From NCBI GenBank assembly GCA_029204225.1, contig CM055094.1, positions 20,259,489 through 20,323,488 on the forward strand: a DNA stretch of 64,000 nucleotides, written 5' to 3'. The position numbers and the translations under genes were made by a program. The notes below the pieces were generated by a model. That model worked only from the letters and a program-made list of their open reading frames with translations, was not told where the DNA came from and searched no databases. The stretch's first letter is position 1. Each line of letters starts with the position of its first letter. The stretch is from Diphasiastrum complanatum. Taxonomy: Eukaryota > Streptophyta > Lycopodiopsida > Lycopodiales > Lycopodiaceae. This document shows positions 1-64,000 of the stretch, one piece after another.

Positions 1-235
1 TCCCACACGTCAGTTACTGATTGGGCCACGTGACCAAACGTGCGAGCCGATACGTGCAAGAACACATGTCGCTGCTCCATTCGGCCACGTGTCCCCACAT
101 GGGATCCCACACGTGTTGATCCAGACGTGCAGTTTCACACATGCGTATGCAAACGTGTGGTTCCACATGTCAGCTACTGACTGGGCCACGTGTTGCTGGG
201 ATTCACACGTGCCAACTTTTTTCTCCTATATAAGT
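1..235 (+). promoter_or_regulatory. G-box/ACGT array with TATA box, upstream of H3-like copy 1 (A1)
   Basis: Ten ACGT cores lie within about 210 bp (starting at 7, 28, 38, 52, 87, 111, 125, 153, 188 and 207), and five are perfect CACGTG palindromes (27, 86, 110, 187, 206). CACATG/CATGTG variants fill the gaps. The array is itself repetitive: the stretch around 1-32 recurs around 161-192, a period of 160 bp. A TATATAA box is at 227-233, and the H3-like ATG follows 327 bp later. ACGT cores are known plant bZIP and bHLH targets; that they regulate this gene is inference. The left edge is cut by the window. Confidence 0.7.
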
Positions 236-559
236 CGATTCCCGGGGATTGTATAGGTTTTCGCGTAATTTGTTGTCATGTTTGATTGCTTCCATACGAC
301 CTGCATTCGTGATATCGCCATCATGCGGGTGACCTCATCCCCAGGCCTCGTCCTTACACCCTCTCACGTCGTAACGATATCAGCCTGACTTTCCTAGTAT
401 CACCATCATGCAAGCCCTTGCCTCTCCCCGCCGGTCTCTGCCACTCTCGCGTTGTAGCGATATCACCCTTAGAGTTCTCAGTGTCGCCATTACGCGAGAT
501 AATTTAGCTCTCTCTTCTACTATATCTTTGTCCTCGCGTGGTATAGATATCCGGCCTCA
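236..559 (+). repeat. Leader of H3-like copy 1 with GATATC repeats
   Basis: This is the probable transcribed leader between the TATA box and the ATG. GATATC occurs at 311, 376, 459 and 546, spaced 65, 83 and 87 bp. It is often followed by a gccatcatgc-like word, so the leader looks like a degenerate tandem repeat of 65-90 bp. No open reading frame here has independent support. The same leader precedes the other four H3-like copies. Confidence 0.5.
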
Positions 560-1018
560 ATGGCTCGGACGAAGCAAACCGCTAGGCTTACCCATTTTGT
601 TCAACCGTCCCGTCCCCAGACATCTAAATCCATACGTCTGGAAAGACGCGGAAGACCTCGTCGTCCATGGTTGAGGGACATCAGGGCCTTGCAGAGGTAC
701 ACCAAACTTGTGATCCTGAAAGCAGCCTTGTATTGGGCTGTGAGAGAGGTTACACAAGATATGACCACACATCTGCCCTATGCAGTGAGGTGGAATATCG
801 CTGCATTGGAGGCCCTCCATATTGAATACGAGGACTTCCAGACAAAAATGTTTGAGGATTCGATGTTGTGTTCCCTTCATGGCAAGAGGGTGACACTGAT
901 GCCAAAGGACATGCTTCTTGTCATGAGGTTTCGAAACACCTATGACAGCGGTATGCCACATGGCAAATCATGCAGGCTTGAGGGTTGCCATGTGGCAAGC
1001 CATGTAGGCCTACCATAA
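560..1018 (+). CDS. Divergent histone H3-like protein, copy 1 (152 aa)
   Basis: A single uninterrupted frame starts in a plant-like context (tcaATGGC). Residues 2-9 are ARTKQTAR, identical to the start of histone H3. The K9-S10 position reads L-T, and a short basic linker (residues 10-36) replaces the rest of the tail, so the K27 context is absent. Residues 37-128 match the histone fold in order: LRDIRALQRYTKL (alpha-N), VREVTQD (alpha-1), the loop with RW, AALEAL (alpha-2), then FEDSMLC and KRVTLMPKD (alpha-2/alpha-3). The C-terminus after about residue 130 is encoded by the start of the downstream satellite and differs from normal H3. Length and fold fit the H3 family (about 135 aa). Some positions (DSMLC, RVTLM, RW at loop 1) recall plant CENH3. 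Expression and nucleosome incorporation are unknown. It could be a multicopy retrogene or a pseudogene family. Confidence 0.82.
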   Translation: MARTKQTARLTHFVQPSRPQTSKSIRLERRGRPRRPWLRDIRALQRYTKLVILKAALYWAVREVTQDMTTHLPYAVRWNIAALEALHIEYEDFQTKMFEDSMLCSLHGKRVTLMPKDMLLVMRFRNTYDSGMPHGKSCRLEGCHVASHVGLP

Positions 1019-1670
1019 CCTTGTATGTCAAGCTACCTAGGCCCTATGCCACGTAGGCTTGAGTGGACCTAGAGATCTATATATATATATAGATGGGCTC
1101 AAAAGTTGCCACTTGGCAAACCACAGAGGCCTACCATAGGCTTGCGTGGCAGGCCACATAGGCATGGCATATTTCTACCACATAGGCTTGCCATAGGCTT
1201 GTGTGGCAAGCAAACCAAGCTCTGCCATGTAGGCTTGAGTGGAGCTAGAGAGAGAGAGCTGGGGCTCCCAAGTTGCCATGTGGCAAGCCATGTAGGCATG
1301 TCATGAGATGAACCATAGGCTTGCGCGGCAGACCACATAGGCATGGCATATTTCTGATGCTTCCCACGTAAGCATGTTGCAGGATACCACATAGGCTTGC
1401 CATAGGCTTGTGTGGCAAGCCAACCAAGCTCTGCCATGTAGGCTTGAGTGGAGCTAGAGAGAGAGAGCTGGGGCTCCCAAGTTGCCATGTGGCAAGCCAT
1501 GTAGGCCTATCATAGGCTTGCGTGGTAGGTCATATAGGCATGACATAGGCTTGATGCTAGTATGTTCATGCTGGTATGTTGCAGTCTACCATATAGGCTT
1601 GACATAGGCTTGTGTTGCAAGCCAACTAAGGAATACCACGTGGGTCTGCCATGTAGGCTTGAGTGGAATG
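1019..1670. repeat. Satellite C1: CATGTGG/CAAGCC-rich tandem units
   Basis: About three units of 180-210 bp start near 1093, 1270 and 1479 at a shared word, aagttgccatgtggcaagcc. Each holds variants of CATAGGCTTG and GCCATGTAGG and a short AG run. A TA run lies at 1078-1091. The long reading frames on both strands here are by-products of the repeat, rich in MATW/THKPM-like peptides, and I do not call them genes. Confidence 0.75.
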
Positions 1671-1671
1671 A

Positions 1672-1706
<35 letters not shown>

Positions 1707-1707
1707 T

Positions 1708-1746
<39 letters not shown>
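1671..1746. repeat. Compound AG/TG/AG microsatellite
   Basis: An AG run (1671-1706, one interruption) is followed by a TG run (to about 1732) and another AG run (to 1746). The TG part is present only in this unit. The matching tracts at 37306, 43506 and 50477 are pure AG or nearly so. Confidence 0.95.
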
Positions 1747-1750
1747 TGAG

Positions 1751-3326
1751 GAGTCACACATGAACTACTTCCCTGTGGTATGGCCTAGCATCAACGTTGA
1801 AAAAAATATCTGATGGAGATAAGAAGGGTCCCAAGCAAATTTTAACTGAGAATCTTGCAGAGAAAGTATTGAAACCATAGTTGGCGAGGGATTCCAAAGA
1901 ATCGAACTTGAGTGTACAAGCCCAACAAAAGCGCATTCACCAACTCACCACACATGGGAAGATCGTTAAATGTGAATTTGAAGAAAAATCATTGAAATGT
2001 TTATAGATCGATATTTAACAAAATCATATATATTATAATCTTCACACGTGTGAAATCAAGATCTACAAGAAAATCAACATTCTACACATAGAAAACCAAG
2101 ATAGAGAAAATCACATGAGATGGACATAAGAGATGAATTCTCCACAAAGAAAGAAACTTTGATGATTATTTCTCCACTTAGGTACAACTATTTATAGCTT
2201 CCAAAATGTCATTTGGCCACTTGCCCCTAACTTGACCTAATTTGGAAACTTCTAAATACTTTATCAGAAACCTAGAAAATCTAGTCTAGATGCAATGTAC
2301 CAAAATTAGCCAATTAGAATGGGTCCAAACTCGACCTCATCCACTGATCTACTTGCCAGAGGTAGTCAAACCACTATTTAGACCCTTATTAACAAATATG
2401 AAACTAACTCGAAGTTGAGATTCATTTTGGCCTCCAAAATTGCCAAATGAAAAACCAAACTAGTTGACAATTTTTCACACCATCTCCTCTAGACATCTCC
2501 ATTGATGAATACAATTTATAAGTTTTTGAAAGCAATGTACCAAAATTAGCCAATTAGAATGGGTCCAAACTCGACCTCATCCACTTATCTACTTGCCAGA
2601 GGTAGTTAAACCACTATTTAGGCCCTTATTAACAAATATGAAACTAACTTAAAGTTGAGATTCATTTTGGCCTCCAAAATTGCCAAATAAAAAACCAAAC
2701 TAGTTGACAATTTTCACACCATGTCCTCTAGACATCTCCATTGATGAATACAATTTATAAGTTTTTGAAGGCAATTCCGAATGCAATCAGGGTCATGTTT
2801 TAGCTCAGTGATCTCTCTTTCACATTACAAAAGTTTTTAAAATACATCGTTCTAGGATTCGAGAATGGATTTTGGAATGAATTATATTTCATTGAAGTTT
2901 GACCTTGAAAATTTGAAGGTTGAATGAAGCTGTAATCTAGGATTTTCAAAACTCAAAGTTGTTCATGCAAATTAAGTCATTTTTGTTAATATATTAAAAT
3001 GTTGTAATCTAGGGTTTTCAAAAACAAATTGAAAATTTGTTAAAAAAAATGCTTATTTCTTGTTACACGACTAAATAACATATAGTTAAAAAGCATATAA
3101 TGAATCTATGCTATGTTCCAAACATATGCAAGTTACATTGCATTCATTCGCACTTCACAAATCATTGGAATTTGAATTTGAACGAAATCATTGAAATGAG
3201 TAGATCAATGTTTAAATGAAGCGATAAATATTATAATCTTCCCATTTAATTCAATTATATTTATATATTATTGGTGCATTAATAGGGTAAAAACTCGTTA
3301 TTATTATTTTCTTTGTTTCTATTAAT
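1751..3326. repeat. AT-rich spacer E1 with inverted arms and 240-bp direct repeats
   Basis: The left arm (about 1880-1990) is the reverse complement of a segment at about 3400-3510; both carry the word caaagaatcgaacttgag in opposite orientation. Two direct repeats of 240 bp start at 2292 and 2532, followed by a partial third start at 2772. No coding frame is supported. The block recurs at 37345, 43541 and, shortened, at 20941 and 50541. Confidence 0.65.
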
Positions 3327-4664
3327 TCAAGCAAGCACAGCTCGTCTAGATGATGACCACAATGCCTCTAAGGAGAAATAGTTTTTCATTTTTTTTAATT
3401 TTGATTTTTCTTCAAATTCAAATTTAATGATCTTCCCATGTGTGGTGAGTTGGTGTCTGCACTTGAGTTGGGCTTGTACACTCAAGTTCGATTCTTTGCA
3501 ATCCCCCCAAATTAATATAACCAGTAACATTATTCTCAAAGCATGTACTATGAGCTAAAAACAACACTTGGAGAGTAAAGAGTTAGGAATATGTCAAACA
3601 CTTTTACACCTAGTATTTGGCAAGGTCGGATTCTTTGCGATAACCCAACCCCCCCCCCCCAATTCTTAATATAACTTATCAAAGCATCTAGTATGAGCTA
3701 CAAACAACACTTGGTAAGTCTTAAGACTTGGAGAGTAAAGAGTTATGCATTTGTCAAATACTTTTACACCTAGCATTTGGCAAGATAAACACAATGGTAG
3801 TAATTATAAGAATGAGTTAGACAAGCTTGTGAAGCCATCTAGAGGTGATTTGTTGTTTAGTTGCCTAGCTACATATCAAGCTACCCCAAGTTACCAAACA
3901 ATTTACTATTATTTTGAGTGACAACCATGAAGCTATCATGATTTGAAATGACATCAATATATTAAGCTACTCCAAAGTTGACCCTTTCCGAGGAAGCTTC
4001 TCTCTTGAAACTATAGCAAAAAGCTCTTATTCAAAGGAACAATCAAGGGTCGAGTACTTACCATACGAGATGAAGACCAACAAGTAGGGCAAGGAAAGAA
4101 GATGTACGGCTTACTTTGCTATGTGCTTGGAGGTATGCTGAGCATGCTTGGAATATGAAGAACATGTGTTTTCCAAAAATATTAGTAGTCTCACAAAAAG
4201 GCTTGGAGTAACATTAGAATTTGGAAGTGGTGCACCTACTTTGGATGGATGATCACTAACAAACAATTTCTGTCTAGTCCTTTTGCCGTGATATGTTTCC
4301 TCTTGTCGATATGATATTTTCATTGTGTGTCCAAATATTTTTTGAACAGAATATGTGTAACCTAATTATTGTTGATTTTGATTTAATGAGCATTCAATGT
4401 TCATTTAATACATTAAATCAAATATCAACGATGAGAACATATACATATACACAATGAGAAGAAGGTATATCTAGATCATAGATTATGAACTAAATTGGAC
4501 ATTTCAAAAGCAGTGGAGAGATAGATTAGCAGTTGAGTGCCATATATATTGGCCCTAGATAACTATAATCGTCAATCTTAAAAGCTCCAATCAACAAATG
4601 TTGATGTTTTCAATGTACTCAATTCAAAAAATTGCGCCTAAAGGATTTTCTTCATAACATTTGT
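3327..4664. repeat. Composite repeat F1 with poly-C tract
   Basis: This 1.34-kb block is found in seven copies across the window. It contains an internal near-duplicate (about 3539-3640 and 3675-3784, both with the tacttttacacctag-type word) separated by a 12-base C run at 3649-3660. Its minus strand matches plus-strand sequence at 14638-14870, just downstream of the reverse transcriptase pseudogene, so part of F is probably an inverted 3' fragment of that element. Confidence 0.65.
4111..4323 (-). CDS. Conserved 70-codon ORF in block F, copy 1
   Basis: A small minus-strand frame starts MKISYRQEE and ends HTSKHIAK. It keeps the same start, stop and length in all seven F copies, with a handful of substitutions. 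It is mildly basic and has no signal peptide or motif that I recognise. It lies downstream of gene G on the same strand. Recent duplication could also explain why all copies are open, so coding status is doubtful. Confidence 0.3.
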   Translation of the reverse strand: MKISYRQEETYHGKRTRQKLFVSDHPSKVGAPLPNSNVTPSLFVRLLIFLENTCSSYSKHAQHTSKHIAK

Positions 4665-6160
4665 TCAGGAATAGTGGGCATCATGCTTATGATATTGCTC
4701 GCGCAGCCACTTGGAGCAGGTTCGAGTCAGCATTTGTCTTCGACCAGCAAATGCTTTTGATCTCTGGGTGTAAGCCTTATCAGCATTGACGATAAAGCCT
4801 GAAGTGCACATCTCTTCGAAGATTTGTATGGAGTCTGCAGGAAAGTATTGTATCCGTAAATAGATCCTGGTATCCTCCATGTGAAGCGCCGGTTTGTTGG
4901 GATTGATGAAAAATTGTGGATCCTGCTCAAACCTTTGGCCCATGATAGTCATTAGAAACTGGCAGAACTTGTGTTGTAGCTTGATTGTAGGATCGTTAGA
5001 ATCGGAAGTTAATTTGCAAAAATTCTTGATGGATGTATGACATTCCTTTTGAGAAGAGAACGAGCCATCTATTATCGCAAAGTTGCAAGGATATGCTGAT
5101 ATGTTGTCTTCCGATCTACATGCTAGCGCTCGTCTTCTACGAAAACTTGGGTCGAAAGAAGGATCATTCTGAATTTGCTTTGGTGAATGATCAAGCATGT
5201 CATAGACGTACGTATCTTTGAGGAATGGAGCTCTCCAACCGGTCGACGCAATTAAATCTGGCTGAGAAGAGCTCCTCATCGAATTAGATGTCGTCGTTGG
5301 AACTGACTTGTCCCCGTCTTTCCGTCTATCAGAGTCGAATTACTGGCACGCTTATGATTTTGCTCACGTAGCGAGTTGAAGCAGTTTCGAGTCAGTATTT
5401 GTCTTCGACCAGTAAATGCTTTTGATCTCTGGGTGTACATGTAACCCTCATCAACATTGATGATAAATCCTGAAGTGCACATCTCTTCGAAGATATGTAT
5501 GGAGTTTGCAGGAAAGTATTGAATCCGTAAATAGATCCTGGTATCCTCCATGTGAAGGACCGCTTTGTTGGGATTGATGGAAAATTGTGGATCTTGCTCA
5601 AACCTTTGGCCCATGACAGTCATCAGAAACTGGCAGAATTTGTGTTGTAGCTGGATTGTAGGAACGCGAGAATCGGAACTCAGTTCCCAAAAATTATTGA
5701 TTGATGTATGACATTCCTTCTGAGAAGAGAACGAGCCATCTATTATCGCAAAGTTGCAAGGATATGCTGATATGTTGTCTTTCGATCTCCATGCTCGTTT
5801 TCTATGAAACCTTGGGTCGAAAGAAGGATCATTCTGGACTTGCTTTGGTGCTTGCTCAAGCCTTTCATTGACGTGCATATCTCTGAGGACTGGAGCTCTC
5901 CAACCGGTAGTTGCCATTAATTCTGGCTGAGAAGAGCTCCCGATCAAATTAGATGCCGTCGTTGGAACTGACTTGTCCGCGTTTTTGCGTCCTACCATAA
6001 TCGAATTACTGATATCATGTGTCTCCAAATCTCTTTCGCATATAGATTTTGTAGTTTCTGATATTTTGGCCAAACGGATTTTCTCAGCCACCGATACTAT
6101 GTTCATTTCTAGGTCCTGCTCCATCTCCCTTTCACACTCATAGCCATCTATACTATACAC
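4665..6160 (-). pseudogene. Unknown two-module protein G, copy 1
   Basis: Read on the minus strand, the 5' part (6160-5276, 294 codons) carries a charged N-terminal stretch (MEQDLEMNIVSVAEKIRLAK, helical in character) and then module A. The second part (5279-4665) is module B. Each module of about 190 aa holds TGWRAP, NDPSFDP, CNFAIIDGSFSSQKECHTSI, LQHKFCQFLMT, RFEQDPQF, EDTRIYLRIQYFP and IFEEMCTSGFI in the same order, so the gene arose by internal duplication. One missing base near 5332 shifts the frame between modules compared with the other copies. The membrane-segment start seen in copies 2, 3 and 6 is deleted here. I recognise no family; function unknown. Confidence 0.5.
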
Positions 6161-6682
6161 CCCCCCCCCTTACAACAATCAAATTTTACTTGTCCAAGAA
6201 TAGGAGAAAGATAAGCATGAGAAAACGTCACAATTGTATCACATTTTAGTTGCCCAAGACAAAGGTAGTGCATGAGAAATTAAGGCAACAGGAAAGGCAC
6301 ATTCACAGGTTTGTTTGAAGGGAGCTTTTCATGTCGCATAAGCACGAAGAGATGTGACGAAATAAAAGGTGAAAGTAGATTAATATTGATGTGTGATGTC
6401 CCTTTGTGTGAATATTTTCTGGATCCAAACATCTAGTGTGTGGCTGTTAGGCTAGAGATAGCATGATATATTAATCTCAACATCCATTGGAGTGAGCTTC
6501 CGATCCACTTGAACACAAAACTTACAAGACTATTTGCTTCATGATGTAAATGTGAATCCAACTTATCAACCATTACAGCGCACAAAAGGGGCCTTTCAAA
6601 AACATACCTTTTATTTTTTTTCTCAAAAGTTTCTTCCACGTGTTCCAATCAAAACACTCAAATTTGAAATCTACGTAACATA
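6161..6682. repeat. Spacer H1 with poly-C run and ~180-bp repeat
   Basis: The block starts with a short C run (ending at 6169) and carries at about 6395-6575 a repeat beginning atgtccctttgtgtgaat and ending cttatcaac. The same ~180-bp repeat recurs in direct orientation at about 8577-8757, on the other side of the copia fragment. No coding frame is supported. The right edge (6682) is a deletion junction into gene L sequence, compared with 25150-26905. Confidence 0.6.
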
Positions 6683-6918
6683 GCCCCCATGAAACCATCC
6701 CACATGATGGCTGATTCTAGACTACACAATGAGAACCTTTATGACTGGGCCCAGTTTGCTTCCAACTGCCTCCATGACTATATCAAGAACAAGCAAACCT
6801 CCACATTATTAGGCTATCTTCTGATAGATGTCACTTTGCAGCAGTTGAGCCACCGACCTCAAGTTCGATACCAGTTGACACTAGCAGATAAAAGCTTGTG
6901 AGACTCCCTCAGAACCAA
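6683..6918 (+). pseudogene. Fragment of unknown gene L (middle part)
   Basis: The frame 6689-6901 contains HMMADSRLHNENLYDWAQF, NCLHDYIKNKQ and then LLIDVTLQQLSHRP. It runs without a break through the stretch that carries stops in the other L copies, so it best preserves this part of the ancestral reading frame. It ends where copia sequence begins. The same L-to-copia junction is found at about 27110. Confidence 0.5.
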
Positions 6919-8330
6919 CGATCCACTATTCTCACCTTGAGTGTGAGGCTTTTGTTGTTGCTGCTACACTTGATTCTTGCCCTTGGAATAGTCTTTCTTC
7001 TTGGTGTACAGGGCCATGGATTTGTCTTTGATGGACAGGTCGTTGGTCTTTCTTCGCATTTCTTCCTGAAGAAGATGACCGATCACCTTTTGAAGAGTGA
7101 GGCCTGGTTGTGTGGAGATCATCACCCCTTTAGCAATGATCTTGCCATCCTTCTTGATGTTACATGTATTTGTGGCGAACTCCACAATCAAACCATTTTC
7201 AAGCAATTGCCCTACACTAAGCAAGTTCTTAGTGATACTGAAAATGTAAAGCACTCCATCAATCTTGATCTTCCTTGAAGATCCCAAGCATAAAGGTATG
7301 GATCCTATTCCTTCTATCTTATAAGAATAATTATTTGCTGTAAAAATTTACGTGATAGGTCCTTCATAGGTAGATAACATTGAGAAATACTCCCTCTTAC
7401 TTGTCATGTGGGAGCTGGCCCCACTATCTATCCACCAAGGGTCTTCACCTCTTATGCTTGAAGATGAGAAACTTGACATCATGACGAAATCTTCTTGAGA
7501 GCTCTCCTCTTCCTCTTGACCAAGGTTTGCTTGACTTTGAGTTTGCTTCTTCTTGAAGCACTCCGAGGCATAGTGCCCCGTCTTGCCACAAAAGTAGCAT
7601 TTGATCTTCGACTTATCCTTCTTTGGCTTGCTCGAGCTTTGACTTGGTTCTTCTTGAATGCAACACCTTTGCCTTTGGATTTTCTCTTGATCTTGATGAA
7701 AAGAGCCTTGTCATCTCCATCATTGAGGGAGATCTTCTCCATCCTTGACTTGATGTGAGTTCTCCTACTCTCCTCGGCCATGAGGACTCCTTGGAGATCT
7801 TCAAGTGAAGGCAACTTGCCCATGATTGCATAGCCTTGCACCAAGTTAGCAAAATCCATACTTAAACCATTCAAGATTGGTTGAACAAGTTCACTTTCCT
7901 TAATGGAATCTCCTATGTAAGCAAGCTCTTTGTTTAAGTCCTTGACTCTCAGCACATATGGATTTGATTATTCAAGGATATCAACCTTGAAGTATTCTTG
8001 GATTCATATATCTTTTGAAGAGTTTCCCATGATTCTTGAGCCAAGATGCAAGCACCTACCTCCTTAAGAAGCTCATGAGCTACATTCATTTTATACAATG
8101 GAGAGCAACCTTGCACCTCCTTTTGTATTTTGTAGCTTCTTGAGGGTGAATAGGCTCATCCTCTTAGCCACTCACGATATCCATTAGATCTTGTAAAATA
8201 AGGATTGATTCCATTCTTAGCTTCCAAATCGAATAATTAGAAGCATTCAATCTATCATGTGAATCCAAAAGATATGCATTCATTGATCTCAACTTCACAA
8301 GGATATAGGATTCACCGAACCTGAACCAAA
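6919..8330 (-). mobile_element. Ty1-copia gag/protease remnant, copy 1
   Basis: The minus strand encodes a copia-type gag with LNKELAYIGDSIKESELVQP and LPSLEDLQGVLMAEESRR (7955-7613). After a frameshift comes an intact CCHC zinc knuckle, CYFCGKTGHYASEC (7599-7558), and the retropepsin start WWIDSGASSHMT (7437-7402) with a normal D-S-G triad. A TAA at 7348-7350 interrupts it, and the following part (7287-6964) resumes with a typical LLSVGQLLENG segment. The last stretch (LQKVIGHLLQEEM, MALYTKKKDYSKG) looks like gag sequence placed after protease, so the fragment is rearranged. Integrase, reverse transcriptase, LTRs and primer site are not seen. The upstream gag part (7960-8200) is in another frame. 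Confidence 0.8.
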
Positions 8331-9164
8331 AGGAATCATATGCACATAAATATCAGTTGAATCATCATGCAATAATCAATCCAAATATCTCACAAATCAA
8401 GCAAAATTGAACACAATCTTGACTAGAATTGCATTAACTTGATGAGCACTTGTCAAAAACTTTGGGCTGACCCTAAAATTTAATTTCTAAGATCTCAATA
8501 AGTCTAAGAACTAACTATTACAGTACCAAAGATAAGGATCTACATTCCTTTTGACTGATTGAAAACTACGTGGTAGACCTATGTCCCTTTGTGTGAATAT
8601 TTTATGGATCCAAACATCTAGTGTGTGGCTATTAGGCTAGAGATAGCATGATATATTAATCTCAACATCAATTGGAGCGAGCTTCCGATCCACTTGAACA
8701 CGAAACTTACCAGACTATTTGCTTCATGATGTAAATGTGAATCCAACTTATCAACAGTGTGCACAATGTATCACTATCTTCATGTGGCAGAAAGTGAGAG
8801 ATGTGAGACACTTTACCACAAACAGGCTTGAAAAAATTGGAAGGTAATTTGGTTGTACAAGAAGCAAGCGTTAAAGATTGTGCTCTCTTTCTCTTACCTT
8901 AAATGGTGCAAAAAAGCTACTAGAATTTTGAACCAATAATATCACAAGCTACATTCATATGTGCTAAGATAACACGAAAGTGCAGCACAATTTGCTTATA
9001 ATAGGCTACTTGCAAATGATCATAATCATGGTGAGCTGCAAACTCGATCTTTGTCATTACAAATTAGCCTACACTTGGTATAAATAGCATCATTTCTACC
9101 AAAAAGAAACTTTCAGAGGAAGTTGATTTGTAGAAAAACTAGAACTTCAACCTTAGAAAAGTCT
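8331..9164. other. Non-coding spacer with second ~180-bp H repeat
   Basis: The only structure I see is the ~180-bp repeat at about 8577-8757, in the same orientation as at 6395-6575. The rest is AT-rich with no supported frame. It is repeated at about 28520-29430. Confidence 0.5.
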
Positions 9165-9581
9165 TTAAGAATCTAGGTCCTTAATTTTCTCATTTGGTGT
9201 AGCTATGTATGTAAGCAAATGTTGCAGAACATTACAAAAAGTCACAATATCACGCTTTACTGCGATGCTGCCATGCATCCTTTTATGGAAATGAAAACGA
9301 ACTCTGATGGGAGAAGATTTGATGCTGGCACTTCCTTCTTTAGGCATGGAAATGGAATTCAGAAGCTTTGAAAAGCTATATCTTCAAAGGATCGATTTTC
9401 CATCTTTTAATGGCGATGTATCATTCGCTACGACCGTGCTTGATTACTCCTTCGCATCCTTGGACACCATCTACATACATCCACCACGGATCCAGAGTGC
9501 CATCATCATTCATTTTCAAAAACCCTAAGCTGCCGAGATCTGCTACATTACACAAAAATCGTCACATCTAGCACGAGCCAA
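9165..9581 (+). CDS. Block K1 with 73-codon ORF
   Basis: The frame 9307-9528 starts MGEDLMLALPSLGMEMEF and ends AIIIHFQKP. The same frame is open in the copy at 29575-29796 but carries an in-frame TAG after FEKL in the copies near 25813, 35078, 48254 and 57919. It has no recognised domain. It precedes gene L in every unit where both survive, so it may be a fragment of the same transcription unit or non-coding leader. Confidence 0.25.
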
Positions 9582-11118
9582 ATGTTGAGGGGTAGTGCTA
9601 CTGGAGCTTGTCAAAACCACACATTCAACACCGATTTGGATTTAAAGCACTCTACTAGTACGTTATCGCAAAGAAACATCATCTTTTCCACATCCTATGA
9701 GAGCAACATTGCTCCAAATTTTTCCACAAATTTCTATTCTCCATACACTATCGAGCAATACTCTACATACACTGCTCATAGAGCCGCGCTCCCATACTCT
9801 GCAATCACTGTGGACCGAGCCGAGCATACATACTCTGCATTCGCTGTGGAACGAGCTCACCGTCCATACTCTGCATACAAAGTTGACTGAGCTGAGTCCA
9901 TCAAAAGTTGACCGATCCGAAGCCCTTCATAGTCGATCGAGCAGAGACTCCACTTGTCTGTTACCAGAGCCGAACCTTCAACAGATTCATCAACCGAGTC
10001 CATAACATGTCTGCCACAACATCTTCCAGTTCTGATGACCCAACTCAAGACAAAATTGACATCACCATGGAAAGCCTCGATATCTCTGAGATGAACACTT
10101 GGTACCAGGTGGCACACTAGTTTCTGAGCCACATAGAGTTCCAACTTCCTCTTTTCAGTGGCTATCAGAGCCCATTTCTATTGCATATTGCTTATAACCA
10201 CACTGACAGATTTTCCAGTTCATGCTATCTCCTAACCAATTTCTGGAGCTGACCTCAATACATTTGGCTTCCTTAGGGGACAAACACAGTCAACAGGACC
10301 CTCAAAAAGATTGAATCCACAGCATACTTCAAATACATAGACCCCTCAGTGGACAAATGGAAACAAAAAGATGGTTACCGTATCGAGGTCATAAATGATA
10401 AGCCCTTAGCTGCTCCATGCGCCTATCTAACGAAATATACATAGCGCTATAGGTCCAAGATCATACGTATCCCCATGAAACTATTCCACATGATGGCTGA
10501 TTATAGACTACACGATCAGAACCTTTATGACTGGGCCAAGTTTGCTTCCAACTGCGTCCATGACTATATCAAGAACAAGCAAACCTCCAGTTATTGGGCT
10601 ATCTTCTGATAGATGTCACTGTAGCAGTTGAGCCACCGACCTCGAGTTTGAGACCACTTGATGCTAGCAGATAAAAGCTTGGGAGACTCCCTCAGAACCA
10701 GCCAAGAATACCAACTCTACTTCCAGGCCTATTGCAACAGATTCCACGCAAGCGGCTTCTCAAAAAAGAAAGAGTTCTTTCTCTCCACAAGGGCCAACTG
10801 CAAAGCACCAAACGATCGGCCTAGTGAAGCTTACATCGAGAGAGACACCCATATCCTCTATGTCACAGACGAAGGATCATTCTGCTGAAGAGTCTTTTGC
10901 TCAACATGAAGACACCACCACACTGGTCCAACCACCACCAACACAACAATCCAGGCAAAGGACCAAGATACGAGCGAAGCGTCATGCTTCATCAGATGAA
11001 AGAGACTCAGATGATATGGAGCTTGACCTCACTAGTAACGTATGTAGTTAACTGGAAGTTGGGTAGCCGCAACGCGTGGGGTCCATACTTCAAGATTCTA
11101 TTTTCTACCATTAACTAA
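9582..11118 (+). pseudogene. Unknown gene L, copy 1, disrupted
   Basis: The region starts with a 36-bp minisatellite (about 9755-9890; ctctgcattc-type units) that would encode a 12-residue repeat of the HTLHSLWTE type. A candidate start at 10007 gives MSATTSSSSDDPT, then a segment with MESLDISEMNTWYQ, stopped near 10100. Further along come FGFP, IESTAYFKYIDP, FHMMADYRLHDQNLYDWAKF and LGDSLRTSQEYQLYFQAY (10658-10888), then a Ser/Asp-rich part (SSDERDSDD) and an end of NWKLGSRNAWGPYFKILFST. Several frameshifts and stops break it. I recognise no family; a gag-like or captured host protein are both possible. Confidence 0.45.
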
Positions 11119-11576
11119 CATAACTTCTCATGTAAATGCAAATCGTATTGCACATCAAACTTTTCTTTCCATTTACTCAAAGCGTTCACATAAAAGAAAA
11201 ACAGTCTTATGAATCTGAAAATCATGGCAAGAAACTTTGAATATTTTGGACAATGAGCGCCAACGTGAATCTAAATTATTGAAATTCAGAAAATACGGAG
11301 TGTGTGGGATCAAATGGAGCGACAAGGTTATTTCAAACTTTTGCAATTTCAACACACATCTATTGAAAAAATATTTTGCTTATTTTGCTCATAACTGCAA
11401 AGCTTTGATTTTGCATATAAAGCAAGAAACTTGGAGTGTGATGGAGCAAAAAGAGCGCCAAGGTCATTTCAAACTTTTCCAATTAATTTTTTTTTTATAA
11501 TTAAGACGAGTTTTAATAGCTTACAAGATATATAACAAGTTGGTTTTCTACTAGATTAATCTATCGATTATTAAGA
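11119..11576. other. AT-rich spacer between L and N
   Basis: It contains two loosely similar stretches with ggagtgtg and ttatttcaaacttttgcaat-type words (about 11300 and 11440), i.e. a degenerate internal repeat. An open frame at 11237-11500 is not conserved in other copies. No gene is supported. Confidence 0.4.
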
Positions 11577-11891
11577 TGTATAAATATCATCTCCATATTG
11601 ATCTTCCCACAGAATATGCTCCACTGTCGAGAAAAATTCTGAAAGGATCCACCTTACCAGCTCACCAACGGATGAAAGACAAGAAACAAGTTTCAAACAG
11701 GTTTTAAAGAAGATCATGAAATTCTATTTTGGATTTTTAGTAAAACAGAATATCCAGAGATAATTAAGAATCATATGAGCGACACACCACTCAATGTTCC
11801 TAGAACAGGTCATTTTAAGACGAAATGGTATTTGGTTCACACACCAAGAGCTACAGGGAGTGATAATCCAAAACTTAGCGAAAAGTTTTAA
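11577..11891 (+). pseudogene. Unknown gene N, copy 1 (internally deleted)
   Basis: The 5' part matches the N start (KYHLHIDLPTEYAPLSRK). It is joined by deletion near 11690 to the C-terminal exon-like part: GFKEDHEILFWIFSKTEYP, then HFKTKWYLVHTPRATGSDN and SEKF before a stop at about 11889-11891. The joint is out of frame. The C-terminal frame is open here and in the copy at 41329-41520, so it was probably coding. Function unknown. Confidence 0.4.
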
Positions 11892-11978
11892 CTGATCAAA
11901 CAACATTTATATAGCTAAAACCAATAAAACCCAACCCGTACACTCGTCGATCCAACTGCAGATCAGATCTATGGCGCA

Positions 11979-12390
11979 TAATACAACCGTCCACACGTGT
12001 GAGACCACACATGCTACAATACACGTCAATCTGCCATTCGGCCACGTGCCCACATGAGCGAGCTAACACGTGCCAGAACACATGTCACCAAACCATTCGA
12101 CCACATGGCCACATGTGCAAGTTTCACACATGCGAATACATAAGTGTGGTCCCACACGTCAGGTACTGATTGGGCCACGTGACCACACGTGCGAGCCGAT
12201 ACGTGCAAGAACACATGTCGGCCACGTGTCCCCACTTGGGATCCCACATGTGTTGATCCAAACGTGCTATTTCACACATGCGTATACAAACATGTGGTTC
12301 CACATAACAACTATTGACTAGGCCACGTGTCACTGGGATTCACACGTGCCAACTTTTTTCTCCTATATAAGTCCATTCCCGGCGATTGTA
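11979..12390 (+). promoter_or_regulatory. G-box array A2 with TATA box, not followed by H3
   Basis: A longer version of array A1 (about two and a half ~160-bp periods), dense in CACGTG, ACGTG and CATGTG words. TATATAA is at 12364-12370. Twenty bases past the TATA box the H3 leader is cut off and replaced by a fragment of gene L (12391 on), so this promoter-like block now faces different sequence. Confidence 0.65.
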
Positions 12391-12660
12391 CAATGGCCGG
12401 TGATTCCAGGGATTTCAGAAAGGTCAACATACGACGAGTTGAGGCTACAACTACCAGGTCTAGTGTTGACGTATGCATTTGAGAAAGTGCCGATTATCAA
12501 TCCATGGCATTCCTTATTAATTACGAGTGTTTTTGAGATTGAGGGTTGGATCCTATAAAAATTATTTCCAACATAGCCTTGCAATCAGAAGAAGGCCACA
12601 ATATGATATCCTGACTGATCAAGAAATGCGTGTTTCTTGATTCTTGTTCTTTGAAATGCT
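12391..12660 (+). pseudogene. 3' fragment of gene L fused behind array A2
   Basis: Homologous to 60520-60700. It reads IPGISERSTYDELRLQL and then LVLTYAFEKVPIINPWHSLL in one frame (to 12558). A second frame starting with an ATG in good context at 12393 gives a 29-residue peptide ending at 12482. The fusion to the G-box promoter is visible directly; a transcript is inference. Confidence 0.4.
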
Positions 12661-13080
12661 TTCTAATTTAGCTTTTTATTTCTTGTTTCTTGATTTTGTT
12701 TGTTGCATGTTAGATTAGTTTCATTCAGAAGAATCTATTTCATTCAATTTTGCAGCAAGTAGGAGTAGGAATTTGTTAGGTGTTCATCCGAGTAATAGGC
12801 TAATCCATTTATGAGCATCAGAACTTGTATGTTTTCAAGTAATGTGAGTACAGTTCAGGAGTGAACGTTGCCCGAGTGTCCTCTGACAGGTTGGATATAA
12901 CTACAACATGATGAGATTTCTTTGCCTGAGTGGGTAATAAATCAGGAGGACTAATTCATAAGAAACTCGTGAAGCTTGATAATAAGCTGAAGTGAAACCC
13001 AACCAAGAACGTGGCAAACTGTAACAGATCTTCAAGAGAAGAATCAATAGATTGATAGGGAATCAGTAAACAAGGTTTCT
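12661..13080. other. AT-rich spacer, no gene seen
   Basis: Closely matches 60770-61215. I see no conserved frame, only T-rich stretches such as ttgattcttgttctttg. It is probably the 3' flank of gene L. Confidence 0.4.
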
Positions 13081-13646
13081 ACATAAGCTTGCCATGTAGG
13101 TCTACCTCGTGGCAAGTCTTGCAACTTAGGGTTTGCAAACACGTAGGTCTAATATAGGCTTGTGTTGCAAGCCATCCAGACTTTGCCATGTAGGCCTGAG
13201 TGGACCTAGAGAGAGAAAGAGGGGTCTCATAAACTGCCAGGTAGCCAACCACATAGTCCTACCATAGGCTTGTGTGGTTTACCACATGGGCTACCACAGA
13301 CTTGTGTAGCAGGCCACATAGGCCTGCGATCAACCAAGGCTGTCATAGGTGCCCACTTGTCAAGTCACATATGACTGCCATGTGGCAAACATTGCAGGCT
13401 TGGGGTTAGCCACGTGGCAAGCCACGTAGGCCCATCATAGGCTGGCAAGCCAACAGGCTCTGCCTACGTGGTCTGCTATTTGTGAAGCCTATCTCACACT
13501 ACCACATGGCAAGCCACGTAGGTCTACCACATGGCAAATCATGCAGGCTTGAGGGTTGCCATGTGGCAAGCCATGTAGGCCTACCATAACCTTGTATGTC
13601 AAGTCAACTGGGCCCTGTTCCACGAAGGCTTGAGTGGACCTAGAGA

Positions 13647-13690
<44 letters not shown>
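13081..13690. repeat. Satellite C'1 and TA microsatellite
   Basis: Built from the same words as satellite C (GCCATGTGGCAAGCC, CATAGGCTTG, gagtggacctagag) but in a different order. It ends in a 40-bp TA run at 13649-13688. It matches 61220-62005, where the TA run is only about 14 bp and an extra ~70-bp insertion lies near 61687. Confidence 0.7.
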
Positions 13691-13749
13691 TGGGCTCAAA
13701 TCTCTTGCCATAAAAACCAGCCAAGAAGATAAACTTTTTCAAACCCTAA

Positions 13750-14640
13750 ATGTGCCCTAAAAGACACAGAAAACAGCAAGTATCAAATCTAAAAAATCAG
13801 CACCAAAATGTGTCGAAACCACACATTAGATGGATGCAGGAACTCGCCCTCCTACAAGCCTTGTGTGCTGAAAATTTCAGCCTGAAATTGCATTACAAAC
13901 TCAAAAAACCAGCAAGCAAAAAATTAGGTTACCCCCAAAAAAGCAATATTCCTTTGAACAGGATTGACGATTTGAAAACTATTATGACTAAAATGATTTG
14001 TTCGGCATTTAAAATCGCCAAAATCAAATTGCTCAAATACAAACGAAAATCTGGAACCAATGATTTTAAATGGGTTTCAGAAAATACAGGTTCATATGAA
14101 TGGAGTACTATAGACCGCAAGAATACCTTATGAATTTGGAATTCCTATTTGATAGAAAATTGCATTATCAGACTTGGGGATCATACTTGGCGACAGGTCG
14201 GGGGAATACGAATGGGTTTTTCATATTCAGCAATGTCTTGTAATTGGTACCTTTTTTTTTTTTGAAATGCAGTTTATTGAGGGGCTTGCAAGATTAGGGA
14301 AAATTAAATTTATCAACGACTTCAAATATTCGTTCAGGTACATTGACGATATATGCTTTATCAATAATCATACGGTTGGACGTTTCCTGGACAAGACTTA
14401 ACCAAGAACACCTGACAATCCTTTTTGGATCTATCCCCTGGAATACCTTGAGATAGACGGAAATGACAACACATGTAATTTGGAGAACTTTCTGAATATT
14501 ACAATTACCTTTAACCCAATTACTAGTTGTACACATCTGTCCAAATATGATTAAAGGGGAGACCTTCCTTTTCGCTTTTTGCAATATATACACCTTGCCT
14601 CATATAGACCCGTGTTTAACTCATATAATAGATCTGTGGT
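13750..14640 (+). mobile_element. Non-LTR/Penelope-like reverse transcriptase pseudogene, copy 1
   Basis: The first frame (13750-14131) leads into the finger/palm region: IRLGDHTWRQVGGIRMGFSY matches the GIPMG motif block of reverse transcriptases, and FRYIDDICFINN (about 14334-14370) carries the catalytic Y-x-D-D. Then come IYPLEYLEIDG, a KYD-RGDLPFRF-like block and YNRSVV, in the order found in the GIPMG/YIDD reverse transcriptases of many animals and some plants. Damage: TGA at 14131, an extra T in the 12-T run at 14252-14263, and TAA at 14399. No endonuclease is seen. Placement among Penelope-like elements is tentative; the RT domain itself is clear. Confidence 0.72.
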
Positions 14641-15113
14641 AACTTGGGGTAGCTTGATATGTATCTAGGCAACTAATAAAACAACAACACACCTCTGGAT
14701 GGCTTCACAAGCTTCTCTAACTCATTCTTATGATACTATCATTGTGTCTAACTTTCCAAATACTAGATGCAAGAGTATTTAACAGATTCCTAATTCTTTA
14801 CTCTCCAAGTGTTGTTTGTAGCTCATCGTAGATGCTTTGAGAATAATGTTGCTAGTTTTATTAATTGGGGAGGGAGGGGGGGTATTTTGGATTTTTTGCT
14901 CTTGAATAGGGATTTTGGAAGTTCCTTCATTGCATTCAGGTTTGCCATTACTTTTTCCCTATTTACTTTTTTGGGTTAAGGCAATTGAAAGCCTTAAAAA
15001 AAAAGCAATTTTTGTTGAGTACTTTGTAGACCTAGCAACCGTATCCTTTTAGAGGTGTATGCTATTTTTTCCATTTGAAAAAGATTTCTAATAATCACTT
15101 AAGGGTCACTTGA
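14638..15113. repeat. RT 3' flank: inverted counterpart of block F, then spacer
   Basis: From 14638 to about 14870 the plus strand matches the reverse complement of block F, for example gtaacttggggtagcttgat and ctttactctccaag. It ends in a G-rich run (14867-14881) that corresponds to the poly-C tract of F. One frame here reads RVFNRFLILYSPS, plausibly the end of the reverse transcriptase. The stretch 14882-15113 is spacer repeated at 62830-63066. Confidence 0.55.
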
Positions 15114-16068
15114 TTGGAAATTGGCACAGTGGCAATTCATAGGATGGATTGTCAGCCGATTACCAAAAGGAGTGCAAATGGAATGTCCTCCATATTGAAA
15201 GATGCTATCCGAGTAGCTAAAGCCTACGATAGCACCGTGATTGCCTCACGGAAGAGTATGCACAGCCAATCAGCCCAAAAGCCTAAGAATGAAAAGCCAA
15301 AAAATAATAAGATAAAAAAATCTATTTTTTGATGAACTAGAAGCTACTACTTGCCAACAAACTTGGGCATCATGCCAAACAGAGATCCGAGAGGGAAAAT
15401 AAATCATCAAGTTTCATGGCGAGGGATTTACCGACAAGTAAATTGAAAGTCGATTTGTTAAATGGTTGTGAATTGAAAGTTGATTTGTTAAATAGTTGTG
15501 AATATACTTGTAACTTCAGTACACTTTCTTTCAAGTCTAATCAATGGTTTCAAGTTAAAGGCAATATTCTAGGGAAAGACATAAGTATAATCTTTGATTT
15601 TGGAGGTACTGACAACTTTTTGAATGTGCGGCTTGTATAGAAGCTTCGGGTGCCCACCATGGCTAGTGATCAAAATTATGTGGTCCTCTAGCCTCAGGGT
15701 CAGACACTGAAGTTTGGGATGTGAAAGTCCCTAATTTGGAGGTTCGGATGCAAGATGAAGTTGAGCGGCTCGACTTCCATGTTACGAATCTTTGATAGAA
15801 CTTATGTAATCCTAGGATATGAATGGTGTTTTGATAAATCAGATTGTTGAAAATAGATTTAAAAAACCATACTATTGTATTCAAAGATAAGTTTGACCAG
15901 ATAGTCTCTATTTATGGGGAGACTAATGTACTCCCATCACCGATGGTTTCCTTGGCGGAAGTTATGGAAAAACTACATAATTCTAAGTATGAGCTTTTTC
16001 ATCTTGTTTTGAAATCTCGTATGCATTGTGATGTGAATGTGTTAACATGCTTTAACACCAAAAATTAG
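15114..16068 (+). mobile_element. Ty3-gypsy gag/protease remnant, copy 1
   Basis: Starts with a gag C-terminal part (MSSILKDAIRVAKAYDSTVI), then a damaged zinc knuckle (NKLGHHAKQ, lacking the first and last Cys) and a retropepsin region: FDFGGTDNFLNVRLV (about 15593-15638), later DRTYVILGYEWCFDKSD and KNHTIVFKDKF. The usual D-S/T-G active site reads D-F-G, so the protease would be inactive. Compared with 63067-64000 it lacks 92 bp between two CAAC words (near 15357), which breaks the frame. Stops at 15332, 15640 and further on confirm decay. No LTR seen. Confidence 0.75.
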
Positions 16069-17340
16069 CATCAAGAACAGCTTTTAATGCAAGATTTAAA
16101 ACAAGAGTTCAATGATGTTTTTCCTAAATAGCTAAGTTTTTCTGAGGTACATACTTCTAATTATATTGCAGTCCATTTTAAGCACATAATCAAATTTCTC
16201 CGAAATGAAATCTTTGAAATGTTTCAGAAAAGAGCAAGAACATAAAGATAGATTTTTAATTTCAAAATTGCAGAAAACATCAAACAGAAAGTACCATTCA
16301 CTTTTGATGTTAGGTAAGTATGAACAAGCAAACACAATATCATGGAAGGACTTGTGTATATAAGGCCAAAGATTGTAATAAAATACGAGTGTAAAAGTGT
16401 CTCACATGAATGGTCTCAAACATTCTATTACAGTAGCATAAATGTAAAAATATCTTTGCCTTGTCCTTGTGCGTGCTGAGTTGTAGTCGATCCACCGTAT
16501 TCCTAGTGAAAGTTCTTCTATGCAGATCCTCGTGATCCTGCGAGCTAGTTAATACCTGTAAAAGTTCAGTCTTTTAGCCAGTAAGTCTTCTTTTGCACCA
16601 TTGCCTTGTCCTTCCTTTCCTTTATATCATGTATACTTTTTCTTTTTCCCATATTTTGTACAGAAACCACCGAACTAGGGTTGTTTAGGTTGAAAGAACC
16701 ACGCCTTTCATTTGAGTTTTGGAAGAATTTATCTTGGATAGTGAAGAATTTGAGGAGGCGTTCAATCTCTCTGATGTTTTCAGCATCTCCTCAGTTGGCA
16801 AGGAGTTTAGCAGAAGGGTTTGCAGCAAATCAATCATGTGTTGGCGTAAAAAGAGAAAAGTATGTGTGACTTGACAACATCTCTGCCGAGCTTGTGTAGC
16901 CAAAGAAAAAAGCCATTCATCTAATTTTGGAAGGATGCACCAGGGAAGAATTTACTAAGATTGTTCATCATGAAACACGATGATCCCAAATAAAAGAAAT
17001 GACATGGAGACCCATTTTTTTTTAATTTTATAAAAAAAATACCCATATTTAAAATGCTTCAAATAAAGATATTGTAATGCTAATAAAAATGTTGTATTTT
17101 GCAAGAAAATTAATCAAGCTACTAAAATTTTGTTAATAGATTTTTATTAATAATTGCACATTAGATTATATGAAATAATAATACTATTCAAAATAAAATC
17201 ATTGGACACAACCATTAGAATAACTAAAAAGAAAACTTTTTGCTTATTAGAACAAAAGTTTTTAATTTTTTTTTTTAAATTCTAAAAGTGTTTTAAATTA
17301 CAATTCTTGTATCAAGAAAAATATTTTTTAAATATGACCT
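16069..17340. other. Unique AT-rich stretch, no supported gene
   Basis: This is the longest part of the window without a second copy. A TATATAAGG box lies near 16358, followed by T/C-rich sequence (around 16460-16640) that could be an old LTR or promoter, but no matching partner, primer site or terminal repeats are visible. A frame at 16606-16869 has no recognisable product. The stretch 16990-17340 is extremely A/T-rich. Confidence 0.35.
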
Positions 17341-18660
17341 AACCTAAACCAAAAGGAGTCATATGCACATAAATATACCTCTTCAAATCATTCCTACCAG
17401 ATCAGTCGAATCATCATGCAATAATCATCGTTTTCACATCCTATCAGAGCAACATTGCTCCAAAGTTTTCCACAAATTTCTAGTCTCCATACACTGCCGA
17501 GCAATACTCTACATACACTGCTCAGAGAGCCTAGCCCCCATGCTCTGCAATCACTGTGGACTGAGTCGAGCATCCATACTCTGCATTCACTGTGGACTGA
17601 GTTGGGCATCCGTACTCTGCATACAAAGTTGACTGAGCTGAGTCCATCCAAAGACGACCGACCCGAAGCCCTCCACAGTCGACTGAGCCGAGACTCCACT
17701 TGACTGTTACCAGAGCCGAACCTTCAATAGAGTCATCAGCCGAGTCCAGAACCTATCTGCCACAACATCTTCCAGTTCTGATGACCCAACTCAAGACAGA
17801 ATTGACATCACCATGGAAAGCCTCGATATCTCTGAGAAGAACACTTGGTACTAGGAGGCACACCAGTTCCTGAGCCAAATAGAGTTCCAACTTTCTCTTT
17901 TGATCAGTGGCTATCAGAGCCCGTTTCGATTGCATATTGCTTATAACCGCACCGACAGATTTTCCAGTTCATGTTATCTCCTAACCAGAATTTTGTTTAT
18001 ATTATCCCTATTTATGGAGCTGACCTCAATACATTTGGCTTCCCTAGGGGACCAAACACAGTCAATAGGACCCTCAAAAAGATTGAATCCACAGCATACT
18101 TAAATACATAGATCCCTCAGTGGACAAATGGGAAAAAAAAGATGGTTACCGTATTGAGGTCATAAAGGATAAACCCTTAGCTGCTCTGTGCGCCTATCAA
18201 AGGACATACACATAGGGCTATAGGTCCAAGATCACGCGTATCCCCATGAAACTATTCCACATGATGGCTGATTCTAAACTACACGATCAGAACCTTTATG
18301 ACTGGGCCAAGTTTGCTTCCAACTGCCTCCATGACTATATCAAGAACAAGCAAACCTCTTGTTATTGGGCTATCTTCTGATAGATGTCACTGTAGCAGTT
18401 GAGCCACCGACCTCGAGTTTGAGACCACTTGATGCTAGCAGATAAAAGCTTGGGAGACTCCCTCAGAACCAGCCAAGAATACCAACTCTACTTCCAGGCC
18501 TATTGCAACAGATTCCACGCAAGCGGCTTCTCAAAAAAGAAAGAGTTCTTTCTCTCCACAAGGGCCAACTGCAAAGCACCAAACGGTTGACCTAGTAAAG
18601 CTTACATCGAGAAAGACACCCATGTACTCTATGTCACAGACGAAGGATCGATACAACCGA
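17341..18660 (+). pseudogene. Unknown gene L, copy 2, disrupted
   Basis: Begins with about 85 bp of copia flank (as at 28505-28590) joined near 17428 to gene L. The 36-bp minisatellite is at about 17512-17625 (HSLWTESSIHTLHSLWTEL type). The start region MSATTSSSS is weakened here: the ATG reads CTATCTG. Later parts (FGFP, HMMADSKLHDQNLYDWAKF, LADKSLGDSLRTSQEYQLYF) match copy 1. Multiple frameshifts. Confidence 0.42.
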
Positions 18661-20385
18661 AGTGTCATGCTTCATCAGATGAAACAGACTCAAATGATAT
18701 GGAGTTTACATTCGAGGAGTTCCATGGCCCAAAAGGGCTGTCTAAGAAATGCCATGTAAGAGAGAGAAAATCGTCGAATTTTAAAACTCTGACCGAGTTT
18801 TTGGTCTGCTCGCACAACTCCGATGACTTGACCTCACTAGTAACGTATGTAGTTAACTGGAAGTTGGGTAGCCGCAACGCGTGGGGTCCATACTTCAAGA
18901 TTCTATTTTCTACCATTAACTAACATGACTTCTCATGTAAATGAAAATCGTATTGCACATCAAAGTTTTCTTTCCATCTACTAAAGCGTTCACATCAAAG
19001 AAAAACAGTCTTATCGATCTGCAAATCATGGCAAGAAACTTTGAATATTTTGGATCACAATGAGCGCCAACGTGAATCTAAATTTTTGAAATTCAGAAAA
19101 TACGGAGTGTGTTGGATCAAATGGAACGGCAAGGTTATCTCAAAATTTTGCAATTCAAAAATTTGCAATTTCAACACACATCTATTGAAAAAATATTTTG
19201 CTTATTTTGCTCATAACTGCAAAGCTTTGATTTTCCATATAAAGCAAGAAACATGGAGTGTCATGGATCAAAAACAGCACCAAGGTCATTTCAAACTTTT
19301 CCAATTATTTTTTTTATAATTAAGACGAGTTTTCATAGCTTACAAGATATATAACAAGTGGGTTTTCTACTAGATTAATCTATCGATTATTAAGATGTCT
19401 AAATATCATCTCCGTATTGATCTTCCCACAAAATATGCTCCACTGTCGAGAAAAAATCTGAAAGGGTCCACCTTACCAACTCACCAAAGGACGAAAGACA
19501 GGAAACATTGTGATCTATGGGATATACAAGCAAAGCGTCATGCTTCATCAGATGAAACAGACTCAAATGATATGGAGTTTACATTCGAGGAGTTCCATGG
19601 TCCAAAAGGGCTGTCTAAGAAATGCCATGTAAGAGAGAGAAAATCGTCGAATTATAAAACTCTGACCGAGTTTTTGGTCTGCTCGCACAACTCCGATGAC
19701 TTGACCTCACTAGTAACGTATGTAGTTAACTGGAAGTTGGGTAGCCGCAACGCGTGGGGTCCATACTTCAAGATTCTATTTTCTACCATTAACTAACATG
19801 ACTTCTCATGTAAATGCAAATCGTATTGCACATCAAAGTTTTCTTTCCATCTACTAAAGCGTTCACATCAAAGAAAAACAGTCTTATCGATGTGCAAATC
19901 ATGGCAAGAAACTTTGAATATTTTGGATCACAATGAGTGCCAATGTGAATCTAAATTTTAGAAATTCAGAAAATACGGAGTGTGTTGGATCAAATGGAGC
20001 GGCAAGGTTATCTCAAACTTTTGCAATTTCAACACACATCTATTGAAGAAATATTTTGCTTATTTTGCTCATAACTGCAAAGCTTTGATTTTGCATATAA
20101 AGAAACATGGAGTGTGATGGATCAAAAAGAGCGCCAAGGTCATTTCAAACTTTTCCAGTTATTTTTTTTTATAATTAAGACGAGTTTTAATAGCTTACAA
20201 GATATATAACAAGTGGGTTTTCTTCTAGATTAATCTATCGATTATTAAGATGTCTAAATATCATCTCCATATTGATCTTCCTACAGAATATGCTCCACTG
20301 TCGAGAAAAAATCTGAAAGGATCCACCTTACCTGCTCACCAAAGGACGAAAGGCAGGAAACATTGTGATCTATGGGTTGATGGAA
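18657..20385 (+). repeat. 873-bp tandem duplication spanning the end of L and the start of N
   Basis: The word tcatgcttcatcagatgaaa starts at 18665 and again at 19538, a period of 873 bp. Each unit holds a frame with MEFTFEEFHGPKGLSKKC and CHVRERKSSN leading into the L ending (NWKLGSRNAWGPYF), then AT-rich spacer and the N start. The duplication joint near 19529 fuses the N start to the L end in one open frame (19395-19796, 133 codons), an accidental chimera. Confidence 0.7.
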
Positions 20386-20863
20386 GTTTGTATCCAATCG
20401 ATCCAAGCTCAATGCAACATCCAAATTTTAGATTGGTCACACAACTCATACTGTTTTTGTGTGCTAGACACAATTGTCTATTGGGTTATTGTGAAAGATT
20501 GAAAAGTTATGGCATTAGTTATTCAATGAAAAAAATCCACTGTTTGGAAAATATGTTGAATGGTTTGCTTACTGACTACCGAGAAAAAGAAACTTTTTTT
20601 TGCAAACAAAAGAAGAAAATGAAATCTTGGAGATAGATAATTCTCGTTTGCAAGATATTATATTAAACCTCAACCAAGAAACTGACAATATGAAACTAAT
20701 TGTACAAACATTGTGTACCTCATAATGTCAAATAAATGTAGAAGTAAACACATTATGGAAGAAAATACTGAACAATAAGCGAAAAAGAGTTATTTTAAAA
20801 AGTATTGACGAGCTCTCAACAAGTGGGGGTCAACGGAAAAAAAGAATGTATCCTTTCAAGTAG
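20250..20863 (+). pseudogene. Unknown gene N, longest copy
   Basis: The frame starts MSKYHLHIDLPTEYAPLSRK and runs through WVDGSLYPIDPSSMQHP and LILFLCARHNCLLGYCERLK. Near 20594-20601 an eight-T run causes a frameshift; reading on in the next frame gives a heptad-like, coiled-coil style stretch (EENEILEIDNSRLQDIILNL) to a TAA at 20723, and beyond it a basic tail (KKILNNKRKRVILKSIDEL) to a TAG at 20861. So the ancestral product was probably about 200 aa with a C-terminal coiled coil and a basic end. No family recognised. Confidence 0.45.
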
Positions 20864-21855
20864 GATTATGTTTTAAACTATTCATGTGTTTTGTTTCATC
20901 TAGCACATCAATGGTTGTGAATTGTTTTTATCTAAATCTTAACTCGAAGTTGAGATTCATTTTGGCCTCCAAAATTGCCAAATGAAAAACCAAACTAGTT
21001 GACAAATTTTCACACCATGTCCTCTAGACATCTCCATTGATGAATACAATTTATAAGTTTTTGAAAGCAATGAACCAAAATTTAGCCAATTAGAATGGGT
21101 CCAAACTCGACCTCAACCACTTATCTACTTGCCAGAGGTAGTTAAACCACTATTTAGGCCCTTATTAACAAATATGAAACTAACTCGAAGTTGAGATTCA
21201 TTTTGGTCTCTAAAATTGCCAAATAAAAAACCAAACTAGTTGAAAAATTTTCACACCATGTCCTCTAGACATCTCCATTGATGAATACAATTTATAAGTT
21301 TTTTAAGGCAATTCCGAATGCAATCAGGGTCATGTTTTAGCTCAGTGATCTCTCTTTCACATTACAAAAGTTTTTAAAATACATCGTTCTAGGATTCGAG
21401 AATGGATTTTGGAATGAATTATATTTCATTGAAGTTTGAACGACCTTGAAAATTTGAAGATTGAATGAAGCTGTAATCTAGGATTTTCAAAACTCAAAGT
21501 TGTTCATGCAAATTAAGTCACTTTTGTTAATATATGAAAATGTTGTAATCTAGGCTTTTCAAAAACAAATTGAAAATTTGTTAAAAAAAATGCTTATTTC
21601 TTGATACACGACTAAATAACATATAGTTAAAAAGCATATAATGAATCTATGCTATGTTCCAAACATATGCAAGTTACATTGCATTCATTCTCACTTCACA
21701 AATCATTGGAATTTGAATTTGAACGAAATCATTGAAATGAGTAGATCAATGTTTAAATGAAGCGATAAATATTATAATCTTCCCATTTAATTCAATTATA
21801 TTTATATATTATTGGTGCATTAATAGGGTAAAAACTCGTTATTATTATTTTCTTT
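20864..21855. repeat. Spacer E2 (partial, no left arm)
   Basis: Starts inside the 240-bp direct repeats (from about 20941; one and a half units) and continues like 2770-3326. The left inverted arm and the first part of E are missing. Confidence 0.6.
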
Positions 21856-23215
21856 GTTTCTATTAATTCAAGCAAGCACAGCTCGTCTAGATGATGACCA
21901 CAATGCCTCTAAGGAGAAATAGTTTTTCATTTTTTTTTAATTTTGATTTTTCTTCAAATTCAAATTTAATGATCTGCCCATGTGTGGTGAGTTGGTGTCT
22001 GCACTTGAGTTGGGCTTGTACACTCAAGTTCAATTCTTTGCAATTCCCCCAAATTAATATAACCAGTAACATTATTCTCAAAGCATGTACTATGAGCTAA
22101 AAACAACACTTGGAGAGTAAAGAGTTAGGAATATGTCAAACACTTTTACACCTAGTTTTTGGCAAGATGGGATTCTTTGCGATAACCCCCCCCCCCCCCC
22201 CCCCCCCCCCCAATTCTTAATATAACTTATCAAAGCATCTAGTATGAGCTACAAACAACACTTGGTAAGTCTTAAGACTTGGAGAGTAAAGAGTTATGCA
22301 TTTGTCAAATACTTTTACACCTAGCATTTGGCAAGTTAGACACAATGGTAGTAATTATAAGAATGAGTTAGACAAGCTTGTGAAGCCATCTAGAGGTGAT
22401 TTGTTGTTTAGTTGCCTAGCTACATATCAAGCTACCCCAAGCTACAAAACAATTTACTATTATTTTGAGTGACAACCATGAAGCTATTATGATTTGAAAT
22501 GACATCAATATATTAAGCTACTCCCAAGTTGACCCTTTCCCAGGAAGCTTCTCTCTTGAATCTATAGCAAAAAGCTGTTATTCAAAGGAACAATCAAGGG
22601 TCGAGTACTTACCATACGAGATGAAGACCAACAAGTAAGGCAAGGAAAGAAGATGTACAGTTTACTTTGCTATGTGCTTGGAGGTATGCTGAGCATGCTT
22701 GGAATATGAAGAACATGTGTTTTCCAAAAATATTAGTAGTCTCACAAAAAGGCTTGGAGTAACATTAGAATTTGGAAGTGGTGCGCCTACTTTGGATAGA
22801 TGATCACTAACAAACAATTTATGTCTAGTCCTTTTGCCGTGATATGTTCCCTCTTGTCGATATGATATTTTCATTGTGTGTCTAAATATTTTTTGAACAG
22901 AATATGTGTAACCTAATTATTGTTGATTTTGATTTAATGAGCATTCAATGTTCATTTAATACATTAAATCAAATATCAACGATGAGAACATATATGTATA
23001 CACAACGAGAAGAAGGTATATCTAAATCATAGATTATGAACTAAAGTGGACATTTCAAAGGCAGTGGAGAGATAGATTAGCAGTTGAGTGCCATATACAT
23101 TGGCCCTAGATGACTATAATGGTCAATCTTAAAAGCTCCAATCAACAAATGTTGATGTTCTCAATGTACTCAATTCAAAAAATTGCGCCTAAAGGATTTC
23201 CTTCATAACATTTGT
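21856..23215. repeat. Composite repeat F2 with 26-base poly-C tract
   Basis: Same layout as F1. The C run is at 22186-22211. The 70-codon minus-strand ORF is at 22662-22874 with four substitutions and is still open. Confidence 0.65.
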
Positions 23216-24360
23216 TCAGGAATAGTGGGCATCATGCTTATGATATTGCTCGTGCAGCCACTTGGAGCAGGTTCGAGTCAGCATTTGTCTTCGACCAGCA
23301 AATGCTTTTGATCTCTGGGTGTAAGCCTTATCAGCATTGATGATGAAGTGTACATCTCTTCGAAGATTTGTATGGAGTCTGCAGGAAAGTATTGTATCCG
23401 TTAAGTATTGTATTCTCCATGTGAAGCGCCGGTTTGTTGGGATTGATGAAAAATTGAGGATCCTGCTCAAACCTTTGGCCCATGATAGTCATTAGAAACT
23501 GGCAGAACTTGTGTTGTAGCTTGATTGTAGGATCGTTAGAATCGGAAGTTAATTTGCAAAAATTCTTGATGGATGTATGACATTCCTTATGAGAAGAGAA
23601 CGAGCCATCTATTATTGCAAAGTTGCAAGGCTATGCTGATATATTGTCTTCCGATCTCCATGCTAGCGCTCGTCTTCTACGAAAACTTGGGTCGAAAGAA
23701 GGATCATTCTGAATTTGCGTTGGTGATTGATCAAGCATTTCATAGACGTACGTATCTTTGAGGAATGGAGCTCTCCAACCGGTCGACGCAACTAAATCTG
23801 GCTGAGAAGAGCTCCCGATCGAATTAGATGTCGTCGTTGGATCTGACTTGTCCCCGTCTTTTCGTCCTATCATAGTCGACTTACTGGCATGCGTATGATT
23901 TTGCTCACATAGCCAGTTGAAGCAGTTTCGAGTCAGTATTTGTCTTCGACCAGTAAATGCTTTTGATCTCTGGGTGTACATGTAACCCTCATCAGCATTG
24001 ATGATAAATCCTGAAGTGCACATCTCTTCGAAGATATGTATGGAGTCTGCAGGAAAGTATTGAATCCGTAAATAGATCCTGGTATCCTCCATGTGAAGGA
24101 CCGCTTTGTTGGGATTGATGGAAAATTGTGGATCTTGCTCAAACCATTGGCCCGCCTCCAAATCTCTTCCGCATATAGATTTCGTAGTTTCTGATATTTT
24201 GCCAAACGGATTTTCTCAGCCGCCGATACTATGTTCATTTCTAGGTCCTGCTCCATCTTCCTAAGCCGATGTTGGATCAACAATCCTTTTCTGAGACTCT
24301 TCAGCCTCCTGTAAATGACGAAAATAAGAGGCGAAATCAGAAGGACAGAGAACATCGATA

Positions 24361-24417
<57 letters not shown>

Positions 24418-24430
24418 CCAGGCATTGCAT
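23216..24430 (-). pseudogene. Unknown two-module protein G, copy 2
   Basis: The 5' end at 24430 reads MQCLE, then a Ser-Leu repeat from the AG microsatellite, then LSMFSVLLISPLIFVIYRR, a predicted membrane segment followed by basic residues and a charged helix (LRKMEQDLEMNIVSAAEKI). Module A is shortened by a deletion that fuses GRDLE to GQWFEQDPQF. A missing base near 24200 and further frameshifts in module B (23216-23631), plus a deletion around 23345, break the frame. Type, topology and function are inference. Confidence 0.45.
24365..24415. repeat. AG microsatellite within the start of G copy 2
   Basis: About 25 AG units. On the minus strand they add a variable Ser-Leu run just inside the apparent start of G. 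The same site has an interrupted tract at 33982-34014 and a long one at 56583-56637. Confidence 0.95.
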
Positions 24431-25757
24431 TCTATTTGTACTATTTCGGGTTACACGTTGAGGCATTGTAGTCATATGTATAGAGCATCCTATCCTTAAA
24501 GGAGAACTTGTGACCATTCTCTAGGTGACTTGAATAAGGCCGCCCTCCATACATTTCAAAGGCAAGAATAATCCATGCCCCTTTCACACTCATAGCCATC
24601 TATACTATACACCCCCCCCCCTTACAACAATCAAATTTTACTTGTCCAAGAACAGAAGAAAGATAAGCATGAGAAAAGGTCACAATTGTATCACATTTTA
24701 GTTGCCCAAGACAAAGGTAGTCCATGAGAAATTAAGGCAACAGGAAAGGCACATTCACAGGTTTGTTTGAAGGGAGCTTTTCATGTCGCATAAGCACGAG
24801 GAGATGTGACGAAATAAAAGGTGAAAGTAGATTAATATTGATGTGTGATGTCCCTTTGTGTGAATATTTTCTGGATCCAAACATCTAGTGTGTGGCTGTT
24901 AGGCTAGAGATAGCATGATATATTAATTTCAACATCCATTGGAGCGAGCTTTTGATCCACTTGAACACAAAACTTACAAGACTATTTGCTGCATGATGTA
25001 AATGTGAATCCAACTTATCAACCATTACAGAAAATTTGAGCACAAAAGGGGCCTTTCAAAAACATACCTTTTATTTTTTTTCTCAAAAGTTTCTTCCACA
25101 TAGTCTAATCAAAACACTCAAATTTGAAATCTACGTAACGTAGCTCCAAATTGATTTTCTTTTCTTTTTAAAAGAACTATAATTTTCCGTCGGGGCAGCC
25201 CGTAAATAAGCCATTTTATTTGTAGTACAGTATACAACTCAGAAAAAAAACAGTGTAACTCTTGAACGGCAACTCGGATAGAGACGATTACGGTGCCATT
25301 AGAAAGCCCTCGATGAGAGCTTTTTCAACGACACCCAACATGACCCAGTTCCGAGCTACGGTGAAGAAGTTATGGCTAGTAAGGGAGTAGCATTATGGTG
25401 CATTTAAGAGTAAAGGATCAAGCAAATACTTATAAAACTGGTATATGGCAAGTTAGACACAATGATAAATTCATGAGAATAAGTTAGTGAGGCTCAAAAA
25501 GTCATTTGGAGTGAGTTCTTGCCAAGTCCCAATTTGTTACCTTGCTATTTGTGAACTTGCCCCAAGATAAGGTGAAAAAAAACTTTTAATATTACGAATG
25601 ACAACCATGAAGCTATCATAGTTTCAATCAACATCGATATAATTAAACAACAAAAATCATCACATACGTGTGAACATTACAAAAAATCACAATATCACGC
25701 TTTACTACCATGCTGCCATGCATGCTTTTTAGGAAATGAAAACAAACCCTGATGGGA
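24431..25757. repeat. Spacer H2 and K upstream region
   Basis: Contains a C run near 24611-24620, the ~180-bp repeat at about 24842-25020, and a stretch (25240-25390) with tgtaactcttgaacggcaac and agctacggtgaagaag. The last part is also present at 47690 and 57430 and resembles non-coding parts of plant retroelements, though I cannot assign it. No gene. Confidence 0.5.
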
Positions 25758-26040
25758 GAAGATTTGATGCTGGCACTTTCTTCTTCAGGCATGGAAATGG
25801 AATTCAGAAACTTTGAAAAGCTCTAGCTTCAAAGAATTGATTTTCCATCATTTAGTGGCGATCTATCATTCACTACGACAGTGCTTGATTACTCCTTCGC
25901 ATCCTTGGACACCATCTACATACATCCACCACGGATCCGGAGCGCCATCATCATCCATTTTCAAAAACCCTAAGCTGCCGAGATCTGCTACATTACACAA
26001 AAATTGTCACATCTAGCACGAGCCAAATGTTGAGGGGTAG
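25758..26040 (+). pseudogene. Block K2, interrupted ORF
   Basis: Same frame as K1 (GEDLMLAL to AIIIHFQKP), but a TAG follows FEKL near 25826. Confidence 0.25.
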
Positions 26041-27110
26041 TGCTCCTGGAGCTGGTCAAAACCGCACATTCAACACCGATTTGGGTTGAAAGTTCGCTAC
26101 TAGTACGTTACTGAGAAGAAACATCATCATTTCCACATCCTATCAGAACGACATTGCTCCAAATTTTTCCACAAATTTCTAGTCTCCATACACTGCCGAG
26201 CAATACTCTACATACACTACTCATAGAGCCGAGCCCCCATACTCTGCATTCACTATGGACCGAGCTAAGCATCCATACTCTGCATACAAAGTTGACTGAG
26301 ACGAGTCCATCTAAAGTCGACCGATCCGAAGCCCTCCATAGTCGACCGAGCCGAGACTCCACTTGTTTGATACCAGAGCCGAACCTTCAACAGAGTCCTC
26401 AGCCGAGTCCAGAACATGTCTGCCACAACATCTTCCAGTTCTGATGACCCAACTCTAGGCAGAATTGGCATCACCATGGAAAGCCTCGATATCTATGAGA
26501 TGAACACTTGGTACCAGGAGGCACACCAGTTCCTGAGCCAGAAAGAGTTCCAACTTTTTCTTTTGATCAGTGGCTATCAGAGCCCATTTCAATTGCATAT
26601 TGCTTATAACCACACCGACAGATTTTCTTGTTCATGTTACCTCCTAACCAAAATTTTCTCTATATTATCCCTATTTTAGAAGCTGACCTCAATACATTTG
26701 GCTTCCCTAGGGGACCAAACACAGTTAGTAGAACCCTCAAAAAAATTGAATCCATAGCATACTTCAAATACATAGACCCCTCAGCGGACAAATGGAAAAA
26801 AAAGATGGTTACCATATTGAGGTCATAAATGATAAGCCCTTACCTGCTCCATGTGCCTATGTAACGAAATATACACAGCATTTTAGGTCCAAGGTCACGC
26901 GTATCCCCATGAAACTATTCCACATGATGGCTGATTCTAGACTACACAATGAGAAACTTTATGACGTGGCCTGGTTTGCTTCGAACTGCATCCATGACTA
27001 TATCAAGAACAAGCAAGCCTCCACGTTATTAGGCTATCCTGCCACCGACCTCGAGCTCGAGACCAGTTGATACTAGCAGATAAAAGCTTGGGAGACTCCC
27101 TCAGAACTAG
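26041..27110 (+). pseudogene. Unknown gene L, copy 3, joined to copia
   Basis: The minisatellite has one 36-bp unit fewer than in copies 1 and 2 (about 26205-26285). MSATTSSSS starts at 26416, with a frame to 26679 giving MESLDIYEMNTWYQEAHQFL and ISGYQSPFQLHIAY. Then, frame-shifted, NTFGFPRGPNTVSRTLKKIE and AYFKYIDPSADKW, and HMMADSRLHNEKLYD. It ends at the copia junction about 27110. Confidence 0.45.
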
Positions 27111-28520
27111 CGATCCACTATTCTCACCTTGAGTGTGAGGCTTCTGCTATTGCTGCTGCACTTGATTCTTGCCCTTGGAATAGTCTTTCTTCTTGGTGTA
27201 CAGGGCCATGGATTTGTCTTTGATGGACAGGCCGTTGGTCTTTGTTCGCATTTCTTCCTGAAGAAGATGACCGATCACCTTTTGAAGATTGAGGCCGGGT
27301 TGTGTGGACATCATCACCCCTTTAGCAATGATCTTGCCATCCTTCTTGATGTTACATGTATTTGTGGCGAACTCCACAATCAAACCATTTTCAAGCAATT
27401 GCCCTACACTAAGCAAGTTCTTAGTGATACTGAAAATGTAAAGCACTCCATCAATCTTGATCTTCCTTGAAGATCCCAAGTATAAAGGTATGGATCCTAT
27501 TCCTTCTATCTTATAAGAATAATTATTTGCTGTAAAAATTTACGTGATAGGTCCTTCATAGGTAGATAACGTTGAGAAATACTCCCTCTTACTTGTCATG
27601 TGGGAGCTGGCCCCACTATCTATCCACCAAGGGTCTTCACCTCTTATGCTTGAAGATGAGAAACTTGACATCATGACGAAATCTTCTTGAGAGCTCTCCT
27701 CTTCCTCTTGACCAAGGTTTGCTTGACTTTGAGTTTGCTTCTTCTTGAAGCACTCTGAGGCATAGTGCCCCGTCTTGCCACAAAAGTAGCATTTGATCTT
27801 CGACTTATCCTTCTTTGGCTTGCTCGAGCTTTGACTTGGTTCTTCTTGAATGCAACACCTTTGCCTTTGGATTTTCTCTTGATCTTGATGAAAAGAGCCT
27901 TGTCATCTCCATCATTGAGGGAGAGCTTCTCCATCCTTGACTTGATGTGAGTTCTCCTACTCTCCTCGGCCATGAGGACTCCTTGGAGATCTTCAAGTGA
28001 AGGCAACTTTCCCATGATTGCATAGCCTTGCACCAAGTTAGCAAAATCCATACTTAAACCATTCAAGATTGGTTGAACAAGTTCACTTTCCTTAATGGAA
28101 TCTCCTATGTAAGCAAGCTCTTTGTTTAAGTCCTTAACTCTCAGTACATATGGATTTGATTATTCAAGGATAGCAACCTTGAAGTATTCTTGGATTCATA
28201 TATCTTTTGAAGAGTTTCCCATGATTCTTGAGCCAAGATGCAAGCACCTACCTCCTTAAGAAGCTCATGAGCTACATTCATTTTATACAATGGAGAGCAA
28301 CCTTGCACCTCCTTTTGTATTTTGTAGCTTCTTGAGGGTGAATAGGCTCATCCTCTTCGCCACTCACTATATCCATTAGATCCTGTAAAATAAGGATTGA
28401 TTCCATTCATAGCCTCCAAATCGAATAATTAGAAGCATTCAATCTATCATGTGAATCCAAGAGATATGCATTCATTGATCTCGACTTCACGAGGATATAG
28501 GTTTCACCTAACTTGAACCA
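27111..28520 (-). mobile_element. Ty1-copia gag/protease remnant, copy 2
   Basis: Nearly identical to 6919-8330. The CCHC knuckle is at 27791-27750; the gag frame is at 28066-27671 and the post-protease frame at 27479-27147. The same rearrangement (gag-like MALYTKKKDYSKG after the protease region) and the same junction to gene L are present. So both copies descend from one duplication after the insertion decayed. Confidence 0.8.
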
Positions 28521-29432
28521 AAAGGAATCATATGCACATAAATATGCCTCTTCAAATCATTCCTACAAGATCAGTTGAATCATCATGCAATAATCAATCC
28601 AAATATCTCACAAATCAAGCAAAATTGAACACAATCTTGACTAGAATTGCATTCACTTGATGAGCACTTGTCAAAAACTTTGGGCTGACCCTAAAATTTA
28701 ATTTCTAAGATCTCAATAAGTCTAAGAACTAACTATTACAGTACCAAAGATAAGGATCTATCTTCCTTTTGACTGATTGAAAACTACGTGGCAGACCTAC
28801 GTGGTAGACCTATGTCCCTTTGTGTGAATATTTTATGGATCCAAACGTCTAGTGTGTGGCTATTAGGCTAGAGATAGCATGATATATTAATCTCAACATC
28901 AATTGGAGTGAGCTTCAGATCCACTTGAACACGAAACTTACAAGACTATTTGCTTCATGATGTAAATGTGAATCCAACTTATCAACAGTGTGATTCCCTA
29001 GTGCACAATATATCACAATCATCATGTGGCAGAAAGTGATTCACTTTTGTGCATATGTTCCATAGACATGTGAGACACTTTACCACAAACAGGCTTGACA
29101 AAAATTGGAAGGTAATTTGGTTGTACAAGAAGCAAGCGTTAAAGATTGTGCTCTCTTTCTCTTACCTTAAATGGTGCAAAAAAGCTACTAGAATATCGAA
29201 CCAATAATATCACAAGCTACATTCATATGTGCTAAGATAACACGAAAGTGCAGCACAATTTGCTTATAATAGGCTACTTGCAAATGATCATAATCATGGT
29301 GAGCTGCAAACTCGATCTTTGCCATTACAAATTAGCCTACACTTGGTATAAATAGCATCATTTCCACCAAAAAGAAATTTTCAGAGGAAGTTGATTTGTA
29401 GAAAAACTAGAACTTCAACCTCAGAAAAGTCT
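28521..29432. other. Non-coding spacer with H repeat
   Basis: Parallel to 8331-9164. The ~180-bp repeat is at about 28814-28987. A short duplication (acgtggcagacct/acgtggtagacct) sits at about 28785-28810. No gene. Confidence 0.45.
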
Positions 29433-29849
29433 TTAAGAATCTAGGTCCTTAATTTTCTCATTTGGTGTAGCTATGTATGTAAGCAAATGTTGCAGAACAT
29501 TACCAAAAGTCACAATGTCATGCTTTACTGCGATGCTGCCATGCATCCTTTTCTGGAAATGAAAACGAACTCTGATGGGAGAAGATTTGATGCTGGCACT
29601 TCCTTCTTCAGGCATGGAAATGGAATTCAGAAGCTTTGAAAAGCTATATCTTCAAAGGATCGATTTTCCATCTTTTAGTGGCGATGTATCATTCGCTACG
29701 ACCATGCTTGATTACTCCTTCGCATCCTTGGACACCATCTACATACATCCACCACGGATCCAGAGTGCCATCATCATTCATTTTCAAAAACCCTAAGCTG
29801 CCGAGATCTGCTAGATGAAACAAAAATCGTCACATCTAGCACGAGCCAA
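29433..29849 (+). CDS. Block K3 with open 73-codon ORF
   Basis: The frame 29575-29796 (MGEDLMLALPSSGMEMEF to AIIIHFQKP) is open as in K1, with four substitutions. Doubtful as a gene. Confidence 0.25.
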
Positions 29850-31395
29850 ATGCTGAGGGGTAGTGCTACTGGAGCTTGTCAAAACCACACATTCAACACC
29901 GATTTGGATTTAAAGCTCTCTACTAGTACGTTATCGCAAAGAAACATCATCTTTTCCACATCCTATTAGAGCAACATTGCTCCAAATTTTTCCACAAATT
30001 TATATTCTCCATACACTATCGAGCAATACTCTATATACACTGCTCATAGAGCCGCGCTCCCATACTCTGCAATCACTGTGGACCGAGCCGAGCGTACATA
30101 CTCTGCATTCGCTGTGGAACGAGCTCACCGTCCATACTCTGCATACAAAGTTGACTGAGTCGAGTCCATCAAAAGTTGACCGATCCGAAGCCCTCCACTG
30201 TTGATCGAGCCGAGACTCCACTTGTCTGTTACCAGAGCTGAACCTTCAACAGAGTCATCAGCTGAGTCCAAAACATGTCTGCCACAACATGTTCCAGTTC
30301 TGATGATCCAACTCAAAATAGAATTGACATCACCATGGAAAGCCTCGATATCTCTGAGTTGAACACTTGGTACTAGGAGGCACACTAGTTCCTGAGCCAC
30401 ATAGAGTTCCAACTTCCTCTTTTCAGTGGCTATCAGAGCCCATTTCTAATGCCTATTGCTTATAACCACAATGACAGATTTTCCAGTTCATGTTATCTCC
30501 TAATCAAATTTTGTTTTTATTATTCCTATTTCTGGAGCTGAACTCAATACATTTGGCTTCCCTAGGGGACCAAACACAGTCAACAGGACTCTCAAAAAGA
30601 TTGAATCCATAGCATACTTCAAATACATAGACCCCTCAGTGGACAAATGGAAAAAAAAGATGGTTACCGTATCGAGGTCATAAATGATAAGCCCTTAGCT
30701 ACTCCATGCACCTATCTAACTAAATATACATAGCGCTATAGGTCCAAGATCATGCGTATCCCCATGAAACTATTCCTCATGATGGTTGATTCTAGACTAC
30801 ACGATCAGAACCTTTATGACTGGGCCCAAGTTGCTTCCAACTGCCTCCATGACTATATCAAGAAAAAGCAAACCTCCAGATATTGGGCTATATTCTGATA
30901 GATGTCACTGTAGCAGTTGAGCCACCGACCTTGAGTTTGAGACTACTTGATGCTAGCAGATCAAAGCTTGAGAGACTCCCTCAGAACCAGCCAAGAATAC
31001 CAACTCTACTTCCAGGCCTATTGCAATAGATTCCACGCAAGCTGCTTCTCAAAAGAGAAAGAGTTCCTTCTCTCCACAAGGGCCAACTGCAAAGCACCAA
31101 ACGGTCGGCCTAGTGAAGCTTACATCGAGAAAGACACCCATGTCCTCTATGTCACAGACGAAGGATCATTTTGCTGAAGAGAACATGAAGACACCACCAC
31201 ACTGGTCCACCCACCACCAACACAACAATCCAGGCAAAGGACCAAGATACAAGCGAAGCGTCATGCTTCAGCAGATGAAATAGACTCAGATGATATGGAG
31301 CTTGACCTCACTAGTAATGTATGTAGTTAACTGTAAGTTGGGTAGCCGCAACACATGGGGTCCATACTTCAAGATTCTATTTTCTACCATTAACT
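29850..31395 (+). pseudogene. Unknown gene L, copy 4, disrupted
   Basis: Minisatellite at about 30025-30150. MSATTCSSSDDP starts at 30274, stopped at 30373 (tactag). LADQSLRDSLRTSQEYQLYF is at 30947-31177. The end (LVTYVVN) is cut early by a changed base at the TGG of NWK. Frameshifts as in copy 1 plus private ones. Confidence 0.42.
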
Positions 31396-31856
31396 AACGT
31401 AACTTCTCATGTAAATGCAAATCGTATTGCACATCAAAGTTTTCTTTCCATCTACTCAAAGCGTTCACATCAAAGAAAAACAGTCGTATCGATCTGAAAA
31501 TCGCTGCAAGAAACTTTGAATATTTTGGATCACAATGAGCACCAACGTGAATCTAAATTTTTGAAATTCAGAAATTACGGAGTGTGTTGGATTAAATAGA
31601 GCGACAAGATTATTTCAAACTTTTGCAATTCAAAAATTTGCAATTTCAACACACATCTATTGAAAAAATATTTGGCTCATTTTGCTCATAACTGCAAAGC
31701 TTTGAAAGAAACTTGGAGTGTGATGGAGCAAAAAGAGTGCCAAGGTCATTTCAAAATTTTCCAATTAATTTTTTTTTATAATTAAGACGAGTTTTAATAG
31801 CTTACAAGATATATAACAAGTTGGTTTTCTACTAGATTAATCTATCAATTATTAAG
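31396..31856. other. AT-rich spacer between L and N
   Basis: Matches 11119-11576 with small deletions. No gene seen. Confidence 0.4.
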
Positions 31857-32172
31857 ATGTCTAAATATCATCTCCATATTGATCTTTCCACAGAATATGC
31901 TCCACTTGTCGAGAAAAAATCTGAAAGGATCCACCTTACCAACTCACCAAAGGACGAAAGACAGGAAACAAGTTTCAAACAGGTTTTAAAGAAGATCATG
32001 AAATTCTATTTTGGATTTTTACTAAAACAGAATATCCAAAGATAATTAAGAATCATATGAGCGACACACCACTCAATGTTCCTAGAATAGGTCATTTTAA
32101 GACAGAATGATATTTGGTTCACACACCAAGAGCTACAGGGAGTGAAAATCCAAAACTTAGCGAAATGTTTTA
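31857..32172 (+). pseudogene. Unknown gene N, copy 4 (internally deleted)
   Basis: Same deletion joint as copy 1: MSKYHLHIDLSTEYAPL start, then EILFWIFTKTEYP and HFKTE, where a TGA replaces the Trp codon seen elsewhere. Confidence 0.4.
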
Positions 32173-32259
32173 ACTGATCAAGCAACATTTATATAGCTAA
32201 AACCAAAAAAACCCAAGCCGTACACTCGTCGATCCAACATCGAATCAGATCTATGGCAC

Positions 32260-32640
32260 ATAATACAATCATCCACACGTGCTACAATACACGTCAATCT
32301 GCCATTCGGCCACGTGCCCACACATGCGAGCTAATACGTGCCAGAACACATGTCACCAAACCATTCGACCAGATGGCCACATGTGCGGATACAGAAGTGT
32401 GGTCCCACACGTCAGTTACTAATTGGGCCACATGACCACACGTGCGAGCCGATACGTGCAAGAACACATGTCCCTGATCCATTCGGCCACGTGTCCCCAC
32501 ATGGGATCCCACACGTGTTGATCCAGACGTGCAGTTTCACACATGCATATACAAACGTGTGGTTCCACATGTCAGCTATTGACTGGGCCACGTGTCGCTG
32601 GGATTCACACGTGCCAACTTTTTTCATCTATATAAGTCCA
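32260..32640 (+). promoter_or_regulatory. G-box array A3 with TATA box
   Basis: ACGTG/CACGTG words throughout, TATATAA at 32629-32635. It faces the truncated H3-like copy 2, whose ATG is 295 bp from the TATA box because the leader has a deletion near 32745. Confidence 0.65.
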
Positions 32641-32923
32641 TTCCTGGGGATTGTATAGGTTTTCACGTAATTTGTTGTCATGTTTGATTGCTTTCATATG
32701 ACCTGGATTTGTAATATCGCCATCATGCGAGCGACCTCGTCCCCAGGCCTATCAACCTGACTTTCCCAGTATTGCCATCATGCAAGCCCCTACCTCTCCA
32801 AGCCACTCTCTCGTGTTGTAGCGATATCACCCTTAGAGTTCTCAGTGTCGCCATTACGCGACATAATTTAGCTCTCTCTTCTGCTGTATCTCTGTCCTCG
32901 CGTAGTATAGATATCCCACCTCA

Positions 32924-33102
32924 ATGGCTCGGACGAAGCAAACCGCTAGGCTTACCCATTTTGTTCAACTGTCCTGTCCCCAGACATCTGAACCCATACG
33001 TCCGCAAAGACGCGGAAGACCTCGCCGTCCATGGTTGAGGGACATCAGGGCCTTGTAGAGATACACCGAACTTCTGATCCTGAAAGCAGCCTTGTACCGG
33101 GC
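32924..33102 (+). pseudogene. Histone H3-like, copy 2, truncated
   Basis: Keeps MARTKQTARLTHF and the linker to LRDIRAL, then CAG has become TAG (33056-33058) at codon 45. The H3 sequence continues as RYTELLILKAALYRA and stops at about 33100, where it joins gene G sequence of the opposite orientation through a shared ggc. The rest of the histone fold is gone. Confidence 0.75.
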
Positions 33103-33983
33103 CCATGACAGTCATCAGAAACTGGCAGAACTTGTGTTGTAGCTTGATTGTAGGATCGTCAGAATCGGAAGTTAATTTGCAAAAATTCTTGATGGATGTA
33201 TGACATTCCTTCTGAGAAGAGAACGAGCCATCTATTATCGCAAAGTTGCAAGGATATGCTGATATGTTGTCTTCTGATCTCCATGCTAGCGCTCGTCTTC
33301 TACGAAAACTTGGGTCGAAAGAAGGATCATTCTGAATTTGCTTTGGTGAAAGCATTTCATAGACGTACGTATCTTTGAGGAATGGAGCTCTCCAACCGGT
33401 CGACGCAATTAAATCTGGCTAAGAAGAGCTCCCGATCGAATTAGATGCCGTCGTTGGAACTGACTTGTCCCCGTCTTTTCATCCTATCAGAGTCGACTTA
33501 CTGGCATGCTTATGATTTTGCTCACATAGCCAGTTGAAGCAGTTTCGAGTCAGTATTTGTCTTCGACCAGTAAATGCTTTTGATCTCTGGGTGTACATGT
33601 AACCCTCATCAGCATTGATGATAAATCCTGAAGTGCACATCTCTTCGAAGATATGTATGGAGTCTGCAGGAAAGTATTGAATCCGTAAATAGATCCTGGT
33701 ATCCTCCATGTGAAGGACCGCTTTGTTGGGATTGATGGAAAATTGTGGATCTTGCTCAAACCTTTGGCCCGCCTCCAAATCTCTTCCGCATATAGATTTC
33801 GTAGTTTCTGATATTTTGGCCAAACGGATTTTCTCAGCCGCCGATACTATGTTCATTTCTAGGTCCTGCTCCATCTTCCTAAGCCGATGTTGGATCAACA
33901 ATCCTTTTCTGAGACTCTTCAGCCTCCTGTAAATGACAAAAATAAGAGGCGAAATCAGAAGGACAGAGAACATCGATAATGCA

Positions 33984-34015
<32 letters not shown>

Positions 34016-34030
34016 TTCCATGCATTGCAT
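33103..34030 (-). pseudogene. Unknown two-module protein G, copy 3
   Basis: The 5' end at 34030 reads MQCMESL with a Ser-Leu run, then LSMFSVLLISPLIFVIYRR and the charged helix. Module A has the same GRDLE-to-GQRFEQ deletion as copy 2 and is open to 33479. Module B (33478-33103) follows after a frameshift and ends abruptly at the H3 fusion. Confidence 0.45.
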
Positions 34031-34976
34031 TCTATTTGTACTATTTCGGGTTACACGTTGAGTATTCTATTGTAGTCATATGTATAGAGCATCCCATCCT
34101 TAAAGGAGAACTTGTGACCATTCTCTAGGTGACTTGAATAAGCCCGCCCTACATTCATTTCAAAGTCAAGAATAATCCATGCCCCTTTCACACTCATAGC
34201 CATCTATACTATACACCCCAGCCCCCCGCCCCCTTACAACAATCAAATTTTACTTGTCCAAGAATAGGAGAAAGATAAGCATGAGAAAAGGTCACAATTG
34301 TATCACATTTTAGTTGCCCAAGACAAAGGTAGTGCATGAGAAATTAAGGCAACAGGAAAGGCACATTCACAGGTTTGTTTGAAGGGAGCTTTTCATGTCG
34401 CATAATCTCCATGCCCCTTTCACACTCATAGCCATCTATACAATACACCCCCCCCCCCCCCCTTACAACAATCAAATTTTACTTGTCCAAGAATAGGAGA
34501 AAGATAAGCATGAGAAAAGGTCACAATTGTATCACATTATAGTTGCCCAAGACAAAGGTAGTGCACGAGAAATTAAGGCAACAGGAAAGGCACATTCACA
34601 GGTTTGTTTGAAGGGAGCTTTTCATGCCGCATAAGCACCAAGAGATGTGACGAAATAAAAGGTGAAAGTAGATTAATATTGATGTGTGATGTCCCTTTGT
34701 GTGAATATTTTCTGGATCCAAACATCTAGTGTGTGCCTGTTAGACTAGAGATAGCATGATATATTAATCTCAACATCCATTGGGGCGAGCTTCCGATCCG
34801 CTTGAACACAAAACTTACAAGACTATTTGCTTCATGATGTAAATGTGAATCCAACTTATCAACCATTACAGAAAATTTGAGCACAAAACGGGCCTTTCAA
34901 AAACATATCTTTTATTTTTTTTGGTCAAAAGTTACTTCCACATGGTCCAATCAAAACACTCAAATTTGAAATCCAT
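34031..34976. repeat. Spacer H3 with 232-bp tandem duplication
   Basis: The word ccatgcccctttcacactca starts at 34177 and again at 34409, so the first 232 bp of H are duplicated in tandem. The second copy carries a longer C run (from 34447). The ~180-bp repeat is at about 34685-34862. Confidence 0.65.
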
Positions 34977-35395
34977 GCTGCCATGCATGCTTTTTAGGAA
35001 ATGAAAACAAACCCTGATGGGAGAAGATTTGATGCTGGCACTTCCTTCTTCAGGCATGGAAATGAAATTCAGAAGCTTTGAAAAGTTCTAGCTTCAAAGA
35101 ATTGATTTTCCATCTTTTAGTGGCGATCTATCATTCACTACGACAGTGCTTGATTACTCCTTCGCATCCTTGGACACCATCTACATACATCCACCACGGA
35201 TCCGGAGCGCCATCATCATCCATTTTCAAAAACCCTAAGCTGCCGAGATCTGCTACATTACACAAAAATTGTCACATCTAGCATGAGCCAAATGCTGAGG
35301 GGTAGTGCTCCTGGAGCTTGTCAACACCGCACATTCAACACCGATTTGGGCTGAAAGCTCGCTACTAGTACGTTACTGAGAAGAAACATCATCGT
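34977..35395 (+). pseudogene. Block K4, interrupted ORF
   Basis: GEDLMLAL frame with TAG after FEKF near 35089. It ends at 35395 in a direct fusion to array A4. The same fusion point is seen at 48566/48567. Confidence 0.25.
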
Positions 35396-35785
35396 TGGCA
35401 CGTAATACAATCGTCCACACGTGCTACAATACATGTCAATCTGCCATTCGGCCACGTGCCCACACATGCGAGCTAATAGATGCCAGAACACAAGTCACCA
35501 AACCATTCGACCAGATGGCCACATATGCGGATACAGAAGTGTGGTCCCACACGTCAGTTACTAATTGGGCCACATGACCACACGTGCGAAGCCGATACGT
35601 GCAAGAACACATGTCGCTGATCCATTCGGCCACATGTCCCCACATGGGATCCCACACGTGTTGATCCAGATGTGCAGTTTCACACATGCGTATACAAACG
35701 TGTGGTTCCACATGTCAGCTATTGACTGGGCCACGTGTCGCTGGGATTCACACGTGCCAACTTTTTTCATCTATATAAGTCCATT
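35396..35785 (+). promoter_or_regulatory. G-box array A4 with TATA box, upstream of H3-like copy 3
   Basis: CACGTG and ACGTG words in the same order as A1 and A3, with a few changed to CACATG. TATATAA at 35772-35778; the H3-like ATG is 329 bp past the box. Confidence 0.68.
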
Positions 35786-36106
35786 CCCGGGGATTGTATA
35801 GGTTTTCACGTAATTTGTTTTCATGTTTGATTGCTTCCATACGACCTGCATTCGTGATATCGCCATCATGCGAGCGACCTCGTCCCCAGGCCTATTCCTT
35901 ACACCCTCTCACATCGTAGCGATATAATGCTGACTTTCCCAGTATCGCCATCATGCAAGCCCCTACCTCTCACCGCCTGTCTCTGCCACTCTCTCGCGTT
36001 GTAGCGATATCACCCTTAGAGTTCTCAGTGTCGCCATTACGCGAGATAATTTAGCTCTTTGTTCTGCTGTATCTTTGTCCTCGCGTGGTATAGATATCCG
36101 GCCTCA

Positions 36107-36520
36107 ATGGCTCGGACGAAGCAAACCGCTAGGCTTACCCATTTTGTTCAACTGTCCTGTCCCCAGACATCTGAACCCATACGTCCGCAAAGACGCGGAA
36201 GACCTCGCCGTCCATGGTTGAGGGACATCATGGCCTTGCAGAGGTACACCAAACTTCTGATCCTGAAAGCAGCCTTGTACCGGGCTATGAGGGAGGTTAT
36301 ACAAGGCATGACCAACCATCTGCCCTATGAAGTGAGGTGGAATATCGTTGCATTGGAGGCCCTCCATATTGCATACGAGGACTTCCAGACAAAATTGTTT
36401 GAGGATTCAATGCTGTGTTCCATTCATGGCAAGAGGGTGACACTGATGCCCAAGGACATGCTTCTTGTCATGAGGTTTCGAAAGACCTATGACAGCGGTA
36501 TGCCACATGGCAAATCATGA
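36107..36520 (+). CDS. Divergent histone H3-like protein, copy 3 (137 aa)
   Basis: I chose the ATG at 36107, which gives MARTKQTARL, rather than an upstream in-frame ATG that lacks support in the other copies. The frame is intact through LRDIMALQRYTKLLILK, the loop with VRWN, FEDSMLCSIHGKRVTL and PKDMLLVMRFRKTYDSG, then stops after MPHGKS. Compared with copy 5 there are roughly four to five amino-acid changes and a few silent ones. Leader and promoter array are complete. It is one of the three copies that look most intact (with 1 and 5). Confidence 0.82.
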   Translation: MARTKQTARLTHFVQLSCPQTSEPIRPQRRGRPRRPWLRDIMALQRYTKLLILKAALYRAMREVIQGMTNHLPYEVRWNIVALEALHIAYEDFQTKLFEDSMLCSIHGKRVTLMPKDMLLVMRFRKTYDSGMPHGKS

Positions 36521-37302
36521 AGGCTTGAGGGTTGCCATGTGGCAAGCCATGTAGGCTTACCATAACCTTGTATGTCAAGCCAACTGGGCCCTGTGCCACG
36601 CAGGCTTGAGTGGACCTAGAGATCTATATATATATATATAGGTGGGCTCAAAAGTTGCCACTTGGCAAACCACAGAGGCCTACCATAGGCTTGCATGGCA
36701 GGCCACATAGGAATGGCATACTTCTGATCCTTCCCACGTAAGCATGTCGTAGGCTACCACATAGGCTTGACATAGGCTTGTGTGGCAAGCAAACCAAGCT
36801 CTGCCATTTAGGCTTGAGTGGAGCTAGAGAGAGAGATCTGGGGCTCCCAAGTTGCCATGTGGCAAGCCATGTAGGCATGTCATGAGATAAACCATAGGCT
36901 TGCGTGGCAGGCCACATAGGCATGGCATATTTCTGATGCTTCCCACATAAGCATGTCGCAAGATACCACATAGGCTTGCTATAGGCTTGTCTGGCAAGCC
37001 AACCAAGCTCTGCCATGTAGGCTTGAGTGGAGCTAGAGAGAGAGATCTGGGGCTCCCAAGTTGCCATGTGGCAAGCCATGTAGGCATGTCATGAGATAAA
37101 CCACACAGGCTTGGGACTTGCCATGTCGCAAGCCATGTAGGCCTATCATAGGCTTGCGTGGTAGGTCATACAGGCATTACATATGCTTGATGCTAGTATG
37201 TTCATGCTGGTATGTTGCAGTCTACCATATAGGCTTGACATAGGCTTGTGTGGCAAGCCAACTAAGCTATACCACGTGGGTCTGCCATGTAGGCTTGAGT
37301 TG

Positions 37303-37305
<3 letters not shown>
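36521..37305. repeat. Satellite C3
   Basis: Same word content and unit size as C1, about four units, with a TA run at 36625-36640. Open frames on the minus strand are satellite translations. Confidence 0.72.

Positions 37306-37344
<39 letters not shown>
37306..37344. repeat. AG microsatellite
   Basis: About 19 AG units at the end of satellite C3. Confidence 0.95.
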
Positions 37345-37348
<4 letters not shown>

Positions 37349-38789
37349 AGTGAGGAGTCACACATGAACTACTTCCCTGTGGTATGGCCTAGAATCAACG
37401 TTGAAAAAAATATCTGATGGAGATAAGAAGGGTCCCAAGCAAATTTCAAATGACGATCTTGCAGAGAAAGTATAGAAACCAGAGTTGGCGAGGGATCCCA
37501 AAGAATCGAACTTGAGTGTACAAGCCCAACAAAAGCGCATACACCAACTCACCACACATGGGAAGATCATAAAAATTTGAATTTGAAGAAAAATATCACA
37601 TGAGATGGACATAAGAGATGAATTCTCCACAAAGAAAGAAAGTTTGATGATTATTTCTCCACTTAGGTACAACTATTTATAGCTTCCAAAATGTCATTTG
37701 GCCACTTGCCCCAAACTTCACCTAATTTGGAAACTTCTAGATACTTTATCAGAAACCTAGAAAATCTAGTCTAGATGCAATGTACCAAAATTAGCCAATT
37801 AGAATGGGTCCAAACTCGACCTCATCCATTGATCTACTTGCCAGAGGTAGTCAAACCACTATTTAGGCCCTTATTAACAAATATGAAACTAACTCGAAGT
37901 TGAAATTCATTTTGGCCTCCAAAATTGCCAAATGAAAACCCAAACTAGTTGACAATTTTTCACACCATCTCCTCTAGACATCTCCATTGATGAATACAAT
38001 TTATAAGTTTTTGAAAGCAATGTACCAAAATTAGCCAATTAGAATGGGTCCAAACTCGACCTCATCCACTTATCTACTTGCCAGAGGTAGTTAAACCACT
38101 ATTTAGGCCCTTATTAACATATATGAAACTAACTCGAAGTTGAGATTCATTTTGGTCTCTAAAATTGCCAAATAAAAAACCAAACTAGTTGAAAAATTTT
38201 CACACCATGTCCTCTAGACATCTCCATTGATGAATACAATTTATAAGTTTTTGAAAGCCAGTCCGAAATCAGTGATCTCTTTTTCAAATTACAAAAGTTT
38301 TTTAAGTACATCGTTCTAGGGTTCGAGAATGGAAGTTGGAATGAATTATATTTCATTGAAGTTTGAACAAGCTTGGAAATTTGAAGATTGAATGAAGCTG
38401 TAATCTAGGATTTTCAAAACTCAAAGTTGTTCATGCAAATTAAGTCATTTTTGTTAATATATTAAAATGTTGTAATCTAGGGTTTCCAAAAACAAATTGA
38501 AAATTTGTTAAAAAAAAAAGCTTATTCCTTGTTACACGACTAAATAACAAATAGCTAAAAAGCATATAATGAATCTATGCTATGTTCCAAACATATGCAA
38601 GTTACATTGCATTCAGTCACACTTTACAAATCATTGAAATTTGAATTTGAACGAAATCATTGAAATGAGTAGATCAATGTTTAAATGAAGCGATAAATCT
38701 TATAATCTCCCCATTTAATTCAATTATATTTATATATTATTGGTGCATTAATAGGATAAAAACTCATTATTATTATTTTCTTTGTTTCT
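37345..38789. repeat. Spacer E3 with inverted arms and 240-bp repeats
   Basis: Left arm about 37490-37575, right arm about 38880-38985 within F3. Two 240-bp units start near 37778 and 38019. No gene. Confidence 0.6.
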
Positions 38790-40140
38790 ATTGATTCAAG
38801 CAAGCACAGCTCGTCTAGATGATGACCACAATGCCTCTAAGGAGAAATAGTTTTCCATTTTTTTTTAATTTTGATTTTTCTTCAGATTCAAATTTAATGA
38901 TCTTCCCAGGTGTGCTGAGTTGGTGTCCGCACTTGAGTTGGGCTTGTACACTCAAGTATGATTCTTTGCAATCCCCCCAAATCAATATAACCAGTAACAT
39001 TATTCTCAAAGCATGTACTATGAGCTAAAAACAACACTTGGAGAGTAAAGAGTTAGGAATATGTCAAACACTTTCACACCTAGTATTTGGCAAGATCGGA
39101 TACTTTGCGATAACCACCCCCCCCCCCCCCGCCCCCATTTCTTAATATAACTTCTCAAAGCATCTAGTATGAGCTACAAACAACACTTGGTAAGTCTTAA
39201 GACTTGGAGAGTAAAGAGTTATGCATTTGTCAAATACTTTTACACCTAGCATTTGGCAAGTTAGACACAATGGTAGTAATTATAAGAATGAGTTAGGCAA
39301 GCTTGTGAAGCCATCTATAGGTGATTTGTTGTTTAGTTGCCTAGCTACATATCAAGCTACCCCAAGTGACCAAACAATTCACTATTATTTTGAGTGACAC
39401 CCATGAAGCTATCATGATTTGAAATGACATCGGTATATTAAGCTACTCCCAAGTTGACCCTTTTCCAGGAAGCCTCTCTCTTGAAACTATAGCAAAAAAC
39501 TCTTATTCAAAGGAACAATCAAGGGTCGAGTACTTACCATACGAGATGAAGACCAACAGGTAGGGCAAGGAAAGAAGATGTACGGTTTACTTTGCTATGT
39601 GCTTGGAGGTATGCTGAGCATGCTTGGAATATGAAGAACATGTGTTTTCCAAAAATATTAGTAGTCTCACAAAAAGGCTTGGAGTAACAGTAGAATTTGG
39701 AAGTGGTGCACCTACTTTGGATGGATGATCACTAACAAACAATTTCTGTCTAGTCCTTTTGCCGTGATATGTTCCCTCTTGTCGATATGATATTTTCATT
39801 GTGTGTCTAAATATTTTTTGAACAGAATATGTGTAACCTAATTATTGTTGATTTTGATTTAATGGGCATTCAATGTTCATTTAATACATTAAATGAAATA
39901 TCAACGATGAGAACATATATATATACACAACGAGAAGAAGGTATATCTAGATCATAGATTATGAACTAAAGTGGACTTTTCAGAAGCAGTGGAGAGATAG
40001 ATTAGCAGTTGAGTGCCATATACATTGGCCCTAGATGACTATAATGGTCAATCTTAAAAGCTCCAATCAACAAATGTTGATGTTTTCAATGTACTCAATT
40101 CAAAAAATTGGGCCTAAAGGATTTTCTTCATAACCTTTGT
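38790..40140. repeat. Composite repeat F3, poly-C interrupted by G
   Basis: C run at 39117-39130, then a G and five more C. The 70-codon ORF is at 39587-39799, open, with Asn-to-Thr near its middle. Confidence 0.65.
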
Positions 40141-41093
40141 TCAGGAATGGTGGGCATCATGCTTATGATATTGCTCGCGCAGCCACTTGGAGCAGGTTCG
40201 AGTCAGCATTTGTCTTCGATCAGCACATGCTTTTGATCTCTGGGTGTAAGCCTTATCAGCATTGATGATAAAGCTTGAAGTGCACATCTCTTCGAAGATT
40301 TGTATGGAGTCTGCAGGAAAGTATTGTATCCGTAAATAGATCCTGGTATGCTCCATCTGAAGCGCCGGTTTGTTGGGATTGATGAAAAATTGTGGATCCT
40401 GCTCAAACCTTCGGCCCATGACAGTCATCAGAAACTGGCAAAACTTGTGTTGTAGCTTGATTGTAAGATCATCAGAATCGGAAGTTAATTGGCAAAAATT
40501 CTTGATGGATGTATGACATTCCTTCTGAGAAGAGAACGAGCCATCTATTATCGCAAAGTTGCAAGGATATGCTGATATGTTGTCTTCCGATCTCCATGCT
40601 AGCGCTCGTCTTCTACAAAACTTGGGTCGAAAGAAGGATCATTCTGAATTTGCTTTGGTGATTGATCAAGCATTTCGTAGACGTACGTATCTTTGAGGAA
40701 TGGAGCTCTCCAACCGGTCGACGCAATTAAATCTGGCTGAGAAAAGCTCCCGATCGAATTAGATGTCGTCGTTGGAACTGACTTGTCCCCGTCTTTTCGT
40801 CCTATCCGAGTCGAATTACTGGCATGCTTATGATTTTGCTCACGTAGCCGGTTGAAGTAGTTTCGAGTCAGTATTTGTCTTCGACCAGTAAATTCTTTTG
40901 ATCTTTGGGTGTACATGTAACCCTCATCAGCATTGATGATAAATCCTGAAGTGCACATCTCTTCGAAGATATGTATGGAGTCTACAGGAAAGTAGTGAAT
41001 CCGTAAATAGATCCTGGTATCCTCCATGTGAAGGACCGCTTTGTTGGGATTGATGGAAAATTGTGGATCTTGCTCAAACCTTTGGCCCATGAC
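40141..41093 (-). pseudogene. Unknown two-module protein G, copy 4 (5' truncated)
   Basis: Module A starts at its GQRFEQDPQF part (41090) and reads in frame into module B (SFSQPDLIASTGWRAPFLKD), until a missing base near 40616 (ctacaaaa for ctacgaaaa) breaks it. A second frameshift leaves 40428-40141 open. The 5' side is replaced by N sequence at 41094. Confidence 0.45.
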
Positions 41094-41520
41094 TTATGAA
41101 TGGAACATTAAGCAATACGATAAACTCAAAGAGTCTTAATTTCAGTGTGTAGTCCGAAAATAATATTTGGTGGTTGGCAGCTTCCCAGGTTGAAATCTAT
41201 TCTATTGAGTACTAGCAACTAATTCATTTCAAGAATTAATGGTTTTGTGTTTCAAGCTAATATTGTTTTGTTATTATAGGTATCAGTTCAATTCTCTTAA
41301 AATAGTTCATGATTTTGTGTTTCAAATAGGTTTTAAAGAAGATCATGAAATTCTATTTTGGATTTTTAGTAGAACAGAATATCCAAAGATAATTAAGAAT
41401 CATATGAGCGACACACCACTCAATGTTCCTAGAATAGGTCATTTTAAGACGAAATGGTATTTGGTTCACACACCAAGAGCTACAGGGAGTGATAATCCAA
41501 AACTTAGCGAAAAATTTTAA
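41094..41520 (+). pseudogene. Unknown gene N, 3' part with possible intron
   Basis: The frame 41239-41520 ends GFKEDHEILFWIFSRTEYP, HFKTKWYLVHTPRATGSDN, SEKF. Upstream, the sequence ttgttattatag before gtatcag and aaatag before gttttaaag look like 3' splice sites, so the frame may be two exons with intron remains. The stretch 41094-41238 is unique to this copy. Confidence 0.4.
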
Positions 41521-41604
41521 CTGATCAAACAACATTTATATAGCTAAAACCAATATAACCCAAGCTGTACACTCGTCGATCCAACAGCGGACCAGATCTA
41601 TGGC

Positions 41605-42010
41605 GCGTAATACAACCGTCCACACGTGTGAGACCACACGTGCTACAATACATGTCAATCTGCCATTCGGCCATGTGCCCACATGAGCGAGCTAACACGT
41701 GCCAAAACACATGTCACCAAACCATTCGACCACATGGCCACATGTGCAAGTTTCACACGTGCGGATACAGAAGTGTGGTCCCACACGTCAGTTACTGATT
41801 GGGCCACGTAACCATACGTGTGAGCCGATACGTGCAAGAACACATGTCGCTGATCCATTCGGCCATGTGTCCCCACATGGGATTCCAGACGTGTTGATGC
41901 AGACATGCAGTTTCACACATGCGTATACAAACGTGTGGTTCCACATGTCAGCTACTGACTAGGCCACGTTTCACTGGGATTCACACGTGCCAACTTTTTT
42001 CTCCTATAGA
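41605..42010 (+). promoter_or_regulatory. G-box array A5, TATA box mutated
   Basis: Full-length array, but the TATA box reads TATAGAAG (about 42005-42012) instead of TATATAAG. It precedes H3-like copy 4. Confidence 0.6.
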
Positions 42011-42337
42011 AGTCCATTCTCGGGGATTGTATAGGTTTTCGCGTAATTTGCTGTCATGTTTGATTGCTTCCATACGACCTGCATTCATGATATCGCCATC
42101 ATGCGAGCGACCTTGTCCCTAGGCCTATTCCGTACACCCTCTCATGTCGTAGCGATATCAGCCTGACTTTCCCAGTATCGCCATCATGCAAGCCCCTGCC
42201 TCTCCCTGCCTGTCTCTGCCACTCTCTCGCGTAGTAGCAATATCACCTTTAGAGTTCTCAGTGTCGCCATTACGCGAGATAATTTAGCTATCTTTTGTTG
42301 TATCTCTGTCCTCACGTGGTATAGATATCCGGCCTCA

Positions 42338-42784
42338 ATGGCATGGACGAAGCAAACCGCTAGGCTTACCCATTTTGTTCAACTGTCCCGTCCCCAGACA
42401 TCTGAACCCATATGTCCACAAAGACGTGGAAGACCTCACCATCCATGGTTGAGGGACATCAGAGCCTTGCAGAGGTACACCAAACTTGTGATCCTGAAAG
42501 CAGCCTTGTACCAGGCTGTGAGGGAGGTTACACAAGATATGACCACCCATCTGCCCTATGTAGTGAGGTGGAATATCGCTGCATTGGAGGCCCTCCATAT
42601 TGCATACGAGGACTTCCAGACAAAATTGTTTGAGGATTTGATGCTGTGTTCCATTCATGGAAATAGGGTGACACTGATGCCCAAGGACATGCTTCTTGTC
42701 ATGAGGTTTCGAAAGACCTATGACAGCGGTATGCCAGATGGCAAATCATGCAGGATTGAGGGTTGCCATGTGGGCCTACCATAA
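42338..42784 (+). CDS. Divergent histone H3-like protein, copy 4 (148 aa)
   Basis: The frame is open, but the tail starts M-A-W-T-K-Q, so Arg2 of the H3 tail is lost. Further private changes are RRGRPHHP, FEDLMLC and HGNRVTL. The C-terminus runs into satellite C (CRIEGCHVGLP) like copy 1. With the TATA mutation upstream, this is probably the most degraded of the full-length copies. Confidence 0.72.
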   Translation: MAWTKQTARLTHFVQLSRPQTSEPICPQRRGRPHHPWLRDIRALQRYTKLVILKAALYQAVREVTQDMTTHLPYVVRWNIAALEALHIAYEDFQTKLFEDLMLCSIHGNRVTLMPKDMLLVMRFRKTYDSGMPDGKSCRIEGCHVGLP

Positions 42785-43505
42785 CCTTGTATGTCAAGCC
42801 AACTGGGCCCTGTGCCACGTAGGCTTGAGTGGACCTAGAGATCTATATATATATATATAGGTGGGCAAACCACACAGGCCTACCATAGGCTTGCGTGGCA
42901 GGCGACATAGGCATGGCATATTTCTGATCCTTCCCACATAAGCATGTCGCAGGATACCACATAGGCTTGCCATAGGCTTGTGTGGCAAGCAAACCAAGCT
43001 CTGCCATGTAGGCTTGAGTGGAGCTAGAGAGAGAGAGCTGGGGCTCCCAAGTTGCCATGTGGCAAGCCATGTAGGCATGTCATGAGATAAACCATAGGCT
43101 TGTGTGGCAGGCCATATAGGCATGGCATATTTCTGATGCTTCCCACATAAGCATGTCGCAGGATACCACATAGGCTTGCCATAGGCTTGTGTGGCAAGCC
43201 AACCAAGCTCTGCCATGTAGGCTTGAGTGGAGCTAGATAGAGAGATCTGGGGCTCCCAAGTTGCCATGTGGCAAGCCATGTAGGCATGTCATGAGATAAA
43301 CCACACAGGCTTGGGACTTGCCATGTCGCAAGCCATGTAGGCCTATCATAGGCTTGCGTGGTAGGTCATATAGGCATGACATAGGCTTGATGCTAGTATG
43401 TTCATGCTGGTATGTTGTAGTCTACCATATAGGCTTGACATAGGCTTGTGTGGCAAGCCAACTAAGCTATACCACGTGGTTCTGCCATGTAGGGTTGAGT
43501 GGAAT
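42785..43505. repeat. Satellite C4
   Basis: Same structure as C3, TA run at 42844-42859. Confidence 0.72.

Positions 43506-43538
<33 letters not shown>
43506..43538. repeat. AG microsatellite
   Basis: About 16 AG units with one AA interruption. Confidence 0.95.
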
Positions 43539-43539
<1 letters not shown>

Positions 43540-43540
43540 C

Positions 43541-45125
43541 TGAGTGAGGAGTCACACATGAACTACTTCCCTGTGGTATGGCCTAGCATCAACGTTGAAA
43601 AAAATATCTGAGGAAGATAAGAAGGGTCCCAAGCAAATTTCAAATGAGAATCTTGCAGAGAAAGTATTGAAACCACGGTTGGCGAGGGATCCCAAAGAAT
43701 CGAACTTGAGTGTACAAGCCTAACAAAAGCGCATACACCAACTCACCACACATGGGAAGATCGTTAAATTTGAATTTGAAGAAAAATCGTTGAAATTTTT
43801 GTAGATCTATGTTTAACAAAATCATATATATTATAATCTTCACACGTGTGGAATCAAGATCTACAAGAAAATCAACATTCTACACATAGAAAACCAAGAT
43901 AGAGAAAATCACATGAGATGGACATAAGAGATGAATTCTCCACAAAGAAAGAAACTTTTATGATTATTTCTCCAATTAGGTACAACTATTTATATCTTCC
44001 AAAATGTCATTTGGCCACTTGCCCCAAACTTCACCTAATTTGGAAACTTCTAGATACTTTATCAAAAACCTAGAAAATTCTGTCTAGATGCAATGTACCA
44101 AAAGCAGCCAATTAGAATGGGTCCAAACTCGACCTCATCCACTGATCTACTTGCCAGAGGTAGTTAAACCACTATTTAGGCCCTTATTAACAAATATGAA
44201 ACTAGCGCTAAGTTGAGATTCATTTTGGCCTCCAAAATTGCCAAATGAAAAACCAAACTAGTTGACAATTTTTCACACCATGTCCTCTAGACATCTCCAT
44301 TGATGAATACAATTTATAAGTTTTTGAAAGCAATGAACCAAAATTTAGCCAATTAGAATGGGTCCAGACTCGACCTCATCCACTTATCTACTTGCCAGAG
44401 GTAGTTAAACCACTATTTAGGCCCTTATTAACAAATATGAAACTAACTCGAAGTTGAGATTCATTTTGGCCTTCAAAATTGCCAAATAAAAAACCAAACT
44501 AGTTGACAATTTTTCACACCATGTCCTCTAGACATCTCCATTGATGAATACAATTTATAAGTTTTTGAAAGCAATTCCGAATGCAATCAGGGTCATGTTT
44601 TAGCTCAATGATCTCTCTTTCACATTACAAAAGTTTTTAAAATACATCGTTCAAGGATCCGAGAATGGATTTTGGAGTGAATTATACTTCATTGAAGTTT
44701 GAACGAGCTTGGAAATTTGAAGATTGAATGAAGCTGTAATCTAGGATTTTCAAAACCCAAAGTTGTTCATAGCAAATTAAGTCATTTTTGTTAATATATT
44801 AAAATGTTGTAATCTAGGGTTTCCAAAAACAAATTGAAAATTTGTTAAAAAAAATGCTTATTCCTTGTTACACAACTAAATAACATATAGTTAAAAAGCA
44901 TATAATGAATCTATGCTATGTTCCAAACATATGCAAGTTACATTGCATTCATTCACACTTCACAACATTGGAAATCGAATTTGAACGAAATCATTGAAAT
45001 GAGTAGATCAATGTTTAAATGAAGCGATAAATATTATAATCTTCCCATTTAATTCAATTATATTTATATATTAGTGGTGCATTAACAGGATTTAAACTCG
45101 TTATTATTATTTTCTTTGTTTCTAT
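43541..45125. repeat. Spacer E4 with inverted arms and 240-bp repeats
   Basis: Left arm about 43690-43790, right arm about 45215-45310. Two 240-bp units start near 44091 and 44330. Confidence 0.6.
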
Positions 45126-45452
45126 TGATTCAAGCAAGCACAGCTCGTCTAGATGATGACCACAATGCCTCTAAGGAGAAATAGTTTTTCATTTTTTTTA
45201 ATTTTGATTTTTCTTCAGATTCAAATTTAATGATCTTCCCATGTGTGGTGAGTTGGTGTCTGCACTTGAGTTGGGCTTGTACACTCAAGTTCGATTCTTT
45301 GCAATCCCCCCAAATTAATATAACCAGTAACATTATTCTCAAAGCATGTACTATGAGCTAAAAACAACACTTGGAGAGTAAAGAGTTAGGAATATGTCAA
45401 ACACTTTTACACCTAGTATTTAAAAAGATGGGAATCTTTGCGATAACCCCAC

Positions 45453-45486
<34 letters not shown>

Positions 45487-46482
45487 AATTCTTAATATAA
45501 CTTCTCAAAGCATCTAGTATGAGCTACAAACAACACTTGGTAAGTCTTAAGACTTGGAGAGTAAAGAGTTATGCATTTGTGAAATACTTTTACACCTAGC
45601 ATTTGGCAAGTTAGACACAATGGTAGTAAATATAAGAATGAGTTAGACAAGCTTGTGAAGCCATCTAGAGGTGATTTGTTGTTTAGTTGCCTAGCTACAT
45701 TTCAAGCTACCCCAAGTTAGCAAACAGTTTACTATTATTTTGAGCGACAACCATGAAGCTATCATGATTTGAAATGACATCAATATATTAAGCTACTCCC
45801 AAGTTGACCCTTTCCCAGGAAGCTTCTCTCTTGAAACTATAGCAAAAAGCTCTTATTCAAAGGAACAATCAAGGGTCGAGTACTTACCATACGAGATGAA
45901 GACCAACAAGTAAGGCAAGGAAAGAAGATGTACGGTTTACTTTGCTATGTGCTTGGAGGTATGCTGAGCATGCTTGGAATATGAAGAACATGTGTTTTCC
46001 AAAAATATTAGTAGTCTCACAAAAAGGCTTGGAGTAACATTAGAATTTGGAAGTGGTGCGCCTACTTTGATTGGATGATCACTAAGAAACAATTTCTGTC
46101 TAGTCCTTTTGCCTTGATATGTTCCCTCTTGTCGATATGATATTTTCATTGTGTGTCTAAATATTTTTTGAACATAATATGTGTAACCTAATTATTGTTG
46201 ATTTTGATTTAATGAGCATTCAATGTTCATTTAATACATTAAATCAAATATCAACGATGAGAACATATATATATACACAACGAGAAGAAGGTATATCTAG
46301 ATCATAGATTATGAACTAAAGTGGACATTTCTAAAGAGATAGATTAGCAGTTGAGTGCCATATACATTGGCCCTAGATGACTATAATGGTCAATCTTAAA
46401 AGCTCCAATCAACAGATGTTGATGTTTTCAATGTACTCAATTCAAAAAATTGCGCCTAAAGGATTTTCCTCATAACATTTGT
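45126..46482. repeat. Composite repeat F4 with 31-base poly-C tract
   Basis: C run at 45454-45484. The 70-codon ORF is at 45937-46149 with changes in its first third (YQGK, FLSDHPIK), still open. Confidence 0.65.
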
Positions 46483-47115
46483 TCAGGAATAGTGGGCATC
46501 ATGCTTATGATATTGCTCGCGCAGCCACTTGGAGCAGGTTCGAGTCAGCATTTGTCTTCGACCAGCAAATGCTTTTGATCTCTGGGTGTAAGCCTTATCA
46601 GCATTGATGATAAAGCCTGAAGTGCACATCTCTTCGAAGATTTGTATAGAGTCTGCAGGAAAGTATTGTATCCGTAAATAGATCCTGGTATCCTCCATGT
46701 GAAGCGCCGGTTTTTTGGGATTGATGAAAAATTGTGGATCCTGCTCAAACCTTCGGCCCATGACAGTCATCAGAAACTGGCAGAACTTGTGTTGTAGCTT
46801 GATTGTAGGATCGTCAGAATCGGAAGTTAATTTGCAAAAATTCTTGATGGATGTATGACATTCCTTCTGAGAAGAGAACGAGCCATCTATTATCGCAAAG
46901 TTGCAAGGATATGCTGATATGTTGTCTTCCGATCTCCATGCTAGCGCTCGTCTTCTACGAAAACTTGGGTCAAAAGAAGGATCATTCTGAATTTGCTTTG
47001 GTGATTGATCAAGCATTTCATAGACGTACGTATCTTTGAGGAATGAAGCTCTCCAACCGGTCGACGCAATTAAATATGGCTGAGAAGAGCTCCTGATCGA
47101 ATTAGATGCCATCGT
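46483..47115 (-). pseudogene. Unknown protein G, copy 5 (module B only)
   Basis: Module B is intact and open for 209 codons (47112-46483), from SSQPYLIASTGWRASFLKD to HKHDAHYS, the longest unbroken module B in the window. Module A and the N-terminus are deleted at 47115, where spacer H begins. Confidence 0.45.
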
Positions 47116-48240
47116 TGCCCAATTGTATCACATTATAGTTGCCCAAGACAAAGGTAGTGCACGAGAAATTAAGGCAACAGAAAAGGCACATTCACAGGTT
47201 TGTTTGAAGGGAGCTTTTCATGCCGCATAAGCACCAAGAGATGTGACGAAATAAAAGGTGAAAGTAGATTAATATTGATGTGTGATGTCCCTTTGTGTGA
47301 ATATTTTCTGGATCCAAACATCTAGTGTGTGGCTGTTAGGCTAGAGATAGCATGATATATTAATCTCAACATCCATTGGGGCGAGCTTCCGATCCACTTG
47401 AACACAAAACTTACAAGACTATTTGCTTCATGATGTAAATGTGAATCCAACTTATCAACCATTACAGAAAATTTGAGCACAAAACGGGCCTTTCAAAAAC
47501 ATATCTTTAATTTTTTTTGGTCAAAAGTTTCTTCCACATGGTCCAATCAAAACACTCAAATTTGAAATCTACGTAACGTAGCTCCTTCAAATTGATTTTC
47601 TTTTCTTTTTAAAAGAACTGTAATTTTCCGTCGAGCAGCCCGTAAATAAGCCATTTTATTTGTAGTATAGTATGCAACTCAGCAAAAAAAACAGTGTAAC
47701 TCTTGAACGGCAACTCGGATAGAGACGATTACGGTGCCATAAGAAAGCCCTCGACGAAAGCTTTTTCAACGACACCCAACATGACCCAGTTTCGAGCTAC
47801 GGTGAAGAAGTTATGGCTAGTAAGGGAGTAGCATTATGGTGCATTTAAAAGTAAAGGATCAAGCAAATACTTATAAAACTGGTAAATGGCAAGTTAGACA
47901 CAATGATAAATTCATGAGAATAAGTTAGTGAAGCTCAAAAAGTCATTTGGAGTGAGTTCTTGCCAAGTCCCAATTTGTTACCTTGCTATTTGTGAACTTG
48001 CCCCAAGATAAGGTGAAAAAAAACTTTTAATATTACGAATGACAACCATGAAGCTATCATAGTTTCAATCAACATCGATATAATTAAACAACAAAAATCA
48101 TCACATACGTGGGAACATTACAAAAAATCACAATATCACGCTTTACTGCCATGCTGCCATGCATGCTTTTTAGGAAATGAAAACAAACCCTGATGGGAGA
48201 AGATTTGATGCTGGCACTTCCTTCTTCAGGCATGGAAATG
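47116..48240. repeat. Spacer H5 and K upstream region
   Basis: H starts in its middle (no poly-C), with the ~180-bp repeat at about 47285-47460, then the same plant-repeat-like stretch as 25240-25390 at about 47690-47840. No gene. Confidence 0.5.
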
Positions 48241-48566
48241 AAATTCAGAAGCTTTGAAAAGCTCTAGCTTCAAAGAATTGATTTTCCATCTTTTAGTGGC
48301 GATCTATCATTCACTACGACAGTGCTTGATTACTCCTTCGCATCCTTGGACACCATCTACATACATCCACCACGGATCCGGAGCGCCATCATCATCCATT
48401 TTCAAAAACCCTAAGCTGCCGAGATCTGCTACATTACACAAAAATTGTCACATCTAGCATGAGCCAAATGCTGAGGGGTAGTGCTCCTGGAGCTTGTCAA
48501 CACCGCACATTCAACACCGATTTGGGTTGAAAGCTCGCTACTAGTATGTTACTGAGAAGAAACATC
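48241..48566 (+). pseudogene. Block K5, interrupted ORF
   Basis: Same frame as K2, TAG after FEKL near 48265. Fused at 48566 to array A6 at the same point as 35395. Confidence 0.25.
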
Positions 48567-48960
48567 ATCGTTGGCACGTAATACAATCGTCCACACGTGC
48601 TACAATACACGTCAATCTGCCATTCGGCCACGTGCCCACACATGCGAGCTAATAGATGCCAGAACACAAGTCACCAAACCATTCGACCAGATGGCCACAT
48701 ATGTTGATACAGAAGTGTGGTCCCACACGTCAGTTACTAATTGGGCCACATGACCACACGTGCGAAGCCGATACGTGCAAGAACACATGTCGCTGATCCA
48801 TTCGGCCACATGTCCCCACATGGGATCCCACACGTGTTGATCCAGACGTGCAGTTTCACACATGCGTATACAAACGTGTTGTTCCACATGTCAGCTATTG
48901 ACTGGGCCACGTGTCGCTGGGATTCACACGTGCCAACTTTTTTCATCTATATAAGTCCAT
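48567..48960 (+). promoter_or_regulatory. G-box array A6 with TATA box, upstream of H3-like copy 5
   Basis: Nearly identical to A4. TATATAA at 48948-48954; the H3-like ATG is 329 bp past the box. Confidence 0.68.
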
Positions 48961-49282
48961 TCCTGGGGATTGTATAGGTTTTCACGTAATTTGTTGTCAT
49001 GTTTGATTGCTTCCATATGACCTGCATTCGTGATATCGCCATCATGCGAGCGACCTTGTCCCCAGGCCTATTCCTTACACCCTCTCACATCGTAGCGATA
49101 TAATGCTGACTTTCCCAGTATCGCCATCATGCAAGCCCCTACCTCTCACCGCCTGTCTCTGGCACTCTCTCACGTTGTAGGGATATCACCCTTAGAGTTC
49201 TCAGTGTCGCCATTACGCGAGATAATTTAGCTCTCTGTTCTGCTGTATCTCTGTCCTCGCATGGTATAGATATCAAGCCTCA

Positions 49283-49696
49283 ATGGCTCGGACGAAGCAA
49301 ACCGCTAGGCTTACCCATTTTGTTCAACTGTCCTGTCCCCAGACATATGAACCCATACGTCCGCAAAGACGCGGAAGACCTCGCCGTCCATGGTTGAGGG
49401 ACATCATGGCCTTGCAGAGGTACACCAAACTTCTGATCCTGAAAGCAGCCTTGTACCGGGCTATGAGGGAGGTTGTACAAGGCATGACCACCCATCTGCC
49501 CTATGCAGTGAGGTGGAATATCGTTGCATTGGAGGCCCTCCATATTGCATACGAGGACTTCCAGACAAAATTGTTTGAGGATTCGATGTTGTGTTCCATT
49601 CATGGCAAGCGGGTGACACTGATGCCCAAGGACATGCTTCTTGTCATGAGGTTTCGAAAGACCTATGACAGCGGTATGCCACATGGCAAATCATGA
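49283..49696 (+). CDS. Divergent histone H3-like protein, copy 5 (137 aa)
   Basis: Intact frame with ARTKQTARL tail, LRDIMALQRYTKLLILK, the loop ending AVRWN, FEDSMLCSIHGKRVTL, PKDMLLVMRFRKTYDSG and a stop after MPHGKS. Very close to copy 3, so this copy and its promoter were duplicated recently together with blocks K to C. No intron is needed to read the fold. Confidence 0.82.
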   Translation: MARTKQTARLTHFVQLSCPQTYEPIRPQRRGRPRRPWLRDIMALQRYTKLLILKAALYRAMREVVQGMTTHLPYAVRWNIVALEALHIAYEDFQTKLFEDSMLCSIHGKRVTLMPKDMLLVMRFRKTYDSGMPHGKS

Positions 49697-49798
49697 AGGC
49701 TTGAGGGTTGCCATGTGGCAAGCCATGTAGGCTTACCATAACCTTGTATGTCAAGCCAACTGGGCCCTGTGCCACGTAGGCTTGAGTGGACCTAGAGA

Positions 49799-49844
<46 letters not shown>

Positions 49845-50473
49845 TGGGCTCAAAAGTTGCCACTTGGCAAACCACAGAGGCCTACCATAGGCTTGCATGG
49901 CAGGCCACATAGGAATGGCATACTTCTGATCCTTCCCACGTAAGCATGTCGTAGGCTACCACATAGGCTTGACATAGGCTTGTGTGGCAAGCAAACCAAG
50001 CTCTGCCATTTAGGCTTGAGTGGAGCTAGAGAGAGAGAGCTGGGGCTCCCAAGTTGCCATGTGGCAAGCCATGTAGGCATGTCATGAGATAAACCATAGG
50101 CTTGCGTGGCAGGCCACATAGGCATGGCATATTTCTGATGCTTCCCACATAAGCATGTCACAGGATACCACATAGGCTTGCTATAGGCTTGTGTGCCAAG
50201 CCAACCAAACTCTGCCATGTAGGCTTGAGTGGAGCTAGAGAGAGAGATCTGGGGCTCCCAAGTTGCCATGTGGCAAGCCATGTAGGCATGTCATGAGATA
50301 AACGGGACTTGCCATGTGGCAAGCCATGTAGGCCTATCATAGGCTTGCGTGGTAGGTCATATAGGCATGACATAGGCTTGATGCTAGTATGTTCATGCTG
50401 GTATGTTGCAGTCTACCATATAGGCAAGCCAACTAAGCTATACCACGTGGGTCTTCCATGTAGGCTTGAGTTG

Positions 50474-50476
<3 letters not shown>
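49697..50476. repeat. Satellite C5 with long TA microsatellite
   Basis: TA run at 49801-49842 (42 bp), longer than in C1, C3 and C4 (14-16 bp). Confidence 0.72.

Positions 50477-50539
<63 letters not shown>
50477..50539. repeat. AG microsatellite
   Basis: About 31 AG units, the longest of the tracts that follow satellite C. Confidence 0.95.
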
Positions 50540-50540
<1 letters not shown>

Positions 50541-50543
<3 letters not shown>

Positions 50544-51329
50544 AGTGAGGAGTCACACATGAACTACTTCCTTGTGGTATGGCCTAGCATCAACGTTGAA
50601 AAAAATATCTGATGGAGATAAGAAGGGTCCCAAGCAAATTTCAAATGAGAATCTTGTAGAGAAAGTATAGAAACCACAGTTGGCGAGGGATCCCAAAGAA
50701 TCGAACTTGAGTGTACAAGCCCAACAAAAGCGCATACACCAACTCACCACACATGGGAAGATCAGTGAAATCAGTGAAATCAGTGAAATCAGCCATTCTG
50801 AAATCAGTGATCTCTCTTTCAAATTACAAAAGTTTTTAAAATACATCGTTCTAGGGTTTGAGAATGGAGGTTGGAATGAATTATATTTCATTGAAGTTTG
50901 AACAAGCTTGGAATTTTGAAGATTGAATGAAGCTGTAATCTAGGATTTTCAAAACTCAAAGTTGTTCATGCAAATTAAGTCATTTTTGTTAATATATTAA
51001 AATGTTGTAATCTAGGGTTTCCAAAAACAAATTGAAAATTTGATAAAAAAAAAAGCTTATTCCTTGTTACACGGCTAAATAACATATAGCTAAAAAGCAT
51101 ATAATGAATCTATGCTATGTTCCAAACATATGCAAGTTACATTGCATTCATTCACACTTTACAAATCATTGAAATTTGAATTTGAACGAAATCATTGAAA
51201 TGAGTAGATCAATGTTTAAATGAAGCGATAAATCTTATAATCTCCCCATTTAATTCAATTATATTTATATATTATTGGTGCATTAATAGGATAAAAACTC
51301 ATTATTATTATTTTCTTTGTTTCTATTGA
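50541..51329. repeat. Spacer E5, shortened
   Basis: The left arm (about 50690-50762) is followed by three copies of the 9-mer atcagtgaa (50761-50787) and then the distal part of E. The 240-bp repeats are deleted, and the 9-mer stutter marks the deletion joint. Confidence 0.6.
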
Positions 51330-51647
51330 TTCAAGCAAGCACAGCTCGTCTAGATGATGACCACAATGCCTCTAAGGAGAAATAGTTTTTCATTTTTTTT
51401 TTAATTTTGAATTTTCTTCAGATTCAAATTTAATAATCTTCCCATGTGTGCTGAGTTGGTGTCTGCACTTGAGTTGGGCTTGTACACTCAAGTTCGATTC
51501 TTTGCAATCCCCCCAAATTAATATAACCAGTAACATTATTCTCAAAGCATGTACTATGAGCTAAAAGAAACACTTGGAGAGTAAAGAGTTAGGAATATGT
51601 CAAACACTTTTACACCTAGTATTTGGCAAGATTGCTTTGCGATAACC

Positions 51648-51691
<44 letters not shown>

Positions 51692-54600
51692 CCCCCCAAT
51701 TCTTAATATAACTTCTCAAAGCAACACTTGGTAAGTCTTATGACTTGGAGAGTAAAGAGTTATGCATTTGTCAAATACTTTTACACCTAGCATTTGGCAA
51801 GTTAGACACAATGATAGTAATTATAAGAATGAGTTAGACAAGCTTGTGAAGCCATCTAGAGGTGAATTGTTGTTTAGTTGCCTAGCTACATATCAAGCTA
51901 CCCCAAGTTACCAAACAATTTACTATTATTTTGAGTGATAACCATGAAGCTATCATGATTTGAAATGACATCGATATATTAAGCTACTCCCAAGTTGACC
52001 CTTTTCCAGGAAGCCTCTCTCTTGAAACTATAGCAAAAAGCTCTTATTCGAAGGAACAATCAAGGGTCGAGTACTTACCATACGAGATGAAGACCAACAA
52101 GTAGGGCAAGGAAAGAAGATGTACGGTTTACTTTGCTATGTGCTTGGAGGTATGCTGAGCATGCTTGGAATATGAAGAACATGTGTTTTCCAAAAATATT
52201 AGTAGTCTCACAAAAAGGCTTGGAGTAACATTAGAATCTGGAAATGGTGCACCTACTTTGGATGGATGATCACTAACAAACAATTTCTGTCTAATCCTTT
52301 TGCCGTGATATGTTCCCTCTTGTCGATATGATATTTTCATTGTGTCTAAATATTTTTTGAACAAAATATGTGTAACCTAATTATTGTTGAATTTGATTTA
52401 ATGAGCATTAATACATTAAATCAAATATCAACGATGAGAACATATATATATACACAACGAGAAGAAGGTATATCTAGATCATAGATTATGAACTAAAGTG
52501 GACATTTCAAAAGCAGTGGAGAGATAGATTAGCATTTGAGTGCCATATACATTGGCCCTAGATGACTATAATGGTCAATCTTAAAAGCTCCAATCAACAA
52601 ACGTTGATGTTTTCAATGTACTCAATTCAGAAAATTGCACCTAAAGGATTTTCTTCATAACAATTTGTTCAGGAATAGTGGGCATCATGCTTATGATTCT
52701 TTGCAATCCCCCCAAATTAATATAACCAGTAACATTATTCTCAAAGCATGTACTATGAGCTAAAAACAACACTTGGAGAGTAAAGAGTTAGGAATATGTC
52801 AAACACTTTCACACCTAGTATTTGGCAGGATCGGATTCTTTGCGATAACCCCCCCGCCCCCATTTCTTAATATAACTTCTCAAAGCATCTAGTATGAGCT
52901 ACAAACAACACTTGGTAAGTCTTAAGACTTGGAGAGTAAAGAGTCATGCATTTGTCAAATATTTTTACACCTAGCATTTGGCAAGTTAGACACAATGGTA
53001 GTAATTATAAGAATGAGTTAGGCAAGCTTGTGAAGCCATCTAGAGGTGATTTGTTGTTTAGTTGCCTAGCTACATATCAAGCTACCCCAAGTGACCAAAC
53101 AATTCACTGTTATTTTGAGTGACAACCATGAAGCTATCATAATTTGAAATGACATCGGTATATTAAGCTACTCCCAAGTTGACCCTTTTCCAAGAAGCCT
53201 CTCACTTGAAACTATAGCAAAAAGCACTTATTCAAAGGAACAATCAAGGGTCGAGTACTTACCATACGAGATGAAGACCAACAAGTAGGGCAAGGAAAGA
53301 AGATGTACGGTTTACTTTGCTATGTGCTTGGAGGTATGCTGAGCATGCTTGGAATATGAAGAACATGTGTTTTCCAAAAATATTAGTAGTCTCACAAAAA
53401 GGCTTGGAGTAACATTAGAATCTGGAAATGGTGCACCTACTTTGGATGGATGATCACTAACAAACAATTTCTGTCTAATCCTTTTGCCGTGATATGTTCC
53501 CTCTTGTCGATATGATATTTTCATTGTGTCTAAATATTTTTTGAACAGAATATGTGTAACCTAATTATTGTTGAATTTGATTTAATGAGCATTAATACAT
53601 TAAATCAAATATCAACGATGAGAACATATATATATACACAACGAGAAGAAGGTATATCTAGATCATAGATTATGAACTAAAGTGGACATTTCAAAAGCAG
53701 TGGAGAGATAGATTAGCATTTGAGTGCCATATACATTGGCCCTAGATGACTATAATGGTCAATCTTAAAAGCTCCAATCAACAAATGTTGATGTTTTCAA
53801 TGTACTCAATTCAAAAAATTGCACCTAAAGGATTTTCTTCATGACAATTTGTTCAGGAATAGTGGGCATCATGCTTATGATTCTTTGCAATCCCCCCAAA
53901 TTAATACAACCAGTAACATTATTCTCAAAGCATGTACTATGAGCCAAAAACAACACTTGGAGAGTAAAGAGTTAGGAATATGTCAAACACTTTCACACCT
54001 AGTATTTGGCAAGATCGGATTCTTTGCGATAACCCCCCCGCCCCCATTTCTTAATATAACTTCTCAAAGCATCTAGTATGAGCTACAAACAACACTTGGT
54101 AAGTCTTAAGACTTGGAGAGTAAAGAGTCATGCATTTGTCAAATACTTTTACACCTAGCATTTGGCAAGTTAGACACAATGGTAGTAATTATAAGAATGA
54201 GTTAGGCAAGCTTGTGAAGCCATCTAGAGGTGATTTGTTGTTTAGTTGCCTAGCTACATATCAAGCTACCCCAAGTGACCAAACAATTCACTGTTATTTT
54301 GAGTGACAACCATGAAGCTATCATGATTTGAAATGACATCGGTATATTAAGGTACTCCCAAGTTGACCCTTTTCCAGGAAGCCTCTCTCTTGAAACTATA
54401 GCAGAAAGCTCTTATTCAAAGGAACAATCAAGGGTCGAGTACTTACCATATGAGATGAAGACCAACAAGTAGGGCAAGGAAAGAAGATGTACGGTTTACT
54501 TTGCTATGTGCTTGGAGGTATGATGAGCATGCTTGGAATATGAAGAACATGTGTTTTCCAAAAATATTAGTAGTCTCACAAAAAGGCTTGGAGTAACATT

Positions 54601-55075
54601 AGAATTTGGAAGTGGTGCACCTACTTTGGATGGATGATCACTAACAAACAATTTCTGTCTAGTCCTTTTGCCTTGATATGTTCCCTCTTGTCGATATGAT
54701 ATTTTCATTGTGTGTCCAAATATTTTTTGAACAGAATATGTGTAACCTAATTAATGTTGATTTTGATTTAATGAGCATTCAATGGTCATTTAATACATTA
54801 AATCAAATATCAACGATGAGAACATATATATATACACAACGAGAAGAAGGTATATCTAGATCATAGATTATGAACTAAAGTGGACATTTCAGAAGCAGTG
54901 GAGAGATAGATTAGCAGTTGAGTGCCATATACATTGGCCCTAGATGACTATAATGGTCAATCTTAAAAGCTCCAATCAACAAATGTTGATGTTTTCAATG
55001 TACTCAATTCAAAAAATTGGGCCTAAAGGATTTTCTTCATAAGCTTTGTTCAGGAATGGTGGGCATCATGCTTAT
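51330..55075. repeat. Composite repeat F5, tandem triplicate of about 1.19 kb
   Basis: The start word gattctttgcaatcc occurs at 51496, 52695 and 53879, giving units of about 1199, 1184 and 1197 bp. C runs: 40 bases at 51651-51690 in the first unit, but only 7 plus 5 around a G in the second (52849) and third (54033). The 70-codon ORF is open in all three (52128-52340, 53312-53524, 54496-54708). The joints lie between F and the end of G. Confidence 0.85.
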
Positions 55076-56578
55076 GATATTGCTCGCGCAGCCACTTGGA
55101 TCAGATTCGAGTCAGCATTTGTCTTCGACCAGCAAATGCTTTTGATCTCTATGTGTAAGCCTTATCAGCATTGATGATAAAGCCTGAAGTGCACATCTCT
55201 TCAAAGATTTGTATGGAGTCTGCAAGAAAGTATTGTATCCGTAAATAGATCCTGGTATCCTCCGTGTGAAGCGCCGGTTTGTTGGGATTGTGGAAAATTG
55301 TGGATCCTGCTCAAACCTTTGGCCCATGACAGTCATCAGAAACTGGCAGAACTTGTGTTGTATCTTGATTGTAGGATCGTCAGAATCAGAAGTTAATTTG
55401 CAAAAATTCTTGATGGATGTATGACATTCCTTCTGAGAAGAGAACGAGCCATCTATTATCGCAAAGTTGCAAGGATATGCGAATTTGTTGTCTTCCGATC
55501 TCCATGCTAGCGCGCGTCTTCTACGAAAACTTGGGTCGAAAGAAGGATCATTCTGAATTTGCTTTGGTGATTGATCAAGCATTTCGTAGACGTACGTATC
55601 TTTGAGGAATGGAGCTCTCCAACCGGTCGACGCAATTAAATCTGGCTGAGAAAAGCTCCCAATCAAATTAGATGCCGTCGTTGGAACTGACTTGTCCCCG
55701 TCTTTTCGTCCTATCCGAGTCAAATTACTGGCATGCTTATCATTTTGCTCACGTAGCCGGTTGAAGCAGTTTCGAGTCAGTATTTGTCTTCGACCAGTAA
55801 ATGCTTTTGATCTTTGGGTGTACATGTAACCCTCATCAGCATTGATGATAAATCCTGAAGTGCACATCTCTTCGAAGATATGTATGGAGTCTGCAGGAAA
55901 GTATTGAATCCGTAAATAGATCCTGGTATCCTCCATGTGAAGGACCGCTTTGTTGGGATTGATGGAAAATTGTGGATCTTGCTCAAAACTTTGGCCCACG
56001 AGCATCGATGTAACTCATCTACACTTGGGTCCTGTACCTATGATAAATCTAGCTTTGATTCCCAGAAATTATTGATTGATGTATGACATTCCTTCTGAGA
56101 AGAGAACGAGCCATCTATTATCGCAAAGTTGCAAGGATATGCTGATATGTTGTCTTCCGATCTCCATGCTCGTCTTCTACGAAATCTTGGGTCAAAGGAA
56201 GGATCATTCTGGACTTGCTTTGGTGCTTGCTCAAGCCTTTCATTCACGTGCGCGATAGACGCCATTAATTCTGGCTGAGAAGAGCTCCCGATCAAATTAG
56301 ATGCCGTCGTTGGAACTCACTTGTCCGCGTCTTTGCGTCCTACCAGAATCGAATTACTGATATCATGTGCCTCCAAATCTCTTCCGCATATAGATTTCAT
56401 AGTTTCCAATATCTTGGCCAAACGGATTTTCTCAACCGCCGATACTATGTTCATTTCCAGGTCCTGCTCCATCTTCCTAAGCCGATGTTGGGGATCAACA
56501 ATCCTTTTCTGAGACTCTTCAGGCTCCTGTAAATGACGAAAATAAGAGGCGAAATCAGAAGGACAGAGAACATCGATA

Positions 56579-56639
<61 letters not shown>

Positions 56640-56652
56640 CCATGCATTGCAT
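55076..56652 (-). pseudogene. Unknown two-module protein G, copy 6 (most complete)
   Basis: The 5' end at 56652 has MQCMESL, a long Ser-Leu run, the charged helix and GRDLEAHDISNSI, then a changed base (Ser to stop) near 56317. A partial module is at 56295-56038. From 56005 module A and module B read through in one frame for 297 codons, to the point where a missing base near 55290 shifts the end. Together with the other copies this shows an ancestral protein of about 480 residues: membrane segment, charged helix, two repeated modules. Confidence 0.48.
56583..56637. repeat. AG microsatellite within the start of G copy 6
   Basis: About 27 AG units; encodes the Ser-Leu run on the minus strand. 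Confidence 0.95.
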
Positions 56653-57850
56653 TCTATTTGTACTATTTCGGGTTACACGTTGAACTTGTGACCATTTTAT
56701 AGGTGACTTGACTAAGCCCGCCCTGCATTCATTTCAAAATCAAGAATAATCCATCCCCCTTTCACACTCATAGCCATCTATACTATACACCCCCCCCCCC
56801 CCCCTTACAACAATCAAATTTTACTTGTCCAAGAATAGGAGAAAGATAAGCATGAGAAAAGGTCACAATTGTATCACATTTTAGTTGCCCAAGACAAAGG
56901 TAGTGCATGAGAAATTAAGGCAACACGAAAGGCACATTCACATGTTTGTTTGAAGGGAGCTTTTCATATCGCATAAGCTCAAAGAGATGTGACGAAATAA
57001 AAGGTGAAAGTAGATTAATATTGATGTGTGATGTCCCTTTGTGTGAATATTTTCTGGATCCAAACATCTAGTGTGTGGCTGTTAGGCTAGAGATAGCATG
57101 ATATATTAATCTCAACATCTATTGGAGCAAGCTTCCGATCCACTTGAATAGAAAACTTACAAGACAATTTGCTTCATGATGTAAATGTGAATCCAACTTA
57201 TCAACCATTACAGAAAATTTGAGCACAAAAGGGGTCTTTCAAAAACATACCTTTTATTTTTTTCTCAAAAGTTTCTTCCACATGGTCCAATCAAAACACT
57301 CAAATTTGAAATCTACGTATCATAGCTCCTTCTTTTCTTTTCTTTTTAAAAGAACTGTAATTTTGCGTCAGGGGCAGCCCGTAAATAAGCCATTTTATTT
57401 GTAGTATAGTATGCAACTCAGCAAAAAAAACAGTGTAACTTTTGAACGACTACTTGGATTGACACGATTATGGTGCCATTAGAAAGCCATCGACAAGAGC
57501 TTTTTCAATGACACCCAACATGGCCCAGTTCCGAGCTACGGTGAAGAAGTTATGGCCAGTAAGGGAGTAGCATTATGGTGCATTTAAGAGTAAAAGATCA
57601 AGCAAATACTTATAAAACTGGCATATGGCAAGTTAGACACAATGATAAATTCATGAGAATAAGTTAGTGAAGCTCAAAAAGTCATTTGGAGTTAATATTA
57701 CGAATGACAACCACGAAGCTATCATAGTTTCAATCGACATCGATATAATTAAACAACAAAAATCATCACATACATGGGAACATTACAAAAAATCACAATA
57801 TCACGCTTTACTGCCATGGTGCCGTGCATGCTTTTTAGAAAATGAAAACA
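56653..57850. repeat. Spacer H6 and K upstream region
   Basis: C run at about 56790-56804, ~180-bp repeat at about 57030-57205, plant-repeat-like stretch at 57435-57590. No gene. Confidence 0.5.
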
Positions 57851-58145
57851 AACTCTGATGGGAGAAGATTTGATGCTCGCACTTTCTTCTTCAGGCATGG
57901 AAATGAAATTCAGAAGCTTTGAAAAGCTATAGCTTCAAAGGAGCGATTTTCCATCTTTTAGTGGCGATGTATCATGCGCTACGACAGTGCTTGATTACTC
58001 CTTTGCATCCTTGGACACCATCTACATACATCCACCACGGCTCCGGAGCGCCATCATCATCCATTTTCAAAAACCCTAAGCTGTCGAGATCTGCTACATT
58101 ACACAAAAATCATCACATCTAGCACAAGCCAAATGTTGAAGGGTA
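57851..58145 (+). pseudogene. Block K6, interrupted ORF
   Basis: Same frame as K2, stopped after FEKL near 57931. Confidence 0.25.
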
Positions 58146-60660
58146 GTGCTCCTGGAGCTTGTCAAAACCACACATTCAACACCGATTTGGGTTGAAAGCT
58201 CGCTACCAGTACGTTACTGTGAAGAAACATCATCGTTTCCACATCCTATCAGAACGACATTGCTCCAAATTTGTCCACAAATTTCTAGTCTCCATACACT
58301 GCCGAGCAATACTCTACTGCTCATAGAGCCGAGCCCCCATACTCTGCATTCACTGTGGAGCGTCCATACTCTGCATACAAAGTTGACCGAGACGAGTCCA
58401 TCAAAAGTCGACCGATCCGAAGCCCTCCATAGTCGACCGAGCCGAGACTCCACTTGTCTGATACCAGAGCCGAACCTTCAACAGAGTCCTCAACCGAGTC
58501 CAGAACATGTCTGCCACAACATCTTCCAGTTCTGATGACCCAACTCTAGACAGAATTGACATCACCATGGAAAGCCTCGATATCTATGAGATGAACACTT
58601 GGTACCAGGAGGCACACCAGTTCTTGAGCCACATAGAGTTCCAACTTCCTCTTTTGATCAGTGGCTATCAGAGCCCATTTTGATTGCATATTGCTTATAA
58701 TCCCACCGACAGATTTTCCAGTTCATGTTACCTCCTAACCAAAATTTTGTTTATATTATCCCTATTTCTGGAGCTGACCTCAATACATTTGGCTTCCCTA
58801 GGGGACCAAACACAGTTAGTAGGACCCTCAAAAAAATTGAATCCATAGCATACTTCAAATACATAGACCCCTCATCGGACAAATGGAAAAAAAAGGATGG
58901 TTATTGTATTGAGGTCATAAATGATAAGCCCTTAGCTGTTGCATGTGCCTATCTAATGAAATATACACAGCGCTATAGGTCCAAGATCACACGTATCCCC
59001 TAGAAACTATTCCACATGATGGCTGATTCTAGACTACATAATGAGAACCTTTATGACTAGGCCCAGTTTGCTTCCAACTGCCTCCATGACTATATCAAGA
59101 ACAAGCAAACCTCCAGTTATTGGGCTATCTTCTAATAGATGTCACTTTGCAGCAGTTGAGCCACCGAACAGTTGATACTAGCAGATAAAAGCTTGGGAGA
59201 CTCCCTCAGAACTAGCCAAGGATACCAACTCTACTTCCAGGTCTACTGCAACAGATTCCACAGAAGCAGCTTCTCAAAAGAGAAAGAGTTCCTCCTCTCA
59301 ACAAGGGCCAACTACAAAGCACCAAAAGGTCAGCCTAGTGAAGCTTACATCGAGAAAGACACCCATGTCCTCTTTGTCACAGATGAAGGATCATTTTGCT
59401 GAAGAGTCTTCTGCTCAATATGAAGACACCACCACACTGGTCCAACCACCACCAACACAAGAATCCAGACAAAGGACCAAGCTACAAGCGAAACGTCATG
59501 TTTCATCAGATGAAATAGACTCTGATGATATGGAGTCTGAAGGCGAGAAGCTCCTACGCAAGCCCAAATCCAAGAAAGTAGCCACACAATCTCCACAAGA
59601 TACATCTGGGTCAGAAGAATCACAAGACACGAGCTCCTGATCATATATGGCATCACAACAACAATCATCAAGGACTCATGGCATAGATGCTGCAGTTAGC
59701 ACCTTCGCTAATGACACAGTTGCGGATTCCCAAATTACTACATCGACACCTCCACGTTCGCTGACACTACACCGACACCTCCACGTTTACCATAGCCACA
59801 AGCAGTACAAGCAGACATGTTGACAACCATAGCAGACCAGCAAAGCGCAAGCACAACTTCAACAGAAGCAGAGGTGCAGCCCCTACCACAATCCCAACAT
59901 GCAACATTTCTTTGCCCAGTGGGACGAGTTTGTGAAGAAACTTAGCTCTCCCAATCCTACTTTCAATCTTGTTGAGAATCCTTTCCCTGAACAACCCACA
60001 AAGTTCACCTGACATAGTTGAAACCCAAGTTGACACCGATGAGTTTGAGAACCCCCAAGCTGTGCAACTGACCCTTCGGAGTTTCTCCCTGCCACCTGCA
60101 GGCTTCAAAAATAGTGAAGTTGAGCCCTCGACTAGTGGAAGAGCTTTAAGAGGACAAAAGTGCCAAGGCATTTGACGAGTATTTGCCAAGGCCTCCGAAA
60201 AAGCCAAAGGCAACCCAGCAGATCAAGCCAAAGCCTAAGATGGCCGACACCCAAAAATCCGAGAAATTCATGAAGAAATACCCTCGATCCATGAGAGGTG
60301 GAAAAGAAGACTTGGATCAAGGACAATACCCATCAATGTCAGATGTTATTGTAAGCCTGCAGCCACAACCAAAATGGAGAAACAAGATCTTGAAAGACAA
60401 TTGGAGGCTGCAACTACAAGAGCACCTGAGGGCACCATCTTGGAAAAGGGTTGATCTCTTTTACATGCCTATTAAAAGAAGAGGTCCATGGCGAACTGAA
60501 CAACCAATAGGTGAAGCTATCAATTGGTCAATGATTCCAGGGATTTTAAAAAGGTCAACGTACGACGAGTTGAGCCTACAACTACTAGACTTTGGCTACA
60601 AATATAGGTCTAGTGTTGACGTATGCATTTGAGAAAGTGCCGATTATCAATCCATGGCAT
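58146..60660 (+). pseudogene. Unknown gene L, copy 5 (longest)
   Basis: Minisatellite reduced to about two units (58310-58378). MSATTSSSSDDPTLDRIDIT starts at 58509. Then come MESLDIYEMNTWYQEAHQFL, NTFGFPRGPNTVSRTLKKIE (58725-59003), LGDSLRTSQGYQLYFQVY (59172-59402), an acidic Ser-rich part with a basic cluster (LLRKPKSKKVATQ, 59338-59640), FFAQWDEFVKKLSSPNPTF (about 59910), EDKSAKAFDEYLPRPPKKPK and SRGGKE-like basic stretches, and a C-terminal part with WSMIPGILKRSTYDELSLQL (to 60632). The pieces keep their order over 2.1 kb with several frameshifts, implying an ancestral protein of about 700 residues. No family recognised; gag-like or host nuclear protein are guesses. Confidence 0.48.
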
Positions 60661-61219
60661 TCCTTATGAATTAGGAGTACTTTTGGGATTGAGGGTTGGA
60701 TCCTATAAAAATCAATTCCAACGTAGCCCTGCAATCAGAAGAAGGCCACGATATGATGGCCTGACTAATCAAGAAATGTGTGTTTCTTGATTCTTGTTCT
60801 TTGAAATGCTTTCTAATTTAGCTTTTTATTTCTTGTTTCTTAATTCTGTTTGTTGCATGTTAGATTAGTTTCATTCACAAGGATCTATTTCATTCGATTC
60901 TACAGCAAGTAGGAGTAGGAATTTATTAGGTGTTCATCCGAGTAATAGGCTAATCCATTTATGAGCATCAGGACTTGCATGTTTTCAAGTAATGTGAGTA
61001 CAGTTCAGGAGTGAACGTTGCCTGAGTATCCTGTGATAGGTTGGAAATAACTACAACACGATGAGATTTCTTTGCCTAAGTGGGTAATAAATCGAGAGGA
61101 CTAATTCATAAGAAACTCGTGAAGCTTGATAATAAGCAGAAGGGAAATCCAACCAAGAACGTGGCAAACTGTAACAGATCTTAAAGAGAAGAATCAATAG
61201 ATTGATAGGGAACCAGTAA
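60661..61219. other. AT-rich spacer, no gene seen
   Basis: Parallel to 12560-13080. It contains a conserved stretch with gtgttcatccgagtaataggc but no conserved frame. Confidence 0.4.
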
Positions 61220-62006
61220 ACAAGGTTTCTGCATAGGCTTGCCATAGGCTTGTGTCGCAAGCCAACCAGGCTCTGCCACGTAGGCCTGAGTGGATCTAGA
61301 GAGAGAAAGAGGTGGATCTCGCAACCTAACACGTGGAAAGCCACGTAGGACTGAAACATGGAAAACCATGTAGGTCTACCTTGTGGCAAGTCTTGCAACT
61401 TAGGGTTTGCAAACACTTAGGTCCAACATAGGCTTGTGTGGCAAGCCATCCAGACTTTGCCACGTAGGCCTGAGTGGACCTAGAGAGAGAAAGAGGGGGC
61501 TCATAAACTGCCAGGTAGCCAACCACATAGTCCTACCATAGACTTGTGTGGTTTACCACATGGCCTACCATAGACTTGTGTAGTAGGCCACATAGGCCTG
61601 CTATCGACCAAGGTTGTCATAGGATGCCACGTGGCAAGTCACGTATGACTGCCATGTGGCAAATCATGCAGGCTTGGGGCTAGCCATATTCAAATTTGAA
61701 CTTTGGGTACATTCAATCTAGACCCAAAAATAGTAGGGTTTACATTTTGGAAGGAATGGCAAGCCACGTAGGCCCATCATAGGCTGGCAAGCCAACCAGG
61801 CTCTGCCTACGTGGTCTGCTATCTGTGAAGCCTATCACACACTACCACATGGCAAGCCACGTAGGTCTACCACATGGCAAATCATGCAGGCTTGAATGTT
61901 GCCATGTGGCAAGCCATGTAGGCCTACCATAACCTTGTATGTCAAGCCAACTAGGCCCTGTGACACGTAGGCTTGAGTGGACGTAGAGATCTATATATAT
62001 ATATAG
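61220..62006. repeat. Satellite C'2
   Basis: Homologous to 13081-13690, with a longer first part and a ~70-bp AT-rich insertion at about 61687-61756. Short TA run at 61992-62005. Confidence 0.7.
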
Positions 62007-62044
62007 GTGGGCTCAAATCTCTTGCCATAAAAACGAACCAAGAA

Positions 62045-62815
62045 GATAAACTTTTTCAAACCCTAAATTTGCCCTAAAAGACACAAAAAATAGCAAGTAC
62101 CAAATCTGAAAAATCAGCACCAGAATGTGTCGAAACCACACATTAGATAAATGCAGGAACTCGCCCTCCTACAAGCCTTGTGCGTTGAAAATTTCAGCCT
62201 GAAATTGCATTACAAACTCAAAGAAACAGCAAGCAAAGAATTAGGTTACATCCAAAAAAGCAATATTCCTATGAACGAGACTGACGATTTGAAAACTATT
62301 ATGACTAAAATGATTTGTTCGACATTTATTAATGCCAAAATCAAATTGCTCAAACACAAACGAATATCTGAAACCAATGACTTTAAATGGGCTTCAAAAA
62401 ATACGGGTTCATATGAATGGAGTACTATAGACCGCAAGAATACCTTATGCATTTGGAATTTCTATTTGATAGACAATTGCATTATCAGACTTGGGGATCA
62501 TACTTAGCGACACGTCGGGGGAATACCAATGGGTTTTTCATATTCACCAATGTCTTGTAACTAGTACCTTTCTTTTTTTGAAATGCAGTTTATTAAGAGG
62601 CTTGCAAGATTAGGGAAAATTAAATTTATAAACGACTTCAAATATTCGTTCAGGTACATTGACGACATATGCTTTATCAATAATCATACGGTTGGATGTT
62701 TCCTAGACAAGACTCAACCAAGAACACCTGACAATCCTTTTTGAATACCTTGAGATAGACGGAAACGACAACACATGTAAATTGGTGAGCTTTATGAATA
62801 TTACTAGTTATATGA
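62045..62815 (+). mobile_element. Reverse transcriptase pseudogene, copy 2
   Basis: The frame 62151-62507 (MQELALLQALCVENFSLKLH to IRLGDHT) continues in the same frame past a TAG as GGIPMGFSYSPMSCN, then after another TAG FEMQFIKRLARLGKIKFIND and FRYIDDICFINN. So the GIPMG motif is better kept here than in copy 1, and the poly-T region is in frame. The tail is deleted after PRTPDNPF (near 62742). A Trp codon in copy 1 is TAA here at 62148. As in copy 1 the RT domain is clear, the element class less so. Confidence 0.75.
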
Positions 62816-63066
62816 ATTGGGGGGGGGGGGGTGGGGATTTTGGATTTTGTGCTCTTGAATAGGGATTTTGGAAGTTCCTTTATTGCATTTAGGTTTGCCA
62901 TTACTTTTTCCCTATTTGCTTTTCGGGGTTTAGGCAATTGAAAGCCTTAAAAAAAAAGCAATTTTTGTTGAGTACATTGTACACCTAGCAACCGTATCCT
63001 TTTAGAGGTGTGTGCTATTTTTTCCCGTTGGAAAAATGCTTCTAATAATCAGTTAAGGGTCTTTGA
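62816..63066. other. Spacer with G run
   Basis: G run at 62820-62831 and then sequence matching 14882-15113. No gene. Confidence 0.5.
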
Positions 63067-64000
63067 TTGGAAATTGGCGCAGTGGCAATTCATAGTATGG
63101 ATTGTCAGCCGATTACCAAAAGGAGTGCAAATGGAATGTCCTCCATATTGAAAGATGCTCTCAGAGTAGCTAAATCCTATGATAGCACCGTGATTGCCTC
63201 ACGGAAGAGTATGCACAACCAATCAGCCCAAAAACCTAAGAATGAAAAGCCAAAAAATAATAAGATAAAAAATCTATTTTTTGATGAACTAGAAACTACA
63301 GCTTGCCAACACAATAAGAAGATGAAGAACAAAAAGAAGCCCGTTATAAAGGACAAAGGGCGGATTGCGGCAATAAAGGAGAACCTTTTCTTTCTATGCA
63401 ACAAACTTGGGCATCATGCCAAACAAAGATCCGAGAGGGAAAATAGATCATCAAGTTTCATGGCGATGGATTTACCGACAAGTAAATTGAAAGTCGATTT
63501 GTTAAATGGTTGTGCATTGAAAGTTGATTTGTTAAATGGTTGTGAATATACTTGTAACTTCAGTACACTTTCTTTCAAGTCTAATTAATAGTTTCGAGTT
63601 AAAGGCAATATTCTAGTGAAAGACATAAATATATTGTTTGATTTTGGAGGTACTCACAACTTTTTGAATGTGCGGCTTGTATAGAAGCTTCGGGTGCCCA
63701 CCATGGCCAGTGATCAACATTATGTGGTCCTCTAGCCTCAGGGTCTGACACAAAAGTTTGGGATGTGAAAGTCCCTAATTTGGAGCTTCGGATGCAAGAT
63801 CATGTTGAGTGGCTCAACTTCCATGTTATGAATCTTGATAGAACTTATGTAATCCTAGGATATGAATGGTCTTTTGATAAATCAGATTCGTTGGAAATAG
63901 ATTTTAAAAACCATACTATGGTATTTAAAGATAAGTTTGACTAGATAGTCTCTATTTATGGGGAGACTAATGTACTCCCATCACTGATGGTTTCCTCGAC
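63067..64000 (+). mobile_element. Ty3-gypsy gag/protease remnant, copy 2 (runs off the window)
   Basis: The frame 63067-63588 (173 codons) covers the gag C-terminal part, a Lys-rich linker and the damaged knuckle LCNKLGHHAKQR, where two of the three Cys are missing. A tandem 10-residue repeat (LKVDLLNGC) follows. After two stops the protease region reads FDFGGTHNFLNVRLV, again with D-F-G for D-S-G. DRTYVIL-like and FKDKFD parts follow to the window edge. More complete than 15114-16068, which lacks 92 bp. Confidence 0.75.

What the first reader, a model, noticed from the sequence alone, without database searches (positions are those of the whole stretch)
560..49696. A multicopy, intronless, highly divergent histone H3 gene family carried in a complex tandem repeat
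Five copies (560, 32924, 36107, 42338, 49283) start with the H3 tail motif ARTKQTAR and continue into a recognisable but very divergent histone fold (LRDI...LQRYTKL, FEDSMLC, KRVTLMPKD). Four keep a full reading frame, each with leader and promoter-like array. Histone genes do occur in tandem clusters, but core histones are normally almost invariant; a cluster of strongly diverged H3-like genes embedded in transposon debris is unusual.
Basis: partly seen in the sequence, partly recalled or inferred. Interest (0 to 1): 0.9.

Follow-up and report, generated by a model that had tools for sequence, protein, structure and literature searches.

The report
Transposon carrying its own histone-like gene
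The odd histone-like genes in this window are broken-off pieces of a mobile DNA element that carries its own strongly altered histone H3 gene and has spread through the genome, and that gene seems to have been kept working in the elements that did the spreading.

Summary
In detail: five H3-like copies at the stated places, four with open frames, all four clear histones (Pfam E 3e-17 to 8e-20). The interpretation needs changing. They are not a histone cluster but 5' fragments of one gene of a ~10-kb DNA transposon with CATTAG...CTAATG ends. A whole-genome search gave 6341 first-look candidates; 150 were scored, all matched, on 20 of the 23 largest contigs. Dispersed copies encode a ~357 aa fusion: H3-like domain, basic linker, unknown C-terminal domain. 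In 16 dispersed copies, variants shared between copies are depleted of amino-acid changes (28:31) against singletons (59:17; p=5e-4), in the true frame only: past purifying selection in source elements. Window copies evolve nearly neutrally. The tail keeps H3 residues 1-8, with K4 the only lysine of the majority sequence. Two insertions show empty sites without target duplication. A second H3-like repeat family also exists. Fungal hAT elements with captured H3 genes are the nearest precedent. Likely role (inferred): a histone mimic that loads element chromatin and resists silencing.

The parts
560..1018 (+). H3-like ORF, copy A (152 aa; truncated fusion gene, non-element 3' codons)
32924..33103 (+). 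H3-like fragment, copy B, codons 1-60, TAG at codon 45, joined to other repeat
36107..36520 (+). H3-like ORF, copy C (137 aa)
42338..42784 (+). H3-like ORF, copy D (148 aa; MAWTKQTAR)
49283..49696 (+). H3-like ORF, copy E (137 aa)
1..949 (+). element piece: promoter array and H3 domain (element about -535 to +389 relative to the H3 ATG)
35396..36496 (+). element piece: promoter array and H3 domain (about -682 to +389)
41094..42727 (+). element pieces: gene-1 fragment (about -4081 to -3710) joined to promoter and H3 domain (about -847 to +389)
48572..49672 (+). element piece: promoter array and H3 domain
31301..33102 (+). element pieces: 5' region, gene-1 fragment, promoter, truncated H3 domain
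11022..12392 (+). element pieces: 5' region, gene-1 fragment, promoter array; no H3 domain
18709..19521 (+). element 5' terminus (TIR) and following ~0.8 kb
19582..20941 (+). second element 5' terminus (TIR) with the start of gene 1 (MSKYHL... frame)

Best explanation
SHOWN: the window copies are fragments (promoter plus H3-like domain) of one gene of a ~10-kb multi-gene DNA transposon, caught up in a complex repeat. The intact gene encodes an H3-like domain fused to a basic linker and a C-terminal domain. Dispersed copies bear the mark of past purifying selection in that reading frame; the window copies drift almost neutrally. INFERRED: the protein is the transposon's own histone. It pairs with host H4 and enters nucleosomes on or near the element through its kept alpha2/alpha3 core, and carries the C-terminal domain to chromatin. 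Because the tail keeps residues 1-8 with K4 but lacks K9, K14, K18, K23, K27 and K36, such nucleosomes cannot receive the K9/K27 methylation that silences transposons, but can still be read or marked at K4. Effect: a self-made, silencing-resistant chromatin state that helps the element express and spread.
For: Dispersal: 6341 candidates, 150 scored, all matched, on 20 of the 23 largest contigs; C-terminal domain 4689 candidates, 150 scored, 151 matches, on all 23. Fusion of ~357 aa from the ATG. Shared element boundaries in many loci; inverted ends beginning CATTAGAGGAGTT, 29 bp, 79% in L041, 24 of 29 between the common forms; three copies with the 5' end ~6.0 kb before and the 3' end ~3.9 kb after the H3 start, that start being inferred from the C-terminal hits; clean empty sites for two of them. 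Selection: H3 domain singletons 59N:17S against shared 28N:31S, p=5e-4; C-terminal 169:55 against 32:28, p=1e-3; frames +1 and +2 show nothing (p 0.17-0.71); H3 without CpG-type sites p=1e-3, C-terminal 0.026. K4 kept 16/16 and 32/32; positions matching H3 R83, C110, H113, K115, R116, T118, D123 kept in 15-16 of 16 and 31-32 of 32; K4 the only lysine in the first 40 codons of the majority sequence and of 11 of 16 copies.
Against: The selection test rests on 16 copies, all of which I chose from rows listed without stops in the H3 match; a re-alignment with 18 (H3) and 16 (C-terminal) rows gave weaker p=0.018 and 0.019, and in that of 54 frame tests fell below 0.05, two of them not in the expected frame. 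Mean conservation of all 132 sites is already 14.9 of 16, so kept residues are weak evidence one by one. No expression, protein, nucleosome or chromatin data. AlphaFold of window copy C was poor (pLDDT 57). Transposase assignment rests on motifs only; Pfam and PDB found nothing credible.
Confidence: 0.6

Rival explanations
1. Passive gene capture: a transposon picked up a host H3 gene, which rides along without use, as in Pseudocercospora hAT elements.
For: Precedent in PMC6710886 (abstract and section 6). Window copies look neutral and 30 of 90 array rows hold stops.
Against: In-frame depletion of shared amino-acid changes in the dispersed gene, H3 part and C-terminal part, absent in the other frames; an H3-like domain at about 41% identity to host H3 with histone landmarks kept; an own C-terminal region present at DNA level, at least in part, in the 16 dispersed loci examined.
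Confidence: 0.18
2. Targeting rather than anti-silencing: the histone part tethers the element's machinery to chromatin (or to chaperones), as chromodomains do for chromoviruses (recalled), and the C-terminal domain binds the transposase or DNA ends.
For: Fusion architecture with a basic linker; histone core positions kept; insertions without target duplication suggest an unusual integration step.
Against: No interaction data; no insertion preference tested.
Confidence: 0.3
3. A CENH3 (centromeric H3) gene captured and amplified; the window array would be centromere-linked.
For: LIP.A.F-type helix 1 in dispersed copies, loop 1 longer by 4, RW after loop 1, D-S-M-L-C and RVTLM resemble plant CENH3 (reference CENH3 sequences recalled).
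Against: Tree does not place the family inside CENH3 (families A and B fall together, 72/83, weak); best BLAST score is to canonical H3 for all five queries; tail starts like H3; family B has no loop-1 extension.
Confidence: 0.2
4. Functional host histone-variant cluster.
For: Four of five copies open, promoter-like arrays present; among 32 array copies shared variants are somewhat poorer in amino-acid changes than singletons (39:25 against 53:12, p=0.012).
Against: Same gene lies in transposons genome-wide; copies are truncated relative to it; window variable sites 15/14/14 by codon position; the array contrast is gone without CpG-type sites (p=0.26); open frames among 32 array copies 23 against 19.5 expected without selection.
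Confidence: 0.05
5. Relic of a large DNA virus that encodes histones.
For: Some DNA viruses encode histones (PMC9145170, start of abstract in the listing).
Against: TIR ends, ~10 kb size, thousands of candidates, empty sites; no relative in viral contigs for the H3 domain, the C-terminal domain or a gene-1 piece (these single-protein scans reach close relatives only).
Confidence: 0.03

Closest known systems
Pyrenophora tritici-repentis hAT element with H3L (PMC3538342, section 20 part 1 of 2 and passages read)
   Same: DNA transposon between TIRs with a transposase gene, an ORF of unknown function and a diverged H3-like gene that fits neither H3 nor CenH3
   Different: hAT transposase, 5.6 kb, 26 near-identical H3L genes in a fungus, no fused C-terminal domain mentioned in the part read; here ~10 kb, no hAT match, no target duplication, thousands of candidates, plant-type genome by inference, fusion protein with an in-frame selection signal
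Pseudocercospora fijiensis hAT element with captured histone H3 (PMC6710886, abstract and section 6 read)
   Same: 9.5-9.9 kb TIR element carrying H3-like sequence in hundreds of copies
   Different: 8-bp target duplications, hAT domain, all captured copies inactivated by RIP
CMCT DNA transposons (EnSpm/CACTA, Mirage, Chapaev, Transib, Plavaka, ESTA, Lanisha; passages of PMC12730594 read)
   Same: CA...TG termini; C(2)C then H(3)H motifs before a last E in gene 1
   Different: those make 2-5 bp target duplications; none here; no family-profile match
Spy transposons (passages of PMC4482050 read)
   Same: insertion without target duplication
   Different: Spy inserts within AAATTT; the two sites seen here do not; transposase similarity not shown
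VANDAL/VANC anti-silencing (search listing with starts of abstracts only)
   Same: a plant transposon that encodes its own counter-silencing protein
   Different: that VANC is no histone is recalled, not from a call
Plant CENH3 (sequences recalled)
   Same: several helix-1, loop-1 and alpha2/alpha3 residues
   Different: not nested in CENH3 in the small tree, H3-type tail start

Membership tests
Histone H3 family | histone-fold profile match above curated cut-off | tested here: met
   63-72 bits against cut-off 26.4 for the four open window copies; 80 bits for one dispersed fusion
Histone H3 family | conserved tail with K4, K9, K14, K18, K23, K27, K36 | tested here: not met
   only residues 1-8 kept; K4 the only lysine in the first 40 codons of the majority sequence
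Histone H3 family | assembles with H4 into nucleosomes | not testable with these tools
   no biochemistry; AlphaFold model of low confidence
CENH3 | longer loop 1 | tested here: met
   +4 relative to host H3 in family A; not in family B
CENH3 | groups with CENH3 in a tree | tested here: inconclusive
   12 rows, reference CENH3 recalled; families A and B together at 72/83, not inside CENH3
CENH3 | centromere localisation | not testable with these tools
   no ChIP or imaging
CMCT DNA transposon clade | 5'-CA...TG-3' termini | tested here: met
   CATTAG...CTAATG
CMCT DNA transposon clade | transposase with C(2)C and H(3-4)H between second D and last E | tested here: inconclusive
   patterns written after reading gene 1: C(2)C pattern in 5 and H(3)H-E pattern in 8 of 18 loci scanned, two of the 8 with a stop inside; no profile match
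CMCT DNA transposon clade | 2-5 bp target duplication | tested here: not met
   two empty-site comparisons, none
hAT H3L elements of fungi | hAT transposase and 8-bp target duplication | tested here: not met
   no hAT match in the gene-1 pieces scanned; no duplication
Host tandem histone gene cluster | near-identical copies under strong purifying selection | tested here: not met
   15/14/14 variable sites by codon position, NG86 dN/dS 0.38-0.78; host H3 genes lie elsewhere

The most novel reading that the evidence does not exclude
At least two families of repeats in one genome (family A, in a no-target-duplication TIR transposon; family B, a proline-rich protein ending in an H3-like domain) encode their own histone H3 variants, perhaps of one origin. 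Family A has shed the tail lysines used for silencing while keeping the ARTKQTAR start: mobile elements that build their own chromatin.
Probability: 0.3. Interest if true: 0.93.

Novelty: new variant of a known kind. Interest (0 to 1): 0.77.

Why it matters
Histones are the packaging that hosts mark in order to silence transposons. A transposon with its own selected histone would be a direct counter-move at the level of the nucleosome and would give a testable system for how chromatin identity is hijacked. It also warns that H3-like or CENH3-like hits in such genomes may be transposon genes, and that large repeats can be built from transposon coding pieces that keep open frames without selection.

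Tried and rejected
Host histone cluster: rejected. Chance ORF: rejected by Pfam/PDB. Known RNA or tRNA content of the window: none found. Known domain for the C-terminal part, gene-1, gene-2 and gene-4 pieces or the MEQDLEMN ORF: no Pfam family above its cut-off; PDB tried for two gene-1 pieces and the C-terminal domain, nothing credible. CENH3 membership: not settled. Selection in the other element genes: one gene-1 exon p=0.0016 in frame (its antisense frame also 0.022), but the gene-1 start, the gene-1 C2C exon, gene 2 and gene 4 showed no in-frame signal with 8-13 rows, and gene 2 gave p=0.006 in a non-ORF frame. Family B selection: only 2 shared variants in 6 copies, no test possible. Open-frame retention of dispersed copies (16/16 against 7.9 expected) is NOT used as evidence, because I picked copies listed without stops. 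Third empty-site attempt (C1 insertion): flanks found no empty copy. A fourth intended full-length copy (C5): the 3' end was not in the stretch fetched. L041 and L042, internally deleted copies with both ends, show no evident duplication by eye. Viral relatives: none. The histone-family search of the genome did not complete and not repeated.
Full report
OBSERVATION. Four are open frames of 137-152 aa; the one at 32924 holds a TAG at codon 45 and leaves homology after codon 60. All four open copies match Pfam Histone; copy C matches H3 chains in the PDB. Identity of copy C to the host's own H3 (read from locus L049) is 41% over 137 positions. A TATA-like box lies 277-335 bp before the ATG in 4 of 5 window copies and 11 of 18 other loci, and an array of ACGTG/CACGT cores lies upstream, 16-21 in up to 900 bp for the window copies.

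NOT A LOCAL FAMILY. The window is C3:20259489-20323488 of an unnamed 1.745-Gb assembly. A search with window copy C gave 6341 first-look candidates; the 150 best were scored and all matched. Of those 150 rows, 90 lie in three clusters (C3 18.5-21.8 Mb, 74; C3 29.9-30.2 Mb, 7; C14 49.4-49.9 Mb, 9) and 60 are scattered; together they touch 20 of the 23 largest contigs. Of the 90, 30 hold at least one in-frame stop (transcribed rows counted; best-scoring rows, so biased to intact ones).

THE PARENT GENE. Sixteen scattered loci (L031-L046, all chosen by me from rows without stops in the H3 match) show that the gene runs on for ~225 codons after the H3-like domain in the longest frames: a basic linker (PPRKKRKQAQPKRSQPKPRSP) and a C-terminal domain without known relatives in Pfam or the PDB; in several loci the frame breaks earlier. 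A search with that domain alone gave 4689 candidates; 150 were scored, with 151 matches, on all 23 largest contigs. Array copies, the window's included, match the element only to about +389 from the ATG: they are truncated.

THE ELEMENT. Pairwise comparison of the loci gives one repeat with fixed ends: 5' CATTAGAGGAGTTCCAAGGCCCAAAAGGG and, as reverse complement, 3' CATTAGAGGAGTTTTGAGCACCAAAAGGG, an imperfect 29-bp terminal inverted repeat, 24 of 29 between these common forms, 79% in L041. Three insertions have the 5' end about 6.0 kb before and the 3' end about 3.9 kb after the H3 start (inferred from the C-terminal hits), so the full element is ~10 kb. Joined flanks of two of them match uninterrupted repeats elsewhere with no gap at the join: insertion without target-site duplication. 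In one of the two, the empty copies lack 2 bp, but about 25 bp away from the join. The third had no empty copy. Besides the H3 fusion there are open frames on the same strand upstream (gene 1) and on the other strand on both sides. Gene 1 shows, by eye and pattern, C(2)C (5 of 18 loci), then H(3)H and a G-x-E motif (8 of 18, two with a stop inside) in the order described for CMCT transposases (passages of PMC12730594), with CA...TG termini as in that clade; no profile supports it, and the lack of target duplication departs from that clade. The window itself holds two 5' ends (18709, 19582) and several other element pieces.

SELECTION. In the window, variable sites among the four copies are 15/14/14 by codon position, NG86 dN/dS 0.38-0.78, and coding and upstream divergence are similar: close to neutral. 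For 32 array copies, 23 lack stops against 19.5 expected without selection. In the 16 dispersed copies, variants seen once are 59 non-synonymous to 17 synonymous in the H3 domain, variants shared by two or more copies 28 to 31 (p=5e-4); C-terminal 169:55 against 32:28 (p=1e-3). Reading the same bases in the two wrong frames gives no contrast (p 0.17-0.71), and removing CpG, TpG and CpA sites leaves p=1e-3 for H3 and 0.026 for the C-terminal part. Singletons are mostly decay after insertion; shared variants reflect the source elements, so the source gene was under purifying selection. Array copies show a weaker contrast (53:12 against 39:25, p=0.012; 0.26 without CpG-type sites). A second alignment, with 18 H3 rows (two array loci included) and 16 C-terminal rows, gave p=0.018 and 0.019; across its 54 frame tests 5 were below 0.05, three of them in the expected frames. 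The signal looks real but is moderate.

WHAT THE PROTEIN KEEPS. In the majority sequence of dispersed copies the tail is MARTKQTARLTSFVQPSRPQTSEPVRPQRRGRP: residues 1-8 of H3 and K4 as the only lysine in the first 40 codons (11 of 16 copies have no other). K4 is present in 16/16 dispersed and 32/32 array copies. Positions matching H3 R83, C110, H113, K115, R116, T118 and D123 (numbering recalled) are kept in 15-16 of 16 and 31-32 of 32, against a mean of 14.9 of 16 for all sites. In dispersed copies helix 1 reads LIPKAAF, loop 1 is 4 longer than in H3, and alpha2/alpha3 read DSMLC..HGKRVTLMPKD, partly like plant CENH3. AlphaFold from the window copies alone placed helices at 36-69, 74-107 and 115-129 but with pLDDT 57, so it adds little.

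A SECOND FAMILY. A search with canonical H3 (6060 candidates, 150 scored) finds 13 host H3 genes at 97-99%, some partial H3 hits at 79-93%, and then more than a hundred scattered H3-like frames at 44-57% identity. The six fetched (L051-L056) are one family: a proline-rich N-terminal part and a C-terminal H3-like domain (WLQDIRSYQKSVKFLIPRAPFVRLVKEI...[32 protein letters not shown]), with almost no DNA similarity to family A (two matches of under 70 bp). Families A and B share W, D and G replacements and group together weakly (72/83). Whether the other frames belong to family B was not checked.

MECHANISM. Inferred: the fusion is the element's own H3, incorporated with H4, bringing the C-terminal domain to chromatin; a tail that cannot be methylated at K9 or K27 but keeps K4 would favour open chromatin on the element. 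Tethering of the machinery is the main alternative. None of these steps is shown.

LITERATURE. In the rows listed by searches I saw histone H3 genes inside transposons only in fungi, in hAT elements (PMC3538342 section 20 part 1 of 2 and passages; PMC6710886 abstract and section 6). No plant case turned up there; the lists were capped and the library holds open papers only. Passages only were seen of PMC12730594, PMC4482050, PMC10045372, PMC9210943 and PMC4357034.

Row counts were recounted, fusion length restated as ~357 aa from the ATG, and the choice of the 16 loci restated as wholly from rows without stops; confidence in the best explanation lowered from 0.62 to 0.60 for that reason.

Noticed in passing
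L051-L056 (G000 C10, C17, C12, C19, C10, C4): A second dispersed H3-like family with a proline-rich N-terminal part and the histone domain at the C-terminal side; its repeat type was not worked out.
   Followed up: partly
window 4665-6124, 23631-24517, 32921-34030, 40599-41090, 46483-47112, 55112-56005 (- strand): Repeated ORF family (SQPDLIASTGWRAPFLKD...YPCNFAIIDGSFSSQKECHTSI...) in several copies, also in L048; no Pfam match in the copies scanned.
   Followed up: partly
window 51717-55078: A 1184-bp unit in three tandem copies, with further copies starting at 3702, 22253, 39178 and 45528.
   Followed up: no
window 6685-12390 and 26905-32655: A 5.8-kb duplication inside the array, 92.6% identical.
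   Followed up: no
window 7479-7859 and 27671-28051 (-), 63097-63588 (+): Frames that look by eye like Copia gag fragments with a zinc knuckle, one kind frameshifted; no Pfam match for the two scanned.
   Followed up: no
L036, 2546-5140 relative to the H3 start (- strand): An 865-aa frame that by eye is a Gypsy-type polyprotein ending in a chromodomain-like stretch, next to a family A copy.
   Followed up: no
upstream of the H3 ATG in window and dispersed copies, about -350 to -700: Dense arrays of ACGTG/CACGT cores, up to 34 in 900 bp in L036; few in L033, L037, L040, L042.
   Followed up: partly
G000 C2:46851212 and C2:47901054: TIR element insertions with no target-site duplication and no common motif apparent from two sites.
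   Followed up: partly
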